A stretch of 64,000 bases of DNA, taken from Serinicoccus chungangensis. GTDB lineage: Bacteria; Actinomycetota; Actinomycetes; Actinomycetales; Dermatophilaceae. The notes under the pieces are model-generated. The model was not told where the DNA came from. It worked only from the letters and a program-made list of their open reading frames with translations, and did not search any database. Within the stretch, counting starts at the first letter, position 1, and every line of letters begins with the position of its first letter. The position numbers and the translations under genes are program-made. Shown here piece by piece: positions 1 through 64,000 of the stretch. Location: NCBI RefSeq assembly GCF_006337125.1, contig NZ_CP040887.1:2542001-2606000 (forward strand). Direction: 5' to 3'.

Positions 1-277
1 CGACGTGGCCCCGGGCACGGAAGAGCGCGAGGAAGATCGCCAGGGCGAGCACGACCTCGGCCGCGGCGATGGTGATGACGAAGAGGGTGAGGACGGCGGC
101 CCCGGGGTCGCCGCCCGCACCGGTCTGCGCCACGGTGACGAGCAGGAGCCCGGCGGCGCCGAGCACGAGCTCGACGCCGATGAGCACGAGGACGGCGTGC
201 CGGCGGGCGAGGATGCCGTAGACCCCGAGGCCGGCGAGGACGGCGGCCAGGAGGTAGGGCAGGGCGGGGCGGATCAC
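1..277 (-). CDS. nuoK: NuoK-like subunit of a second complex I (3' end outside window)
   Basis: Small membrane subunit of the proton-pumping arm of NADH dehydrogenase-like complex I. Only the first 92 codons are present, because the gene runs off the left edge. The GTG start overlaps the nuoJ stop (GTGA), so the two are translationally coupled. Two membrane segments carry glutamates E36 (in LIGVELVL) and E74 (in AAAEVV), matching the proton-path glutamates known in E. coli NuoK (E36, E72). It ends a nuoH-I-J-K run on the minus strand; L, M and N would be expected further left but are not visible. A complete second nuoK lies at 31424-31723, so this is a paralogous complex I. Family identity is firm; the proposal that this complex takes electrons from ferredoxin is inference. 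Confidence 0.92.
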   Translation of the reverse strand, partial: MIRPALPYLLAAVLAGLGVYGILARRHAVLVLIGVELVLGAAGLLLVTVAQTGAGGDPGAAVLTLFVITIAAAEVVLALAIFLALFRARGHV

Positions 278-834
278 GGTCGCTCCCCCTGCACGGCCTC
301 GACGTCGGCCGGGGGGTCCGGTCGCTGGCGGGGGTCGTCCTGTCCGCCCACCGGCGCCCGGGCCACCGCGACCGCGGCGACCAGGGCCATGAGGAGCAGC
401 ACCGAGAGCAGCTCGAAGGGCCAGACGTCGGTGCCGAAGATCGTCGCGGCGACCTCGGTGCTGCTGCCCCCGTCGATCGCGACGCTCCCCCACCCGTAGG
501 CCGAGAGCAGCGCACCGCCGAGGACCACCGTGGTGCCTGCGCCGACGAGGCCGGCCGCGACCCGCTGCGGGACGCCGGTGACGACCGGCACGCCGCCGGC
601 GCGGGTGAGCATGAGGGCGAACAGCACGAGGACGACGACCGCGCCGACGTAGACGAGCAGCTGCACCAGCGCGACCAGCTCGGCACCGAGGACGAGGTAG
701 CACCCGGCCAGTCCGCCGAGGGTCACGACGAGCCACAGCGCGGCGTGGAGCACCTGCCGGGAGGTCACCGACAGCGTCGCGGCGCCGGCCGTGAGGAGCC
801 CCACCGCGAGGAGGAGGACGTCCGGGCCGCTCAC
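274..834 (-). CDS. nuoJ: NuoJ-like subunit of the second complex I
   Basis: Membrane subunit of complex I, 186 residues, with about five hydrophobic segments (for example at residues 4-20, 33-50, 53-78, 96-112 and 140-160). The motif [18 protein letters not shown] near residues 59-76 is the typical NuoJ TM3 region, which holds a conserved tyrosine and a pi-bulge. The GTG start at 834 overlaps the nuoI stop as GTGA; the 3' end overlaps nuoK the same way. It lacks the long hydrophilic C-terminal tail of the other NuoJ in this window (290 residues at 31723-32595) and ends after a short polar tail. Such compactness is common in second, NuoEFG-less nuo clusters. Confidence 0.92.
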
Positions 835-1388
835 CGGTCCGCCTCCGGCTCCGGGTCCTCGTCCGGCTCCGGCTCCCCGTCCGGGGTCACCGGCCCGGTC
901 GCCTCCGCGGTCCCGGCCACGGTCGGGGGCCGGTAGCCCTCCGGCAGGGCGGCCTCCGGCACCGACGCCATGAAGGTGCCGAGCCGCTCCTTGTCGTGCA
1001 GCAGGTTGCGGATGTCGCCCTCGGCGTAGGCGAAGTCGGGTGCCCAGAAGAGGGCGTCGAAGGGGCAGACCTCGATGCAGATGCCGCAGTACATGCACAG
1101 CGAGAAGTCGATGTCGAAGCGGTCCAGGACGTTGTGCGCCCGCTCCCTGCCGCCCTCGGTCTCCGGCGGCGAGGTCTCCTTGTGGGAGTCGATGGTGATG
1201 CACCAGTCCGGGCACTCGCGGGCGCAGAGCATGCACGAGGTGCAGTTCTCCTCCAGCAGCGCGATGACGCCCCGGCTGCGCTCGGGCAGCTCCGGCTCGG
1301 TATGCGGGTACTGGACCGTGTGCGCGCGTCGGGTGAGCGTGCGGGCAGTGGTGCCGAGGCCGCGCAGCAGGCCGGTGATGCCGCTCAT
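831..1388 (-). CDS. nuoI: NuoI-like 8Fe ferredoxin subunit of the second complex I
   Basis: Peripheral-arm subunit carrying two [4Fe-4S] clusters (N6a and N6b) that pass electrons toward NuoB. Two ferredoxin motifs are intact: C49, C52, C55, C59 ([12 protein letters not shown]) and C98, C101, C104, C108 ([12 protein letters not shown]). Length is 185 residues with an acidic C-terminal tail. The ATG start at 1388 overlaps the nuoH stop region (ATGA). Without NuoE, F and G, this subunit would be the natural entry point for electrons from a soluble donor such as ferredoxin. That is an inference from NuoEFG-less complex I enzymes in archaea and chloroplasts. Confidence 0.94.
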
Positions 1389-2365
1389 CCGAGGACCACC
1401 ACCCCGACGCCGGTGAGCGCGAGCTGCAGGAGGGCGAGCGGGAGCAGGACCAGCCAGGCGAAGCGCTGCAGCTGGTCCTCCCGGACCCGCGGCCAGGCCA
1501 CCCGCAGCCACAGGAAGAGGACGCCGACGGCGGTCGCCTTGAGGAGGGTCCACAGCACCCCGACGAGCCCCGCACCCGCGTCCGCCCAGGGCCCCCGCCA
1601 GCCACCGAGGAACAGGACGGTGAAGAGCACGGCCATGACCACCATGCCGGCGTACTCGGCCAGCAGGAAGAAGGCGAAGCGCAGCCCGGTGTACTCGGTC
1701 AACGGGCCGAAGACGAGCTCGGAGTCGGCCACCGGCGCGTCGAAGGGGGTCCGCTGGAGCTCGGCGACGCTGGCCGCGAGGAAGACCACCGCGGCGGGGG
1801 CCTGCCACACCAGCCACCACCACGACCACTGGGTGACGATGCCCGTGAGCGACAGGGTGCCGGCGGCCATCGCCACGCTGGCCGCGGCCAGGATGAGGGG
1901 CAGCTCGTAGGAGACCAGCTGCGCCCCGGCCCGCAGCCCGCCCAGCAGGGAGTACTTGTTGCCCGATCCCCACCCCGCCATGAGCGTCCCGATGACCCCG
2001 ATGCTCGTGACGGCGAGGACGAGCAGGAGGCTGGCCGGGACGTCGGCGGCGACCCAGGCGGCGCCGAACGGCAGCGCGGCGAGCGCCACGAGGTAGGGCA
2101 CGAGCGCGACGGCGGGCGCCAGCCGGAAGACCGGCCGATCGGCGGCCGCCGGGGTGATGTCCTCCTTCTGGGCGAACTTGATGCCGTCGGCGACCAGCTG
2201 CAGGACGCCGTGCGGCCCCGCCTCCATCGGGCCGAGCCGGCCCTGCATGTGACCCATGAGCTTGTGCTCGAGCTGGCCGAGGGCCAGGGGCAGCGTGAGG
2301 AAGACCGCCAGCACGGCAGCGGCCTTCAGCACGGCCTCGAGGGCCCAGGGGACATCGGCGAGCAT
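1385..2365 (-). CDS. nuoH: NuoH-like quinone-site subunit of the second complex I
   Basis: Membrane subunit that joins the peripheral and membrane arms and forms part of the quinone chamber; 326 residues with about eight membrane segments. Family signatures are visible: [16 protein letters not shown] near residues 37-52, [14 protein letters not shown] just after it, and [17 protein letters not shown] with the conserved acidic loop. The ATG at 2365 is preferred over an in-frame GTG at 2374 because AGGG lies 8 bases upstream of it. It is the first gene of the H-I-J-K run and is divergent from the regulator gene starting at 2500. No nuoD precedes it, unlike typical nuo clusters. Confidence 0.93.
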
Positions 2366-2469
2366 CGCGTTCACCCTAACGAGTGAGCCGCCCGGCCGGG
2401 CGACGCCGCACCGCGCGGCCACCGGGCACCGGTCGGCGGCCACGGCGTCCCCTCGACCGACCCTTGCGC

Positions 2470-2501
2470 ATGACGTCATAGTGGTGTCACCATGACGTCA
2501 T
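2470..2501. promoter_or_regulatory. Twin ATGACGTCAT palindromes: likely operator of the RHH/DUF4097 pair
   Basis: The perfect 10-bp palindrome ATGACGTCAT occurs at 2470-2479 and again at 2492-2501. Centres are 22 bp apart, about two helical turns, so both face the same side of the helix. A third odd palindrome, GGTG-T-CACC, fills the gap at 2483-2491. The second copy overlaps the ATG of the ribbon-helix-helix gene at 2500. No Shine-Dalgarno precedes that ATG, so the mRNA is probably short-leadered or leaderless. Autoregulation by the RHH protein is inference. MetJ, another RHH regulator, binds boxes with the same GACGTC core, which makes it plausible. Confidence 0.6.
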
Positions 2502-3021
2502 GGAGCTGCAGCCGTACCTGACCGCGGTGGCCGAGGACCTGGACCGGGCGACCTCGCTGGCCGACGACGCGACCCGCGAGGTCGTGCACCGCATCGCCCC
2601 GGCGGTCGAGCCTGCCGTCCGCCTCGCGATCCTCCAGGCGCTCTCCGACGCCGCGGCCTCCCTCACCTCCCAGCTCGAGGAGTCGGTGGTGACCGTGCGG
2701 ATGGAGGGTCGCGACCCGGTCCTGGAGGTCCGGCATCTCGGCACCGGGGAGGACGGCCGTCCCGCCGCCCCGACGGCACCCGGCGACCACGGCCCGCGCA
2801 CCGCGGAGCTCGACGAGACGGACGCCACGCAGTCACGGGTCTCGCTGCGCCTGCCCGACCAGCTCAAGCTGACCGCGGAGCGGCACGCCGCCGCTGCCGG
2901 CCAGTCGCTCAACACGTGGGTCGTCCAGGCGGTCCGCACCGCCACCCGCGCGGCCGGGCCCGAGGGCCCCGGTCGCCGGACCACCCCCCACCGATCCCGC
3001 CGGGTCACCGGTTGGGCCTGA
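2500..3021 (+). CDS. Ribbon-helix-helix DNA-binding protein (HicB/Arc-like C-terminus)
   Basis: 173-residue probable transcription regulator. The C-terminal part (about residues 112-150, RVSLRLPDQLKLTAERHAAA then SLNTWVVQAV) matches the HicB/Arc ribbon-helix-helix fold: a beta strand followed by two helices. The N-terminal 75 residues are predicted helical and acidic, and the middle is proline-rich and flexible. It starts inside a twin-palindrome operator and is followed after 11 bases by the DUF4097 gene, so the two form an operon. No toxin gene adjoins it, so I read it as a regulator rather than an antitoxin. Its target is probably its own promoter and perhaps the divergent nuoH promoter (inference). 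Confidence 0.75.
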   Translation: MELQPYLTAVAEDLDRATSLADDATREVVHRIAPAVEPAVRLAILQALSDAAASLTSQLEESVVTVRMEGRDPVLEVRHLGTGEDGRPAAPTAPGDHGPRTAELDETDATQSRVSLRLPDQLKLTAERHAAAAGQSLNTWVVQAVRTATRAAGPEGPGRRTTPHRSRRVTGWA

Positions 3022-3032
3022 GAGGACAGCGC

Positions 3033-3875
3033 ATGGACACCACGACCCGCACGACCCGGACCGTCACGTTCGCCGAGGACGACCTCGTGCACCTGGAGGT
3101 GAAGAACCACAGCGGCGACGTCGCCGTCCGTTACGACGCCCCGGCGGGCACGGCCGAGGTGACCCTCTCCTGCGCCCGGCCGGTGGACTTCGAGCCGGTC
3201 ACCGCGGTGTCCCAGCACGGTCGGGTCCTCGTCGACGTCCCCGCGCTGGTCAGCCCGGACGGCGGCCGGCGCGGCCTCGCGGTGTCGATCGGGTCCTTCT
3301 CCATCGGCACCGGCCACGAGCGGGTGCACGTGGAGGTCCACCTGCCCGAGCGCACCGAGCTGCGGGTCGGCACCAGGAACGGCGACGTCGTGCTGCAGGG
3401 CGCCGGCGGGGCGGCCACCGTCCGCGCGGGCTCCGGCGACCTGGCCATCGAGGAGGTCGGTGTCCTGCGCGCGAGCACCGGCTCCGGTGACGTGCGGGTG
3501 GGTCGGCTCGTCGCCGGTTCGGTCACGAGCGGGTCCGGCGACGTCGTCGTCGACACCTCCACCGGGCCCGGCCCGCTCGAGGTCCGCTCGGGCAGCGGGG
3601 ACATCCTCGTCCACGACAGCCACCAGGACGCCACCGTCGCCACGGGCAGCGGTGACGTCGACGTCGCCCACGGGCACGGCGAGCTCGCGGTGCGCACGGG
3701 CACCGGTGACGTGCGGGTGCGGGTGCCCCGGGGCATACCGGTTTGGCTCGACCTCTCCAGCGGTCTGGGCGAGGTGCGCCGCGACCTCGAGGGTGCGGGC
3801 GAGCCGGCGCCGGACCAGCACTTCCTGACGGTGGGCGTCCGCACCGGGACCGGGGACATCACCGTGCACCACTGA
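3033..3875 (+). CDS. DUF4097 beta-helix-like repeat protein
   Basis: 280-residue protein of the DUF4097 (putative adhesin) family, function unknown. The ATG at 3033 is preceded by GAGAGGA. The sequence has about eight turns ending in the motif (T/S)G(S/T)GD(V/I/L), spaced roughly every 20 residues: RNGDV, AGSGDL, TGSGDV, SGSGDV, SGSGDI, TGSGDV, TGTGDV and TGTGDI. This is the layout expected of a right-handed parallel beta-helix or roll. There is no signal peptide or membrane segment, so the protein should stay in the cytosol unless exported by an unknown route. Cotranscription with an RHH regulator is a recurrent pairing in actinobacteria (recalled, not checked). A binding or scaffolding role is a guess. 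Confidence 0.8.
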   Translation: MDTTTRTTRTVTFAEDDLVHLEVKNHSGDVAVRYDAPAGTAEVTLSCARPVDFEPVTAVSQHGRVLVDVPALVSPDGGRRGLAVSIGSFSIGTGHERVHVEVHLPERTELRVGTRNGDVVLQGAGGAATVRAGSGDLAIEEVGVLRASTGSGDVRVGRLVAGSVTSGSGDVVVDTSTGPGPLEVRSGSGDILVHDSHQDATVATGSGDVDVAHGHGELAVRTGTGDVRVRVPRGIPVWLDLSSGLGEVRRDLEGAGEPAPDQHFLTVGVRTGTGDITVHH

Positions 3876-3892
3876 GCGGGCAGGATGGAGGG

Positions 3893-4342
3893 ATGCAGAT
3901 CCTCCCCCTGTCCCCCGACCACGCGGACGCCGCCGCCCGGCTGTGGGCGGAGTGCGGGCTGACGCGCCCCTGGAACGACCCGCAGGCGGACTTCCGGATG
4001 GCGGTGTCGGGCCCGGCCTCGCAGGTCCTCGGCGCGCTGGCCGACGACACCCTCGTCGGCACCGTCATGGTGGGGCACGAGGGGCACCGCGGGTGGATCT
4101 ACTACCTCGCCGTCGCGCCGGAGCACCGGGGCGAGGGGCTCGGCAGGACGCTCGTGCGGGCCGCCGAGGACTGGGTGGAGAGCCAGGGCGTCCCCAAGGT
4201 CATGCTCATGATCCGGGCCGAGAACGACGAGGTCGCCCGGCTCTACGAGGACCTGGGATACGTCGACCAGGGCGTGCGGGTGCTCGGCCGGTTCCTCGAC
4301 GAGGACCTGCAGCGGATGCGCGAGGAGACCGCCGGCGGCTAG
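3893..4342 (+). CDS. GNAT acetyltransferase, YpeA-like
   Basis: 149-residue acetyltransferase closely resembling E. coli YpeA in length and motifs. Visible are RPWNDP near residue 25, GTVMVGHEGHRGWIYYLAV (motifs D/A), the acetyl-CoA loop HRGEGLGRTLV (Q/RxxGxG/A), and ARLYEDLGY near the C-terminus. The acceptor substrate is not known. A CAGGAT hexamer ends 6 bases before the ATG, and GGAGGG lies between them, so translation could be leaderless or SD-driven. The stop codon overlaps that of convergent nuoC1 by 4 bases (4339-4342). Confidence 0.9.
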   Translation: MQILPLSPDHADAAARLWAECGLTRPWNDPQADFRMAVSGPASQVLGALADDTLVGTVMVGHEGHRGWIYYLAVAPEHRGEGLGRTLVRAAEDWVESQGVPKVMLMIRAENDEVARLYEDLGYVDQGVRVLGRFLDEDLQRMREETAGG

Positions 4343-4959
4343 TCGGGCCGCGGGCCCCAGGACGGGTCGGGGACGCCGGGCGGCAGCAGCCGCTTGCGCG
4401 GCCGTCGCCCGCTCGGGGGCGTCTCGCCCGACCCCTCCCCCGGCTCCTTGGCCCCCGGCCACGGCTTGGACGCGCGCGCGGCGAGCACGAAGTCCTTGCG
4501 CAGCGGCGTCCCCTCGAAGCCCTCCGGCAGCAGCAGCGGCCGCAGCCCGAGCCCCGTGCCGTCGTCGAAGCCCTCGACGGCGAGGCCGAACATCTCGTGC
4601 GTCTCCCGCTCGTGCCAGGCCGCGCCGGGGAAGAGGTCGGTCACCGAGCGCAGCGCGTCGCCCTCCGGCACCCGGGTGCGCAGCAGGAGCCGGCTCAGCC
4701 CGCCCGGCCCGGGGGCCCGGACCCGGAGCAGGTGGCACAGGACCTCGATGCCGGGGGCGAGCGTCTCCTCCGGGGCGTCGTCCGCCGCCACGTCGTCGCC
4801 CTGGTCCGTGGCTTCGCGCTCCTGCGGGGCGTCGCTCTCGTCCACGGCGGAGAGCCAGTCGAAGAAGGCATACCCCTCCTCGCGGGCGGCGCGGACGGCC
4901 TCGTGCCATCCCTCCACGGGGACGCGACGGGTGGCGGCGTGCGGGGCGGCACCGGGCAT
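4339..4959 (-). CDS. nuoC: NuoC-like subunit of the second complex I, isolated from other nuo genes
   Basis: 206-residue homologue of the 30-kDa peripheral-arm subunit. The core signature WHERETHEMFGLAVEGFDD, the phrase LLLPEGFEGTPLRKDF, and the basic C-terminal tail identify it. It is a single-gene unit: GNAT ypeA-like converges on its stop, and the ECF sigma gene diverges from its start. Canonical clusters place nuoC between nuoB and nuoD; here nuoB1 is 3.3 kb away and nuoD is absent. A TAGGCT -10 box ends 6 bases before the ATG, suggesting its own leaderless promoter. An acidic insertion (about residues 45-66, rich in D/E/A) separates the N-terminal strand from the core. Confidence 0.88.
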   Translation of the reverse strand: MPGAAPHAATRRVPVEGWHEAVRAAREEGYAFFDWLSAVDESDAPQEREATDQGDDVAADDAPEETLAPGIEVLCHLLRVRAPGPGGLSRLLLRTRVPEGDALRSVTDLFPGAAWHERETHEMFGLAVEGFDDGTGLGLRPLLLPEGFEGTPLRKDFVLAARASKPWPGAKEPGEGSGETPPSGRRPRKRLLPPGVPDPSWGPRPD

Positions 4960-4965
4960 GCCTCG

Positions 4966-4971
4966 AGCCTA
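4966..4971 (-). promoter_or_regulatory. -10 box TAGGCT of nuoC1
   Basis: On the minus strand TAGGCT is followed by six bases and then the ATG of nuoC1. This matches the TANNNT-N6/7-start geometry of leaderless actinobacterial transcripts. No purine-rich ribosome site lies in the six-base gap. No -35 box is obvious. Confidence 0.55.
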
Positions 4972-5051
4972 GCCCGACGACTCCCCCGGTCCTGCGCAGG
5001 TCGCTCGCCGGACGGACGGCGACCCGAGGGACGCGCGCTCCAGCGACGCGT

Positions 5052-5105
5052 GGAGACCCGTGTCGAGGGATGAGCCGGGAGGTCTCCGACCGGGCGCGAT
5101 AACCT
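5052..5105 (+). promoter_or_regulatory. Promoter of the sigma factor/kinase operon with inverted repeat
   Basis: TAACCT at 5100-5105 ends 7 bases before the ATG at 5113, so the sigma mRNA is probably leaderless. Upstream, GGAGACC (5052-5058) and GGTCTCC (5081-5087) form a 7-bp inverted repeat about 29 bp centre to centre, a possible regulator site. A TAACCT preceded by CGGGCG also lies upstream of the lipoprotein gene (6984-6989), hinting at a shared promoter class. This is suggestive only. Confidence 0.4.
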
Positions 5106-5112
5106 CCCCCTC

Positions 5113-5745
5113 ATGAGGGAGGCCAGGGCTGGGGTGTCGGACGCCGTGCTCGCCGGGGACGCCGTCACCGCCCGTGCCCTGGTCCGGGACACCCCCGCGT
5201 CGGAGGCCGACGACCTGCTGCAGGAGCTGGCCGGGCTCGCCGCCGAGGGGTCCACGCTCGCGACCGAGCTGCTCGTGGAGCAGCTGGACACCTCCGGCCT
5301 CGTGCGGCGCTTCGTGCGCAGCGCCCTGCTCGACCCCTCCGCCGTCGACGACGTCTGCCAGGACACCCTCATCTCGGTGGCCGGCTCGATCCGGTCCTTC
5401 CGGGGCGGCGCCCGGGTGTCCACCTGGGTGCACAGCATCGTCCGGCGCAGGGTGGTGGACCACCTGCGCCGGCAGCGGGCCACCGCCCCGCTGCCCCCGG
5501 AGGAGGAGGGACCCGCGCAACGGATGAGCTCCATGCTGGCGACCCGCGCCACCGTGCGCGCCGCGCTGACCTCGTTGCCGGACCTCTACCGCGAGCCGGT
5601 GACGCTGCGGGACGTGGAGGGGCTGACCTACGCCGAGGTCGCCGACCGCCTCGACCGCAACCTCGGCACGGTGAAGGCGCAGATCGCCCGGGGCCGGGCG
5701 ATGGTCGCCGGCGCCCTGGACCCGGCGGAGTGGAGCTCCCGGTGA
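5113..5745 (+). CDS. ECF-type RNA polymerase sigma factor
   Basis: 210-residue extracytoplasmic-function sigma factor. Region 2 spans about residues 65-125 (DPSAVDDVCQDTLISVAGS, then VSTWVHSIVRRRVVDHLRRQ), which binds core polymerase and the -10 element. Region 4 spans about 148-200 (LPDLYREPVTLRDVEGLTYA followed by a helix-turn-helix, VADRLDRNLGTVKAQIARGR). The roughly 60-residue N-terminal extension is longer than in minimal ECF factors and could be a regulatory segment. It overlaps the kinase start by 4 bases (GTGA). Several ECF groups in actinobacteria and planctomycetes pair with a Ser/Thr kinase rather than an anti-sigma factor, and no anti-sigma gene is present here. Phospho-control of this sigma factor is inference. 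Confidence 0.93.
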   Translation: MREARAGVSDAVLAGDAVTARALVRDTPASEADDLLQELAGLAAEGSTLATELLVEQLDTSGLVRRFVRSALLDPSAVDDVCQDTLISVAGSIRSFRGGARVSTWVHSIVRRRVVDHLRRQRATAPLPPEEEGPAQRMSSMLATRATVRAALTSLPDLYREPVTLRDVEGLTYAEVADRLDRNLGTVKAQIARGRAMVAGALDPAEWSSR

Positions 5746-6944
5746 CCACACCGGCACGCCGCGTCGACGCGGGCCGCTACACCTCGCAGGAGGTCATCGG
5801 CGTCGGCTCCTTCGCCACCGTCTACCGGGCGGAGGACGACCGGCTGGACGCGACCGTGGTCGTCAAGATCCTGGCGGAGAACCACAGCCTCAACCCCGAG
5901 GTCCGCGAGCGCTTCATCGCCGAGGGCCGCGCCCTGCGCCGGGTCAGCAGCCCCCACGTCGTCACCCTCTTCGACATCGGCGAGAACGAGCGGCAGCAGC
6001 CCTACCACGTCCTGGAGCACGCCGACCGCGGCACGCTCGCCGAGCGGGTCGAGAGCCTGCGACGGACCGGGTGGGCCGCCTCGCCGCAGGAGGTGCTGCT
6101 CCTCGCGCAGCACCTGACCAGGGCCCTCGCGGCGGTGCACCGGGCGCAGCTCGTGCACCGCGACCTCAGCCCGGCGAACGTCCTGCTCAGCTCGGCCGGG
6201 GTCACGGGTGCGGGGCAGCCCGGGCGCCGGACCGGGCTGCGGCTCGTCCGCGCCGACGAGCGGGTCCTGGTGGCCGACCTCGGCATGTGCAAGGACCTCG
6301 CGGTGAACTCCGGGCTCACCGTGGCGGGGGGCACGACCGGCTTCCGGCCGCCGGAGATGCGGGGCGGCCCCGCCCGCGTCGACGGGCGTGCCGACCTCTA
6401 CTCGCTCTCCGCCCTCGTCGCCTGGGTGTGCGAGGGCGCGGACCTCCCGGCGGGGCTGCGGACGGTGCTCGACCGGGGTCAGGCGCCCGACCCCGCGGAC
6501 CGCCAGCCGGACGTCGAGACCTGGCTGGCGCAGGTGCGCGGCGCCCTGGAGCCGATGGCCGAGGACCGGTCAGCCCCGGCGGTGGGGGTGGGAGGGCGCC
6601 GGCTCGGCGCCCTGCTGGCCACGCCGCTGCTGGCCCTCGGCGCCGCCGTCGGCTGGGGGGTGGCCGCCGCCGGCCCGGACGACCGGACGGCGAGCGCCAG
6701 CCTGGGCATCGACGGGCCCCAGGAGCTCACCACGGGCTCCAGCGCCACGTTCACCGTCCGGCAGGACGGCCTGCGCTCGTGGGTGTGGCTCCTTCCCGAC
6801 GGCCGCTACGTCAGCGACGAGCCCTCCGTCACGCTCACCCCCACGCTGCCCGGGCAGGCCCGCCTCGTCCTCACCGCCCGCGACGAGCAGGGTCGCGAGC
6901 TGCGGTCCGTCCAGGAGCTGACGGTCGGCCCCGGGGACGGGTGA
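5742..6944 (+). CDS. Membrane Ser/Thr protein kinase with external PKD-like domain
   Basis: 400-residue Hanks-type kinase. GTG at 5742 (GTGA overlap with the sigma stop) is preferred over GTG at 5730 because GGAG lies 6 bases upstream. Visible features: glycine loop GVGSFATVY (20-28), ATP lysine K42, catalytic HRDLSPAN (D141, N146), DLG instead of DFG (D179), RPPEM instead of APE, and RADLYSLSALV. One membrane helix lies at about 288-310, followed by an external Ig/PKD-like beta domain (about 318-396, WVWLLPDGRYVSDEPSVTL). The layout suggests an envelope sensor signalling inward, with the adjacent sigma factor as the obvious partner (inference). The activation-loop variants are unusual but the catalytic residues are intact. 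Confidence 0.92.
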   Translation: MTTPARRVDAGRYTSQEVIGVGSFATVYRAEDDRLDATVVVKILAENHSLNPEVRERFIAEGRALRRVSSPHVVTLFDIGENERQQPYHVLEHADRGTLAERVESLRRTGWAASPQEVLLLAQHLTRALAAVHRAQLVHRDLSPANVLLSSAGVTGAGQPGRRTGLRLVRADERVLVADLGMCKDLAVNSGLTVAGGTTGFRPPEMRGGPARVDGRADLYSLSALVAWVCEGADLPAGLRTVLDRGQAPDPADRQPDVETWLAQVRGALEPMAEDRSAPAVGVGGRRLGALLATPLLALGAAVGWGVAAAGPDDRTASASLGIDGPQELTTGSSATFTVRQDGLRSWVWLLPDGRYVSDEPSVTLTPTLPGQARLVLTARDEQGRELRSVQELTVGPGDG

Positions 6945-7050
6945 CCCCGCGAGGGGCCGACCCGGTCCCGGGCGTCCCGGGCGTAACCTTCTGACCCTCC
7001 GTGCCGACCTACCTCCTGTCAGCACCAGTCCACGACCACGAGGAGCACCC

Positions 7051-7671
7051 ATGCACACCAGGACCCGCACGACCGCGCTCGCGCTCGCGCTGGCTGCCGG
7101 TCTCGCCCTGTCGGCCTGCGCCGGGGACGACCAGGCCGAGTTCGCCCAGGACCCACCGTCAGGCTCGGAGGCCGCCCCGAGCACCGGGCAGGAGCAGGCC
7201 ACGGACGAGTCGCAGTCCGGGGACGGCGCCGCGGAGCAGACCGAGGAGCCCACGACGGTGGAACCGGCCGCCGAACGGACCGTCGAGGTCGAGGAGAGCG
7301 AGTCGGTGAGCACCGAGGAGGTCGCCTTCACCCTCACCCTGCACCGGTTGGCCGTGCACGACTACTACCTCGAGGCGGAGGTCACCGTCGTCAACGACGG
7401 GACCGAGGCCCTCAACACGTGGTACGGCTCCGGCAACGGCTCGACCGAGCCCCGTGTCTTCGACGACCGCGGCCGGGTCTACCCCTTCGTCGTCCAGGCC
7501 GGTGGTGACGGCCAGCGGCTGGTGCTCGAACCCGGCCAGGGCGTGAACGCCGGCCTGGTGTTCCCCGGCCGCCTGGACCCCGACGCGGAGCAGGTGACGC
7601 TCGACTTCGAGGCCCTCGGCCCGGAGTGGGAGGGCCTGCTCTTCGAGGTCCCGCTGGGAGCGGCGTCGTGA
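7051..7671 (+). CDS. Secreted lipoprotein of the sigma/kinase cluster
   Basis: 206-residue exported lipoprotein of unknown function. The signal peptide ends in the lipobox LSAC with lipidated C24 (MHTRTRTT, hydrophobic ALALALAAGLALS, then C). A linker rich in D, E, S, T and Q (about 25-88) leads to a C-terminal beta domain (about 90-200) resembling DUF4352-type immunoglobulin folds, with VVNDGTEAL and an LEPGQGVNAGLVF turn. AGGAG precedes the ATG. It overlaps the OmpA-like gene as GTGA. Being anchored outside the membrane, it could be a ligand or partner of the kinase's external domain (inference). Confidence 0.85.
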   Translation: MHTRTRTTALALALAAGLALSACAGDDQAEFAQDPPSGSEAAPSTGQEQATDESQSGDGAAEQTEEPTTVEPAAERTVEVEESESVSTEEVAFTLTLHRLAVHDYYLEAEVTVVNDGTEALNTWYGSGNGSTEPRVFDDRGRVYPFVVQAGGDGQRLVLEPGQGVNAGLVFPGRLDPDAEQVTLDFEALGPEWEGLLFEVPLGAAS

Positions 7672-8285
7672 GGCCCGCGACCCGCACCCCCGGTGCCGTC
7701 GTCGTCGGCACCCTCGTCGTGCTCGGTGCCGTCGGCCCGACCGCGGCCGCCGGTGAGCCCGCACCCCTGCCGGGGGACTACGAGCCGCCGCGGTCGACCG
7801 TGGAGGTCTACACCGCGTGGGAGGCCCCACGGAGCTCGGTGTCGTTCTTCTACACCGACCCCGAGGACGTCGGGACCGAGGAGCTCGAGGAGGCCCTCGA
7901 CGCCGAGGACGAGGGTGAGCAGACCGTCGTCCAGCTCTCCGACCAGTTCCTCTTCGACTTCGGCTCGGCCGAGCTGCGCCCCACCGCCACCCGCAGCCTG
8001 GACACGGTGGTCGCCGTGCTCGAGGAGGGCGAGGCGCCGGTGGAGGTCACCGGCCACACGGACTCCCTCGGGGGCGACGCCGTCAACCAGCCGCTCTCGG
8101 AGGACCGCGCCCAGGCCGTGGCCGACTACCTGGTCGAGCAGGGGATCGAGGAGTCCAGGATCACCGCCGAGGGCCGGGGCTCCTCCGAACCGGTCGCCCC
8201 CGAGACCCACGACGACGGGCGCGACGACCCCGAGGGCCGGCAGCAGAACCGCCGGGTCGAGATCAGGTACTCCGAGGGGGCCTGA
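7668..8285 (+). CDS. OmpA-family peptidoglycan-binding protein
   Basis: 205-residue exported protein. A hydrophobic signal segment (about residues 11-28, AVVVGTLVVLGAVGPTAAAG) lacks a clear lipobox, so it is secreted or N-terminally anchored. The C-terminal OmpA domain (about 90-205) shows FDFGSAELRPTATRSL, VTGHTDSLGG, LSEDRAQAVADYL and GRQQNRRVEI, with the usual Asp and Arg residues that contact diaminopimelate in peptidoglycan. The GTG start overlaps the lipoprotein stop. With the sigma factor, PKD-kinase and lipoprotein it forms a likely cell-wall monitoring unit. The stop is 6 bases from the convergent nuoB1 stop. Confidence 0.9.
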   Translation: MRPATRTPGAVVVGTLVVLGAVGPTAAAGEPAPLPGDYEPPRSTVEVYTAWEAPRSSVSFFYTDPEDVGTEELEEALDAEDEGEQTVVQLSDQFLFDFGSAELRPTATRSLDTVVAVLEEGEAPVEVTGHTDSLGGDAVNQPLSEDRAQAVADYLVEQGIEESRITAEGRGSSEPVAPETHDDGRDDPEGRQQNRRVEIRYSEGA

Positions 8286-8291
8286 GGGGGC

Positions 8292-8897
8292 TCACCCGTG
8301 GTCCGGTGGTGCGACCAGGCCACGGGTGACCTCCGCCCCGGTGACGGGGCGGTCGGCATACCTCGAGCCGTGCCGCGCCCGCGCCCGGCCGGGCGTCTCC
8401 GCGGCGATCTGCTCCTGCAGGGTGACGATGCCGTGGAGCAGCGCCTCGGGACGCGGCGGGCAGCCCGGCACGTAGACGTCGACCGGGATGAGCTGGTCGA
8501 CCCCCTTGGTGACCGAGTAGCTGTCCCAGTAGGGCCCGCCGGAGTTGGAGCAGGCACCGAAGGAGATGACGTACTTCGGCTCCGGCATCTGGTCGTAGAG
8601 CCGACGGATCGCCGGGGCCATCTTGTCGGTGACCGTGCCCGAGACCACCATGAGGTCGGACTGGCGCGGCCCCGGGGCGAACGGGATCACCCCGAGCCGG
8701 ATGAAGTCGTGCCGGGCCATGGAGGCGCTGATGAACTCGATCGCGCAGCAGGCCAGACCGAAGTTGAAGACCCACAGGGAGTACTTCCGCCCCCAGTTGA
8801 GCACCACCTGGACCGCGCGGGGGGCCCGCTCGACCGGGGCACCGACGCGCGGGGTCGGCAGGCTGGTGGTCTGCGGCCCGCTCACCTGCTCGTCCAC
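8292..8897 (-). CDS. nuoB: NuoB-like subunit of the second complex I (N2 cluster)
   Basis: 201-residue peripheral-arm subunit holding the terminal [4Fe-4S] cluster N2 that reduces quinone. All four ligands are present: C50 and C51 (LACCAIEF), C116 (GACSNSGG) and C146 (PGCPPRPE). The GTG start lies one base after the nuoA1 stop. The C-terminal tail beyond about residue 165 is longer and more basic than in the second NuoB (184 residues at 41761-42315). The intact ligands argue that this second complex I is functional rather than a decaying copy. Confidence 0.94.
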
Positions 8898-8898
8898 G

Positions 8899-9258
8899 TC
8901 ACCACCACCGCAGCAGACCGCGGCGCCACACGTGCAGGAGGGCCACGACGAGGACGCCGATGAACAGCCCCATCTCCACGAGGCTGGCCGGCCCCAGGTC
9001 CGAGCGCAGCACCAGGGCCCAGGGGAAGAGGTAGACGGCGTCGACGGCGAAGACGACGTAGAGCAGGGCGTAGACGAGGTAGCGCACGCTGCCCTGCTGC
9101 CAGCCGGAGCCGACCGGGTCGACGCCGGACTCGTAGGTCGTCACCTTGGCGGGGGTCGGGTCGCTCGGCGCCAGGAGCCGGCGCGCGCCCATGGCGGTCG
9201 CCACGAGGGCGACCCCGAGCAGCGTCACCAGGGCGACGACGACGTAGTCCGACATCAC
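8899..9258 (-). CDS. nuoA: NuoA-like subunit of the second complex I
   Basis: 119-residue membrane subunit with three hydrophobic helices. The family signature [20 protein letters not shown] is followed by [17 protein letters not shown]. The first codons are GTG (9258) and ATG (9255). A TAGGCT -10 box at 9264-9269 ends 5 or 8 bases before these, so either start could be leaderless. The box lies across the TAG stop of the upstream lipoprotein gene (9267-9269). In the other NuoA the same loop reads YECGIQP; serine replaces that cysteine here, an exposed loop difference of unknown effect. Confidence 0.92.
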
Positions 9259-9263
9259 CGGTC

Positions 9264-9269
9264 AGCCTA
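9264..9269 (-). promoter_or_regulatory. -10 box TAGGCT of nuoA1 embedded in an upstream stop codon
   Basis: The minus-strand TAGGCT uses the TAG stop of the LpqF-like gene as its first three bases and is followed after 5 bases by GTG, or after 8 by ATG, of nuoA1. It is identical to the nuoC1 hexamer, so the two isolated nuo fragments may share promoter architecture. Confidence 0.5.
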
Positions 9270-10760
9270 GCCGCCGACGTCCACGAGGTGCTGCAGGCCG
9301 GCGCCGACGATCGTCGCGGCGCGCAGCGGGTCGACCGGCTCCGCGCTGCGCGTCTGCACGACCAGCACGAGACCCTCCGGCGCGGCGGGCTCGCCGTCCC
9401 CGCCGACGGCGCCCTCCTGCGGCTCGACGTAGAACGACATCGCCAGCACGCCGGGCAGGGAGCCGCCCTTGAAGGCCTGGTACCCCACGCCCTCGGGCGG
9501 CGGCAGACCAGGGTCGAGCGCGAGGATCTCCCGGACCGGCTCCCCGGCGGGCTCCGCGGCACGCTGCTGCAGCCGGGCGTGCAGGGAGCAGACCTGCTCC
9601 CCGGTGAGGAACCAGTCGATGCCGTCCTGCCAGCGCGGCTCGGTCACCGTGGCCGGGTCGACGTCGAGCTCGGCGGGCAGGTCGGCGAGCATCGCCTCCC
9701 GCCGCTCGGGGACGACGGCCTCGGCCCAGCGGGTCCGCACCTCGCTGTCCACCTGCCACCCGAGCTGGAAGATCTGCCGGGTGGTCGGGACGGGCATGAC
9801 CTCGGTCGGGTCCAGACCGGCCTCCACCGCCGCGGCGCGCAGGGCGCGCTGGCCCACCCGCTCCATGAGGAGGTCGGTGGCGGTGTTGTCGCTGATCGAG
9901 ATCATCAGCTCGGCGGCCTCGCGGACCTGCACCGAGGACCCCTCCGGGCGGTCCTGCAGCTCCCCGGAGGGCAGGCTCACGACGTCCGCCGTGAGCGTCA
10001 GCTCCTCGTCCCACGACAGCGCACCGGCCTCCACCTCGTCGACCACCGCCAGCAGGACGAGCAGCTTGACCACCGAGGCACCGGGGAAGGCGTCGCCACC
10101 GGGCTCCACCCCGGCACTGGTGTAGTCCGTCTCGCAGGTGCCCCCCCGGACGTGGCCGACGACCACCTGGCTGGTGCCACCGAGCTCGGCGAGAGCGGCG
10201 TCGAGGTCGGGCCACGCGTCGACGACGGGGGGCTCGCCCGAGGTGTCCGGCTGCAGGAGCAGGGTGGCGATGCGGCCCTGCTCGTCCACACCGACCGTCA
10301 TGAGCAGGGGGTCCTGGGCCGCCAGGCTCAGCGTGGCGGTCCGGCCCACGCCGGAGCTCGGGACGGCGGCGGTGACGACGTAGGGCCCGGCGCTGCGCAC
10401 CTGGGCCAGCACCAGACCCAGCTCGACCGGGGAGACCTCCTCCAGGAGGTCCGGGGCGAAGCGCTCGGCCGCCTCCTGCGCGGGCGGGCCCTCCGCGTCC
10501 TCCTCCAGCAGGCCGAGCACCCACTGGACCGCGTCGAGCAGCTCGGCGTCGCCGATGGCGTCGGCCGGGTCGACCGGTACCGGCGGAGAGGTGGTGGTGC
10601 TGCCGCCGGCCGGTGCCGAGCTCGCGGCCGCGTCCTGCGGCGCGGCCGTCTGGACCACCAGCGGCGGGGTGGAGGTCGCCGCGACGTCGTCGTCGTACTC
10701 CTCGGTGCACCCCGTGAGCAGCAGCGAGGCACCGAGCACCCCGCCGATGACCCGCCGCAC
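9267..10760 (-). CDS. LpqF/Cpe-like serine hydrolase lipoprotein (beta-lactamase fold)
   Basis: 497-residue lipoprotein: lipobox LLTGC with C18, a low-complexity linker to about 65, an N-terminal domain (about 70-185) like that of clavulanate-cluster ORF12/LpqF proteins, then a class A beta-lactamase-like domain (about 195-490). The catalytic motifs are S229-V-V-K232, S290-D-N292 and K431-G-G433 (in place of KTG). This family keeps the penicillin-binding fold but usually has weak or no beta-lactamase activity; esterase or cell-wall roles are proposed. It is transcribed toward nuoA1 with only 8 bases between them. Start GTG 10760. Not a convincing resistance gene. Confidence 0.85.
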   Translation of the reverse strand: MRRVIGGVLGASLLLTGCTEEYDDDVAATSTPPLVVQTAAPQDAAASSAPAGGSTTTSPPVPVDPADAIGDAELLDAVQWVLGLLEEDAEGPPAQEAAERFAPDLLEEVSPVELGLVLAQVRSAGPYVVTAAVPSSGVGRTATLSLAAQDPLLMTVGVDEQGRIATLLLQPDTSGEPPVVDAWPDLDAALAELGGTSQVVVGHVRGGTCETDYTSAGVEPGGDAFPGASVVKLLVLLAVVDEVEAGALSWDEELTLTADVVSLPSGELQDRPEGSSVQVREAAELMISISDNTATDLLMERVGQRALRAAAVEAGLDPTEVMPVPTTRQIFQLGWQVDSEVRTRWAEAVVPERREAMLADLPAELDVDPATVTEPRWQDGIDWFLTGEQVCSLHARLQQRAAEPAGEPVREILALDPGLPPPEGVGYQAFKGGSLPGVLAMSFYVEPQEGAVGGDGEPAAPEGLVLVVQTRSAEPVDPLRAATIVGAGLQHLVDVGG

Positions 10761-10810
10761 GACCGCCTCCTCACGTGTCCCCCCATCCCAGCACGTGTGC
10801 CTCGAGGGCG

Positions 10811-10829
10811 CGGGGTCGGCCCGACCCCG
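10811..10829 (-). terminator. Hairpin after the fructosamine-kinase gene
   Basis: CGGGGTCG (10811-10818), loop GCC, CGACCCCG (10822-10829): a perfect 8-bp GC stem starting 4 bases beyond the stop codon at 10833. No U-tract follows, as is usual for very GC-rich genomes. Confidence 0.6.
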
Positions 10830-10832
10830 GGG

Positions 10833-11582
10833 TCAGCCGCGGGCCGCGCGCAGCGCGTCGCCGGCCTGGACGGCATACCCCCCGCCGAAGAGGAGGACGT
10901 GCACGAGCAGCGGCACGGTCTGGAACACGGCGGTCCTGCGCTCCCAGCCCTCGGACAGGGGGAACGCCTCGACGTAGGCCGCGAGCACCCGTCCGCTGAA
11001 CCCGCCGAAGAGCTGCATCATCGCGAGGTCCACCTCCCGGTGGGCGTAGTGCGCGCACGGGTCGACGAGCCAGCTGCGGCCGCGGTCGTCGACGAGCCGG
11101 TTGCCGGCCCAGAGGTCCCCGTGGACCAGGGTCGGCGGCTCGACCGGGCCCAGGTGCTCGGCCCCCAGCGCCCGGGCGTCGGCCAGCGCCGACGGGTCCA
11201 GCCGACCGGACTCCACGGCCCGACGGGCCAGCGGCACGACCCGCCGGTCGAGCCAGGACTCCGCGAGGGTGTCGCACGGGGCGAGGTCCACCGGGCAGTC
11301 GCCGAGGTAGGCCGTGGGCTCGCCGTCCACCGCGCCGTACCGCTCCCCCGTGGTCCGGTGCAGGGCCGCCAGCTCGCGCCCGAAGGCCTCCTCCGAGGCG
11401 GCGGTGCGGTGGCCGCCGGAGGGCACCTGCTCGATGCTGATGCCGGTGCGCGAGACCGCCAGCACCTCGGGCACCCGCGCCCCCGCCGCGGCGAGCGCCC
11501 GCAATCCCGTGGCCTCCCGGTCGAAGAACAGGGTGGGCGCGTCCGCGCGGGTCTTGGTGAAGGGTTCGTCCGGCCGGGTCAT
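10833..11582 (-). CDS. Fructosamine kinase family protein
   Basis: 249-residue cytosolic kinase of the fructosamine-3-kinase/aminoglycoside-phosphotransferase fold. It shows LFFDREATGLRALAAAG (start of the N-lobe), the catalytic loop THGD-like LVHGDLWAGN near residue 153, and LVDPCAHYAHREVDLAMMQL (metal-binding D and the ExD helix). Bacterial members phosphorylate ketosamines formed by protein glycation so they fall off (deglycation). It stands back to back with a low-molecular-weight phosphatase gene 41 bases away. In many actinobacteria these two are neighbours, which suggests a shared repair theme (recalled association). Confidence 0.88.
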   Translation of the reverse strand: MTRPDEPFTKTRADAPTLFFDREATGLRALAAAGARVPEVLAVSRTGISIEQVPSGGHRTAASEEAFGRELAALHRTTGERYGAVDGEPTAYLGDCPVDLAPCDTLAESWLDRRVVPLARRAVESGRLDPSALADARALGAEHLGPVEPPTLVHGDLWAGNRLVDDRGRSWLVDPCAHYAHREVDLAMMQLFGGFSGRVLAAYVEAFPLSEGWERRTAVFQTVPLLVHVLLFGGGYAVQAGDALRAARG

Positions 11583-11623
11583 GGCCCCACCCTCCCAGCA
11601 GGCGCCGGTGAGACAGTGGGGGG

Positions 11624-12130
11624 ATGCACATCATGACCGTCTGCCTGGGCAACGTCTGCCGCTCCCCCGCCGCCGAGGCGGTCCTCGTCCGCTCGCTCGA
11701 CGAGGCCGGCATCGAGGGCGTGAGCGTGAGCTCGGCCGGGACGGCCGACTACCACGTGGGTGAGCGGCCGAACCCGGCCTCCGTCACCGAGGGCGAGCGC
11801 CGCGGGTATGCCTTCACCACGCGGGGGGCGCAGTTCGGCGCCGACGACTTCGACCGGGCGGACCTCGTCCTCGCCATGGACTCCTCGAACGAGGACGACC
11901 TGCTGGCGCTGGCGCGCACGCCCGAGGAGGCGGCCAGGGTGGTGCGGCTGGGCGCCTTCGCCCCGGACGCGGGCGAGGGCGTCCGTGACGTGCCCGACCC
12001 GTGGGGGCTGTCGCGCGAGGCGTTCGTGGCGATGTACGACCAGGTCGAGGAGGCCGTGGCCGGGCTGGTCGCCGCGATCCGGGAGGGCCGCGTCGAGGAG
12101 GTCGTCACCGCGCAGCGGGCCCGGCGCTGA
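11624..12130 (+). CDS. Low-molecular-weight protein tyrosine phosphatase
   Basis: 168-residue phosphatase with the signature P-loop C7-LGNVC-R13-S14 and the general acid D125 in VPDPWG, both intact. SSAGTADYHVGERPNP is the usual substrate-groove loop. It hydrolyses phosphotyrosine, or possibly phospho-sugar or phospho-arginine intermediates. A weak -10 (GACAGT, 11612-11617) ends 6 bases before the ATG. A second Met at codon 4 is an alternative start. The stop is 2 bases from the convergent SDR stop. The kinase partner is not known. Confidence 0.92.
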   Translation: MHIMTVCLGNVCRSPAAEAVLVRSLDEAGIEGVSVSSAGTADYHVGERPNPASVTEGERRGYAFTTRGAQFGADDFDRADLVLAMDSSNEDDLLALARTPEEAARVVRLGAFAPDAGEGVRDVPDPWGLSREAFVAMYDQVEEAVAGLVAAIREGRVEEVVTAQRARR

Positions 12131-12132
12131 GC

Positions 12133-12936
12133 TCAGGCGGGTGCGCGGGGCCCGGGCACGGGCCCACCTGCGTCCAGACCCACCTCGCGCCGCATCCAGG
12201 CGGCGGTTCGGGCGGCCTCGGAGCGGTCCAGGGCCCGCGCCGAGCGCCGGATGAGCGTGGGCCGACCCCGCAGGTGCTGCCACCCGTCGGGCCCCACGTA
12301 GGACCCCGGGGGAAGCGGCTGGGTCAGCGAGAAGAGCACGGCCGCCGCCCCCTGGGCGGGGGTCATGGCCAGCGGCCGGCTGGCCGCGGTGACGAGGCGG
12401 TCGACGTGCGCGTTGCCGCTGGCGTTCTGCAGGTTGGTCACCACCCACCCGGGGTGGGTCAGCTGCACCTGGGTGCCCGCGGGCATACGGGCGCCGAGGT
12501 CCAGCCCCCAGAGCATCGCGGTGAGCTTGGACCGGGAGTAGGCCCGGGGCAGGGTCCACCGGGTCCGCCGGAAGTGGGGGTCGTCGTGGTCCATCCGGCC
12601 GGACGTGTGCGCGTGCGACGTGACCAGGACCACCCTCTCGCGCACGACGGGCAGGAGCGACTCGGTGAGGTCCAGGTCGACGAGCGTGACCGCGTCGGCC
12701 CGGTCCGCGGCGCTCTCCCGCAGCAGCCGGGCGCGGGCCCGCTCCCCCTTCGCGCGGTTGCGCACCGGCAGGACCAGCCGGGCACCCCACCGGGCCAGGT
12801 GCAGGGCGCTCTCCCGCCCGATCCCGTCGCTCGCCCCGGTCACCACCACGGTCCGACCCGACAGGTCCGGCGGCACCAGGTGCTCCCACCCGAGGGCGGC
12901 AGCGGCCTCGTCCGCGACGGTCTGCGCCATGGTCAC
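12133..12936 (-). CDS. Short-chain dehydrogenase with a missing central segment
   Basis: 267-residue SDR of the retinol-dehydrogenase-like type. The NADP-binding TGASDGIG (33-40), RNRAKGE, serine S107 and Y133-SRS-K137 are present. Between LVDLDLT (about 91) and SLLPVV (about 93), where relatives carry about 45 residues with the NNAG motif and the strand that closes the cofactor site, almost nothing remains. The reading frame is open throughout, so this is an in-frame deletion rather than a frameshift. Without NNAG the enzyme may be inactive or repurposed. Starts: GTG 12936 or ATG 12930. Substrate unknown. Confidence 0.82.
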   Translation of the reverse strand: MTMAQTVADEAAAALGWEHLVPPDLSGRTVVVTGASDGIGRESALHLARWGARLVLPVRNRAKGERARARLLRESAADRADAVTLVDLDLTESLLPVVRERVVLVTSHAHTSGRMDHDDPHFRRTRWTLPRAYSRSKLTAMLWGLDLGARMPAGTQVQLTHPGWVVTNLQNASGNAHVDRLVTAASRPLAMTPAQGAAAVLFSLTQPLPPGSYVGPDGWQHLRGRPTLIRRSARALDRSEAARTAAWMRREVGLDAGGPVPGPRAPA

Positions 12937-12989
12937 CGAGTGTGCCAGCCCCCCGGCTCGTCGTCCTCGGAGGGTGCCTGCCCGGCGGC

Positions 12990-12995
12990 TACCCT
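12990..12995 (+). promoter_or_regulatory. -10 box TACCCT of the femX-like gene
   Basis: TACCCT ends 6 bases before the ATG at 13002, the classic leaderless arrangement. No ribosome-binding site is present in the gap. Confidence 0.55.
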
Positions 12996-13001
12996 GTCGC
13001 C

Positions 13002-14096
13002 ATGACCCTGACCCTGGAGACGGCCACCGACCGCGCGTCCTACATGGCAGCCCTGCTCGACCAGCCGGTGAGCAGCCCGCTGCAGGGGTGGGGCTACGGC
13101 GAGGCCCGGCGGACGCTGGGCCAGGAGCCGGTGCGCTACCTCGTCCGCCAGGGCGGGCGCACCGTGGGGGCCGTGCAGCTGATGCGCAAGTCGCTCGCCC
13201 CGGGCGTCAGCACGTTGTACGCCCCCCGCGGGCCGGTCCTGGCCGACCGCTCGCTGCTGCCCGAGTTCGCCCGCGCGGTCCGCCAGGTGGCGCGCCGCAC
13301 GGACCACTTCCTCACCATCGAGCCGCCCGAGCCCCTCGTCGCCGGGGACAGCCCCGAGCAGGAGGACCTGGCGGCCGAGCAGGCGGTCATCCCCGACCGG
13401 ATCGGCCCCTTCCGGCGGGCCCGGACCGAGCAGCCCGAGCACACCATCCTCATCGACACCAGCCAGGAGCCGGACACCGTCTTCGCCGGTCTGCACAAGA
13501 TGGCCCGCCGCAACGTGCGGACGGCCGAACGGATGGGGGTGCAGGCCGGCCGCGACGACAGCTTCGAGGACTTCTGGGAGATCTTCACCGCGACCAACGA
13601 GCGGTCCAGCCTCGGCGCCTTCCCGCGCCACTACTACGAGACCCTCCTGCGGGAGGCCGACCAGGACGGCGCCGAGGCCTACCTGCTGCTCTCCCGGCAC
13701 GAGGGGCGCGCGCTCGCGGGCGGCTTCTTCCTCGGCCTCGGCGACACCACGGCCTACCTCTACGGCGGGTCGGTGCGCGACGACCGCCCGCCCTCGGAGG
13801 GCGAGAAGCGCAAGGACGCCAAGGCGCCGGACGCGTTCTACTGGTCCGCGATCACCGACGCCCACGAGCACGGCTACTCCCGGCTCGACCTGTGGGGCAT
13901 CCCCCGGCTGCTGGACGAGAAGAAGCACTCCTTCGGGGTGCTGCGGATGAAGCTCAAGTTCGGGTCGCACCGCTACTGGTTCCCGGCCTACGACCTGGCG
14001 CTCTCGCCGCTGAGCACCCCGCTGCGCACCGCGCTCAAGGTGCGCCGCTCCTACCTCAACTACCGCAGCTTCGGCACCACCGACGACATCCTCTGA
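13002..14096 (+). CDS. FemAB/FemX-family peptidyltransferase (lipid II bridge ligase)
   Basis: 364-residue protein of the FemAB family with two GNAT-like halves. Visible are GWGYGEARRTLGQEPVRYLV near the N-terminus, PRGPVLAD, the FemAB helix pair LHKMARRNVRTAERMGVQ, FFLGLGDTTAYLYGGSVRD and the C-terminal RLDLWGIP with FKLKFG-like MKLKFGSHRYW. Such enzymes transfer an amino acid from aminoacyl-tRNA to the stem peptide of lipid II. Actinobacteria with interpeptide bridges have several copies. The amino acid used cannot be told from sequence. It is a single gene with a leaderless promoter. Confidence 0.88.
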   Translation: MTLTLETATDRASYMAALLDQPVSSPLQGWGYGEARRTLGQEPVRYLVRQGGRTVGAVQLMRKSLAPGVSTLYAPRGPVLADRSLLPEFARAVRQVARRTDHFLTIEPPEPLVAGDSPEQEDLAAEQAVIPDRIGPFRRARTEQPEHTILIDTSQEPDTVFAGLHKMARRNVRTAERMGVQAGRDDSFEDFWEIFTATNERSSLGAFPRHYYETLLREADQDGAEAYLLLSRHEGRALAGGFFLGLGDTTAYLYGGSVRDDRPPSEGEKRKDAKAPDAFYWSAITDAHEHGYSRLDLWGIPRLLDEKKHSFGVLRMKLKFGSHRYWFPAYDLALSPLSTPLRTALKVRRSYLNYRSFGTTDDIL

Positions 14097-14133
14097 GGCG
14101 TCCTCCGGCACCGGCGCGTGCCATGCTGGGCGG

Positions 14134-14454
14134 ATGGACGACCACGCGCGCACCGAGCTGGAGGCCAAGCGGGCCGAGGTGGTCGCGCAGATGGAGCAGC
14201 TCAGCGCCCCCATCCAGGACCAGGGCAGCATCTCCTTCGGCAAACGGGTCGGGGACGGCACCGCGATGGCGGTCGACCGGCTGACCGCGGTGGGCGCCCA
14301 CGACAACCTGCAGGGCCTGCTGGACGAGATCGGTACGGCGCTGGAGGCGGTCGAGGACGGCAGCTACGGCCGCTGCCGGGTGTGCGGCGAGGCCATCCCG
14401 GAGGGACGCCTCGAGGCCCGTCCCTGGGCCACCACCTGTGTGCGCCACGGCTGA
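14134..14454 (+). CDS. DksA/TraR-type zinc-finger protein
   Basis: 106-residue protein with an N-terminal helical hairpin (about 6-75, EAKRAEVVAQMEQL) and a C-terminal zinc knuckle C81-x2-C84 ... C102-x2-H105. DksA relatives bind the RNA polymerase secondary channel and tune transcription, often with ppGpp. In canonical TraR/DksA fingers the fourth ligand is cysteine; here it is histidine next to the C-terminus. CATGCT ends 6 bases before the ATG. It may act as a general transcription modulator; direct evidence of polymerase binding is lacking. Confidence 0.85.
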   Translation: MDDHARTELEAKRAEVVAQMEQLSAPIQDQGSISFGKRVGDGTAMAVDRLTAVGAHDNLQGLLDEIGTALEAVEDGSYGRCRVCGEAIPEGRLEARPWATTCVRHG

Positions 14455-14468
14455 CCATGTGGGGCGGC

Positions 14469-14486
14469 AGCGCTGTCCGGAGCGCT
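14469..14486. promoter_or_regulatory. Paired AGCGCT palindromes upstream of korA
   Basis: AGCGCT occurs at 14469-14474 and 14481-14486, 12 bp apart, separated by GTCCGG. Each unit is itself palindromic. They lie 18-35 bases before the TTG start of korA, where a regulator or the promoter could sit. Weak evidence: GC-rich palindromes occur by chance in such DNA. Confidence 0.25.
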
Positions 14487-14503
14487 ATTAGGGGAGAGTA
14501 GTC

Positions 14504-16411
14504 TTGTCTATTGACATGTCTTCTACTCCACTGCACCAGCTCGAGCGGGTCGTGATCCGTTTCGCCGGGGACTCCGGCGACGGGATGCAGCTCACCGGCG
14601 ACCGCTTCACCTCCGACACCGCGGCCCTGGGCAACGACCTGTCCACGCTGCCGAACTTCCCGGCCGAGATCCGCGCCCCCCAGGGCACGCTGCCGGGCGT
14701 CAGCTCCTTCCAGGTCCACTTCGCCGACCACGACATCGCCACCCCCGGGGACGCGCCCGACGTCCTCGTCGCGATGAACCCGGCGGCGCTCAAGGCCAAC
14801 CTGCCGGACCTGCCGCGGGGCGCGACGGTCATCGCCAACGCCGACGAGTTCACCCGGCGCAACCTCGCCAAGGTGGGGTATGCCGCCAACCCGCTGGAGG
14901 ACGACTCCCTCGCCGACGCGGGCTACCACGTGCACGCCCTGCCGCTGACGTCGATGACGGTCGAGGCGCTCGCCGGGTTCGACGGGCTGACCCGCAAGGA
15001 GAAGGAGCGGGCCAAGAACATGCTGGCCCTGGGCCTGCTGTCCTGGCTCTACTCGCGCGACACCGCCTCGACCGAGGCCTTCCTGCGCGCCAAGTTCGCG
15101 CAGGCGCCGGAGATCCTCGAGGCCAACCTCACCGCGCTGCGCACCGGTCACGCCTACGGCGAGACCACCGAGGACTTCGCGGTGCGCTACCAGGTGGCGC
15201 CGGCGCCGATGGCCCCCGGGACCTACCGCACCATCACCGGCAACCAGGCGCTGGCGCTGGGGCTGGTCGCCTCCGCCTACCGGACCGGGCTGCCGCTGGT
15301 GCTCGGCTCCTACCCCATCACCCCCGCCTCGGACGTGCTGCACCAGCTGTCCACGCTCAAGGCGCACGGCGTCACCACGCTGCAGGCCGAGGACGAGATC
15401 GCCGCGGTCGGGATGGCGCTCGGCGCCAGCTTCGGCGGGTCCCTCGGGGTGACGACGACCTCGGGCCCGGGCCTGGCGCTCAAGAGCGAGACCATCGGGC
15501 TCGCCGTGGCGACCGAGCTGCCGCTGCTCGTCATCGACATCCAGCGCGGCGGCCCCTCGACCGGTCTGCCGACCAAGACCGAGCAGGCCGACCTGCTGCA
15601 GGCCCTACACGGCCGCAACGGCGAGTCGCCGGTCGCCGTCGTGGCCGCCCAGTCGCCGACCGACTGCTTCGACGCGGCCCTGGAGGCGGTCCGGATCGCC
15701 ACGACCTACCGCACCCCGGTCATCCTGCTGTCGGACGGCTACCTCGGCAACGGCTCCGAGCCCTGGCAGATCCCGGCGGCCGCGCAGCTGCCCGACCTCA
15801 CCGTCCAGCACGCCACCGAGCCCAACGCCACCGACGAGCGGGGCGAGCCGGTCTTCCATCCCTACCTGCGGGACGACCAGACCCTGGCGCGGCCCTGGGC
15901 GGTGCCCGGCACCCCGGGGCTGGAGCACCGCATCGGCGGGATCGAGAAGGCCGACGTCACCGGCAACATCTCCTACGACCCGGCCAACCACGACCGGATG
16001 GTGCGCCTGCGGCAGGCCAAGATCGGCGCGATCGCCGACTCCATCCCTCCCCTGGAGGTGGACGACCCCAGCGGCGAGGCGCGGGTCCTCGTCCTCGGGT
16101 GGGGGTCGACCTACGGCCCGATCGGGGCCGCCACCCGGCTCGTGAGGGCCACCGGCGCGAAGGTCGCGCGGGCCCACCTGCGCCACCTCAACCCCTTCCC
16201 CGCCGACCTCGGTGACGTGCTGCGCCGCTACGACCGGGTCGTCGTGCCCGAGATGAACCTCGGCCAGCTCGCGCTGCTGCTGCGGGGGACCTACCTCGTC
16301 GACGTCCGCAGCCATACCCAGGTCCGGGGCCTGCCGTTCACCGCCGGTGAGCTCGCGCAGGTGGTCCACGAGAACCTCATGGAGGTCCAGTCGCAGGAGG
16401 TGACGGTATGA
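14504..16411 (+). CDS. korA: 2-oxoglutarate:ferredoxin oxidoreductase, alpha (gamma-alpha fusion)
   Basis: 635-residue KorA. The N-terminal ~195 residues are the gamma domain (RFAGDSGDGMQLTGDRF); the rest is the alpha/pyrimidine-binding domain (GSYPITPASDVLHQLSTL, AEDEIAAVGMALGASFGG) and a C-terminal transketolase-like domain. With KorB it oxidises 2-oxoglutarate with CoA to succinyl-CoA and reduces ferredoxin, a low-potential TCA-cycle step. TTG at 14504 is chosen because GGGGAG sits 7 bases upstream; the in-frame ATG at 14516 would be 19 bases away. It overlaps korB as ATGA. Its proximity to the NuoEFG-less complex I genes suggests a ferredoxin link (inference). Confidence 0.95.
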   Translation: MSIDMSSTPLHQLERVVIRFAGDSGDGMQLTGDRFTSDTAALGNDLSTLPNFPAEIRAPQGTLPGVSSFQVHFADHDIATPGDAPDVLVAMNPAALKANLPDLPRGATVIANADEFTRRNLAKVGYAANPLEDDSLADAGYHVHALPLTSMTVEALAGFDGLTRKEKERAKNMLALGLLSWLYSRDTASTEAFLRAKFAQAPEILEANLTALRTGHAYGETTEDFAVRYQVAPAPMAPGTYRTITGNQALALGLVASAYRTGLPLVLGSYPITPASDVLHQLSTLKAHGVTTLQAEDEIAAVGMALGASFGGSLGVTTTSGPGLALKSETIGLAVATELPLLVIDIQRGGPSTGLPTKTEQADLLQALHGRNGESPVAVVAAQSPTDCFDAALEAVRIATTYRTPVILLSDGYLGNGSEPWQIPAAAQLPDLTVQHATEPNATDERGEPVFHPYLRDDQTLARPWAVPGTPGLEHRIGGIEKADVTGNISYDPANHDRMVRLRQAKIGAIADSIPPLEVDDPSGEARVLVLGWGSTYGPIGAATRLVRATGAKVARAHLRHLNPFPADLGDVLRRYDRVVVPEMNLGQLALLLRGTYLVDVRSHTQVRGLPFTAGELAQVVHENLMEVQSQEVTV

Positions 16412-17619
16412 CGACCCCGCTCGGCCTGCCGACCCGCCGGGGCACCGAGGGCGTGCCCACGCTCGGGGACGGCGAGAAGCAGACCAAGAAGGACTTCACC
16501 TCCGACCAGGAGGTGCGCTGGTGCCCCGGGTGCGGCGACTACGCCGTGCTGGCCGCGGTCCAGGGCTTCCTGCCCGACCTCGGGCTGCGCCGCGAGAACA
16601 TCGTGTTCATCTCCGGGATCGGCTGCTCCAGCCGCTTCCCCTACTACCTCGACACCTACGGGATGCACTCCATCCACGGGCGCGCACCGGCCATCGCCAC
16701 CGGCCTGGCGACCTCGCGGGAGGACCTCTCGGTCTGGGTCGTCACCGGCGACGGCGACGCGCTCTCGATCGGCGGCAACCACCTCATCCACGCGATGCGG
16801 CGCAACGTCAACCTCACGATCCTGCTGTTCAACAACAAGATCTACGGTCTGACGAAGGGGCAGTACTCCCCCACCTCGGACGTCGGCGCGGTGACCAAGT
16901 CGACCCCGTCCGGCTCCGTCGACCACCCCTTCAACCCGGTCTCGCTGGCGCTGGGCTCCGAGGCGACCTTCGTGGCCCGGACCATGGACTCCGACCGCGC
17001 CCACCTCACCGAGGTGCTCAAGGCCGCCGCGGCGCACCGCGGCACGTCGCTGGTCGAGATCTACCAGAACTGCCCGATCTTCAACGACGGCGCCTTCCAG
17101 CTGCTCAAGGACCGGGACGAGGCGACCGGCCGGGTGGCGCACCTGCGCGCGCACGAGCCGGTGCGCATCGGCGCCGAGGGCAGCCCGGACGCCACGGTCG
17201 TCGTCCGCGACCCCCAGGGCCGCCTGCAGGTGGTGCCCGAGCAGGCCGTGCCCGAGGGGCACACCGTCGTCGTGCACGACCCGTCCGACCCCGACCCGAC
17301 GAACGCCTTCGGGCTCTCGCGGCTGGACGACCCCAGCATGCAGACCGTGCCCATGGGCATCTTCCGTCAGGTGCAGCGGCCCACCTACGACGACGGCGTG
17401 CGCCAGCAGGTGCAGGAGGCGACCGCCGGGACCACCCGGGACACGGCCTCCCTCGACGCGCTGCTGCACGGCAGGGACACCTGGACCGTCGACGGCACCC
17501 GCCCGGGACAGGTCGAGCAGCTGCTCGAGGGCGAGACCACCGAGGGGCCGACAGCGGCCGCCGGTGAGGTGCTCGCCGAGGAGGGCGAGGAGGTCTACGA
17601 GGACGAGGGCACCCCCTAG
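16408..17619 (+). CDS. korB: 2-oxoglutarate:ferredoxin oxidoreductase, beta (TPP/FeS) subunit
   Basis: 403-residue beta subunit holding thiamine diphosphate and one [4Fe-4S] cluster. Signatures: WCPGCGDYAVL (cluster cysteines), GIGCSSRFPYY, the TPP loop GDGDALSIGGNHLIHAMRR, LLFNNKIYGLTKGQ, and ENCP-like IYQNCPIFND. Compared with archaeal beta subunits (about 290 residues) the C-terminal ~100 residues are an actinobacterial extension, the end of which is acidic (GEVLAEEGEEVYEDEG). ATGA overlap with korA ensures balanced synthesis. The TAG stop doubles as part of the rarD promoter. Confidence 0.95.
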   Translation: MTTPLGLPTRRGTEGVPTLGDGEKQTKKDFTSDQEVRWCPGCGDYAVLAAVQGFLPDLGLRRENIVFISGIGCSSRFPYYLDTYGMHSIHGRAPAIATGLATSREDLSVWVVTGDGDALSIGGNHLIHAMRRNVNLTILLFNNKIYGLTKGQYSPTSDVGAVTKSTPSGSVDHPFNPVSLALGSEATFVARTMDSDRAHLTEVLKAAAAHRGTSLVEIYQNCPIFNDGAFQLLKDRDEATGRVAHLRAHEPVRIGAEGSPDATVVVRDPQGRLQVVPEQAVPEGHTVVVHDPSDPDPTNAFGLSRLDDPSMQTVPMGIFRQVQRPTYDDGVRQQVQEATAGTTRDTASLDALLHGRDTWTVDGTRPGQVEQLLEGETTEGPTAAAGEVLAEEGEEVYEDEGTP

Positions 17620-17622
17620 GAT
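17617..17622 (+). promoter_or_regulatory. -10 box TAGGAT of rarD overlapping the korB stop
   Basis: TAGGAT begins with the TAG stop of korB and is followed after 6 bases by the GTG of rarD. This suggests a separate leaderless rarD transcript although the genes are only 9 bases apart. Confidence 0.5.
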
Positions 17623-17628
17623 GCGGCG

Positions 17629-18600
17629 GTGACGGACGAGGCCGAGCGCAGACGGCAGCGCGGCACGGCCTACGGCTTCCTCGCCTACCTCCTGTGGGGC
17701 GTCTTCCCGCTCTACTTCGCCGCCCTCCGGCCGGCCGGGCCCTGGGAGATCGTGGCCCACCGCATCGTCTGGACCCTGGTGCTGTGCCTGGCCGTCCTGC
17801 TCCTGACCCGCGACCTGCGCTGGATGGTGGACCTCGCCCGCGCCCCCCGGCGCCTGGCCGGGGTCATGCTCGCGGGGCTGTTCATCACCACGAACTGGGG
17901 CATCTACACCTACGCCGTGCTGACCGGGCACGTCACCGAGGCGGCACTGGGCTACTTCCTCAACCCGCTCGTGACGGTGGCCCTCGGCGTGCTCGTCCTG
18001 CGCGAGCGCCTGCGGCGGCTGCAGTGGGTCGCGGTGGGGATCGGCGCCGCCGCCGCGGTCTACCTCTCGGTGGACTACGGCTCACCACCCTGGATCAGCC
18101 TGGCCCTGGCGTGCTCCTTCGCCAGCTACAGCCTGCTGAAGAACCGGCTCGGGGTGTCGCTGAGCCCGCTGCGCTCGCTCGTCGGCGAGACGGCGACCGT
18201 GCTGCCGCTCGCGCTGCTCATCCTCTGGTGGCTCGACCGGGCCGGCGAGACCACGTGGGGAGGCCACGGCGAGCTGCACACCGTGCTGCTCATGTCGACC
18301 GGTCTGGCCACCGCCGTGCCGCTGCTGCTCTTCGCGGCCGCCGCGAGCCGGGTGCCGCTGTCGACGGTGGGCCTGCTGCAGTTCCTCACCCCGTTCCTGC
18401 AGCTCCTCACCGGCGTCCTGCTGCTCGGGGAGGTCGTGCCGGCCTCCCGCTGGGTCGGTTTCGCCCTGGTCTGGGTCGCGCTCGTCGTGCTCTCCGCCGA
18501 CATGGTGCGCCAGGTGCGTCGCTCCCGCGCGCAGCGTCGCGCCCGGGCGAGGGACGCCCGCGAGGAGCGCCCCGACCTGGCCGACCCCGCCCCCTGCTAG
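17629..18600 (+). CDS. rarD: EamA-family transporter, RarD type
   Basis: 323-residue inner-membrane protein with ten hydrophobic helices from two EamA repeats. RarD hallmarks: GFLAYLLWGVFPLYF at the start, AHRIVWTL, ITTNWGIYTYAV, LGYFLNPLVTVALGVLVLRE, and the second-repeat LQFLTPFLQLLTGVLLLGE. Homologues include E. coli RarD, named for a chloramphenicol-sensitivity phenotype; the physiological substrate is unknown. The C-terminus is strongly charged and cytosolic. Its position after korAB seems incidental, given its own promoter. Confidence 0.92.
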   Translation: MTDEAERRRQRGTAYGFLAYLLWGVFPLYFAALRPAGPWEIVAHRIVWTLVLCLAVLLLTRDLRWMVDLARAPRRLAGVMLAGLFITTNWGIYTYAVLTGHVTEAALGYFLNPLVTVALGVLVLRERLRRLQWVAVGIGAAAAVYLSVDYGSPPWISLALACSFASYSLLKNRLGVSLSPLRSLVGETATVLPLALLILWWLDRAGETTWGGHGELHTVLLMSTGLATAVPLLLFAAAASRVPLSTVGLLQFLTPFLQLLTGVLLLGEVVPASRWVGFALVWVALVVLSADMVRQVRRSRAQRRARARDAREERPDLADPAPC

Positions 18601-18613
18601 GTCGACCGTCCTC

Positions 18614-18657
18614 TGCACGCGGTGCAATTTTGCACACCGTGCAGATTTTCGTATGCT
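18614..18657 (+). promoter_or_regulatory. tetR promoter with tandem palindromic operator
   Basis: Two palindromes of form TGCAC-N3-GTGCA lie at 18614-18626 and 18631-18643, 17 bp centre to centre, separated by ATTT. A -35-like TTGCAC (18630-18635) sits inside the second site; after a 16-bp spacer comes -10 TATGCT (18652-18657), which ends 7 bases before the ATG at 18665. A repressor on these sites would block polymerase. TetR proteins usually bind such paired sites as two dimers, so autoregulation of tetR-mmpL is very likely (inference from layout). Confidence 0.75.
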
Positions 18658-18664
18658 CGTCGTC

Positions 18665-19333
18665 ATGACTGTGCGACCGGACTCCGTGGCGAGCCGCGGG
18701 CCGGACCCCGCCGCGCCGGGCCGCCGTGAGCTCAACAAGGTGCGCACGCGCGAGGCCATCGTGGGGGCGCTGCTCGAGCTGGTCGCCGAGCTGCCCGCCG
18801 CGGACGTCACGGTGGACCAGGTGGCCGAGCGGGCCGGGGTGTCCCGCCGCACCTTCTTCAACTACTTCGGCAGCATCCCCGCGGTGCTCAGCGCCGTCTT
18901 CGCCGACCACGCGGACGCCATGATCACCCGGTTGGACCCGGGGGTCATCGGTGACGACCCCGTCACCGCGCTGCGCGTCCTGGCCCGCACCCACGGCATC
19001 CCCGAGGACCTGCTCGGCTGGTTCGTCGCCCTGAACCGGCACGGCGCGGACACCGACGCCACGGTCCTCCTGGAGCGCACGGTCTGGGCCGACATGGCGG
19101 CGTGGCTGCGCGAGCGGCTGCACGACGTGCTGCCCGGGTCCGACCCGCTCTTCGTCGCCACCCTCGCCTCGGCCGTCATGAGCTGCTTCCAGGCCACCGA
19201 GGAGGCGTGGCTCAAGGACCTGCAGGTCGACCGCCCGGAGCAGCTCTCCCCCGCCGACGTCACCGCCTTCCACGACCACCTGGACCGCGCCCTCGGCCTG
19301 CTGGCCGACGGCTGGCGCTCCCCCTCCGCCTGA
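18665..19333 (+). CDS. TetR-family repressor of the adjacent MmpL exporter
   Basis: 222-residue repressor. The N-terminal helix-turn-helix (about 27-72) reads TREAIVGALLELV then VDQVAERAGVSRRTFFNYFG, the TetR signature. The C-terminal all-helical domain should bind an inducer. ATG 18665 is preferred to ATG 18653 because the -10 box TATGCT (18652-18657) covers the earlier codon. The MMPL gene starts 18 bases downstream, so they form one operon under the twin operator. The ligand is unknown; a membrane-active or lipophilic compound would suit the exporter. Confidence 0.92.
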   Translation: MTVRPDSVASRGPDPAAPGRRELNKVRTREAIVGALLELVAELPAADVTVDQVAERAGVSRRTFFNYFGSIPAVLSAVFADHADAMITRLDPGVIGDDPVTALRVLARTHGIPEDLLGWFVALNRHGADTDATVLLERTVWADMAAWLRERLHDVLPGSDPLFVATLASAVMSCFQATEEAWLKDLQVDRPEQLSPADVTAFHDHLDRALGLLADGWRSPSA

Positions 19334-19351
19334 CCCACCGAAAGGACCACC

Positions 19352-22129
19352 GTGGCCACCCTGCTGCACCGACTGGGGCGCTGGTGCGCCCAGCACCGCC
19401 TGGGCGTCGTCGTCATCTGGGCCGCCGTGCTCGGACTCACCGTCACCGGCATGCTCACCATGGCCAAGCCGCTGTCGAACGAGTTCTCCATCCCCGGCAG
19501 CCGGTTCGAGGCCGTCCTGGAGACGCTGCAGGAGGAGATCCCGGAGGCCGCCGGCACGACGGGCACCGTCGTCTTCCGCAGCGACGACGGCTTCACCGAC
19601 GACCAGCGCGCGGCCGTCGCCGAGGCCGTGGACCGGTGGGAGGAGCTGGACGGCGTCACCGCGGTCGACCCCTTCGAGGCGCAGGGCCGGCTCGACGCCA
19701 CCCAGGGCGACCTCGAGGAGGGCCGGACCGAGCTGGCCGACGCCCGTGATCAGCTGGCGGACGGACGCGACCAGCTCGAGCAGGGGCGCGCGGACCTGGA
19801 GGAGGCCCGCCAGCAGCTGGAGGACGGGCGCAGCCAGCTTCAGGACGGCCAGGACGAGCTGGACGCGCAGGCCGCCACCCTGGAGGAGTCGCAGGCCGAG
19901 CTGGACGCCCAGCTGGAGCAGCTCGAGGCCGGTGTCGCCGCGGGGCAGGTGCCCCCGCAGGCCGAGCAGCAGGCCCGTGCGGAGATCGCGGCGGGCCAGG
20001 CGCAGATCGACGCCGGCCGGGAGCAGCTGGACGCCGCCCAGGCGCAGATCGACACCCAGCGCGAGCAGCTGGAGGCCGGCGAGGAGGAGGTGGCCCAGGG
20101 CGAGGAGGAGCTGGAGAGCAGCGCCACCGAGCTCGAGGACGGCGAGGCCGAGGTCGCCCAGGGCGAGGAGGACCTGGCCGCCGCCGCCCGCCTCGCCGAC
20201 CTCACCGACGGGTTCCGCGTCGTCAGCAGCGACGGGAGCACCGCACTGACCCAGGTCTCGGTCGCCGACGCCGAGGGGCTCATCCCGCCGGAGACGACCG
20301 AGGCGATCCAGCGCATCGGCAGCGACGTCGAGAGCGCGGGCGTGCAGGTCGACTTCTCCAAGGAGATCACCGACGACCTGTCCAGCCTGCTCGGCCCGGG
20401 CGAGGTCGTCGGCCTGGTCGTCGCGGCCCTCGTGCTGCTCGTCATGCTGGGCAGCCTCATCGCCGCCGGGCTGCCGATCCTCATGGCGCTGGTCGGCGTC
20501 GGGGTCGGGCTCACCGGCGCCCTGGCGCTCTCGACCTTCTTCGACATGCAGTCGATCACCCCGGTGCTGGCGCTCATGCTCGGCCTCGCGGTCGGCATCG
20601 ACTACTCCCTGTTCCTCATCAACCGGCACCGCGAGCAGCTACGCCGCGGTATGCCGCTCGCCCCGTCGATCGCGCTCGCGGTGGGCACCTCGGGCAACGC
20701 GGTGACCTTCGCCGGTCTGACCGTCATCATCGCCCTCGTCGCGCTCGTCCTCACCGGGATCCCCTTCCTCGGGATCATGGGTCTGGTCGCCGCCGCGACG
20801 GTCGCCATCGCCGTGCTGGTCGCCATCACGCTCACCCCGGCCGTGCTCTCGCTCATGGGCGAGCGGGTGCTGCCGCGGCGCGAGCGCTCGGGCAGCACGC
20901 AGGGTCGGCACGAGGAGTCCCCGGACGCCCACGCCGAGGACCTGGGCCGCGGCTGGGCCGCCCGCGTGCAGCGCCACCCGTGGCTGTCGCTGGCCGGGGT
21001 GCTCGTCGTCGTCGGCGCCCTCGCCTGGCCGACCGCACAGCTGCGGCTCGGGCTGCCGGACGGCGGCACCGAGCCCGCCGGCTCCACGGCATACACCACC
21101 TACGACACCGTCCGCGAGGAGTTCGGCGCGGGGGCCAACGGCCCGATCCTCGTCGTCGCCGAGCTCGACGAGCCGGTCGCCGAGGGGGACACGGCCCTGT
21201 TCACCACCCAGGCCGACCTGGGCGAGGAGCTGGCCGCGGTGGACGGGGTGGTGCAGGTGCTGCCCGCCGGCGTCAACGACGACCGTGACGTCCTGGCGTT
21301 CCGGGTGCAGCCCGAGGGCGGGCCGGCCGACGCCTCCACCGAGGAGCTCGTCGACCGCCTCGGCCCCGCGGTCGAGCAGATCGGGCAGGACCAGGGCGCG
21401 ACCCTGGGGCTCACCGGCCAGACCGTCGCCAACATCGACGTCTCCGAGCAGCTGGCGGACGCGCTGCCCGTCTACCTCGTCGTGGTCGTCGGGCTCTCGC
21501 TGGTCCTGCTGCTGCTCGTCTTCCGGTCCGTCGTCGTGCCGCTGCTGGCGACCGGGGGGTTCCTGCTGAGCATCGGCGCGGCCTTCGGTGCCGTCGTCGG
21601 CGTCTACCAGCTGGGGTTCGCGTCCAGCTTCTTCGGGGTCAACGAGGCCGGCCCCATCCTGTCCTTCCTGCCCATCCTGCTCATCGGCATCCTCTTCGGG
21701 CTCGCCATGGACTACCAGGTCTTCCTGGTGTCGGCGATGCGCGAGGAGCACGTGCACGGGCGGGCGGCCCGGGACGCCGTGGTCGCCGGCTTCAACCACA
21801 GCGCGCGGGTCGTCACCGCGGCGGCCATCATCATGATCTCGGTCTTCGCCGGCTTCGTGTGGGCGCACCTGACGATGGTGCGACCCATCGGTCTCGGCCT
21901 GGCGGTGGGTGTCCTCGTCGACGCCTTCCTCGTGCGGATGACGCTGACCCCGGCGGTGATGTCGCTGCTGGGCGAGCGGGCGTGGTGGCTGCCGCGCTGG
22001 CTGGACCGGATCCTGCCGGACGTGGACGTCGAGGGGGCCAAGCTGGAGCGCCAGCTCGGGACCCCGACCGGTGCCGGCGCGGCGACCGACCCCGCCGCTC
22101 AGGAGGGCGAGCCCGCCCCCACCCGCTGA
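19352..22129 (+). CDS. MMPL/RND-family exporter with long periplasmic coiled-coil hairpin
   Basis: 925-residue RND-type membrane transporter, GTG start with AAAGGA upstream. TM1 is at about 16-37. After a short globular part comes a coiled coil: about ten heptads with Leu at each first position from residue 121 to 193 (for example LEEGRTE, LADARDQ), a proline-containing turn (195-211), then about ten heptads with I/L/V from 212 to 281. This would make a ~10-nm antiparallel hairpin. The two transmembrane bundles carry GIDYSLFL and AMDYQVFL, the Asp-Tyr pairs used for proton coupling in MmpL proteins. Exports an unknown lipophilic compound. Its last 31 bases overlap the convergent gene. Confidence 0.93.
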   Translation: MATLLHRLGRWCAQHRLGVVVIWAAVLGLTVTGMLTMAKPLSNEFSIPGSRFEAVLETLQEEIPEAAGTTGTVVFRSDDGFTDDQRAAVAEAVDRWEELDGVTAVDPFEAQGRLDATQGDLEEGRTELADARDQLADGRDQLEQGRADLEEARQQLEDGRSQLQDGQDELDAQAATLEESQAELDAQLEQLEAGVAAGQVPPQAEQQARAEIAAGQAQIDAGREQLDAAQAQIDTQREQLEAGEEEVAQGEEELESSATELEDGEAEVAQGEEDLAAAARLADLTDGFRVVSSDGSTALTQVSVADAEGLIPPETTEAIQRIGSDVESAGVQVDFSKEITDDLSSLLGPGEVVGLVVAALVLLVMLGSLIAAGLPILMALVGVGVGLTGALALSTFFDMQSITPVLALMLGLAVGIDYSLFLINRHREQLRRGMPLAPSIALAVGTSGNAVTFAGLTVIIALVALVLTGIPFLGIMGLVAAATVAIAVLVAITLTPAVLSLMGERVLPRRERSGSTQGRHEESPDAHAEDLGRGWAARVQRHPWLSLAGVLVVVGALAWPTAQLRLGLPDGGTEPAGSTAYTTYDTVREEFGAGANGPILVVAELDEPVAEGDTALFTTQADLGEELAAVDGVVQVLPAGVNDDRDVLAFRVQPEGGPADASTEELVDRLGPAVEQIGQDQGATLGLTGQTVANIDVSEQLADALPVYLVVVVGLSLVLLLLVFRSVVVPLLATGGFLLSIGAAFGAVVGVYQLGFASSFFGVNEAGPILSFLPILLIGILFGLAMDYQVFLVSAMREEHVHGRAARDAVVAGFNHSARVVTAAAIIMISVFAGFVWAHLTMVRPIGLGLAVGVLVDAFLVRMTLTPAVMSLLGERAWWLPRWLDRILPDVDVEGAKLERQLGTPTGAGAATDPAAQEGEPAPTR

Positions 22130-23094
22130 CCCGCGGCGCGCAGCAGCGTCCGGGCACCGACCCGCGCGGCCTGGTCACCCTCGGTGATCTGCAGCGCGAG
22201 GCGGCGCCCGGTGCGGAGGTAGACCACGATGCCGGGGCCGCCGGCGTCGACGATGAAGGCGGTGCGGTCCGGGAGGGCGCGCAGCCCGATCCCGCCCCAG
22301 CGCAGGGGGTCGAGGTCCTGCACGTCCACCCCGGCGACCTGGTCGGCCCGCACGCGGGCCACCGGCACGGGGAGCACCCGCGACCGCACCCGGAGCCCGT
22401 CCTCGTCGACCTGGACGGTGACGGCGGACCACAGCAGCGCCAGCCCGCCCGCGCCGAGCCCGGTGAGCAGGACGACGACGAGCAGCACCACGCTCTCGTC
22501 GGCCCCCACGATGACCACCGCGACGACCACGAAGACGACGAGCAGGCCGACGCCCAGCACCCTCATGGTCCGGGAGGACACGTCCGAGGACCAGGGCTGC
22601 ACGGGCTGGGCGGCCCGTCCCCGCACCGGCTGCACCCGTGACCGCTCGGGGACCAGGTCGGCCAGCTGCTCGGCGCTCGGGACCCAGCGGCCGTGCACGG
22701 CATACCCCACCAGCCCGGCGAGCAGCGCACCCAGGACCGCTACCAGCGGCCATCCCTCGCGGACGTCCTGCGCGCCGTCGACGCCCACCCGCCAGGCCGT
22801 CACGAGGTAGAGCAGCACCGCACCCCAGGAGACACCGGCGACGACGGCGAGCACCCAGCGGCCCCAGCTCGGGGGGACCAGGCGGCGTGCCACGGAGGCG
22901 ACGGCCGCGACCACGGTGCACACGACGACGGTGGTGAGGACCCCGGCCACGAACCCCGGTCCGCTCGCGAAGCCGTCGGGGACCCGGCCCGACCAGTGCG
23001 TCGGCACGAGGTCCGGCGGCGGCACGAGGGACAGGGCGAGCAGCAGGGCGGCCAGCGGCAGGATCGCCCAGAGGCCGGCCAGGGTGCGGCGCAC
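22099..23094 (-). CDS. Membrane protein with DUF1648-like N-terminus and PH-like C-terminus
   Basis: 331-residue membrane protein of unknown function. The N-terminal part resembles DUF1648 (LVPPPDLVPTHWSGRVPDGF after a first helix); about six hydrophobic segments lie at 7-26, 48-70, 79-101, 116-135, 178-200 and 203-225. The cytosolic C-terminus (about 228-325, VTVQVDEDGLRVRSRVLPVP then IVVYLRTGRRLALQI) has a beta-rich PH-like pattern. Related proteins in Bacillus (SdpI-type) act in immunity or signalling, but the link is distant. The GTG start has AAGGAG upstream. The 3' end overlaps the mmpL gene by 31 bases. Confidence 0.75.
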   Translation of the reverse strand: MRRTLAGLWAILPLAALLLALSLVPPPDLVPTHWSGRVPDGFASGPGFVAGVLTTVVVCTVVAAVASVARRLVPPSWGRWVLAVVAGVSWGAVLLYLVTAWRVGVDGAQDVREGWPLVAVLGALLAGLVGYAVHGRWVPSAEQLADLVPERSRVQPVRGRAAQPVQPWSSDVSSRTMRVLGVGLLVVFVVVAVVIVGADESVVLLVVVLLTGLGAGGLALLWSAVTVQVDEDGLRVRSRVLPVPVARVRADQVAGVDVQDLDPLRWGGIGLRALPDRTAFIVDAGGPGIVVYLRTGRRLALQITEGDQAARVGARTLLRAAGQRVGAGSPS

Positions 23095-23189
23095 GACGGT
23101 CTCCTTCGGGTAGGGGGGTCAAGCGTAGTCGGCGGCGGCCGGGTGGCCGGTCCCGCCGGGGTCGAGCCGTCACGAGAACGACGTGGTGC

Positions 23190-23234
23190 GTTCACCCCGT
23201 GGTCGCCGGGCGGTGGCCGGTGCTGGCCTACGTT
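23190..23234 (+). promoter_or_regulatory. Candidate PHO box and promoter of phoX
   Basis: Three 11-base direct-repeat units start at 23190 (GTTCACCCCGT), 23201 (GGTCGCCGGGC) and 23212 (GGTGGCCGGTG). The first matches the streptomycete PhoP half-site GTTCACC exactly; the second and third match 5 and 3 of 7 positions. A -10 box TACGTT follows at 23229-23234, so the repeats occupy the -35 region, as in PhoP-activated promoters. Phosphate control of phoX is thus likely but unproven. Confidence 0.5.
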
Positions 23235-23278
23235 CAGCAGGTCCCAGCCACGACCCCCGTCCCGACGGAAGGACCTCC

Positions 23279-25252
23279 ATGAGCCCGCTCACCGAGCGTC
23301 GCACCCTGCTGCCGCTGCTGCCCGCGCACCCCGGCGGGCGCAGCGCCGCGACCTGCCGCTACCGCTGCGGGGACGCCTGCTCCCAGCCGGTGCCGAACAC
23401 CAGCGACAACCGCTACTTCGGTGACGTGGTCGCCGCGACCGTGCAGCGCCGCAGCCTCCTCCAGGCGGGCGCCGCGGCCACCGGGGCGGCCGCGCTGGCC
23501 TGGGGCACGGCCCGGCCGGCCGCCGCCGCCGGTCACGGCCGCCCGGGTCTGGCCGGCTTCACCCCCATCGCCCCGACCCCCGCCGACGTCGACGAGCTCG
23601 TGGTGCCGGAGGGCTACTCCTGGGCGCCCGTCATCTCCTGGGGGGACCCGATCGACGCAGGAGCGCCCGACTTCGACGTCGACCGGCAGAGCGTCGAGGC
23701 CCAACGCCGTCAGGCGGGCTACAACGCGGACTACCTCACCCTGCGCCGCGGCGGTGCGCGGGGCAACGGCGCGAACCGTGGCCTCATCGCCTTCAACAAC
23801 GAGTACACCAACCCCGAGAACATGTTCCCCGACTTCTCCGGGGTCCCCACGCCGGAGCAGGCGATGATCGAGATGGCCGCGCACGGCATGACCATCGTCG
23901 AGGTGTCGCGCCGCAACCCCTTCTCGCCGTGGCGCTACGACGTCGCGGGGGCCCGCAACCGACGCATCCACGCGCACACCCCCTTCCGGGTGGACGGCCC
24001 GGCGGCCGGGTCCCGCCTGCTGCGGACCGCGGCGGACCCGCAGGGGCGGACCGTCCTCGGCACGCTCAACAACTGCGCCGGCGGGGACACGCCCTGGGGC
24101 ACGGTCCTGTCCGGGGAGGAGAACGTCAACCAGTACTTCAACGCGGACGGGGCGCCGGACCCCGACGGCAGCCTGGCGCGGTACGGCATCACCTCCAGCG
24201 GGCGGGGGTGGGAGCAGGCGGACGAGCGGTTCAGCGTCGTGGACCACCCGCACGAGGTGCACCGCTTCGGGTGGATCGTCGAGGTGGACCCGGACGACCC
24301 GACGTCGACGCCGGTGAAGCACACGGCCCTCGGCCGCTTCAAGCACGAGGGAGCCACCATCCGCCTCGCCGACGACGGGCGGGCCGTCGCCTACATGGGC
24401 GACGACGAGCGCTTCGACTACATCTACAAGTTCGTGTCCCGCGAGCGCTACCGCCGGGGCGACAAGCGGCACAACATGCAGCTGCTGTCCGAGGGCGACC
24501 TCTACGTCGCCCGCTTCACCGGGGACGGCGTCGAGGACGGTGAGTTCGACGGCTCCGGCGTGTGGCTGCCGCTCGTCGTGGACGGCACCTCGCGGGTGCC
24601 GGGGATGTCCGTGGAGGAGGTGTGCGTGCACACCCGCCTGGCCGCCGACCTCGTGGGCCCGACCAAGATGGACCGTCCCGAGGACGTGGAGCCCAACCCG
24701 CACACCGGTCAGGTCTACGTCGCCCTCACCAACAACACCCGTCGCACCCCCGGGCAGATCGACGAGGCCAACCCCCGGGCCAACAACAAGTTCGGTCACG
24801 TCATCCAGTGGACCGAGGCCGGCGACGACGCCGCCGCCCTCACCTTCCGGTGGAGGATCGTGCTCGTCGCCGGGGACCCCGACGACCCGAGCACCTACTT
24901 CTCCGGCTTCGACCGCAGCCAGGTCAGCCCGATCAGCTGCCCGGACAACGTCGCCTTCGACGGGCAGGCCGACCACCTGTGGATCTCCACCGACGGCGCA
25001 CCGGGCACCATCGGCACCTGCGACGGCATGTTCCTCATGCCCACGGCCGGGCCGGAGAAAGGCAAGGTCCAGCAGTTCCTCTCCGTGCCCACCGGGGCGG
25101 AGTGCTGCGGACCCGTCGTCTCCTGGGACGAGCGCTCGGTGCTGGTCAGCGTGCAGCACCCGGGTGAGGGCGGCACCCCCAGCGCCTACCCCTACCTCGG
25201 CGACCCCGTCCCGCGGCCCGGCGTGGCGCACGTGTACCGCTCCCGGCGCTGA
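23279..25252 (+). CDS. phoX: PhoX-family alkaline phosphatase, Tat-exported
   Basis: 657-residue PhoX-type calcium/iron phosphatase releasing phosphate from organic esters outside the cell. The ATG at 23279 has GGAAGGA upstream. An N-terminal region of ~55 residues, with CRYRCGDACSQP typical of the family, precedes a Tat motif RRSLLQAG and a hydrophobic stretch ending at AAAA (about 60-82). Metal-site signatures are visible: FNNEYTNPENMF, GEENVNQYF, RFGWIVEVDP, ALGRFKHEGA, GDDERFDYIYKF, KMDRPEDVEPNP and ECCGP near the end. Long family members have ~690 residues, so it is complete. Ends before a bidirectional hairpin. Confidence 0.92.
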   Translation: MSPLTERRTLLPLLPAHPGGRSAATCRYRCGDACSQPVPNTSDNRYFGDVVAATVQRRSLLQAGAAATGAAALAWGTARPAAAAGHGRPGLAGFTPIAPTPADVDELVVPEGYSWAPVISWGDPIDAGAPDFDVDRQSVEAQRRQAGYNADYLTLRRGGARGNGANRGLIAFNNEYTNPENMFPDFSGVPTPEQAMIEMAAHGMTIVEVSRRNPFSPWRYDVAGARNRRIHAHTPFRVDGPAAGSRLLRTAADPQGRTVLGTLNNCAGGDTPWGTVLSGEENVNQYFNADGAPDPDGSLARYGITSSGRGWEQADERFSVVDHPHEVHRFGWIVEVDPDDPTSTPVKHTALGRFKHEGATIRLADDGRAVAYMGDDERFDYIYKFVSRERYRRGDKRHNMQLLSEGDLYVARFTGDGVEDGEFDGSGVWLPLVVDGTSRVPGMSVEEVCVHTRLAADLVGPTKMDRPEDVEPNPHTGQVYVALTNNTRRTPGQIDEANPRANNKFGHVIQWTEAGDDAAALTFRWRIVLVAGDPDDPSTYFSGFDRSQVSPISCPDNVAFDGQADHLWISTDGAPGTIGTCDGMFLMPTAGPEKGKVQQFLSVPTGAECCGPVVSWDERSVLVSVQHPGEGGTPSAYPYLGDPVPRPGVAHVYRSRR

Positions 25253-25268
25253 GCCCCCACCCCGCTCT

Positions 25269-25304
25269 CCCCTCCCCCCCGGGCTCGGCCCGGCCGGGGA
25301 GGGG
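25269..25304. terminator. Bidirectional terminator between phoX and the polyprenyl synthase gene
   Basis: Outer stem CCCCTCCCC (25269-25277) with GGGGAGGGG (25296-25304); an inner stem GGGC-TCG-GCCC (25281-25291) fills the loop. It lies between convergent stops at 25252 and 25325, so it would end the long nuo operon as well as phoX. Confidence 0.7.
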
Positions 25305-25324
25305 CGGGCGGCGCGACGCGGTGG

Positions 25325-26332
25325 TCAGCGGGAGCGGTCGGCCACGCCGTCGACGAGCGCCCGCAGGGCGTCCACGGCCGGGGACGGCTCCAGGTCCTCC
25401 AGCAGGGCCCGCGCCTGCGCCGCCATGGCCAGCGTCCGCTCCCTGGCCTGCTCCATCGCCGTGTGGGGACGCAGCAGCGCGAGGGCCTCGGCCAGCTCGG
25501 CCGGGTCGTCGATCGGGCCGGCGAGGAGCTCGCGCAGACGCGCGTCCGCCGGGTCGGAGCCCCCGAGGGCGTAGAGCACCGGCAGGGTCGCCTTGCCCTC
25601 GCGCAGGTCGGTGCCCGGTGTCTTGCCCGACGCGTCGGCCTCGGAGGCGACGTCGAGCAGGTCGTCGGCCAGCTGGAAGACGACCCCGAGGGTCTCCCCG
25701 TAGGCCGTGAGCGTGCGCACGGTGGCCTCGTCGCAGCCGCCGAACATCGCGCCGTAGCGCGCCGCCGTGGCGATGAGCGACCCGGTCTTGTCGGCGAGGA
25801 TCGACAGGTATGCCTCGACCGCGGCGTCCTGCCCGCCCGCGGGGGGCGGGGTGGCACCCTGGCGGTCGTCCCGGATCTGCCCGGCGCACAACCGGATGAA
25901 GGTCTCCGCCTGGATCCTGACGGCCTCGGCGCCGAGACCGGCCACCACGGCGGAGGCGGTGCCGAAGAGCAGGTCGCCGACGAGGATCGCGGTCGCGTTG
26001 CCGTAGCGCGCGTTGGCGCTGCTGACCCCCCGCCGCAGGTCCGCCTCGTCCATGACGTCGTCGTGGTAGAGCGAGGCGAGGTGCGTGAGCTCCACCCCGA
26101 CGGCGGCGTCCACCACCTGGTCGTCCCACCCCCGGCCGACCTCGCTGGTCAGCAGCGTGAGCAGGGGGCGGAACCGCTTCCCCCCGGCCCGCGCCAGGTG
26201 CAGGTTGGCCTCTGCGATGAAGGGGTCGTCGTGGTCGACGACCTCCTCGAGCCGCGCCGCTACCCGGTCCAGCCCGGTCTGGACCCGCCCGGTCAGCGCG
26301 TCGTCGGAGCCCGGGACGGTCGCGGTCCTCAC
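25325..26332 (-). CDS. Long-chain polyprenyl diphosphate synthase
   Basis: 335-residue trans-prenyltransferase. It condenses isopentenyl diphosphate onto an allylic primer to make the menaquinone side chain. The first aspartate-rich motif is D91-D92-V-M-D95 (LYHDDVMDEADLRRG) with GGKRFRP upstream; the second is D223-D224-L-L-D227 (FQLADDLLD). Small residues before the first motif (SLYH) suit a long product, but chain length cannot be fixed from sequence. The GTG start overlaps the nuoN stop as GTGA, making it the last gene of the nuo operon. This ties quinone supply to complex I expression. Confidence 0.93.
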   Translation of the reverse strand: MRTATVPGSDDALTGRVQTGLDRVAARLEEVVDHDDPFIAEANLHLARAGGKRFRPLLTLLTSEVGRGWDDQVVDAAVGVELTHLASLYHDDVMDEADLRRGVSSANARYGNATAILVGDLLFGTASAVVAGLGAEAVRIQAETFIRLCAGQIRDDRQGATPPPAGGQDAAVEAYLSILADKTGSLIATAARYGAMFGGCDEATVRTLTAYGETLGVVFQLADDLLDVASEADASGKTPGTDLREGKATLPVLYALGGSDPADARLRELLAGPIDDPAELAEALALLRPHTAMEQARERTLAMAAQARALLEDLEPSPAVDALRALVDGVADRSR

Positions 26333-27876
26333 CGCAGGAACGCCGCGGTGCTCTGCGCGAGATCCAGGACCGGGGAGGGCATGACACCGAGAGCCAGGGT
26401 GATGGCGACACCGACGAGGATCGCGACCGACGTCATCCAGGACGGTCGCACCACGACGGTGCCGGCCGCGTCGTCCGGGTCGCCGAGCCACATCTGGACC
26501 ACGAGGACGAAGTAGATGTAGGCCGTGACCGCGCTGGCGAGCACGCCGACGACCGCCAGCCAGGCCCAGCCCTGGCTCACCGCGGCCGAGAAGACGGCGA
26601 ACTTGCCGGTGAAGCCGGAGGTGAGCGGGATGCCCGCGAACGCCATGAGCAGGAAGGTGAAGCTGGCCGCGATCCACGGCGAGCGGCGGCCCAGGCCGGC
26701 CCACTGGTCGACGAGCGTCGCCTCGGTCCCCGCGCTGCGCACGAGCGCGACGATGGCGAAGGCCGGGATGGTCATGAAGCCGTAGGTCGCGAGGTAGAAC
26801 ATCGTGCTGGAGACGCCGGCCACGTCGAGGGCGACCACGCCGGTGAGGATGAACCCCGCGTGGGCGATCGAGGAGTAGGCCAGGATCCGCTTGACGTCGG
26901 TCTGCACGATGGCGAGCAGCGCGCCCACGACCATGGACAGCGCGGCCACGACCGCGATGACCGGCTGCCACTCCAGCCGGGCACCCTCGACGGCGACGTA
27001 GAGGACGCGCAGCATCGCGCCGAACGCGGCGACCTTGGTGCAGGCCGCCATGAAGCCGGTGACCGGGGTCGGGGCGCCCTGGTAGACGTCCGGGGTCCAG
27101 GCGTGGAAGGGCACGGCGCCGACCTTGAAGAGCAGGCCCACCGCGACGAGCAGGACGCCCGGGACGAGCAGGCCGTCCATGCCCACGTTGCTGCTGATGG
27201 CGGCCGCGATGTCGGAGAACCGCATGGAGCCGGCGTAGCCGTAGAGCAGCACCGCCCCGAAGAGGTAGAAGGCGGAGGAGAAGCTGCCGAGCAGGAAGTA
27301 CTTGAGCGAGGCCTCCTGGGACAGCAGGCGACGGCGCCGGGCCAGGCCGGCCAGGACGTAGAGGGGCAGGGAGAGGATCTCCAGCGCCACGAAGAGCAGG
27401 AGCAGGTCGTTGGCGGCGACGAAGAGCATCATCCCGCCGACCGACATGAGGGTCAGCGGGTAGACCTCCGTCGTGGTCGCGCCGACCTTGGTCGCCAGGG
27501 TCTCCTCCGCCGAGCCCGGGGTGGACACCCCGGACTGGGTGAAGGCGTCGGGCTGCTCGCCGCCGAACCGCTCGCTCATGACGAGCAGACCCAGGATGGA
27601 GAGCACGAGCACCAGACCCTGGAGGGCCAGGGCCACCCCGTCGACCGCCACCGTGCCGGCCGCGGTGATGCCCTCGTTGTCCCGGCCGAGCAGGACCAGC
27701 GCCAGCAGCGCCAGGACGAGGGTGGCGATGGACAGCGGGACCTGCACGGCATACCGCGTGCGCCGCGAGGCGAAGCCCTCGACCGTGACCCCGACCAGGC
27801 CACCGACGAAGACGATGATCATCGGGAGCAGCGCCGTGTAGTTGATGTCGGGCGCGACGAACATGGAGCCACCCAT
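26329..27876 (-). CDS. nuoN: NADH-quinone oxidoreductase subunit N
   Basis: 515-residue antiporter-like membrane subunit of complex I, 14 predicted helices. Signatures: LFVALEILSLPLYVLAGL, VGLLFKVGAVPFHAWTPDVY (conserved Lys of the proton channel), LRVLYVAVEGARLEW and LAYSSIAHAGFILTG. The ATG start overlaps the nuoM stop (TGATG). An inserted cytosolic loop (about 90-130, GGEQPDAFTQSGVST) between helices is longer than in E. coli. Part of the complete 14-gene operon at 26329-42704. Confidence 0.97.
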   Translation of the reverse strand: MGGSMFVAPDINYTALLPMIIVFVGGLVGVTVEGFASRRTRYAVQVPLSIATLVLALLALVLLGRDNEGITAAGTVAVDGVALALQGLVLVLSILGLLVMSERFGGEQPDAFTQSGVSTPGSAEETLATKVGATTTEVYPLTLMSVGGMMLFVAANDLLLLFVALEILSLPLYVLAGLARRRRLLSQEASLKYFLLGSFSSAFYLFGAVLLYGYAGSMRFSDIAAAISSNVGMDGLLVPGVLLVAVGLLFKVGAVPFHAWTPDVYQGAPTPVTGFMAACTKVAAFGAMLRVLYVAVEGARLEWQPVIAVVAALSMVVGALLAIVQTDVKRILAYSSIAHAGFILTGVVALDVAGVSSTMFYLATYGFMTIPAFAIVALVRSAGTEATLVDQWAGLGRRSPWIAASFTFLLMAFAGIPLTSGFTGKFAVFSAAVSQGWAWLAVVGVLASAVTAYIYFVLVVQMWLGDPDDAAGTVVVRPSWMTSVAILVGVAITLALGVMPSPVLDLAQSTAAFLR

Positions 27877-29432
27877 CAGTGGTCACTCCCCTCGGTCGAG
27901 TGGTTGGCGGCGGTGTCGACGGCAGGTGCCGGATCACTGATCCCCACCGTCTGCAGCGTCTGCTGCACGGCGGGCTCCAGCAGCTCGAGCACCGGCTTGG
28001 GGTAGAAGCCGAGCACCAGGAAGGCCGCGATGATCGGCGCGACCACCCACTTCTCCCGGCCGCTCATGTCCGCGACGTCCTCGACCTCGGGGCCTGTCGG
28101 CCTCGGGCCGGTGGCGACCTTCTGGTACATCACCAGGATGTAGACGGCCGCGAGGATCACGCCGATGGCGGAGATGACCCCGAGCCACGGGTGCCGGCCG
28201 AAGGTCCCCACGATGACGAGGAACTCGCTGACGAAGGAGTTGAGCCCGGGCAGCGCCAGGCCGGACATGCCGGAGACGAACAGCGCCCCGGCCACCAGCG
28301 GGGTGACCCGCTGCCAGCCGCCGAAGTCGCGCAGGTCGCGCGAGCCGCGGCGGACGATGAGCATGCCGGCGACGAGGAACAGCCCGGCGGTGGTGAAGCC
28401 GTGGTTGACCATGTAGAGCGTCGCGCCGGTCTGGCTCACCGTGGTGAAGGCGAAGATGCCCAGCACGATGAAGCCGAAGTGGCTGATCGAGGTGTAGCTG
28501 ATGAGGCGCAGCATGTCCGTCTGCCCGATGGCCAGGAACGCCCCGACGAAGAGCGAGACCAGCGCGAGCGCCAGGATGACGGGCGTGGCCCACTGGCTGG
28601 CCTCGGGGAAGAGCGTGAGGCAGAAGCGGATCATGCCGTAGGTGCCCACCTTGTCGAGCACGCCGACCAGCAGGACCGAGGTCGCCGGACGGGCCTGCTC
28701 GGCCGCCAGCGGCAGCCAGGTGTGGACCGGCCACATGGGGGCCTTGATCGCGAAGGCGATGAAGAACCCGAGGAACAGCCACCGCCCGGCCTCCACCGAC
28801 AGGTCCATGCCGGTGAGGTTGGACAGCAGGAACCCGTCGGTCCCCCGCGGCCCCGCGAGGTAGACCCCGATGACGGCGACGAGCATGATGAGCCCGCCCG
28901 CGAGCGAGTAGAGCAGGAACGAGGTGGCCGCCCGCGCCCGGCGGCTCCCCCCGAAGACCCCGATGAGGAAGTAGACGGGGATGAGCATCGCCTCGAAGAA
29001 GACGTAGAACAGGAACACGTCGATGGCCGCGAAGACGCCGACCATCATCGAGGTGAGCGCCAGCATGAGCGCGAAGTAGGCGTGCTGCCGTCGGCCGACG
29101 GACGGCACGTCGTCCCAGGCGGCGACGATGCAGATGGGCACGAGCACCAGTCCGAGCAGGATCATCGACAGCGAGATGCCGTCGACCCCGAGGGCGTAGG
29201 ACACCCCGAACTGCGGGATCCAGGAGTAGACCTCGGTGAGCTGAAACGGCTCCCCCGCGGTGCCGCCCCCGATCCGGAACTGGGTGGCGGCCCCGACGCC
29301 GACCGCCAGGGTCAGCAGGGCCACGCCGAGCGCGACCGGGCGCACGATCGTGCTGCCCTTGGGCAGCAGGGACACCACCAGCGCGCCGACGAGCGGCAGC
29401 ACGAGCAGCGTGGTCAACCAGGGAAAACTCAT
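27876..29432 (-). CDS. nuoM: NADH-quinone oxidoreductase subunit M
   Basis: 518-residue antiporter-like subunit, 14 helices. It shows FYVFFEAMLIPVYFLIG (conserved Glu of helix 5), AFAIKAPMWPVHTWLPLAAE (channel Lys), LDKVGTYGMIRF and SISHFGFIVLGIF. ATG 29432 overlaps the nuoL stop as TGATG; an in-frame GTG at 29435 is an alternative. The acidic and histidine-containing C-terminal tail (AANHSTEGSDH) is peculiar to this group. Confidence 0.97.
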   Translation of the reverse strand: MSFPWLTTLLVLPLVGALVVSLLPKGSTIVRPVALGVALLTLAVGVGAATQFRIGGGTAGEPFQLTEVYSWIPQFGVSYALGVDGISLSMILLGLVLVPICIVAAWDDVPSVGRRQHAYFALMLALTSMMVGVFAAIDVFLFYVFFEAMLIPVYFLIGVFGGSRRARAATSFLLYSLAGGLIMLVAVIGVYLAGPRGTDGFLLSNLTGMDLSVEAGRWLFLGFFIAFAIKAPMWPVHTWLPLAAEQARPATSVLLVGVLDKVGTYGMIRFCLTLFPEASQWATPVILALALVSLFVGAFLAIGQTDMLRLISYTSISHFGFIVLGIFAFTTVSQTGATLYMVNHGFTTAGLFLVAGMLIVRRGSRDLRDFGGWQRVTPLVAGALFVSGMSGLALPGLNSFVSEFLVIVGTFGRHPWLGVISAIGVILAAVYILVMYQKVATGPRPTGPEVEDVADMSGREKWVVAPIIAAFLVLGFYPKPVLELLEPAVQQTLQTVGISDPAPAVDTAANHSTEGSDH

Positions 29433-31414
29433 CACTGCATCACCCAGACGGCACCGAGGATCGCGACGACGCCCAGGAGCATCGTCAGGGCATAGGAGCG
29501 GACGAAGCCGTTCTGCGCGCGGCGCAGCATCCGCGACAGGCTGTTGAGCCCGCCGATCGTGCCACCCGTCACGGTCCCCTCGACCAGCACGCTGTCGGCC
29601 TCCACGGAGGTCCGCGCCAGGGTCATGGTGGGGCTCGTGAAGAGCGCGTCGTTGAGGTCGTCCTGGTAGAGGTCACGGCGGGCGGCGCGGGTGAGCGGAC
29701 CGGCCTCCGGTGCGGTCTGCGGGACCTCGCGCCGGCCGTACATCATCCAGGCCAGGCCGGCCCCGGCGACCATGAGCACGAACGCCAGGATCTGGATGGC
29801 CAGGACCGGGATGAGCGGCTCGCCGTGCTCGGCGTGCCCGAAGACCGGCTCGAGCCAGTCCGTGATGATGTGCGTCGGGTAGAGCACCAGACCGAGGACC
29901 AGCGAGCCGAGCGCGAGGATCATCATCGGCACGGTCATGACCAGCGGCGACTCGTGCGGGTGGGCGTCCTCGTGCCAGCGGGCCTTGCCGAAGAAGGTCA
30001 TGAAGAACAGCCGGGACATGTAGAACGCGGTGATGCCGGCACCCAGCAGGGCGATGCCGCCGAACACCCAGGCCCGCCAGCCCGGCTCGGCGAAGGCGGT
30101 CTCGATGATGAAGTCCTTCGAGTACCACCCCGCGGTGAAGGGGAAGCCGATGATCGCCAGCCAGCCGGCCAGGAAGGTGAAGAAGGTGATCTTGATGTCG
30201 GTGCGCAGGGCGCCGAAGCGGCGCATGTCGACCCGGTTGTCCATGGCGTGCATGACCGACCCGGCCCCGAGGAACATGTTGGCCTTGAAGAAGCCGTGCG
30301 TCACCAGGTGGAAGATCGCGTAGAGGTAGCCGACCGGTCCCAGCCCGACGGCCAGCATCATGTAGCCGATCTGGCTCATGGTCGAGGCGGCGAGGGCCTT
30401 CTTGAGGTCGTCCTTGGCGCAGCCGACGACCGCGCCGTAGAGCAGCGTGACCGCGCCGACGACCGCGACGACCAGCCGGGCGTCCGGGGTGAGGTCGTAG
30501 ATCGCCTGGCTGCGGGCGATGAGGTAGACGCCGGCGGTGACCATCGTCGCCGCGTGGATGAGCGCCGACACCGGGGTCGGGCCGGCCATCGCGTCGCCCA
30601 GCCAGCTCTGCAGCGGGAACTGCGCCGACTTGCCGCAGGCCCCGAGGAGCAGGGCCAGGCCGATGAGGGTCAGCGTGAGGTCGCCCGCTCCCGCGGCGCT
30701 GCCGTGCACGGTGGCGAAGTCCAGCGCCCCGAAGGTCGCGAGCATGATCGCCATGGCGGTGATGAGCCCGACGTCACCGACCCGGTTGACGACGAACGCC
30801 TTGTTGGCGGCGGCGGCGTAGTCCGGGTTGTCGTTCCAGAAGCCGATGAGCAGGTAGGACGCCAGGCCGACACCCTCCCAGCCCACGAAGAGCAGCAGGT
30901 AGGAGTCGGCGAGCACGAGGATGAGCATCGCCGCGACGAAGAGGTTGAGGTAGGCGAAGAACCGGCGCTTGTCCGGGTCGTGCTCCATGTAGCCGAGGGA
31001 GTAGACGTGGATGAGGCTGCCCACGAAGGTGATGAGCATGACGAAGGCCAGCGACAGCGGGTCCAGCAGCAGGCCGGCGGAGAGCGACAGGTCACCCACG
31101 CTCACCCAGTCCCACAGCGGCACCGACAGCGCGCGCTCCTCCGGCGCCAGGCCGGTGAGCTGGACGATGACGGCGACGCCGACGCCGAAGCTCCCCCAGG
31201 ACAGCGCGGTCGCCAGCGCCGGTCCCCAGCGGTCGGTGCGGCGTCCGCCGAGCAGCAGCACCGCCGCGCCGAGCAGCGGCAGCGCGACGAGCAGCCAGCC
31301 GAGCGCCGCGAAGCCCTCGGCCGGGGTGGCGTGCACGGCGCTCGCCCCCCCTTCGTGTTCGGCCGCCGCGAGGCTGAGGGTGGCCAGCCCGTGGCTCAGG
31401 TCGTGCACAGACAC
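29432..31414 (-). CDS. nuoL: NADH-quinone oxidoreductase subunit L
   Basis: 660-residue distal antiporter-like subunit with the long amphipathic lateral helix at its C-terminus. Signatures: FVGWEGVGLASYLLIGFWND, GACGKSAQFPLQSWLGDAM, LIHAATMVTAGVYLIARS, GCAKDDLKKALAASTMSQIG and HLVTHGFFKANMFLGAGSV. The GTG at 31414 has GGAG 5 bases upstream; nuoK ends 9 bases before it, one of the few non-overlapping junctions in the operon. Confidence 0.97.
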   Translation of the reverse strand: MSVHDLSHGLATLSLAAAEHEGGASAVHATPAEGFAALGWLLVALPLLGAAVLLLGGRRTDRWGPALATALSWGSFGVGVAVIVQLTGLAPEERALSVPLWDWVSVGDLSLSAGLLLDPLSLAFVMLITFVGSLIHVYSLGYMEHDPDKRRFFAYLNLFVAAMLILVLADSYLLLFVGWEGVGLASYLLIGFWNDNPDYAAAANKAFVVNRVGDVGLITAMAIMLATFGALDFATVHGSAAGAGDLTLTLIGLALLLGACGKSAQFPLQSWLGDAMAGPTPVSALIHAATMVTAGVYLIARSQAIYDLTPDARLVVAVVGAVTLLYGAVVGCAKDDLKKALAASTMSQIGYMMLAVGLGPVGYLYAIFHLVTHGFFKANMFLGAGSVMHAMDNRVDMRRFGALRTDIKITFFTFLAGWLAIIGFPFTAGWYSKDFIIETAFAEPGWRAWVFGGIALLGAGITAFYMSRLFFMTFFGKARWHEDAHPHESPLVMTVPMMILALGSLVLGLVLYPTHIITDWLEPVFGHAEHGEPLIPVLAIQILAFVLMVAGAGLAWMMYGRREVPQTAPEAGPLTRAARRDLYQDDLNDALFTSPTMTLARTSVEADSVLVEGTVTGGTIGGLNSLSRMLRRAQNGFVRSYALTMLLGVVAILGAVWVMQ

Positions 31415-31423
31415 GAGCGCTCC

Positions 31424-31723
31424 TTACAGCTTGAGCAGGTTGGCGTCGTCGACCGAGGCCGAGCGACGCGCACGGAAGATGGACATGATGATCGCCAGCC
31501 CGACGACCACCTCCGCCGCGGCGACCACCATGACGAACAGGGCGTAGACCTGCCCGTCGAGGGTGCCGTGGATGCGGGCGAAGGTGACCAGCGCCAGGTT
31601 GCAGGCGTTGAGCATGAGCTCGATGCCCATGAAGACGATGATGGTGTTGCGCCGCGTGAGGACGGTGATCGCGCCCAGGGCGAAGAGCACCACGGACAGG
31701 TAGATGTAGGCCTCGAGTCCCAT
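31424..31723 (-). CDS. nuoK: NADH-quinone oxidoreductase subunit K
   Basis: 99-residue subunit with three membrane helices and the two conserved glutamates in [15 protein letters not shown] (E35) and [12 protein letters not shown] (E71). ATG 31723 overlaps the nuoJ stop (TGATG). Full-length and typical, in contrast with the truncated paralogue at the left edge of the window. Confidence 0.97.
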
Positions 31724-32595
31724 CAGCGCTCCTCCCCGTCCGACCGGTCGGTGCCGTCGTGCTTGGTCATCTCGTTGTCGGCGGCGGCGTTGGTCCCCGA
31801 CGGCAGGTCCTCGCGGGACTGCTCGGCCGGGGGCTGCCCGTCGGAGCGACCGCTGCCCGAGGGCAGGCGGTACTCACCGGGGTTGGTGACCTGGCCGCGG
31901 GCGACGAGCACGCGCGGGACGGACTCCTCGACCGGGCTGCCGTCCGGCGCCAGGGCGGGGGTGTCCGCGGCGTTGTGCCGGGCATACACACCGGGGTTCG
32001 GCTTGCCGGCGAGCCACTCCCCGGCGCGCAGCCGTTCCTGGGAGATCTGTCGCTGGGTCCGCTTCGGCGTGAGCCGCTCGCGGTGCGCCAGGACCATGGC
32101 GCCCATGACGGCGATGACGAGCAGCGCCCCCAGGGTCTCGAAGGTCAGCACCTGGCGCTCGAAGATCTCCCTGGCGAGGGCGGTGACGCTCCCCTCGGCC
32201 TGCACCGTCTCCAGGCCGACGGCCGCCGGCCAGGAGACCCGGGTGAGGCCGTAGACGGCGGCGGCGACGAAGAGCGCGCCCAGCCCGAAGGCGAGCACGC
32301 GCTGGCCGCGCAGCGTCTCGACGGTGGAGTCCGACGCGTCGACGCCGACGAGCATGACGACGAAGAGGAAGAGCATCATCACGGCGCCGGAGTAGACGAA
32401 GATCTGGATGATCCCGACGAACTCGGCCTGCTGGACGATGTAGATGACGCCGAGGCTGATCATCGTCATGGCCATCGCCATGGCGGCGTGGACCGCCTTG
32501 CGGGCGAAGAGCAGCCCGAGGGCACCGGCGACCGCGACGACGGCGAGCACCCAGAAGAGACCGACCTCCATCCCGTCGATCCGGTCCGGGGTCAT
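31723..32595 (-). CDS. nuoJ: NADH-quinone oxidoreductase subunit J with long C-terminal tail
   Basis: 290 residues; the membrane domain is the first ~175 ([39 protein letters not shown]). The rest is a hydrophilic tail rich in P, S, D, E and R ([20 protein letters not shown] then many Ser/Gly/Asp) that should lie in the cytosol near the NuoI/NuoB arm. E. coli NuoJ has only 184 residues. ATGA overlap with nuoI upstream and TGATG with nuoK downstream. Confidence 0.96.
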
Positions 32596-33302
32596 GACCG
32601 TGCCTCCGCCTGGTCGGCGTCGGCACCGGCCTCGTCGCGCCGGGCGTCCCGCTGCTCGACGTAGTCCTGCTGGCCGCTCGTGGCGCCGGTGACCTTGCCC
32701 TGGTAGTAGTCGCGCTCCTCCATGCCCTCGGCCATGGGGAACGGCGGGGTGAGCATGTCCGGGCGCAGCGGCGCGAGCAGCTGGTGCTTCTCGTAGATGA
32801 GCGGGGCCCGCTCGGAGTCGGCCATCTCGTACTCGTTGGTCATGGTGAGCGCGCGCGTGGGGCACGCCTCGATGCACAGGCCGCAGAAGATGCAGCGCAG
32901 GTAGTTGATCTGGTAGACGCGGCCGTAACGCTCGCCGGGGCTGAAGCGGGCCTCGTCGGTGTTGTCCGCACCCTCGACGTAGATGGCGTCGGCGGGGCAG
33001 GCCCAGGCGCACAGCTCGCACCCAACGCACTTCTCCAGGCCGTCCGGGTGCCGGTTGAGCTGGTGGCGACCGTGGAAGCGGGTCGCCGTCTTGCGCTTGA
33101 CCTCGGGGTACTCCTGCGTCGGCACCTTGCGGAACATGGTCCCGAAGGTCACCCCGAAGCCGGCCACCGGGGCGAAGAGCTGACCGAGCAGCCCCGGCTC
33201 CTTCCTGCCGTCGCCGGACACGGTCTCGCCGCGACGGGCGGGGGTGCTGTCGGCGTGCGTGCGGGCGGGCTCGTCGGTATGAGGCTCGGTCGGGTCAGCC
33301 AC
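32592..33302 (-). CDS. nuoI: NADH-quinone oxidoreductase subunit I (two 4Fe-4S clusters)
   Basis: 236-residue ferredoxin-type subunit. Cluster motifs C92, C95, C98, C102 ([12 protein letters not shown]) and C137, C140, C143, C147 ([12 protein letters not shown]) are complete. The N-terminal ~35 and C-terminal ~40 residues are charged extensions. GTG 33302 lies within the end of nuoH (8-bp overlap). Conserved downstream phrases [18 protein letters not shown] and [12 protein letters not shown] are usual in actinobacterial NuoI. Confidence 0.97.
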
Positions 33303-34725
33303 GGCGCTCCTCCTCGGTGGTGCGGTCGGTGCCAGGGTCGTCGGCGTCGCGGGGGCCGGCGGCGACGGTCACCGGTCGGGCCTGCTCGACGGCCGGCCGC
33401 GGCTCGACGAGCCGCTGACCGGGCATGGGTGGGACGGGGTACCCGTCGGCGAACGGGTCGATCTCCTCGGGGACCTCCTGCGCCTCCTCGCGTGCCGCGG
33501 CACGACGCTGGGCGTAACGGTCCCAGAGGAGGATACCGATGAGGACGAAGACGCCGATGCCGCCCAGGGTCAGCACGGTCACCCAGCGGCCCTCGCCGAA
33601 GTAGCCCTCCTGCGCGGACCGGATGAGCATGACGGCGACGACCCAGACCAGCGACAGCGGGATGAGGATCTTCCAGCCGAGCGCCATGAACTGGTCGTAG
33701 CGCACGCGCGGCAGCGAGCCGCGGACCCAGACGTAGAAGAAGATGAAGCCCCACATCTTGGCGGTGAACCACAGCAGGCCCCACCAGCCGGAGTCCAGGG
33801 CGCCGTCGAAGAGGACGTTGAGCGGCCACGGGGCGTGCCAGCCGCCGAGGAACAGGGTGGTGGCCAGCGCGGACACCGTGAACATGTTGATGTACTCGCC
33901 GAGGAAGAACATGCCGAACTTCATCGAGGAGTACTCGGTGTGGAACCCGCCGCCGAGCTCGCCCTCGCCCTCCGCGAGGTCGAAGGGCAGCCGGTTGGTC
34001 TCGCCGATCATCGTGATGACGTAGACGACGAAGCTGAAGAACAGCGGCACGATGTACCACAGCGGGATGCCCAGGACGGTGCTCTGCTGCTGCGCCTCGA
34101 CGATCTGGCTGGTCGACATCGAGCCGGCGTAGAGGAACACGGCGACCAGGGACAGGCCCATGGCGATCTCGTAGGAGATGACCTGGGCGGTGGACCGCAG
34201 CCCGCCGAGCAGCGGGTAGGTCGAGCCCGAGGACCAGCCGGCCAGGACGAAGCCGTAGGCGGACACGCCGGCCACCGCCAGGACGAGCAGCACCGCGACC
34301 GGGGTGTCGGTCAGCTGCAGCGGGGTGGTGTGCCCGAACATCTGCACGTCCCCGCCCAGCGGGATGATGGCGAAGGAGACGAAGGCCAGCGACGCGACGA
34401 TGAGCGGCGCGGCGTAGAACATCAGCTTGTCCGCGCCCTTGGGCGTGACGTCCTCCTTGAGGAAGAGCTTGATGCCGTCGGCGGTGGTCTGCAGGATGCC
34501 GAGCGGACCGAGCCGGTTGGGCCCGGGGCGCTGCTGCATGCGCCCGATGACGCGTCGCTCGAACCAGATGACGATGACGACGGAGATCATCACGTAGACG
34601 AACAGCAGGAAGGCCTTGACGAGCGAGAGCCACCACGGGGTGTCGCTGAAGTCGGCGGCCGGGAGGTCCTGCGTGACGAGCGGGACGCTCGCCATCACCT
34701 CGGGGTATGCCGTGAGCAGGCTCAT
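33295..34725 (-). CDS. nuoH: NADH-quinone oxidoreductase subunit H
   Basis: 476-residue quinone-chamber subunit with eight helices ([53 protein letters not shown]). The C-terminal ~75 residues form a proline- and arginine-rich cytosolic tail not found in E. coli NuoH (325 residues). ATGA overlap with nuoG. The 326-residue paralogue at 1385-2365 lacks this tail and has [16 protein letters not shown] in place of the ETNR loop, a diagnostic difference between the two complexes. Confidence 0.97.
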
Positions 34726-37265
34726 GCCTCACCTCGTGCGGTCGGTCGGTCGGGTCCGGCGGTGCTGCCGGCGGACAGCGAGACCACGGCCCCGGCGTCC
34801 ACCCCGAGGGTGGCCCGGACCGTGCAGCCCGGGGAGTTGGTCGGCAGCCAGACCACGCCGTCCTGCATGGCGGTGACCTGGACCGGCAGCTCCAGCGAGC
34901 CGGTCGTCGTGGCGACCCGCACCGTCCCGCCGGCCTGGACGCCGGCGTCGGCGGCCGTGGCCGCGGACAGCCGGGCCACCGCCGTGGGGGCGGTGCCGGC
35001 GAGGAACGGCTCCCCGTCCTGCAGACGGCCCGCGTCCAGCAGGTGGTGCCAGGTCGCGAGGACGGCCTCACCGGCGACGGGGCTGGCCGGACCGGCCGCG
35101 GCGACCGTCGGGGCGGCCGGCCGGGTGCCCGCCCACCGGTCCAGACCGGTGAGCTCGTGCCGGACCTCGGTGACCGTGCCGGTGCCGAGCCGCACGCCGA
35201 GGGCGTCGGCGAGCCGGTCGAGGATGACGTGGTCGGAGCTGGCGCCGGACGCGATGGCCCGCTCGAAGGGCCGCAGCCGGCCCTCCCAGGTGACGTAGGC
35301 GCCGGCCTTCTCCTGCTGCGGCGCCACCGGGAGGATGACGTCGGCGTAGGCGTGCACCTCGCTCTCGCGGACCTCCAGGGAGACGACGAAGGCGCGCTCG
35401 AGCGCCCGCCGGGCGAGGGCCGGGTCGGGCAGGTCGTCGATCTCGACGCCGCCGACCACGAGGGCGTCCAGCTCGCCGTCCGCGGCGGCCTGGAGGATGG
35501 CGGTGGCGTCGCGCCCGACGGTGCCGGGGAGCACGTCCACGCCCCACCGGTCGGCGACCTCGGCCACGGCACCCGCGTCACCGACCGGGCGACCGCCCGG
35601 CAGCAGCCCGGGGAGCGTGCCGACGTCGACGGCACCGCGCTCACCGGCGCGACGGGGCACCCAGGCGAGGGCGGCGCCGGTGGTCTGCGCGAGGGCCACG
35701 GCGGCCGACAGCGCCCCGGGGGTGGCGGCGAGGCGCTCCCCCACGAGGATGACCGAGCCCGTGGCGAGGGCGTCGGAGGCGGCGTGCACCGGGTTGACGT
35801 CGAGGGCCTCGACCGGGCCGTCGTCGGCCGTGCCGGGGCCGTCGCTGCGGCGCTGGGCCAGCGCGTGCAGGACCTCCGCCTCGGTGCCCGGCGCGGAGGA
35901 CAGCAGCATGCCGTCGAGCTTCTCCAGCCCCCGGGTCGCGAACGGCGCGACCGCGAACACCTGGGTGGCGTGCTTGCGCAACCCCTTGCGCAGCCGCAGG
36001 AAGACGATCGGGCTCTCCTCCTCCGGCTCGAGGCCGACGAGCAGGACCGAGGGCGCCGCCTCGAGGTCGGCGTAGCTGACCTCGCGCTGACCCGCGACGG
36101 CGGCGGCCAGGAAGTCGGCCTCCTCCGCGCTGTGCGGGCGGGCCCGGTGGTCGATGTCGTTGGTGCCGAGGGCGACCCGCGCGAGCTTGGCGTAGGCGTA
36201 GGCGTCCTCGACGCTCACCCGGCCACCCGGCAGCACCCCGACGCCACCGGCGGCCCGCGCCCCGGACAGGCCGGCGGCCGCGGCGGCGTAGGCGTCGCGC
36301 CACGAGGTGACGGCATACTCCCCGTCGCTGCCGCGCACGACCGGGTCGTGCAGACGGTCCGGCAGGGTGGCGTAGGCGAAGGCCCACCGGCCCTTGTCGC
36401 AGTTCCACTCCTCGTTGACCTCGGGGTCGTCGAGGGCCATCCGGCGCAGGACCTGGCCGCGGCGGTGGTCGGTGCGCAGCGAGCAGCCGGAGGCGCAGTG
36501 CTCGCACACGCTCGGCGTGGAGACCAGGTCGAAGGGGCGGGAACGGAAGCGGTAGGCCGCGCCGGTCAGCGCCCCCACGGGGCAGATCTGCACGGTGTTG
36601 CCGGAGAAGTAGCTCTCGAAGGGCTGCTCCTCGTAGATGCCGACCTGCTGCAGGGCCCCGCGCTCGATGAGCGCGATGAACGGGTCACCGGCGATCTGCT
36701 CGGAGAACCGGGTGCACCGGGCGCACAGCACGCACCGCTCGCGGTCCAGCAGCACCTGGCTGGAGATGTTGACCGGCTTGGGGAACGTCCGCTTGACGTC
36801 CTCGAAGCGGGAGGTGGGGCGCCCGTCGGACATCGCCTGGTTCTGGAGCGGGCACTCGCCGCCCTTGTCGCAGACGGGGCAGTCGAGGGGGTGGTTGACG
36901 AGCAGCAGCTCCATGACGCCGGTCTGCGCCTTGTCGGCCACCTCGGAGGTGTGCTGCGTGCGCACGACCATGCCCGGCGACACCGCGATGGTGCAGGACG
37001 CCTGGGGCTTCGGCATGGGCTTGAGGTTGCCCTCGCGGTCCGGGGTGGACACGTCCACCAGGCACTGGCGGCAGGCCCCGACGGGCTCCAGCAGCGGGTG
37101 GTCGCAGAAGCGCGGGATGTGGATCCCGACCTCCTCGGCGGCCCGGATGACGAGGGTGCCCTCCGGGACCGCGACCTCGACGCCGTCGATGGTGACCTCC
37201 ACCGTCGGCACGTCCTCCTCGGTCACCTCGTCGGGGATGGTCGGGTCACTGATCTCCACGCTCAT
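34722..37265 (-). CDS. nuoG: NADH-quinone oxidoreductase subunit G
   Basis: 847-residue iron-sulfur subunit of the NADH-oxidising module. N-terminal [2Fe-2S] and [4Fe-4S] motifs are visible ([43 protein letters not shown]) and [17 protein letters not shown] for the next cluster, followed by a molybdopterin-oxidoreductase-like domain without cofactor (about 290-750). ATGA overlaps on both sides (nuoF and nuoH). Its presence marks the second complex at 26329-42704 as the true NADH-oxidising one. Confidence 0.97.
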
Positions 37266-38575
37266 GCGGGCTGGCTCTCCTTCGCGAAGAGGGTGTTGCG
37301 CCCGGCCGGGAAGGTCTCCTGCCAGGGCGTGTGCATGGCCTCCTCGAACTCCTCCCGGAAGTACTGGATGGCCGAGGTGATGGGGCTCGTGGCGCCGTCC
37401 CCCAGGGCGCAGAAGGCGCGGCCGAGGATGTTGTCGCAGATGTCGTCCAGCTTCTCGATGTCACCCGGACGGCCCTGGCCGGCCTCGAGCCGCTCCAGGA
37501 TCTGCTTGAGCCAGAAGGTCCCCTCCCGGCACGGCGTGCACTTGCCGCACGACTCGTGCGCGTAGAAGTCGGTCCAGCGCGACACCGCGCGCACCACCGA
37601 GACCGTCTCGTCGAAGATCTGCAGCGCGCGGGTCCCGAGCATGGAGCCCTCGGCGGCGACCGACTCGAAGTCCAGGGGCACGTCGAGGTGGGCGTCGGTG
37701 AAGATGGGGGTCGAGGAGCCGCCGGGGGTCCAGAACTTCAGCTTCTTGCCGCCGCGCATGCCGCCGGCCATCTCCAGCAGCTCGCGCAGGGTGATGCCGA
37801 GCGGGGCCTCGTACTGCCCCGGGCGCTCCACGTGGCCGGACAGGCTGAACAGCCCGTAGCCCTGCGATTTCTCGGTCCCCATCCCGGCGAACCAGTCGGC
37901 GCCGTGCAGGACGATCGAGGGCACCGAGGCGATGGACTCGACGTTGTTGACCACGGTCGGGCGGGCGTAGAGACCGGCGACCGCAGGGAACGGCGGCTTG
38001 AGGCGGGGCTGGCCGCGACGGCCCTCGAGCGAGTCGAGCAGCGCCGTCTCCTCGCCGCAGATGTAGGCGCCGGCACCGGCGTGGACGGTGATGTCCAGGT
38101 CGAAGCCGGACCCGAGGATGTCCTTGCCGAGGTAGCCCGCGGCATACGCCTCCTCCACCGCCCGCATGAGGCGGCGGTAGACGTGGACGATCTCGCCGCG
38201 GACGTAGATGAAGGCGTGGTGGCAGTCGATCGCGAACGAGGTGATGATCATGCCCTCGATGAGGAACTGCGGAGCCGCCATCATGAGCGGGGTGTCCTTG
38301 CAGGTGCCCGGCTCGGACTCGTCGGCGTTGACGACGAGGTAGCGGGGACCGCCGTCCGGCGGGGGCAGGAAGCCCCACTTCATGCCGGTCGGGAAGCCGG
38401 CACCGCCGCGTCCGCGCAGGCCCGACTCCTTGGCGGCGGCGACGAGGTCGGCCGCGTCGCCGGCGAGCGCCGTGCGCAGGGCACGGTAGCCCTCGTGCTG
38501 CTCGTAGGTCTCCAGGGTCCAGGACCGCTCGACGTCCCAGAACTCGGACAGGATCGGGGTCAGCTGAGTGCTCAC
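37262..38575 (-). CDS. nuoF: NADH-quinone oxidoreductase subunit F (FMN, NADH site)
   Basis: 437-residue flavoprotein that oxidises [17 protein letters not shown] and [12 protein letters not shown] form the NADH/FMN site; [18 protein letters not shown], the GGSSTP loop and the N3 cluster cysteines [11 protein letters not shown] plus FCALGDGA are all present. GTG start overlaps the nuoE stop (GTGA). Typical length. Confidence 0.97.
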
Positions 38576-39515
38576 GCCTCGTCTCCCTTCGTCTCGTCGA
38601 CGTCCTTGACGCCCTCGGAGGTGGGCACATCGTCGGGTTCGTTGGCGTCGGTGTTGACCGAGCCGTACATGCCCTGGGACTGGCCTCCGGCCTGCCCCTC
38701 GGAGGTGGCCTCGGTGTCGGTCCCGGAGTCGGGTCGGGGTGCGGTCCACCCCTTCTCCTTGGCGAGCAGGGTGCCGCGCAACGAGGCCTGCCCCGCGCCG
38801 GGCCCCTCGTCGGCCAGGCCGTCGGGGAAGCCGGCCAACACCCGGCTGACCTGCTTGAACGTGCAGACGCGGGAGGGACCGCGGGTCGGCGTCACCGGCT
38901 CCCCGGCGCGCAGCCGGTCGGTGAGCTCCTTGGTGCTCTCCGGGGTCTGCTCGTCGAAGAACTCCCAGTTGACCATGACCACGGGGGCGTAGTCGCAGGC
39001 CGCGTTGCACTCCACCCGCTCCAGGGTGATCCGGCCGTCCTCGGTGGTCTCGTCGTGGCCGATCCCGAGGTGCTCGCTCACCTCGTCGAAGATCTGGTCG
39101 CCACCCATGACCGCGCACAGGGTGTTGGTGCAGACCCCCACGGTGTACTCGCCGTTGGGGTGCCGCTTGTACTGGGTGTAGAACGTCGCCACCCCGCTCA
39201 CCTCGGCGGTCGTGAGGTCGAGCAGGTCGGCGCACAGCCGCACCCCCCGGCCGGTGACGTAGCCGTCCACCGACTGCACGAGGTGCAGCAGCGGCAGCAG
39301 GGCCGAGCGCTTCTGCGGGTAGCGGGCGATGACCTGCTCGCCGTCGGCGACCAGCCGGGCCAGCACGTCCTCCGGGTAGGGCTCCTCCGAGGCGTGCAGC
39401 GGCGTGTGGTGGTGCAGGGGTCCGTGGTCGGAGTGACCGGGCACGCTGTGGTGCACCCGTCGCTCGGACGCCTCGTCCAGCTGGCTGCGCATGTCCTCGC
39501 GCTCGTGCGTACCGC

Positions 39516-39519
<4 letters not shown>
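38572..39519 (-). CDS. nuoE: NADH-quinone oxidoreductase subunit E (2Fe-2S) with C-terminal tail
   Basis: 315 residues. The thioredoxin-like [2Fe-2S] domain has ligands C130, C135 (CTNTLC) and C171, C175 (CNAAC). Compared with ~166 residues in E. coli, it has a histidine-rich N-terminal extension ([20 protein letters not shown], residues 23-42) and a ~75-residue acidic C-terminal tail. The histidine-rich stretch might bind metal (speculation). ATGA overlap with nuoD. Confidence 0.96.
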
Positions 39520-40933
<1,414 letters not shown>

Positions 40934-40934
<1 letters not shown>

Positions 40935-41764
40935 CAGGTGTAGCTCCTGCGCTGGTCGGGGGCCGGGACGGTGGCACCCTTGTACTCGACGGGGATGCCG
41001 CCCAGCGGATAGTCCTTGCGCTGCGGGTGGCCGGGCCAGTCGTCCGGCATGAGGATGCGGGTCAGGCCCGGGTGACCCTCGAAGACGATGCCGAACATGT
41101 CCCAGGTCTCCCGCTCGTGCCAGTCGTTCGTCGGGTAGGTGCCGACGATCGACGGGATGCGGGGGTCCTCGTCGGGACAGGTGACCTCGAGGCGCACCCG
41201 GCGCACCCCGTGGGTGATGGACTGGAAGTGGTAGACCGCGTGCAGCTCGGCACCGGTCTGCTGCGGCCAGTGCACCCCGGAGACGCCGGTGCACACCTCG
41301 AAGCGCAGCCGCGGGTCGTCGCGCAGCGGTCGCACCAGCGCCAGCAGGTGGTCCCGGTGCACGTGCAGCGTCAGCTCGCCGCGGTCCACGACGACCCGCT
41401 CCAGACCGGCGGCGAAGGCCTCGGGCGCCGCGGCCTCGAGGGCGTCGACGACCTCGTCGAAGTAGGAGCCGTAGGGGCGCTGGGCCGCACCCGGCATGAG
41501 GACGGGCACGTCCAGCCCGCCGTAGCCCGAGGTGTCGTTGCCCAGGGAGGCTCCGAACATGCCCTTCTTGCGGGCCACCTCGACCGGGTCGTGGTCCTCG
41601 GCGCGGGTCGCGGCCGGGACCGAGCCCCCGCCGCTCTCCTGCGCGTGGCCCGGGCTGACCTTCTGGTCCTCGGTGCGTTCCGGTGCGTTGACCCGGTCCT
41701 CCGTGGTCTCCTGCACCACCGGCTGCTTGTCCGGGGTCTCCGGACCGCTGCTCCGCCCGCTCAC
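40934..41764 (-). CDS. nuoC: NADH-quinone oxidoreductase subunit C
   Basis: 276-residue 30-kDa subunit; [20 protein letters not shown] and [19 protein letters not shown] are diagnostic. The first ~65 residues are a polar extension. GTGA overlap with nuoB and TGATG with nuoD. The nuoC1 paralogue (4339-4959) is shorter and reads ETHEMFG in the same motif. Confidence 0.97.
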
Positions 41765-42315
41765 GCCAGCAACCCCTTCATCTCGCTGGTCGGCATCGCC
41801 TTCATCGCGGCCGACTCCGCCGCCCGGGCGGCCTCCTCGCGGTTGACCGAGAACTTGAACTCCCGGATCTGCTTGTGCAGCTCCAGCACCGCGTTGAGCA
41901 GCATCTCGGGCCGCGGCGGACAGCCCGGCAGGTAGACGTCCACGGGGACGATGTGGTCGACCCCCTGAACGATGGCGTAGTTGTTGAACATGCCGCCGGA
42001 GCTGGCGCAGACACCCATGGAGATGACCCACTTGGGGTTGGGCATCTGGTCGTAGACCTGACGCACGACCGGGGCCATCTTCTGGGACACCCGGCCGGCG
42101 ACGATCATGAGGTCGGCCTGCCGCGGGGTGGCGGCGAAGCGCTCCATGCCGAAGCGGGCGATGTCGTAGTCGGGGGTCCCCACCGCCATCATCTCGATGG
42201 CGCAGCAGGCGAGCCCGAAGGTGGCGGGCCACACGGAGTACTGCCGGAGGTGACCGGCCAGCCCCTCGACCGTGGTCAGCATGATCCCGCCGGGGATCTT
42301 GTCCTCGAGTCCCAT
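41761..42315 (-). CDS. nuoB: NADH-quinone oxidoreductase subunit B (N2 cluster)
   Basis: 184-residue subunit with the N2 [4Fe-4S] ligands C37, C38 (LACCAIEM), C103 (GVCASSGG) and C132 (PGCPPRPE). The 23-base gap to nuoA upstream holds a GGGAAGTGAG-like ribosome site. The C-terminus is short and helical. Confidence 0.98.
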
Positions 42316-42338
42316 CGTTCAGCTCACTTCCCTCGTGC

Positions 42339-42704
42339 TCAGTCCCATTCGAGGCCGCCCCTGCTCCACTCGTAGACGAAGGGCACCGACACGACCACCA
42401 GGAAGAGCAGCATGGCCAGGACGGAGAAGAGCCCCACCTGGTCGAAGGCCACCGCGAAGGGGTAGAGGAAGAGCACCTCGACGTCGAACACGATGAAGAG
42501 CATCGCGGTCAGGTAGTACTTCACCGGCACACGGCCGCCCTCGTGGGCCTGCGGCGTCGGCTGGATCCCGCACTCGTAGGCCTCGGCCTTGGCACGGTTG
42601 TAGGTCGTCCGCCCCAGCAGGGCACCACCGAAGACCGACCCGAAGGCGAACAGGAGGCCGAACAGCAGGAAGAAGACGACCGGCAGGTACGGGTGGTAGT
42701 CCAT
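42339..42704 (-). CDS. nuoA: NADH-quinone oxidoreductase subunit A
   Basis: 121-residue membrane subunit, first of the nuoA-N operon. [20 protein letters not shown] and [20 protein letters not shown] are diagnostic. ATG 42704 is preferred to GTG 42716 because AAAGGAG abuts the GTG directly but sits 11 bases before the ATG. It follows the menJ-like gene on the same strand by 85 bases. Confidence 0.97.
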
Positions 42705-42767
42705 CAGTGCCAGCACTCCTTTCGAGAGATGCCCGGCGTCGGGCTCGCCAGGGTCGCGCGCGTTCCA

Positions 42768-42773
42768 ATCCTA
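42768..42773 (-). promoter_or_regulatory. Possible -10 box TAGGAT of the nuo operon
   Basis: In the 85-base gap after the menJ-like gene, the minus strand carries TAGGAT about 63 bases before the nuoA ATG. No convincing -35 is seen. It may give the nuo operon its own promoter in addition to read-through from menJ. Confidence 0.35.
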
Positions 42774-42789
42774 GGGGTGGACGTGGCCG

Positions 42790-44085
42790 TCATGCCGCAG
42801 GGGTCATCCGGCTCAGCGCGTTGATCACCCGGTCGTCCATCCCGCCGCCGCGCTCTTGCGGCAGGTTGGCCATGATCTTGAGCAGCAGGCGCATGAGGGA
42901 GCGCCGCGGCAGACCGTACCTCACCGCCAGGCGCATGACCTCCGGCTTGCCGATGAGCGTGGCGAAGTGGCGGCCCAGGGTGTAGTAGCCACCCAGCGAG
43001 GCCTTCATCGCCGCGGTGTAGGACTGCAGCACCACCTCGGTCTCCCCCGGGGTGGGCCGCGCCAGCGCGGAGGCGATGACCTCCGCGGCGTGCCGGCCGG
43101 ACTCCATCGCCTCGGCGATGCCCTCGCCGTTGAACGGGTTGACCATCCCCCCGGCGTCGCCGACGAGCAGCAGGCCCCGGTCGTAGAGCGGCTGCCGGTT
43201 GAAGCACATCGGCAGGGCCGCCCCCCGGATCGGCCCCTGCTGCGTCTCCTCGGAGAACGTCCAGTCCTGCGGCATCGTCGCGATCCAGCGCCGCATGACG
43301 TCGCGGTAGTCGAAGGTCCCGAACGCCTCCGCGGTGTCCAGGATGCCCAGCCCGACGTTGGCGGTGCCGTCCCCGACGGGGAAGATCCAGCCGTAGCCGG
43401 GCATGAGGACGTCGTCGCGGCCCTGCTCGTCCTTCGTCCAGAGCTCCAGCCAGGACTCGAGGTAGGGGTCGGCGTGCCGCGGGGTCTCGAAGTAGGCGCG
43501 CACCGCGACCCCCATGGGCCGGTCGTCGCGCTTGGGTCGGTCCATGGCCAGCGAGAGCCGGCTGGAGTTGCCGTCGGCCGCCACGACCACCCGGGAGCGG
43601 AACTCGCGGCGCTCGCCGGTGGGGCGCCCGTCCGGGCCCATGACCTTCGCCTTCACGCCGCAGATGTGGCCGCGTGCGTCCAGCACCGGCTCCTGCACGT
43701 TGATGCCCTCGAGCAGGCGCGCGCCGCGGGTCACGGCGTGCCGGGCGAGGATCTCGTCGAGGTCGTGGCGGGTCCGGACCAGCCCGAAGCCCGGGAACGT
43801 CTCGTTGGCCGGCCAGTCCAGCTCCAGCCGCATCCCCCCGCCGAGGATGCGCAGACCGCGGGTGCGGTGCCACCCGTCGGCCTCGTCGATCGGCACCCCC
43901 AGGCTGATGAGCTCGCGCACGGCGCGCGGCGTCAGACCGTCGCCGCAGATCTTGTCGCGGGGGAACGTGGACTTCTCCAGGAGGAGGACGTCGAGGCCGT
44001 GCGCCGACAGGTATGCCGCGGCGCTCGCCCCTCCTGGACCGGCTCCGACGACGATCACGTCGGCGGTCTCGACCTGCTCATTCAC
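42790..44085 (-). CDS. Geranylgeranyl reductase family flavoprotein, probable menaquinone reductase
   Basis: 431-residue FAD enzyme of the geranylgeranyl-reductase family. The dinucleotide motif VVGAGPGGASAAAYL opens the protein; ICGDGLTPRAVREL and LLVGDAGGMVNPFNGEGIAE (second FAD contact) are family hallmarks. In Mycobacterium the homologue MenJ saturates one isoprene unit of menaquinone. Its neighbours here (nuo, menG, menF, menD) support that role over chlorophyll or archaeal lipid roles. GTG 44085 is preferred to TTG 44109 because GAGG lies about 9 bases upstream and the TTG is within a palindrome. Sits just upstream of nuoA, same strand. Confidence 0.88.
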   Translation of the reverse strand: MNEQVETADVIVVGAGPGGASAAAYLSAHGLDVLLLEKSTFPRDKICGDGLTPRAVRELISLGVPIDEADGWHRTRGLRILGGGMRLELDWPANETFPGFGLVRTRHDLDEILARHAVTRGARLLEGINVQEPVLDARGHICGVKAKVMGPDGRPTGERREFRSRVVVAADGNSSRLSLAMDRPKRDDRPMGVAVRAYFETPRHADPYLESWLELWTKDEQGRDDVLMPGYGWIFPVGDGTANVGLGILDTAEAFGTFDYRDVMRRWIATMPQDWTFSEETQQGPIRGAALPMCFNRQPLYDRGLLLVGDAGGMVNPFNGEGIAEAMESGRHAAEVIASALARPTPGETEVVLQSYTAAMKASLGGYYTLGRHFATLIGKPEVMRLAVRYGLPRRSLMRLLLKIMANLPQERGGGMDDRVINALSRMTPAA

Positions 44086-44100
44086 GCTGTGACGCCTCGC

Positions 44101-44133
44101 TTGTGACAACCTTCACGAACGTCTCGAAGTCTA
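44101..44133 (-). promoter_or_regulatory. Promoter region of menJ-like gene with TTGTGACAA palindrome
   Basis: TTGT-G-ACAA (44101-44109) is a perfect odd palindrome 16 bases upstream of the GTG start. The minus-strand -10 candidate TAGACT is at 44128-44133, so the palindrome would lie in the leader, just past the transcription start. It could be an operator (a Rex or CRP-like site was considered; the match to either consensus is partial). The rest of the gap up to 44222 shows no gene. Confidence 0.35.
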
Positions 44134-44222
44134 GGCCCGCACTCCAGGCAGATCGGCCCAGGGGGGCCTGAGAGCCAATACGTCACACGACCTGCGCCAA
44201 ATCCGCCGCGCGGCCCTCGGCG

Positions 44223-44942
44223 TCACCGCGTCAGGACGTCCGCGAGCCGCAGCGGGCGACCGTACTGCTCCGCCAGCTCGGCGGACTGGGCGAGGAAGAG
44301 CTCGGCGCAGGCGAGCGCGTCGGTGAGCGCCGAGTGGGCGCGGTAGCGGGGCAGCCGGTAGTGCCTGCGGCAGGCGTCCAGCCGCAGCCGCCCGGAGGCC
44401 AGCTCCGGGGTGGGGACGCGCAGCATCCGCTGCGCCAGCGTCAGCGTGTCGACCACCTGGAGCGGGACGTCGGTGCCGTAGAGGCGGCGGCAGGCCGCGG
44501 CGAGGAAGTCCGTCTCGATCTGGGCGAAGTGGGCCAGCAGCACCCGGCGCACGGGGCGGGCGTCCTCACCGTCCTGGGCGGACCCGGTCCGCAGCGCCTC
44601 CAGCACCCTCGGGAGCACCTGGGCGAGGTCGGGGACGTGCGCGAGCCGGTCGTCGGTCAGGCCGTGGTGGACCGCGGACTCCCCCACGGGTCCCTGCGGC
44701 CGGACGAGCTCGTGCCGGGCGTGGGCCAGCAGGATCCGGCCCTGCGCCACGGGGACGTGGCCGACGGAGAGGACCTCGTGCCGGCGCGGGTCGAGCCCGG
44801 TGGTCTCGAGGTCCAGCGCCAGCAGGCGGACCTGGTCCAGCGGGGTGGCGGGGTCGACGGCGGACGCGGCCGCGAGGTCGGCCAGCGGGGTGCCGGGCCC
44901 GGGGCGGGGGCGGCGGCCCGGGAGCAGCTCGCGCAGACCCAT
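44223..44942 (-). CDS. DEDDh 3'-5' exonuclease (PolIII epsilon-like)
   Basis: 239-residue exonuclease-fold protein. Motif I LALDLETTGLD has metal ligands D44 and E46; the C-terminal HSALTDALACAELFL supplies the DEDDh histidine and last aspartate. LSVGHVPVAQGRI and VHHGLTDDRL are typical of the subfamily linked to CBS/DUF294 proteins. The ATG overlaps the stop of the upstream CBS-domain gene (TGATG), so the two act together. The substrate is uncertain: DNA, RNA or a nucleotide. Confidence 0.85.
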   Translation of the reverse strand: MGLRELLPGRRPRPGPGTPLADLAAASAVDPATPLDQVRLLALDLETTGLDPRRHEVLSVGHVPVAQGRILLAHARHELVRPQGPVGESAVHHGLTDDRLAHVPDLAQVLPRVLEALRTGSAQDGEDARPVRRVLLAHFAQIETDFLAAACRRLYGTDVPLQVVDTLTLAQRMLRVPTPELASGRLRLDACRRHYRLPRYRAHSALTDALACAELFLAQSAELAEQYGRPLRLADVLTR

Positions 44943-46792
44943 CAGCCCACCTGCGGCGACCGGGAGGACAGGCCCTGCTGCGCGGACCGGACGACGGCGA
45001 AGGCGTCGCGCAGGTGCCGACGGTCCAGGCTCCCCAGCCGGCGCGGGTCGAGGTGGTTGTCCGGCACCTCGCCCGCGGCCACCCGCGCCGCCTGGTGGCG
45101 CAGCCGGAGGTAGGACAGCAGCTCCAGGGCGTCCGTGAGGTCCGTGGCCGACTCCTTCGGGAGGATCCCGGCCTCCCGGGCCGCCGCCAGCCTCGCCCCG
45201 CTGCCCAGCGCCGTGGAGCCGGCCCGCAGGGCGTGGATCCGGGCCATCTGCACGACGGCGGCGATGCCCCGCTTGAGGTCGAGGGTGTCCCGGTGCTCGC
45301 CGGCGTCCTCCAGCACGAGGCCGCGGAAGAAGCCGATGGGCGGCCGCATGCGGGCGGACTGGGCGGTGAGGTGGGCGAGCAGGAGGTCGGAACGTCCGCC
45401 GAGCGGCACGACCTCCGACCGCAGCCCCACCACGAGGTCCGCGTCGCCGTGCACGGCCCGCATGTCGTAGAAGATGGCGGCCCGCAGGACGGCCTCCGGC
45501 GCGGGCTCCTCGCCCCACCGGGCGAACTGCGAGCGCCAGCCGCTCACCCGCTGCCGCCACCTCGGGTCGGTCGCCATGGTGCCCCCCGGGCACCGTGGCA
45601 GGCCGCAGGCCTCCAGCCCCGCGGTCACCCGCTCGGCCATCGCGGCCCACCAGGGGTCGGCCGGGTCGGCGTCGTCGGCGAGCACGAGCGCGTGGTCCTG
45701 GTCGCTCGCCAGCCCCTGCTCCTCGCGGGCGACCGACCCCAGGGCGGCCCAGGCGTAGCGCCCGGGGGCTGGACCGAGCTGGGTCTCGGCCAGCACCACG
45801 AGGCGCCGGGTCACCGCGTCGGTCAGGGCCGCGAGGACCCGGCCGACGTCTGCGGCGCTGGCGTCCTCGCGCACCAGCTGGCCCACGACGGCGGGGATCC
45901 GGGCCGCCTGCTCGACCACCCCCGCGACGTCCTCCTGCCGCTGGACGTCGGCGACGACGTAGACCGGGTTGGAGCGTTCCAGACGGACGAGGTCGGTGGT
46001 GGTGACGAGCCCCAGGACGCGTCCGTCCTCCACGACGGGCAGGTGGTGGATGTTGCGTCCGGTCATCTCCAGCATGGCCTCGAGCGCCAGGGCCCGGGCG
46101 GGCAGCGTCACCGGGTCCGGCGTCATCACCTCGCCGACCGGCCGGTCCGGCGGGACCCCGGCGGCGAGCACCCGGCGGCGCAGGTCGCGGTCGGTGACGA
46201 TGCCGACCAGCGACCCGCCCTCCATGACCAGGAGCGAGGAGACCCCCGCCGCGGTCATGACCCGGGCCCCCTCGGCGACCGTGGCCGAAGGCGCGACGGA
46301 CACCGGCTGCGGCGCGCGCAGCAGGTCGCGCACCGACGTCTTGAGCACCGCCGAGCCGCGCGCAGGGGTCTGCAGCTGCGCGATCGCCGCGGTGATCCGG
46401 CCGTGGTGCGTGGCGGCGAAGTGGACGGCCACGGCGGGGTGCTCCGCCGCCAGGGCGTCGAAGTCCGCCTGCGGCAGCTCGAGCAGCAGCGTGTCCTCCC
46501 GGGCCGTCGCGGCATACCGTGCCGGGACGTGCTCGACCAGGGCGGACATGCCGAACCCGCCGCCGGCCCCCACCCGGTCGACGAGGTGCCCCTCGTCGGT
46601 GATGTCCACGGCCCCGGACCGCACGAGGTAGAGCCGGTCGCCGTGGTCGCCGGGGCGCAGCACCACGGTGCCGCGCCGCGCGTAGCTCACGGTGCACCGC
46701 GCGGGGAGGCGGTCGAGGACGTCGGCAGGGAGGGCGTCGAAGGGCGGGTGCTCGGCCAGGAAGTCCCGGATCTCGGCGAGCTCGACGTCCAC
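44942..46792 (-). CDS. cNMP-binding / CBS / DUF294 nucleotidyltransferase-like protein
   Basis: 616 residues with four parts: a cyclic-nucleotide-binding domain (about 10-130, RPGDHGDRLYLVRSGAVDI), two CBS motifs (about 150-280, GVSSLLVMEGGSLVGIVTDR and IHHLPVVEDGRVLGLVTTTD), a DUF294 nucleotidyltransferase-like domain (about 300-460, GSVAREEQGLASDQDHALV, with D-Q-D as metal site) and a DUF294 C-terminal helical domain. Similar proteins are thought to sense nucleotides and modify a target by nucleotidyl transfer, like GlnD; the target is unknown. GTG start, 13 bases after menG. Confidence 0.88.
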   Translation of the reverse strand: MDVELAEIRDFLAEHPPFDALPADVLDRLPARCTVSYARRGTVVLRPGDHGDRLYLVRSGAVDITDEGHLVDRVGAGGGFGMSALVEHVPARYAATAREDTLLLELPQADFDALAAEHPAVAVHFAATHHGRITAAIAQLQTPARGSAVLKTSVRDLLRAPQPVSVAPSATVAEGARVMTAAGVSSLLVMEGGSLVGIVTDRDLRRRVLAAGVPPDRPVGEVMTPDPVTLPARALALEAMLEMTGRNIHHLPVVEDGRVLGLVTTTDLVRLERSNPVYVVADVQRQEDVAGVVEQAARIPAVVGQLVREDASAADVGRVLAALTDAVTRRLVVLAETQLGPAPGRYAWAALGSVAREEQGLASDQDHALVLADDADPADPWWAAMAERVTAGLEACGLPRCPGGTMATDPRWRQRVSGWRSQFARWGEEPAPEAVLRAAIFYDMRAVHGDADLVVGLRSEVVPLGGRSDLLLAHLTAQSARMRPPIGFFRGLVLEDAGEHRDTLDLKRGIAAVVQMARIHALRAGSTALGSGARLAAAREAGILPKESATDLTDALELLSYLRLRHQAARVAAGEVPDNHLDPRRLGSLDRRHLRDAFAVVRSAQQGLSSRSPQVG

Positions 46793-46805
46793 GGTCGTGC
46801 CTCTC

Positions 46806-47576
46806 CTAGACCCCGTCGCCCGGGACGCCGTCGGTCCCCTCCGCCGGCGCGGGCGCCGCCGCCCCGCGGCCCGCGCCTCCCGGCGCGACGGCGTGGTGGA
46901 GGGCGACGACGCCCCCGGTGAGGTTGCGCCAGCGCACCTGCTCCCAGCCGGCGGCGCGGACCTGCTCGGCCAGCTCGCGCTGCGCCGGCCAGGCGCGGAT
47001 GGACTCGGCGAGGTAGACGTAGGACTCGGGGTTGGAGCTCACCCGTCGGGCGACCTGCGGCAGCGCGCGCATGAGGTAGTTGCGGTAGACGGTCGAGAAG
47101 ACGGGCACGACGGGGCGGCTGAACTCGCAGACCACCAGGCGCCCGCCCGGCCGCGTGACCCGGCCGAACTCGCGCAGGGCCACGCCCACGTCGGCGACGT
47201 TGCGCAGGCCGAAGCTCACCGTCACCACGTCGAAGGAGTCGTCGGCGAAGGGCAGCCGCATCGCGTCCGCGGCGGTGAAGGGCAGGTCGGGGCGGCGGCG
47301 GTAGCCCTCGGCGAGCATGCCGTGGGAGAAGTCGGCGGGGACCACCTGGACCCCGCGGTCGGCGTAAGGCTCGCTGGAGGTCCCGGTGCCCGCGGCGATG
47401 TCGAGCACCCGCTCCCCCGGGGCCGCGTCGACGGCGCGGGTCACCGCCCGGCGCCACAGGTGGTCGATGCCCCCGGTGAGCACGGTGTTGGTGAGGTCGT
47501 AGCGCCGGGCCACCGCGTCGAACATCCTCGCCACCTCGTGCGGCTGCTTGTCCAGGTCGGCTCGCGTCGGGCTCAT
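46806..47576 (-). CDS. menG: Demethylmenaquinone methyltransferase
   Basis: 256-residue SAM-dependent methyltransferase of the UbiE/MenG family performing the last step of menaquinone synthesis. [23 protein letters not shown] motif [32 protein letters not shown] and [16 protein letters not shown] are diagnostic. ATG 47576 is used; another ATG at 47585 lies too close to GGGAG. GAGAAT ends 7 bases before the ATG, a possible -10. The C-terminal ~25 residues (G/A/P-rich) are extra. Back to back with menF. Confidence 0.94.
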
Positions 47577-47600
47577 GACGGGCATTCTCCCACCACCTCC

Positions 47601-47606
47601 TACGAT
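47601..47606 (+). promoter_or_regulatory. -10 box TACGAT of menF
   Basis: TACGAT ends 8 bases before the GTG at 47615; no ribosome site lies between, suggesting leaderless transcription of menF. The 38-base gap between menG and menF holds promoters for both. Confidence 0.45.
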
Positions 47607-47614
47607 GGTCGGCT

Positions 47615-48955
47615 GTGGCTGTGACCCGTCCCGTGCCCCGACTGCGCGCCCGCACCCTCGCGGTGGACGCGCCCGGCGACCTGCTCACCCGCATCCCGGA
47701 CGAGATCGACCCCAGCGACGTCGTGGCCTGGCTGCGGGAGGGCGACGGCCTCGTGGGCTGGGGCCGGGTCGCCGGGGTGCGCACGGGCGGCGCGGACCGG
47801 TTCGTCGAGGCCGAGCGGTGGTGGACCGCCGTGCAGGAGCACGCCGAGGTCGAGGACGGCGTGCGGCTGCCGGGCACCGGCCTCGTGACCTTCGGGTCGT
47901 TCACCTTCTCCCCCGACTCGGCCGACGCCAGCGTGCTCACCATCCCCCGGGTCGTCATCGGCCGGCGGGACGGCCTCGCGTGGGTGACGCAGGTGGTGGT
48001 GGACGACGAGCCGTGGCCGACGGCGCACCCGGCCGAGCTGCTCGGGCGCACCAACGCCGACATCGAGGTGCTCGACCCGCTGGTGGAGTCCTCGGGCGCG
48101 GTCCCCGCCGACGGGTGGCCGGGGGTCGTGGAGCAGGCCGTGGGGCGGATCGGCCGCGGCGAGGTCGAGAAGGTCGTGCTGGCGCGGGACGTGCACGTGC
48201 GGCACCGCGACGGGCACGTGGTGCGGCTGGCCCCGGTCCTCGAGCGGCTGGAGAAGCGGTATGCCGCGACCTGGACCTTCGCCGTCGAGGGGCTGGTGGG
48301 CGCCACGCCGGAGATGCTCGTGCGGCTGCAGGGCGGCCGGGCGCGCTCCCGGGTGCTGGCGGGGACGATCCGCCGGCCCAACGGCATACCGGTGCGCCGG
48401 GTCGGGGACGCCCTGGCCGCCGCGCCCGACCCGGAGCACCCGGTGGACCCGCGGCTGCGGCTGGTGAGCAGCGAGAAGGACCTCGACGAGCACGCCTTCG
48501 CCGTGCGCTCCGTGGCCGAGGCGCTGGCCCCGCACTGCGCGGAGCTCGTGGTGCCGGAGGCGCCCTACGTGCTGGAGCTGCCGGACGTCTACCACCTCGC
48601 GAGCGACCTCACCGGGACCATGCGCAGCGGAGCCACCTCGCTGCGGCTGGCCGCGGCGCTGCACCCGTCCGCGGCGGTCTGCGGCACCCCCACCGACCCG
48701 GCCGCGCGGCTCATCGCCGAGCTCGAGGGCATGGACCGGGGGCGCTACGCCGGGCCGGTGGGCTGGATGGACGCCTCCGGCGACGGGGACTGGGGCATCG
48801 CGCTGCGCTGCGGGGAGCTCGCCGAGGACCGGCACTCCATGCGGCTCTTCGCCGGCGGCGGGATCGTCGCCGCCTCGGACCCGCAGGCCGAGCTGGCCGA
48901 GACGGAGGTCAAGCTCACCGCCATGCGCCACGCCCTCGGGCTCGGCGGGACCTGA
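47615..48955 (+). CDS. menF: Isochorismate synthase
   Basis: 446-residue chorismate-utilising enzyme making isochorismate for menaquinone. The catalytic C-terminal part shows [79 protein letters not shown] and [16 protein letters not shown]. The K in EKVVLARD is the water-activating lysine of isochorismate synthases, setting it apart from anthranilate synthases. It could also serve siderophore synthesis, but menG and menD nearby argue for quinone. Confidence 0.93.
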
Positions 48956-48970
48956 CCGGCACGGTGGGTC

Positions 48971-49108
48971 CCGGCGGGCGTCGTCCGTCAGCCGCCCGGT
49001 CAGCTCTCGGCCGTCAGGTCAGCTGACGGCCCCCTCGACCCGGCGGGCGTCGTCCGTCAGCCGCCCGGTCAGCTCTCGGCCGCCAGGTCAGCTGACAGCC
49101 CCCTCGAC
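48971..49108. repeat. Two tandem copies of a 69-bp unit with hairpin
   Basis: Copies at 48971-49039 and 49040-49108 differ at two positions (T/C and G/A). Each holds four GTCAG words. The first copy forms a perfect hairpin: arm 49009-49017, loop GTCAG, arm 49023-49031. The two differences in the second copy both fall in the stem and weaken it. The unit lies between the convergent ends of menF and a GNAT gene, so it probably acts as a terminator that was duplicated. Beyond it, TGACGTGGCGG is repeated at 49121 and 49140. Confidence 0.85.
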
Positions 49109-49177
49109 GCGGCCGAAGGATGACGTGGCGGAGGAGGGCTGACGTGGCGGCCGGAGGACGGCCCGCGGAGGAGGGCC

Positions 49178-49678
49178 TCAGCCGTCGATCCAGTAGCGGC
49201 GCCGGGGCACGCCGCCGCCGGGCGGCACCCGGACGTCCTCCAGGACGCCCCCGCAGCTCTCGATGGTGGCCGCCGAGGCCGCGTTGGCGTCGTCGCAGGT
49301 GACCAGCACCCGCTCGACGCCGAGGCCGCGGAGGCGCTCGACCGACTGCCGCAGGATCTCGGTGGCGTGACCGCGCCGGCGGAACGGCGGGGCCACGGCG
49401 TAGCCCACGTGTCCGCCGACCTCGCGCAGGAAGGGGGTCAGCTCGTGCCGGATCGACACCCGCCCCACGGGTACGCCGTCGGCCTCGGCCACGAGGAAGT
49501 CCGCCCGCACCCGGTCGGCCGGCAGGTCCCGCCCGTCCGCCTCCCGCCGGACCTGCGCGAGGATCTCGCTCCACGTGCCCTGCGCCAGGAGGAAGGTGAA
49601 GTCCTCGGCGGCGAGCTGCTCGTGCATCGCGCGCAGCGCGGCCTCGTCGTGCAGGGTCGGCGGTCGCAGGGTGAGCAT
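49178..49678 (-). CDS. GNAT acetyltransferase
   Basis: 166-residue GNAT protein. VAEADGVPVGRVSIRH, VGYAVAPPFRRRGHATEILR (acetyl-CoA loop) and ANAASAATIESCGGVLEDV are the motifs; they resemble the group with C-terminal RRYWI tails that acetylate small molecules or protein N-termini. Substrate unknown. Its ATG overlaps the stop of the MFS gene (TGATG), so the two are cotranslated. Confidence 0.88.
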   Translation of the reverse strand: MLTLRPPTLHDEAALRAMHEQLAAEDFTFLLAQGTWSEILAQVRREADGRDLPADRVRADFLVAEADGVPVGRVSIRHELTPFLREVGGHVGYAVAPPFRRRGHATEILRQSVERLRGLGVERVLVTCDDANAASAATIESCGGVLEDVRVPPGGGVPRRRYWIDG

Positions 49679-51000
49679 CACCCCACCATGGCGGCCCCTG
49701 CACGGTCCCGGCCACCGCTTTTCTCCCGCATGACCGGGGAGAGCACGAGCAGGAGGACGAGGAAGCCGACGACGATGAAGAGCGCCCGGTCCAGACCCGC
49801 GACCTCGGCCAGCAGCCCGATGGTCGGCGCGCCGAAGAGGAAGGCGCCGTAGGCGATGGTCGAGACGACGGTGATCGCCCGGTTGCCGCGTCCGGGCACC
49901 TCGCCGGCGGCCGAGATCGCCGCGGGGAAGATCGTCGCGACGCCCAGCCCCCACAGCAGGCCACCGGCCAGGGCCAGCCCCAGCGACGAGCTGAGGGTGA
50001 CCACGAGGATGGCGGCCGCGGCGAGCGCCCCGCCGGCGCGCACCACCGCGGCCCGGCCGAAGCGCTCGATCGCCGGGCCGCCCAGCAGCCGCCCGATCAT
50101 CATCGTGAGGTTGAAGGCCGTGAGCGTCAGGGCGCCGAAGGCCGCCGGGGCCCCGTGCACGTCGACCAGCAGCAGCGCCAACCAGTCGTTGGCCGACCCC
50201 TCGGCCAGCGCGCCCGCCAGGCAGATGAGCCCGATGAGGAGCTCCGCGGAGGTGACGCCGCGCCGCGCGGGGCGCTGCGGCGCCTGCTCGTCGTGCTCGT
50301 CGTGCCCCGTCGCCGTGGCGCCCGCCGGGGCCCCGTGCTCCGCGGCCACCGCGGGCGCCGTGGCCCCCGCCGGCACGCCGTCCTCCGCGCGCGCCGGCAC
50401 CCCGTCCTCCGCTCTCGCGGTCGCGGCGCCGGGCTCCTCCGGGGGCGCCTCGGGCACGAAGCGGCTGGCCCCCCACACCCCGGCGACGGCGCCCACCACG
50501 GCCAGCACGGGCAGCTGGGCGAGCCCGATGCCGAGCCAGGCCGCGAGCGCGCCGGAGCCGGCGCCCAGCACCGCGCCGCCGGAGAAGGCCGCGTGGAAGA
50601 AGGGCATGAGCGAGCGGGAGCGAGCCTGCTCCACGTGGGTGCCCTGGATGTTCATGCCGACGTCCCAGATGCCGACGTTGGTGCCGGTGAGGACGAGCAC
50701 GGCCAGGAGCACCGGCACCGAAGGCACGACCGCCACGGCCGACCACCCCAGGCACCCGAGGGCCACCGCGACGGTGACCACCCGCCGGCTGCCGAAGCGG
50801 TCCACCAGCCACCCGGTGAAGGGCATCGCCAGCAGGGAGCCGAGCCCCATCCCCATGAGCGCCAGGCCCAGCGCGCCGGTGTCGGCGCCCAGGTGGTCGC
50901 GCACGGCGGGCACCCGCGCGAGGGCCTGGCCCATGACGAAACCGGAGCTGGCGAAGACCACCAGCACCGCCAGCACCGAGCCGCGCACGTCGCGCCCCAC
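49678..51000 (-). CDS. Major facilitator superfamily transporter
   Basis: 440-residue MFS permease with 12 helices. FTGWLVDRFGSRRVV is the loop 2-3 motif; TGTNVGIWDVGMNIQGTHVE and the GGAVLGAGSGALAAW helix resemble fucose/sugar-permease-like actinobacterial MFS. The central cytosolic loop (about 186-235) contains an 8-residue tandem duplication (ARAEDGVP x2) from a 24-bp repeat near 50369-50416, followed by a degenerate third. Substrate unknown. GTG start 51000. Confidence 0.88.
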   Translation of the reverse strand: MGRDVRGSVLAVLVVFASSGFVMGQALARVPAVRDHLGADTGALGLALMGMGLGSLLAMPFTGWLVDRFGSRRVVTVAVALGCLGWSAVAVVPSVPVLLAVLVLTGTNVGIWDVGMNIQGTHVEQARSRSLMPFFHAAFSGGAVLGAGSGALAAWLGIGLAQLPVLAVVGAVAGVWGASRFVPEAPPEEPGAATARAEDGVPARAEDGVPAGATAPAVAAEHGAPAGATATGHDEHDEQAPQRPARRGVTSAELLIGLICLAGALAEGSANDWLALLLVDVHGAPAAFGALTLTAFNLTMMIGRLLGGPAIERFGRAAVVRAGGALAAAAILVVTLSSSLGLALAGGLLWGLGVATIFPAAISAAGEVPGRGNRAITVVSTIAYGAFLFGAPTIGLLAEVAGLDRALFIVVGFLVLLLVLSPVMREKSGGRDRAGAAMVG

Positions 51001-51071
51001 GGGCCACTCCTTGTCCTCGACGTCCTGGAAAATCCCCCGACCCAGCAGCGTAGTTGGTCCAGACTGGGCCG

Positions 51072-52385
51072 GTGACCACCTCGCTGCCCGCCCCCGTCGA
51101 CCTCACGCCCGATGACCTGCCGCGCATCCGGGACCTCGTGGAGACCGTCTGGTTCTCCGTCGTCCCGGGCAAGACGCTCCAGCACCTCGAGGAGGAGATC
51201 GACCTGCGGCACGCCCGCGGGATCGAGCGACCGGACGGCCCGCTGCCCGGCGAGCCGGCCTCCGCGGCGCCGCTGCTCGGGCTCTACAGCGCCTTCGACC
51301 TGGGGCTCACGGTCCCGGCGGCCGCCGGCGGCCTGACCCGCGTGCCGATGGACGGGCTGACCATGGTGAGCGTGCACCCGGACGCGCGCCGGCGGGGTGT
51401 CCTGCGCCGGATGATGACCGACCACCTGCACCGGGTGCACGAGCGCGGAGACGCCGCCCTCGCGGGGCTGCACGCGTCCGAGCCGGCGATCTACGGGCGC
51501 TTCGGCTACGGCCACGCGAGTGCCGACGCCAAGCTGACGCTCGGGCGCGGGACGACGCTCACCGCCCCGCCGGCGCTCACGGCCCGGGCCGACGAGATCC
51601 GCACCCACGTCACCGACCTCGACGGCGAGGAGGCGCTCGCCGTGGTCCACCGGACCCACCTGGCCTGCGCCCGGGTGACCCTCGGCGCGGTCACCCGGCC
51701 GGAGTCCACGGAGCAGTCGTGGTTCGCCTTCCGGGACCACCCCAAGGCCAGGGCCGGCAAGGAGCCGAACCGGGTGATGTTCGCCCGGCGGGGCGAGGAG
51801 CTGACCGGGTATGCCGTCTTCCGCCGGGAGAGCAGGTGGGACGACGGCCAGCCCGCGGGCGAGGTGAGCGTCGCCGAGCTTACGGCCGCCGACGACGCGT
51901 CCCTGCTCGCCCTCGCCCGTCGGCTGGTCGACATGGACCTCACCGGACGCACCGTCTTCTGGTCCCGGCCCACGGACGACCCGCTGGCCTGGTGGGCGGG
52001 CGGGCCCCGCTCGGCCGGCATGCGGGTCTTCGACGCCCTCTGGCTGCGGCTGGTGGACGTGCCGCGGGCGCTGGGCGACCGGGGCTACGCCGCGGGCGCG
52101 CCGCTGGACCTCGTCGTCCAGGTCGAGGACGACGTCTGCCCGTGGAACGCCGGGCGGTGGCGGCTGCAGGTCGACGGCGACGGGGCCGCGCAGGTGGGGA
52201 CCACCGACGCCGAGCCGGACCTGGTGGCGCCCGTGGCGGCGCTGGGGGCGGCCTACCTCGGCGGGCGGACGCTGCTCGCCCAGGTGGCCACCCTCGGCGT
52301 CCAGGAGCTCACCCCGGGAGCGGTGGCCGGCCTGTCGCGGGCGATGCGGGCCGACCGCGAGCCGGTGCCGGCCATCGGGTTCTAG
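51072..52385 (+). CDS. Eis-family N-acetyltransferase
   Basis: 437-residue protein with the Eis layout: two GNAT domains (about 1-280; LTMVSVHPDARRRGVLRRMM is the acetyl-CoA loop, GLHASEPAIYGRFGYGHAS the second motif) and a C-terminal SCP2-like sterol-carrier domain (about 300-437). Mycobacterial Eis acetylates aminoglycosides at several positions and also host proteins; most homologues are untested. The final residues PAIGF provide the terminal carboxylate used as catalytic base in Eis. GTG 51072 follows CAGACT by 7 bases. Confidence 0.88.
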   Translation: MTTSLPAPVDLTPDDLPRIRDLVETVWFSVVPGKTLQHLEEEIDLRHARGIERPDGPLPGEPASAAPLLGLYSAFDLGLTVPAAAGGLTRVPMDGLTMVSVHPDARRRGVLRRMMTDHLHRVHERGDAALAGLHASEPAIYGRFGYGHASADAKLTLGRGTTLTAPPALTARADEIRTHVTDLDGEEALAVVHRTHLACARVTLGAVTRPESTEQSWFAFRDHPKARAGKEPNRVMFARRGEELTGYAVFRRESRWDDGQPAGEVSVAELTAADDASLLALARRLVDMDLTGRTVFWSRPTDDPLAWWAGGPRSAGMRVFDALWLRLVDVPRALGDRGYAAGAPLDLVVQVEDDVCPWNAGRWRLQVDGDGAAQVGTTDAEPDLVAPVAALGAAYLGGRTLLAQVATLGVQELTPGAVAGLSRAMRADREPVPAIGF

Positions 52386-52388
52386 CCC

Positions 52389-52456
52389 GCACCACGGTGG
52401 TGCAGGAACGGTGCTGCACCCTGGTCGCCAGGACGACCGGTGTGCAGCACCGTTCC
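52389..52456. terminator. Tandem hairpins between the eis-like gene and menD
   Basis: First stem GCACCAC-G-GTGGTGC (52389-52403). Second stem of 15 perfect base pairs: GGAACGGTGCTGCAC (52405-52419) with GTGCAGCACCGTTCC (52442-52456); its loop contains a further CCTGG-TCG-CCAGG hairpin. Lies between convergent stops at 52385 and 52468, so it should stop transcription from both sides. Confidence 0.8.
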
Positions 52457-52467
52457 GGCACCGGGGA

Positions 52468-54204
52468 TCAGCGCAGGGCGTCGCGCACGCGTCGGTGGCT
52501 CGCCCGGTCGACCGGCACCTCCAGCACCCGCAGACCCTCGGACCGCCCCGCCAGGCTCTCCCGCAACGCCGCCAGGGTGGCCAGCCGCTCGTGCCGGACG
52601 CCGTGGGCGGCGCAGAGGGCGGCCAGGTCGGTGCCGTGCGGGGTGCCGAACACCCGCTCGGCCGCGGCCGCGGCGCCGGGGTCGTCGAGGCGGGCGGGGT
52701 CGCCGTACTCCAGCGTCGAGAAGATCCCGCCCCCGTCGTCGTTGACCACGACGACGGTGAGGTCGGGGCGCGGCTCTCCGGGCCCGATGAGCAGGCCGCC
52801 CGCGTCGTGCAGGAAGGTCAGGTCACCCATGAGGGCGACGACGCGGGGTAGGCCCTCCGGTGCCTCGTCACCCTGCACGGCGAGCGCCACGCCCACCGCG
52901 GCGGACACCGTGCCGTCGATGCCGGCCAGACCTCGCTGGGCGACCACCCGCGCCGCGGCGGCGGTGCCGTGCAGCGACAGGGCCAGGTCGCGCGGCACGG
53001 TCGAGGAGCCGAGCACGAGCACGTCGTCCTCCCCCAGGGCCTCGGCCACCACCCCGGCGACGCCGACCCCGGTCGGCTCCGCACCGGCGGCCGCGGCCAC
53101 CGTCGCCGACCGCTGCGCACCCGCCGCGGTCCAGGCGTGGACCCACCCGGAGGCCTCGGGGTGCCGCGGCGGCGCGGTCACCAGCGCGCCGGGGCCGTGG
53201 ACCCGGCTCACCACGTGGGAGGGGTCGGTCCAGCGCTCCTGCGCCGAGACGTGCTCGACGAGCACCCCGGGGAGCCGCAGCAGCGCACCGAGCTCGCGGA
53301 AGAGCGTCAGGCGCCCCACGACGACCACGCGGTCCGGCACCAGCTCCGTGAGCTCCCCGCGGGCGACGGCGGAGGCGACGAGCGGGCCGTGCGGCACCAC
53401 GCCGGGCCCGGTCGGGAGCCGGCCGAAGGGCTCGGCCAGGACCGGCCAGCCCGCCTCCTGCGCCCAGGAGAGGGCCCGGTCGGCCAGCGCGGGGTCGGGC
53501 AGGTCGCCGAGCAGCACGAGCGTCCGCCGGCCCGGCCCGATCGGGGCGGCCACGGGCCCCGGGGCCGGTGCCACGGCGACCCAGGGGGCCCCGCCGGCCC
53601 GCCCGGCGAGCACGTCGTCGGCGGTGTCCGGCTGCCCGGGCCCGGGCGCGAGGGGGTCGCGGAAGGACACGTTGAGGTGGACGGGCCCGGGGCCGGCGCC
53701 GCGGAGGGGTCCGGCGTCGCCCGCGGCGGCCAGCGCGCGGCATACCGTCGAGCGCCAGTGCGCGCCCGCGGCCCGGGTCACCCCCTCGGGGGCCGGCAGG
53801 TCGACCTCCCACCGCACCGACCCGGCGAAGACGCCGGGCTGGACCGTCGTCTGGTTGGCCCCGGTGCCGCGCAGCTCGGACGGACGGTCGGCGGACAGCA
53901 CGACGAGGGGTATGCCGCTGTGCGCGGCCTCGAGCACCGCCGGGTGGAGGTGGGCGACCGCGGTCCCCGAGGTGGTGACGACCGGCACGGGTGCACCGCC
54001 GCCGCGCGCCAGCCCCAGCGCGAGGAAGCTGGCGCTGCGCTCGTCGATGCGGACGTGCAGGCGCAGGCGGCCCGCGCGGTCCGCCTCCTCCAGGGCGTAG
54101 GCGAGCGGCGCGGAGCGCGACCCGGGGGCCAGCACGGCCTCGCGCACCCCGCCGCGCACCAGCTCGTCGACGAGGACGGCGGCCAGGGCGGTCGAGGGGT
54201 GCAC
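52468..54204 (-). CDS. menD: SEPHCHC synthase (menaquinone pathway)
   Basis: 578-residue thiamine-diphosphate enzyme that adds the succinyl group from 2-oxoglutarate to isochorismate. PGSRSAPLAYAL, the catalytic-region HVRIDERSASFLALGLAR, TTSGTAVAHLHPAVLEA, LSADRPSELRGTGANQT and the TPP-binding MGDLTFLHDAGGLL ... VVVNDDGGGIFSTLEY are all present. Acts straight after MenF. GTG start 54204. It competes with KorAB for 2-oxoglutarate, which links it to the same metabolic node. Confidence 0.95.
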   Translation of the reverse strand: MHPSTALAAVLVDELVRGGVREAVLAPGSRSAPLAYALEEADRAGRLRLHVRIDERSASFLALGLARGGGAPVPVVTTSGTAVAHLHPAVLEAAHSGIPLVVLSADRPSELRGTGANQTTVQPGVFAGSVRWEVDLPAPEGVTRAAGAHWRSTVCRALAAAGDAGPLRGAGPGPVHLNVSFRDPLAPGPGQPDTADDVLAGRAGGAPWVAVAPAPGPVAAPIGPGRRTLVLLGDLPDPALADRALSWAQEAGWPVLAEPFGRLPTGPGVVPHGPLVASAVARGELTELVPDRVVVVGRLTLFRELGALLRLPGVLVEHVSAQERWTDPSHVVSRVHGPGALVTAPPRHPEASGWVHAWTAAGAQRSATVAAAAGAEPTGVGVAGVVAEALGEDDVLVLGSSTVPRDLALSLHGTAAAARVVAQRGLAGIDGTVSAAVGVALAVQGDEAPEGLPRVVALMGDLTFLHDAGGLLIGPGEPRPDLTVVVVNDDGGGIFSTLEYGDPARLDDPGAAAAAERVFGTPHGTDLAALCAAHGVRHERLATLAALRESLAGRSEGLRVLEVPVDRASHRRVRDALR

Positions 54205-54268
54205 GCCCCCGATGGTCGCACGGAGGCCGGGCCGGTCGACCGATGCCCGCTATGCGCGCCGTTCCGCC

Positions 54269-54274
54269 TAGAGT
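54269..54274 (+). promoter_or_regulatory. -10 box TAGAGT of the FGGY kinase operon
   Basis: TAGAGT ends 8 bases before the ATG at 54283. No SD sequence is evident. The menD start is divergent, 78 bases away. Confidence 0.4.
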
Positions 54275-54282
54275 GGGCGCTC

Positions 54283-55782
54283 ATGGCCTCGAACTTCGAC
54301 ATCGAGCTGAAGGACGCCGTCGCGCCGCTGGTCCTGGCGATCGACGTCGGCTCCTCCGCCAGCAGGGGCATGGTCTACGACGCCCACGGGCGTCCGGTGG
54401 GCAAGCGGGCCAAGGTCTCGCACGCCTTCACCACGGCCGCGGACGGCACCTCGGAGATCGACCCCGACCAGCTGGTGGACGAGGTCCGCACCATCATCGG
54501 CGAGCTGCTCGGCGCCCTCGACGGGCACGAGGTCGCCGGTGTCGCCCTCGACACCTTCGCCTCCTCGCTGGTCGTCGTCGACGCGGACGGGGCGCCGCTC
54601 ACCCCCTGCTTCACCTACGCCGACGGGCGGTGCTCCGCCCAGGTGCAGGAGCTGCGCGAGGAGCTCTCGGAGGAGAACCTCCAGCAGCGCACCGGCACCC
54701 GGGTGCACTCCAGCTACTGGCCGGCCCGGCTGCGCTGGCTCGCCGCCGAGCGGCCCAAGGTGATGAAGAAGGCGGCCACCTTCCTCTCCCTCGGCGACTA
54801 CCTCCTGATGGGCCTCATCGGCACCGTCGCCACCGGCACCTCGACGGCGTCGTGGACCGGTCTCGTGGACCGGCACACCGCGCAGTGGTACCCCGAGCTG
54901 GTCGAGATCTGCGGCATCGACGCCGACCGCCTGCCGCCCATCCACCACCTCGACGAGCCGGTCGAGGTGGCCGACACCCACGTCGACCGGATCGCCGCCG
55001 ACTGGCCCGGTCTGGTGGGTGCCCGCTGGTACGCCCCGATCACCGACGGCCTCGCGGCCAACGTCGGCCTCGGCGCGCACGACGAGACCGCCATCGCCGC
55101 CTCCTGCGCCACCTCGGGGGCGCTGCGGGTGCTGGTGCGGGAGATGCCGGAGACGCTGCCGCCCGGGCTGTGGTGCTACCGCGTCTCGCACGACCGGTCC
55201 CTCCTCGGCGGCGCGCTCAACGACGTGGGTCGCGCGCTCGCCTGGGCGGACGTCACCCTGGCCGTCGACCAGGTCGGTCCCGAGGCGCTCTCCGCGGCGC
55301 TCACCGCCGAGCCGCACCCCACGACGCCGATCGTCCTGCCCTTCTTCACCGGCGAGCGCAGCACCGGGTGGGCCTCGGACGCCCGCGCCGTCCTGGCCGG
55401 GGTGACGGCGGCCTCCGCACCGGCGGAGGTCTACCGCGGGGTGGTCGAGGGGATCGCCCTGTCCTACGCGCGGATCGCCAGCCAGCTGCGGGAGGTCGCC
55501 CCCCAGCCGGAGAAGCTCTACGCCGGCGGCTCGGTCGCCTCGGACCGCCCCGAGCTCATGCAGATCATGGCCGACGCGATGCGCACCCCGGTGACCCCGG
55601 TGACGATCAAGCGCTCGACCCTGCACGGCACGGCGCTGCTCGCGCTGGAGAGCCTGGCACCGGACGTGCGGAGGGCCCGGCCGGTCCGCGGTGCGACCCT
55701 CTCCCCCGACTACCAGCGTCGGCCGTACTACACCGACCGGTTCCGCCGGTTCCAGCAGGTCTACGAGGCCCTCTTTGACTGA
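54283..55782 (+). CDS. FGGY-family carbohydrate kinase
   Basis: 499-residue sugar kinase with the two actin-like domains of the FGGY family. N-terminal phosphate loop: LAIDVGSSASRGMVYDAHGR; domain 2: CATSGALRVLVREMP, and AGGSVASDRPELMQIMADAM, the FGGY signature 2 region. It resembles gluconokinase/xylulokinase-like members, but substrate residues cannot be assigned by eye. The 3' end overlaps the next gene by 8 bases. No sugar transporter or sugar pathway gene is adjacent, so the substrate stays open. Confidence 0.85.
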   Translation: MASNFDIELKDAVAPLVLAIDVGSSASRGMVYDAHGRPVGKRAKVSHAFTTAADGTSEIDPDQLVDEVRTIIGELLGALDGHEVAGVALDTFASSLVVVDADGAPLTPCFTYADGRCSAQVQELREELSEENLQQRTGTRVHSSYWPARLRWLAAERPKVMKKAATFLSLGDYLLMGLIGTVATGTSTASWTGLVDRHTAQWYPELVEICGIDADRLPPIHHLDEPVEVADTHVDRIAADWPGLVGARWYAPITDGLAANVGLGAHDETAIAASCATSGALRVLVREMPETLPPGLWCYRVSHDRSLLGGALNDVGRALAWADVTLAVDQVGPEALSAALTAEPHPTTPIVLPFFTGERSTGWASDARAVLAGVTAASAPAEVYRGVVEGIALSYARIASQLREVAPQPEKLYAGGSVASDRPELMQIMADAMRTPVTPVTIKRSTLHGTALLALESLAPDVRRARPVRGATLSPDYQRRPYYTDRFRRFQQVYEALFD

Positions 55783-58032
55783 GCCGCCCGCCCGTTCGCT
55801 CGCCGACGACCTGCGGGGCCGGACCGACGACGAGCTCACCCGGCTGCTGCAGGCCCGGCCCGACCTGGCGCGACCCGCCCCGGCCGACGTGACCGCCCTC
55901 ACCGGGCGCGCCACCACCCGCGCCAGCGTGCAGCGGGCGCTGGAGGGCCTCGACCTCGCGCACCTGCAGGCGCTGGAGGCCATGATCGTGGCGTCGCCGG
56001 CCTCGGTCGACGCCGTCGCGGCGCTGCTCGGCGCGCACGAGGCGCGGGCGACCGAGCTCGTCGACGACCTGCACGCGCTGGCCCTGTGCTGGCGCTCCCC
56101 GGAGGGTATGCGGCCCGCCCGGGCCGTGGCGGACGTCGTCGGCGTCCCCGGTGGGCTGGGTCCGGCAGGGGCCGGGGTGCCCGCGGGTGCGTCGCTGGAG
56201 GCCGCGCTCGCCGGGCTGCAGCCGCGCCACCGCAGCCTGCTCGAGGCGCTGACCTGGGGCCCGGCCCGCGGGGCGGTGGCGGCGGTGCCCGAGGAGGGTG
56301 ACGCCTCGCCGGTGTCGCTGGCCGCGCAGGAGCTGGTCGAGGCGGGGCTGCTGCAGCGCGAGGACGAGGGCCACGTCCTGCTCCCCCGCAGGTGGCGCTC
56401 GCCCTGCGGGGCGGCCGGCTGCACCGCCACCCGGCCGTCGAGGCGCCGGCCGTGGAGCACACCACGGTGGACCAGGACGTCGTGGACGCCGCGGCGGGTG
56501 GCCGCGCCGCCGAGCTCGTCGTGCTCGTCACCGAGGTGGTCGAGGAGTGGGGGGCCCGCCCGCCGCGGGTGCTGCGCTCGGGCGGTCTGGCGGTGCGCGA
56601 CCTCGGCCGGCTGTCCGCCCACCTGGAGACCGGCACCGAGGAGGTCGCCTGGCTGCTGGAGACGGTGCACGCCGCCGGCCTGGTCGCGGTCGACGACGGG
56701 CGGCGGCAGGCCGGTGGCGAGGAGTCTTCCGTGTGGGCGCCGACGGCGCTGGCCGACGCCTGGCTGGAGGAGCCCGCCGGCGCGCGCTGGGCCACGCTCG
56801 CGCAGGCCTGGTGGACCACCTCGGCGGCGCCCGGGCTCGTCGGGACCACCGACGGCGGACGCGTCAACGTGCTGTCGACCGCGACGTCATACCCCCTGGC
56901 GCGGCAACGCCGGCACGACACCCTGCGCGCCCTCGCGAGTCTGCCGCCGGGCGCGGTCGGCGCGCCGGAGCCGCTGGCCGAGCTGCTGCGCTGGCGGCAC
57001 CCGCTGCGCTCGGCGCGGTCCACCGGCGACCACGGGGTCGGCCCGGGCACGGCGCTGCGCGAGGCCGAGTGGGCGGGCCTGACCGGTCGCGGTGCCCTGT
57101 CGACCCCGGGACGCGCCGTCGTGGCCGGTGACCCCGCGGCCGACCTCATGGAGCCCCTGGTGCCCCCGGCGGTGGACCACGTGCTGCTGCAGGCCGACCT
57201 CACCGCCATCGCGCCCGGCCGTCTCGACGGCCCCGCCCGCACCCTGCTGCGCCTCGTGAGCGACGTCGAGTCCCGCGGGGGCGCGACGGTGCACCGCTTC
57301 GGCGAGCAGAGCGTGCGCCGCGCCCTCGACCTCGGCTGGACGGCGGACCGGGTGCTCGAGGAGCTGGCCGCCGTGTCGCGGACCGGGGTCCCGCAGCCGC
57401 TGGACTACCTCGTGCGCGACGTCGCCCGCCGCCACGGCGTGGCCCGGGTCGGGGCGTGCGCGGCCTACCTGCGCTGCGACGACGCCGCCCTCCTGGACCG
57501 CATCGAGCACGACCGCGCCCTGGGGATGCTGCAGTGGCGGCGGGTCGCCCCGACCGTGCTCGTCTCACCCGTCCCGGCCCCGACGGTGATGGACCTGCTG
57601 CGCGAGGAGCAGTACGGCCCGGTCGCGGACGGCGCCGACGCCGGCCTCGCGCTCGCGGTGCAGCGCCACCGGGCCCCCCGCACCACCACGCCGGCCGTGC
57701 GGGTGAGCGGGGTCGACGAGACCGTCGCCCGGCAGGTCGTCGGGGTGGTGCGCCGCGGCGACGCGTCCGCCGCAGCCGCCGGCGGCGGTGACGGCGACGC
57801 GGGGACGGACGCCAGCACGGACCCGGTCGTCGTGAGCGCGACGGTGCGGGAGGCCGCGGTGGACGGCCAGGCCCTGTGGATCGGGTATGCCGACGACGCC
57901 GGCGGCGTCGCCACCCACCTGGTGCGACCGCTGGCGGTCGAGGGCGGCCGGCTGCGCGCGAGCGTGGGCGACGCCGACGTCACCCGCACCTTCCTGCTGC
58001 ACCGGATCACGAGGGTGAGCCCGGCGCAGTGA
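55775..58032 (+). pseudogene. Helicase-associated (XPB/Ssl2-like C-terminal) domain gene with a frameshift
   Basis: One conserved actinobacterial protein, about 750 residues, is split over two frames. Frame 1 runs from TTG 55775 (LADDLRGRTDDELTRLLQAR, helix-rich N-terminus) to ...EGHVLLPR at 56389. The continuation ALALRGGRLHRHPAVE lies in the frame starting at 56392. Adding one G between 56389 and 56390 restores LLPREVALALRGG, the expected join. Frame 1 otherwise continues with meaningless sequence to 57082. The second part keeps the PF13625-like region (VLLQADLTAIAPGRLDGPA, PLDYLVRDVARRHG). Either a real mutation or a one-base sequencing error; the intact remainder and GTGA coupling to the next gene favour error or a very recent event. 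Confidence 0.8.
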
Positions 58033-60170
58033 GCCCGAGCCGCACCGACACCCGCACGGACCGCCGTGGCGAGGCCGCTCCCCCGAGCCCGTCGCGGGAG
58101 GCGACGTCTCCGGGCGAGGGCAGCGGCGCCACCGCGCACCCCTCGCTGACCGCCCGCTACCGCCGCGAGCTGCACGGCCTGCGCGGGCTGGCGATCGCCC
58201 TGGTCGTCGTCTTCCACGTCTTCGGCGACGGCCGCGTGTCCGGCGGCATCGACGTCTTCCTCGCGATCTCCGGCTTCCTCTTCACCGGCATGCTCGCGCG
58301 CGAGGCGGTGCGCACCGGCGGCCGGGTGGACCTCGGGCGCTACCTGGGGCGGATCCTGCGTCGCCTGCTCCCCACGGCCGTGCTCGTGCTGGCCGCGACC
58401 TGGCTGGCCGGCCGGCTGCTCCTGCCGGAGACCCGCTGGGTGCAGCTGGGACGCGAGGTCCGGGCGAGCCTGACCTACGTCGAGAACTGGGAGCTCATCG
58501 CCTCCCAGCTGGGCTACGGCGCGGCGGGCGCCTCGACCAGCCCGCTGCAGCACTTCTGGTCGATGTCGGTCCAGGGGCAGTTCTACCTCCTGTGGCCGGT
58601 GGTCGTGGTGCTGGGCGTCCTCCTGGCGCGGGGGCTGCGGGTCGGGCCGCGAGCGGTGCTGCTGGCCGTCGTCGGCGCGGTGGGCGTCGGGTCGTTCGGG
58701 TATGCCGCGTGGCTGCACCACGCTGACCAGCAGGTGGCCTACCTGCACACCGGCGCCCGCCTGTGGGAGCCGGCGCTGGGCGGGGTGGTGGCGCTGCTGG
58801 CGCTCGACGCCCGGTTGCCGCGCGCCCTGCGGCTGCTGCTGGGGTGGGCCGGGGTCGGCCTGGTCGCCAGCTCGGGACTGGTCCTCGACGGCGGGGCGCT
58901 CTTCCCGGGCCCGGCGGCCCTGTGGCCGGTGGGAGGCTTCGCGCTGGTCATGGCGGCGGGGACGACGGGCAGCCGGTGGGGAGCCGACCGCTGGCTGTCC
59001 GGGCGGCTGCTGGGCTGGGTGGGCGACATCGCCTACCCGCTCTTCCTGTGGCACTGGCCGGTCGTCGTCTACACCCTCGTGGTGACCGGGAAGGAGCGTC
59101 TCGACCTCGCCGACGGAGCGCTGGTCATCGCCGCGTCGCTGCTGCTGGCGCAGCTGACGCACACCCTCGTGGAGGGCCCGGTCACCGCCTCGCCGATGCG
59201 CCGGCCGTGGCTCGTCGTCGGGGTCGGCGCCCTGGTCGTGGCCGTGGGGGCGGGTCTGGTCGGCGGCTGGACGGCCACCCTGGTGCGCGAGCGGGAGGTG
59301 GCGCTGGCGCAGGCGGCGCAGGACTCGCCCGACCACCCCGGGGCGGCCGCCCTCCACGAGCCCGGCTTCGGCAACACCGGCGCCACCCCGGTCCCGGCGC
59401 TCGCCGCGGCGCCGCAGGACAACGCCGACGTCTACGGCCAGGGGTGCATCCAGGGCCACGAGGACACGGCGGCCGCGTCGGAGGTGCTGGTGTGCCCCGG
59501 CACCGACCCGGGCGCCGAGCACACGGTGGTGGTGACCGGCGGCTCGCACGTCGTCCAGTTCGTGCCCGCCCTGGAGGTGGCGGCCGAGCAGCAGGGGTGG
59601 AACCTCGTCGTGGTGAGCCGCTCCGGCTGCCACCTCACGACCAACACCGGCGGCTACCCGGAGCGCACCGACGCCGTCCCGACGGACAGCTGCGTCGCCT
59701 GGAACACCGGCTTCCTGGAGACCGTCGAGGAGCTCGACCCGGACGCGGTCGTGACCCTCGGGACGACCACCCAGCCCGGGTCCGAGCAGGTGTCGCGCGG
59801 CTTCGTCGAGGTGTGGCGCGAGCTCGGCCGGCGCGGGATCGACGTCATCGGGCTGCGCGACACGGCGCGGATGCCGCAGGACGTCCCCGACTGCCTCGCC
59901 GAGCACCCGGACGAGCCGCAGGCCTGCGCCATGCCGCGCGACCCGGCATACCGTGACACCGCGCCCTACCTCGGTCGGGACGACCTGCCGGCCAACATCT
60001 CCTTCGTCGACGTGGTGGACCAGATCTGCACGGAGCGGACGTGCCCGGCGGTCGCGGGCGACGTCGTGGTCTACAGCGACCACAGCCACGTCACCGCGAC
60101 CTACATGCGCACCCTCGCCCCGGCCCTGGACGCGCGGCTGCGCGAGGCGGCACCCCGGCTCTACCGCTGA
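58029..60170 (+). CDS. Acyltransferase-3 / SGNH fusion (cell-surface O-acetyltransferase)
   Basis: 713-residue OafA-like protein. A membrane acyltransferase-3 domain (about 45-385; RYRRELHGLRGLAIALVVVF with the active-site His in VFHVFG, GGIDVFLAISGFLFTG) is followed by an external SGNH domain (about 480-710). The nucleophile motif reads TGGSHVVQF, with glycine where GDSH is usual; the Asp/His pair is in YSDHSHVT. Such enzymes move acetyl groups onto cell-wall glycans or antibiotics. GTG start overlaps the frameshifted gene's stop (GTGA). Confidence 0.9.
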   Translation: MSPSRTDTRTDRRGEAAPPSPSREATSPGEGSGATAHPSLTARYRRELHGLRGLAIALVVVFHVFGDGRVSGGIDVFLAISGFLFTGMLAREAVRTGGRVDLGRYLGRILRRLLPTAVLVLAATWLAGRLLLPETRWVQLGREVRASLTYVENWELIASQLGYGAAGASTSPLQHFWSMSVQGQFYLLWPVVVVLGVLLARGLRVGPRAVLLAVVGAVGVGSFGYAAWLHHADQQVAYLHTGARLWEPALGGVVALLALDARLPRALRLLLGWAGVGLVASSGLVLDGGALFPGPAALWPVGGFALVMAAGTTGSRWGADRWLSGRLLGWVGDIAYPLFLWHWPVVVYTLVVTGKERLDLADGALVIAASLLLAQLTHTLVEGPVTASPMRRPWLVVGVGALVVAVGAGLVGGWTATLVREREVALAQAAQDSPDHPGAAALHEPGFGNTGATPVPALAAAPQDNADVYGQGCIQGHEDTAAASEVLVCPGTDPGAEHTVVVTGGSHVVQFVPALEVAAEQQGWNLVVVSRSGCHLTTNTGGYPERTDAVPTDSCVAWNTGFLETVEELDPDAVVTLGTTTQPGSEQVSRGFVEVWRELGRRGIDVIGLRDTARMPQDVPDCLAEHPDEPQACAMPRDPAYRDTAPYLGRDDLPANISFVDVVDQICTERTCPAVAGDVVVYSDHSHVTATYMRTLAPALDARLREAAPRLYR

Positions 60171-60187
60171 GCCGGGCGCGGCCCGGC
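60171..60187. terminator. Hairpin between the acyltransferase gene and the M13 peptidase gene
   Basis: GCCGGGC (60171-60177), loop GCG, GCCCGGC (60181-60187): perfect 7-bp stem directly after the TGA stop, serving convergent genes (stop at 60201 on the other strand). Confidence 0.65.
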
Positions 60188-60200
60188 ACCCGGAGGGCGG

Positions 60201-62183
60201 CTAGAAGATCCGCACCCGGTCCTCGGGGGCCAGCCAGAGCGCGTCGCCCTCCTGGGTCCCGAAGGCCGCGTGGAAGGCGTCGACGTTGCGCACGGTGTTG
60301 GCCCGCAGGTCGGCCGGGGCGTGCGGGTCGATGGAGAGCAGCCGCCGGGCCTCCTCCTCCCGGGCGACCGTCCGCCACACCGAGCCCCACCCGAGGAAGA
60401 AGCGCTGGTCGCCGGTCCAGCCGTCCAGCTCGGGGGCCGAGCCCTCGGTGGCGATGGTGTAGGCCAGGTGCGCCAGCTCGAGCCCGCACAGGTCGCCGAT
60501 GTTCTCGCCGACCGTGAGACCGCCGTTGACCGTCGCGGTCCCGCCCGGGAGGTCCCGCGGGGAGAGGGTGTCGAACTGCTCGACGAGCTGCTGGCTGCGG
60601 GCGTCGAAGGCCTCGCGGTCGGCCTCGGTCCACCAGTCGGTGAGCGAGCCGTCCCCGGCATACCTGCTGCCCTGGTCGTCGAAGCCGTGACCGATCTCGT
60701 GGGCGATGACCGCCCCGATGCCGCCGTAGTTGGCGGCGTCGTCGGCGTCGACGTCGAAGAACGGCGGCTGCAGGATGGCGGCGGGGAAGACGATCTCGTT
60801 GAGCATCGGGTGGTAGTAGGCGTTGACGGTCTGCGGCGTCATGAGCCACTCGTCGTGGTCGATCGGCCCGCCGACCTTGGCCAGCTCGCGGTCGGTCTCG
60901 AAGGCGGCGCCCCGGCGGACGTTGCCGACGAGGTCGCCGGGGTCCAGCGCGTAGGCCGTGTAGTCGCGGAAGGTGTCCGGGTGGCCGATCTTGGGGCGGA
61001 AGCTCGCGAGCTTCTCCACGGCGCGCTCCCGGGTCTGCGGGCCCATCCACTCCAGCTCGCCGATGCGGCGGCGGAAGGCCTCGGTGACGTGGGCGACGAG
61101 CTCGGTCATGCGCTCGCGGGCGGCCGGGGGGAAGTGCGCCTCGACGTAGAGCTGCCCGGCGGCCTCGCCCAGCAGCGCCTCGACGATGCCCACGCCGCGC
61201 TTCCACCGCTCCTTGTTGGCGGGGGTGCCGGACAGGGCCCGGCCGTGGAAGTCGAAGTGCGCCGCGACGAGGTCGTCGGTGAGGTAGGGGGCGAGCGCGT
61301 CGAGCAGCCGGACCACGAGCCAGGCCTGCCAGTCGGCGAGCGGCACCTGCGTCAGCGTCTCCCCCAGCGCGGCGAGCACGTCGGGCTGGCGGGCGACGAC
61401 GGCGTCCAGCGCACCCGCGGGGGCGCCCAGGCCGTCGGCGAAGGCGTCCCAGTCCATCCCGGGGGTGCGCTCGGCGAGCTCGCCGCGGGTGAGCCGGGTG
61501 TAGCTCTTCACCGCGTCACGGGCGGCGACCCGGTCCCAGTGGGCGGCGGCCAGCCGCTCCTCCAGGGCGTAGACGCGGTCGACGGCGTCGCCGCCGAGGA
61601 TCTCCTCCAGGCCCGTCCCGGCCAGCGCGGGAGCGGCGAGCTCCAGGAGCCGGGCGAGGTAGGTGCGGTAGGCCTCGCGCACCGACGCGTGCTCCTCCGC
61701 GGTGTAGTACGCCTCGTCGGGCAGACCGATCCCGCCCTGGTGGAGGTAGGCGATGTAGCTCTCCGGGTCCCCCGCGTCGGCGGTCACCCAGAGGTGCGTG
61801 AGGCCGTCGACGCCCTCGCGCTGCAGCTGCGCGGACAGCCGGACGAAGGCGCTGACGTCCTCGACCTGCGCGATCCGCTGCAGCGGGTCGGTCAGGGGGG
61901 TCAGGCCGACGCGCTCGACCTGGTCGGTGTCCATGAAGCTCGCGTAGAGCGCCCCCACCTTGCCCGCCGGGGTGTCCAGCTCGGGCTGCGCCTGGGCCGC
62001 CTGCTCGATGAGCTCGCGCACGGACGTCTCGGCGTTCTCCCGCAGCAGGTCGAACGCGCCGTAGCGCGAGCGGTCCTCCGGGATCGTCGCCGACGCGAGC
62101 CAGCCCCCGTTGACGTGGCCGAACAGATCGTCCTGGGGGCGGACGTCGGCGTTCATCCCTGCGCGGTCGATGCCTGACTTCAT
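60201..62183 (-). CDS. M13-family zinc metallopeptidase
   Basis: 660-residue neprilysin/PepO-type peptidase. The zinc site is complete: HEIGHGFDDQG and the downstream GENIGDLCGL (third ligand E, plus D); VNAYYHPMLNEIVFPAAILQ supplies the substrate-binding NAYY-type motif. There is no signal peptide or membrane anchor, so it is cytosolic, as are most bacterial M13 enzymes. It should cut peptides smaller than about 40 residues. TACCGT ends 6 bases before the ATG, a leaderless promoter. Confidence 0.94.
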   Translation of the reverse strand: MKSGIDRAGMNADVRPQDDLFGHVNGGWLASATIPEDRSRYGAFDLLRENAETSVRELIEQAAQAQPELDTPAGKVGALYASFMDTDQVERVGLTPLTDPLQRIAQVEDVSAFVRLSAQLQREGVDGLTHLWVTADAGDPESYIAYLHQGGIGLPDEAYYTAEEHASVREAYRTYLARLLELAAPALAGTGLEEILGGDAVDRVYALEERLAAAHWDRVAARDAVKSYTRLTRGELAERTPGMDWDAFADGLGAPAGALDAVVARQPDVLAALGETLTQVPLADWQAWLVVRLLDALAPYLTDDLVAAHFDFHGRALSGTPANKERWKRGVGIVEALLGEAAGQLYVEAHFPPAARERMTELVAHVTEAFRRRIGELEWMGPQTRERAVEKLASFRPKIGHPDTFRDYTAYALDPGDLVGNVRRGAAFETDRELAKVGGPIDHDEWLMTPQTVNAYYHPMLNEIVFPAAILQPPFFDVDADDAANYGGIGAVIAHEIGHGFDDQGSRYAGDGSLTDWWTEADREAFDARSQQLVEQFDTLSPRDLPGGTATVNGGLTVGENIGDLCGLELAHLAYTIATEGSAPELDGWTGDQRFFLGWGSVWRTVAREEEARRLLSIDPHAPADLRANTVRNVDAFHAAFGTQEGDALWLAPEDRVRIF

Positions 62184-62189
62184 GGGGTC

Positions 62190-62195
62190 ACGGTA
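62190..62195 (-). promoter_or_regulatory. -10 box TACCGT of the M13 peptidase gene
   Basis: The minus strand reads TACCGT, six bases, then the ATG at 62183. Typical leaderless spacing. The rest of the gap to 62277 shows no gene. Confidence 0.5.
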
Positions 62196-62277
62196 TGCGG
62201 TACGTCCGCCGATGGCGCACCCACCAGGGTTACCGCCGCGTCACCAGCGCGTCGCACCAGGTCGGGTGGGCGGGGTG

Positions 62278-62354
62278 GCCGGCGACACGCCCGTCCCCGG
62301 CGGCTCAGGTGTTCACGTGCGCGGCTGAGCCGGTCGCGCCCGGGCGCGCCGCGG
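62278..62354. repeat. 77-bp direct repeat, copy 1 (terminator hairpin)
   Basis: Identical at 75 of 77 positions to 62680-62756; differences at 62282 and 62336. It contains the hairpin CGGCTCAG (62301-62308) / CTGAGCCG (62325-62332) with a 16-base loop. The stop codon of the small membrane-protein gene (62313) falls in the loop, and its last ~14 codons lie in the repeat. Confidence 0.85.
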
Positions 62355-62609
62355 GACCCACGGCCGCCACACCGCGAGCGCCATGACCGTCCAGAGGCAG
62401 GCCATGACGAGGTAGACACCGAGCAGGTCATCCCCCCACGCCCGTCCACGTGACCAGCCGAGGAGGACGGTGACCCAGGCGAGCACGGCGACGACCGGCG
62501 TGAGCCGACGCATGAGGCGCGGCACGACGTACGTCTCCCTCCCGGCCGCCTCCCGGCGCAGGTCCCCGGCCGATCCTGGGCGCCACCGCCCGTCCTCGCC
62601 CACCGGCAT
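62313..62609 (-). CDS. Small two-helix membrane protein
   Basis: 98-residue hypothetical protein. The N-terminus is polar ([20 protein letters not shown]), followed by two membrane helices at about 38-54 ([17 protein letters not shown]) and 64-86 ([20 protein letters not shown]) and a basic C-terminal tail encoded by the 77-bp repeat. ATG 62609 is preferred to GTG 62615: CATACT ends 7 bases upstream and GGTGGGT lies between. No function recognised. Flanked by both copies of the repeat, so it may have arrived or been duplicated with them. Confidence 0.6.
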
Positions 62610-62679
62610 ACCCACCAGTATGCCGCTCGGGTCATCTCCCCGCCTCTGCGTCGGCCCCGGCGCTCACGGGCGCGCTGCA

Positions 62680-62756
62680 GCCGACGACACGCCCGTCCCC
62701 GGCGGCTCAGGTGTTCACGTGCGCGGCTGAGCCGGTCCCGCCCGGGCGCGCCGCGG
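62680..62756. repeat. 77-bp direct repeat, copy 2 (terminator hairpin)
   Basis: Second copy, 402 bases from the first, just downstream of the Nudix gene stop (62777, minus strand). The hairpin arms are at 62703-62710 and 62727-62734. It probably terminates the Nudix transcript in the same way copy 1 ends that of the small membrane protein. The 20 bases between it and the Nudix stop hold one GGTATGCC word. Confidence 0.85.
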
Positions 62757-62776
62757 CACACCTCGCAGGTATGCCC

Positions 62777-63241
62777 TCAGAGCAGGTCGCCGAGCGCGTC
62801 CGGCACGAGGCGGGGCAGGTCGGTGCCGGTGGCCGGCCGCCACACCCCGAGGTCGGTGGGTGCGTCGAGCACCGGGTGCGGCCCGGGCCCGTGCATCGCG
62901 TCGTCGAGGAAGCGGGCCTCGTGCAGGACGACCCACTCGTGGCCCGGCCGGCCGTTGAAGACGAAGATGTTCTCCAGCACGGCGACCCGGTCGCCCACCT
63001 CGATCTCGGTGTCGAACTCCTCGCGGAACTCGCGGCGCAGCGCCTGCTGGGCGGTCTCGCCGAACTCGATGCCGCCCCCGGCCGGCCGGTGCAGGCTCTC
63101 ACCGCGCGCCGGGTCGAGGTACTCGGTGACGAAGACGGCCCCCGAGGAGGGGTGCCGGATGAGCGCGAGGGCGAGCACCCGGATGTGCGCCGGCGGGAGG
63201 TACTCGCTCGCGCTGGCCCCGCCCTCGGTCACGATGTCCAC
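62777..63241 (-). CDS. Nudix hydrolase
   Basis: 154-residue Nudix protein. The box G-x5-E-x7-REFREEF-x-TE-I is visible ([18 protein letters not shown], then REEFDTEI), with all metal-binding glutamates. [18 protein letters not shown] is a typical downstream substrate loop. It hydrolyses nucleoside-diphosphate-linked or related compounds; the true substrate is unknown. GTG start 63241; TAGAGT (63248-63253) ends 6 bases before it. Confidence 0.9.
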
Positions 63242-63247
63242 CGGCCC

Positions 63248-63253
63248 ACTCTA
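63248..63253 (-). promoter_or_regulatory. -10 box TAGAGT of the Nudix gene
   Basis: Minus-strand TAGAGT, six bases, then GTG at 63241: leaderless geometry. The ABC gene promoter lies on the other strand in the same 93-base gap. Confidence 0.5.
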
Positions 63254-63321
63254 GGGCCGGCGGCCCCGCCGGCGCCGGGGACGGACCGTCCTGGACCTCC
63301 CGCGGGGCCCGGTTGCAGGAG

Positions 63322-63327
63322 TAGCGT
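63322..63327 (+). promoter_or_regulatory. -10 box TAGCGT of the ABC transporter gene
   Basis: TAGCGT ends 7 bases before the ATG at 63335. Leaderless geometry; no -35 recognised. Confidence 0.45.
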
Positions 63328-63334
63328 CCGGAGC

Positions 63335-64000
63335 ATGAACGCCATCGAGCTCCAGGAGGTGACCAAGCGGTTCGGTCGCACCACCGCCCTCGACGGGCTG
63401 TCGATGCAGGTGGCGATGGGTGAGGTGCACGGCTTCCTCGGGCCGAACGGCTCCGGCAAGTCGACGACCATCCGGGTGCTCCTCGGGCTGCTGCGGGCCG
63501 ACTCCGGCACCGCCCGGCTCCTGGGCGGCGACCCCTGGGCGGACGCCCCCGCGCTGCACCGCCGGCTCGCCTACGTCCCCGGCGACGTGGCCCTGTGGCC
63601 CAACCTCACCGGCGGGGAGGTCATCGACCTGCTGGGACGGCTGCGCGGCGGCACCGACCCGGCGCGGAGGGCGGCCCTGCTCGAGCGCTTCGACCTCGAC
63701 CCGACGAAGAAGGGCTCCACCTACTCCAAGGGCAACCGCCAGAAGGTCGCGCTCGTCGCGGCCCTGGCCTCGGACGTCGAGCTGCTGCTCCTGGACGAGC
63801 CGACCAGCGGGCTCGACCCGCTCATGGAGGCGCAGTTCCGCGCGGTGATCGCCGACGAGCGCGGGCGCGGCCGCACCGTGCTGCTCTCCAGCCACATCCT
63901 CTCCGAGGTGGAGCACCTCTGCGACCGGGTCTCGATCATCCGCTCCGGGACGGTCGTCGAGTCCGGCACCCTCGCCGAGCTGCGCCACCTCACCCGCACG
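63335..64000 (+). CDS. ABC transporter ATP-binding protein (3' end outside window)
   Basis: First 222 codons of an ABC-2-type exporter ATPase. Walker [12 protein letters not shown]-loop region with [14 protein letters not shown], signature [18 protein letters not shown] (degenerate LSGGQ, common in drug/lantibiotic-type ATPases), Walker [14 protein letters not shown] and H-loop SSHILSEVE are all visible. A membrane permease is expected just to the right. Substrate unknown; related actinobacterial pairs export antibiotics or polyketides. Confidence 0.92.

Follow-up and report, generated by a model that had tools for sequence, protein, structure and literature searches.

The octamer GGTATGCC occurs 25 times, by exact match, in the window, that is, the whole 64-kb stretch of DNA analyzed here. 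It differs from its reverse complement, GGCATACC, and is therefore non-palindromic. Thirteen copies are on the forward strand, at positions 11805–11812, 14877–14884, 20648–20655, 25807–25814, 34704–34711, 40868–40875, 44010–44017, 48258–48265, 51808–51815, 53909–53916, 57884–57891, 58699–58706, and 62768–62775; all lie within predicted genes except the last, which is located between predicted genes. The 12 reverse-strand copies are at 3732–3739, 4867–4874, 8355–8362, 10872–10879, 22699–22706, 27748–27755, 46511–46518, 48383–48390, 53739–53746, 59945–59952, 60657–60664, and 62605–62612, again within predicted genes, apart from the last, which overlaps the end of a predicted gene but is not inside it. 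Genes in the window are the predictions of a simple purpose-made gene finder.

A sequence-only reading had listed these 25 copies with their coordinates and orientations, and all 25 entries were correct. It had also described them as mostly genic and falling in several frames, in agreement with the 23 of 25 that lie in predicted genes and are read as GYA, RYA, AY, GIP, or GMP; the C that it placed ahead of GGCATACC is seen at 20 of the 25 copies. Its estimate of an approximately 12-fold excess is right in direction but an understatement, since dinucleotide shuffles of the window yield a mean of only 0.72 copies (maximum of 4 in 100 shuffles) versus the 25 present. Permuting synonymous codons within genes 200 times gave a mean of 1.46 coding copies and a maximum of 6, against 23 in the window. 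Less clear are the one-base variants said to belong to the set: the window contains 40 one-mismatch sites, compared with about 34 expected with at most one mismatch.

The same excess is found across the source genome (3.46 Mb), which contains 1,207 copies of GGTATGCC (612 forward and 595 reverse) versus 12 of the reversed word, and each of the 21 stretches sampled from it carries at least one copy. The genes in 464 kb of it contain 122 copies versus 10.7 after synonymous shuffling; the genes of a second genome, G011, have 108 versus 8.9. As previously proposed, the word draws on rare codons: TAT accounts for 5.8% of Tyr codons, GCA for 2.7% of Ala codons, and ATA for 0.9% of Ile codons, and 95 of 149 TAT codons are contained in GTATGCC. 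The word is thus kept both within and between genes, past what codon usage gives. The earlier claim that selection concerns the DNA word, not the protein, holds in this codon-controlled count and in the enrichment among close relatives described below, which supports selection or drive on the word itself.

A fuller form of the octamer is the 9-mer GGTATGCCG, with T or C as the next base. In the 464-kb sample, GGTATGCCG itself is at 36 times its expectation, and its most raised variants differ at position 1 (A, C, or T; 5 to 13 times) and position 9 (C or T); inner-position variants with at least 10 copies reach at most about 4 times theirs. Word density in the source genome is not linked to the GC content of the stretch (Spearman, 0.15; P = 0.51). 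A low-density region at 394 to 432 kb was considered as a special case and set aside, as it holds ordinary genes, including a tad cluster.

GGTATGCC is common in the family of the source genome (186 genomes), and enrichment in close relatives, proposed as a test by the sequence-only reading, is borne out by 38 to 2,180 copies in the 31 genomes of the same genus. Several relatives lacking GGTATGCC carry a related word instead, either CGGATGCCG or CGTACGCCG. Whole-genome counts of CGGATGCCG range from 968 to 2,347 in all seven genomes of three genera (g9, g15, and g51), and this word also appears in one other family, f16, with 677 to 3,084 copies in 10 of 11 sampled genomes. CGTACGCCG is present in 923 to 2,522 copies in seven of the eight genomes of g3, g6, g7, and g35, and CGTATGCCG is likewise frequent, with up to 3,218 copies per genome. 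None of these four words is found in 14 of 53 genera.

Codon shuffling was also applied to the related spellings. The ratio of observed to shuffled copies is 5.9 to 7.3 for CGGATGCC (three genomes) and 3.8 to 10.9 for CGTATGCC (three genomes, each with just 5 to 7 coding copies); CGTACGCC is the weakest of the dialects, with 2.6 to 4.2 in five genomes and 1.8 in G114. Three genomes without such a word gave ratios of 1.0 to 1.2. GAAGGGGG is raised in g27 and g36 (4.3 to 5.5). Two further words, CGATGCGG in g32 and GTACGGCG in G114 (3.4 each), are raised as well, yet we do not count them as dialects because CTGCGCGA, which is present in nearly all sampled genomes, reaches 3.0 in G160. Related spellings of GGTATGCC with a shared core are abundant in other genera. 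Conservation between orthologues gives a mixed picture: 26 of 29 window words are kept in L001 to L004, versus 2,370 of 3,688 8-mers of the same composition; in the reverse comparison, just 26 of 40 words of L001 to L004 are kept in the window, versus 2,370 of 3,794. Pooled loci from Mycobacteriaceae and Micromonosporaceae were dropped as a k-mer control because all of them represent one orthologous region.

Next to prophage genes, the words are scarce. Prophage capsid loci (n = 24) contain 10 words versus 30.6 expected, whereas comEC loci (n = 20) contain 23 versus 27.9 expected, and the two sets differ (P = 0.014). Both were treated under one rule, which excluded 6 of 30 capsid loci and 10 of 30 comEC loci, from genomes without a qualifying word. 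Hairpins bearing the word number seven, in 5 of 16 genomes, and six of the seven are intergenic and follow the end of a gene; none was found in 484 kb of the source genome or in 220 kb of G011.

Scarcity near prophage genes would fit a mark of self, namely, a methylation site of a restriction-modification or other defense system, and in systems of the restriction-modification kind dialect-like shifts in recognition words are normal. Restriction sites, however, are usually avoided rather than enriched, and the dialects observed here are variations on one core instead of unrelated words. HIP1 of cyanobacteria is a strongly over-represented palindromic octamer within genes. GGTATGCC resembles it as an over-represented octamer inside genes, and the sequence-only reading had suggested a HIP1-type word, a suggestion that is disfavored because GGTATGCC is not a palindrome. 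Taken together, we regard a self-marking site or a HIP1-like repair-linked word as very unlikely.

With the origin placed at dnaA and the terminus assumed to lie opposite, the words split 73 versus 89 with respect to the replication strand (P = 0.24), and two alternative terminus positions also reveal no polarity (P = 0.48 and 0.58). The balanced orientation claimed earlier, unlike that of KOPS or Chi, thus stands, and polarity toward the terminus of the KOPS or architecture-imparting type is absent from the source genome. Nor are the words regularly spaced (coefficients of variation, 0.88 and 1.10). GGTATGCC is a genome-wide, non-polar word that is kept for its DNA sequence.

These observations bear on two roles that a dispersed word may have. 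First, it could be a Chi-like recombination signal, read by a helicase-nuclease of the RecBCD, AddAB, or AdnAB type that spares or recombines self DNA. Like Chi, the word is short, non-palindromic, dispersed, and over-represented, and its scarcity beside prophage genes recalls the higher density of Escherichia coli Chi in the core genome, as described in PMC8022716. Yet the same source gives replication-strand polarity as a criterion for Chi detection, and GGTATGCC lacks it; moreover, the word exceeds the codon shuffle about 11-fold and outnumbers its reversed form 100-fold, which also speaks against this role, and we consider it unlikely. Alternatively, the word could be bound chromosome-wide by an abundant organizing protein, either nucleoid associated or involved in segregation. 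Its presence in 21 of 21 sampled stretches and its equal orientations agree with such a site, but the irregular spacing does not. In addition, copy number varies 57-fold within the genus, and there are genera in which no word of this kind occurs, which would be odd for a housekeeping site; we find this explanation similarly unlikely.

In the source genome, comEA adjoins comEC, and there is a tadA-tadB-tadC-flp-tadE-tadF-tadG cluster. According to PMC4322843, transformation of Micrococcus luteus requires two tad clusters together with comEA/comEC. We know of no report of transformation in the source genus. ComEC is encoded in 180 of 186 family genomes, wordless genera included, and was rejected as the cause of the word; ComEA and Tad-type ATPases occur in wordless genomes as well, and the word thus cannot be predicted from these genes. 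Extra or different pilus ATPases, considered as another cause, showed no pattern; all 14 genomes tested have at least two T2SSE-family ATPases above the cutoff. Comparing ComEA by eye as a potential dialect reader revealed nothing dialect specific, and wordless g46, g53, and g11 carry it too; the minor pilins of tad-1 (10 loci) showed no clear link by eye. Thus, no dialect-linked receptor was seen among ComEA and the tad-1 pilins in the genomes compared. The tad-1 cluster of G038 is intact, but this genome shows no clear rise in any of the four words, which the other four genomes of its genus do have.

Known uptake systems offer the closest parallels. As PMC3630211 describes, the DUS of Neisseriaceae is present in hundreds to thousands of copies, in genes and as inverted pairs; its dialects, which track lineages, are related through a common core. 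The DUS consensus given in PMC5031613, ATGCCGTCTGAA, has ATGCCGT in common with GGTATGCCGT, an overlap that is probably due to chance. In contrast to the DUS, the present word belongs to another phylum with another cell envelope, the genes seen here are of the Tad type and not those of a type IVa pilus, and the CTG core essential to the DUS is absent from GGTATGCC. The Pasteurellaceae USS, as presented in PMC5031613, is likewise a short non-palindromic word (9 bases) with hundreds to thousands of copies and between-species variants, but its sequence and host group are unrelated. The Flp/Tad transformation system of M. luteus matches the source genome in its comEA/comEC genes and same-order tad clusters; the term “uptake sequence” has 0 occurrences in the available part of its account (PMC4322843).

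Four features favor a word resembling an uptake signal: it has dialects, it is non-polar, it is scarce next to prophage genes, and transformation genes are present. On these grounds, GGTATGCC is probably a DNA uptake sequence that comes in dialects and corresponds, in Actinomycetota, to the Neisseriaceae DUS and Pasteurellaceae USS. Natural transformation would begin when a surface protein, which probably belongs to the Tad/Flp pilus or is attached to it, binds to the word on free DNA. Fragments carrying the word would then be preferentially imported via ComEA and ComEC and enter the chromosome by recombination, and this bias would spread the word through the core genome because tagged fragments enter more often. 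A shift in receptor preference could re-spell the word, and the resulting dialect may limit gene flow from one genus to another. As a counterpoint, Chi-like or chromosome-binding roles would also place words in core DNA.

A broader proposal is plausible, if just short of probable: that a monoderm (Gram-positive) lineage, made up of this family and one or more further families of the order, has sequence-specific DNA uptake, probably through Tad pili, in which several related dialects serve as gene flow barriers between genera, and that it represents a third independent bacterial origin of transformation guided by uptake sequences. In its available sections, a 2016 review names DNA uptake sequences for two families, Pasteurellaceae and Neisseriaceae (PMC5031613), and we found no earlier report of an uptake-like word of this kind in Actinomycetota in the literature searched. 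In this actinobacterium and in many relatives, one short word recurs hundreds to thousands of times, with a spelling that varies by genus, which resembles the way a few Gram-negative bacteria mark their own DNA for uptake. If the uptake reading is true, uptake tagging would be new for Gram-positive bacteria, the third case and one in a monoderm phylum. Comparing dialects across nearly 200 genomes would then allow tests, in a new cell type, of how DNA self-recognition originates and drifts. It would also indicate where natural transformation operates in environmental actinobacteria and could aid their genetic tractability.

The window word occurs 612 times on the forward strand and 595 times on the reverse strand of the Serinicoccus chungangensis genome (G000; one contig of 3,463,442 bases), compared with 8 and 4 occurrences of the word read backwards. 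The sequence-only reading had located 25 copies in the window, and every one lies at the position reported. The window covers bases 2,542,001-2,606,000 of this contig; for one of its proteins, the closest named matches come from uncultured Serinicoccus (98% identity), followed by S. chungangensis (91%) and species of Ornithinimicrobium, names that place the genome in Dermatophilaceae/Intrasporangiaceae. A 464-kb sample, made up of the window and 20 other stretches of the genome, contains 157 copies of GGCATACC versus 7.7 expected under a third-order Markov model, the strongest over-representation of any 8-mer. Among the single-change variants of GGTATGCCG in this sample, it is chiefly those altered at position 1 or 9 that are in excess. 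Of the 157 copies, 129 have G at position 9; at position 10, 67 have T and 49 have C. The consensus in this genome, GGTATGCCGT, has the 7-mer ATGCCGT in common with the neisserial DNA uptake sequence (DUS) ATGCCGTCTGAA, as given in an excerpt of PMC5031613; this overlap is probably due to chance. A further word, CTGCGCGA, is elevated in most genomes sampled, including those free of dialect words, that is, of related spellings of the window word (ratio of observed count to synonymous-codon-shuffle mean, 1.8 in G000 and 3.0 in G160).

Codon usage does not account for these counts. There are 122 coding copies in the 464-kb sample versus 10.7 after synonymous permutation (maximum of 20 in 100 shuffles), and the same control yields 108 copies versus 8.9 in a relative, G011. 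The word is found in every possible frame on either strand (six combinations), in agreement with the several reading frames noted earlier, and the proposed tolerance of a rare codon for the sake of the word is borne out by TAT, 95 of whose 149 occurrences in the sampled genes lie within GTATGCC. With genes taken from the predictions of our own simple gene finder, the word is denser in intergenic than in genic DNA (0.70 versus 0.295 per kb in G000; 0.75 versus 0.60 in G011), also when only fully extragenic sites are counted (0.53 versus 0.29 and 0.65 versus 0.58 per kb, respectively). Orientation is balanced, as had been claimed from the window: 73 copies run with the direction of replication and 89 against it (p 0.24), taking dnaA, recognized by eye at the contig start, as the origin and assuming an opposite terminus; two alternative terminus positions give p 0.48 and 0.58. 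This balance counts against KOPS-like, architecture-imparting, and Chi-like words.

The enrichment extends to relatives. Copies range from 38 (G008) to 2,180 (G011) among 31 genomes of the genus and from 6 to 2,228 among 186 genomes (53 genera) of the family Dermatophilaceae. Outside the family, the 147 remaining genomes of a 159-genome sample of the order hold at most 136 copies, the highest count coming from an 8.3-Mb genome with 33 copies of the reversed word. Two genomes, G008 (g1) and G038 (g4), are almost free of the words (38 and 20 copies of GGTATGCC) though their genera are word-rich; G038 retains an intact Tad/Flp pilus cluster (tad-1).

Counting 8-mers de novo in stretches from 31 genomes of the family revealed related but different words in several word-poor genomes. 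Within the family, high densities of CGGATGCCG are confined to g9, g15, and g51 (seven genomes with 968 to 2,347 copies, reversed word 72 to 198; by our own division, 316 to 645 per Mb) and elsewhere the word reaches at most about 130 per Mb, the top genome being G158 (g46) with 445 copies. It is also dense in another family, f16, in 10 of 11 sampled genomes (677 to 3,084 copies; the exception, G244, has 175); its density in the remaining families of that sample does not exceed about 100 per Mb. The form CGTACGCCG is dense in three of three genomes of g35, two of three of g3, and the single genomes of g6 and g7 (923 to 2,522 copies); in g5, G043 has 1,129 copies and the other three genomes 85 to 415. 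CGTATGCCG is common across many genera, with a maximum of 3,218 (G130); its reversed word is also raised there, suggesting that the fuller form is GCCGTATGCCG. A hand tally scored a genome as positive when GGTATGCC was no less than 4 times as frequent as its reversed word and had a density of at least 40 per Mb, or when the density of a 9-mer was at least 150 per Mb. By this rule, 39 of the 53 family genera include at least one genome with one of the four words; none of the four was found in the other 14 (g2, g11, g12, g16, g27, g28, g29, g31, g32, g36, g38, g39, g46, and g53).

Codon shuffles give ratios of 5.9 (G178), 6.5 (G064), and 7.3 (G202, f16) for CGGATGCC, which was also seen in L219, a stretch from f16, when about 5 to 20 kb of each of eight non-family genomes was inspected. 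For CGTATGCC the ratios are 3.8 (G071), 8.2 (G039), and 10.9 (G116), with just 5 to 7 coding copies per genome. Genomes without such a word show no clear excess (1.0 in G160, 1.1 in G153, 1.2 in G184). For CGTACGCC the ratios are 4.2 in G120, 3.8 in G119, 3.0 in G032, 2.8 in G045, and 2.6 in G044, but 1.8 in G114; thus, among the dialects, the case for CGTACGCCG is the least secure, and in G114 it is doubtful. This genome has 761 copies of CGTACGCCG and 4 of CGTATGCCG, compared with 44 and 1,361 in its congener G115, and its most raised 8-mer is GTACGGCG; the T form has plainly been lost, and the identity of its replacement is less certain. In a tree of 35 ComEC proteins, dialect labels cluster, yet eight changes are required with G114 labelled as the C form; the G form requires two, as does the C form with G114 counted. 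Among 271 non-family genomes, CGTAYGCCG reaches about 7 times its reversed word; this does not count as evidence of the word there, because the ratio is no higher than that of CGTACGCCG in G160 (5.9), where the codon shuffle gives no excess. Separately, GAAGGGGG exceeds the codon-shuffle mean by a factor of 4.3 to 5.5 in G082, G091 (g27), and G123 (g36), and is denser in intergenic than in genic DNA (L136-L140, L207, L251-L252, L239-L240); it may be a dialect unrelated to the others or a different kind of signal.

Dialect words are scarce beside phage genes. Twenty-four prophage capsid loci (87 kb) contain 10 words versus 30.6 expected, and 20 comEC loci (76 kb) contain 23 versus 27.9 (p 0.014 between the two sets; a single rule was used for both, with the mean of each genome as the expectation). 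A scan of 16 genomes for hairpins that contain a word yielded seven, in five of the genomes, six of them intergenic after a gene end and three of those between convergent genes, with none in the G000 or G011 samples; inverted DUS pairs are described for every genome with DUS dialects in an excerpt of PMC3630211. Window words are intact at orthologous sites of L001-L004 (89 to 92% identical) in 26 of 29 cases versus 2370 of 3688 8-mers of the same composition, with no excess in the reverse direction (26/40 versus 2370/3794). For L005-L009 (76 to 78% identical), the figures are 15/36 versus 1369/4520 and, in the other direction, 15/29 versus 1369/5597. Since the compared rows have sites in common, this conservation is only a hint.

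As to competence genes, ComEC is present in 180 of 186 family genomes, and in S. chungangensis it adjoins ComEA (SLBB plus helix-hairpin-helix). The genome also carries tadA-tadB-tadC-flp-tadE-tadF-tadG, with flp assigned by eye and TadF and TadG below the Pfam cutoff; according to part of PMC4322843, transformation in Micrococcus luteus uses two tad clusters and comEA/comEC. Wordless genomes share the machinery, which therefore permits the uptake reading and does not prove it. The tadC gene of tad-1 is intact in 7 of 10 loci fetched and is broken at an identical conserved spot in G114 (L294, ~2757-3659) and G184 (L297, ~2042-2899); the next gene in the latter (2918-4285) encodes a serine recombinase (PF00239, PF07508). 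In these two genomes, mobile elements look to be targeting a putative competence pilus gene, which resembles the insertion of prophages into their targets comK and comYC, as described in an excerpt of PMC4774983. In G178 (L295, ~1-2767), a third tadC is interrupted at a different spot and followed by lower-GC DNA, in which one open reading frame has, by eye, a DUF262-type likeness.

Among the matches listed in open-licence literature (the word itself, uptake sequences and specificity, family names, Tad with natural transformation, and Chi in Actinobacteria), none reports a comparable word in Actinomycetota, which does not prove its absence. The word is non-polar, has related spellings in relatives, is scarce beside phage genes, and resides in hosts with transformation genes; it is a DNA word under selection or drive. 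A putative receptor at the cell surface would recognize it, word-bearing DNA would be taken up preferentially, and the word may spread through such biased uptake.
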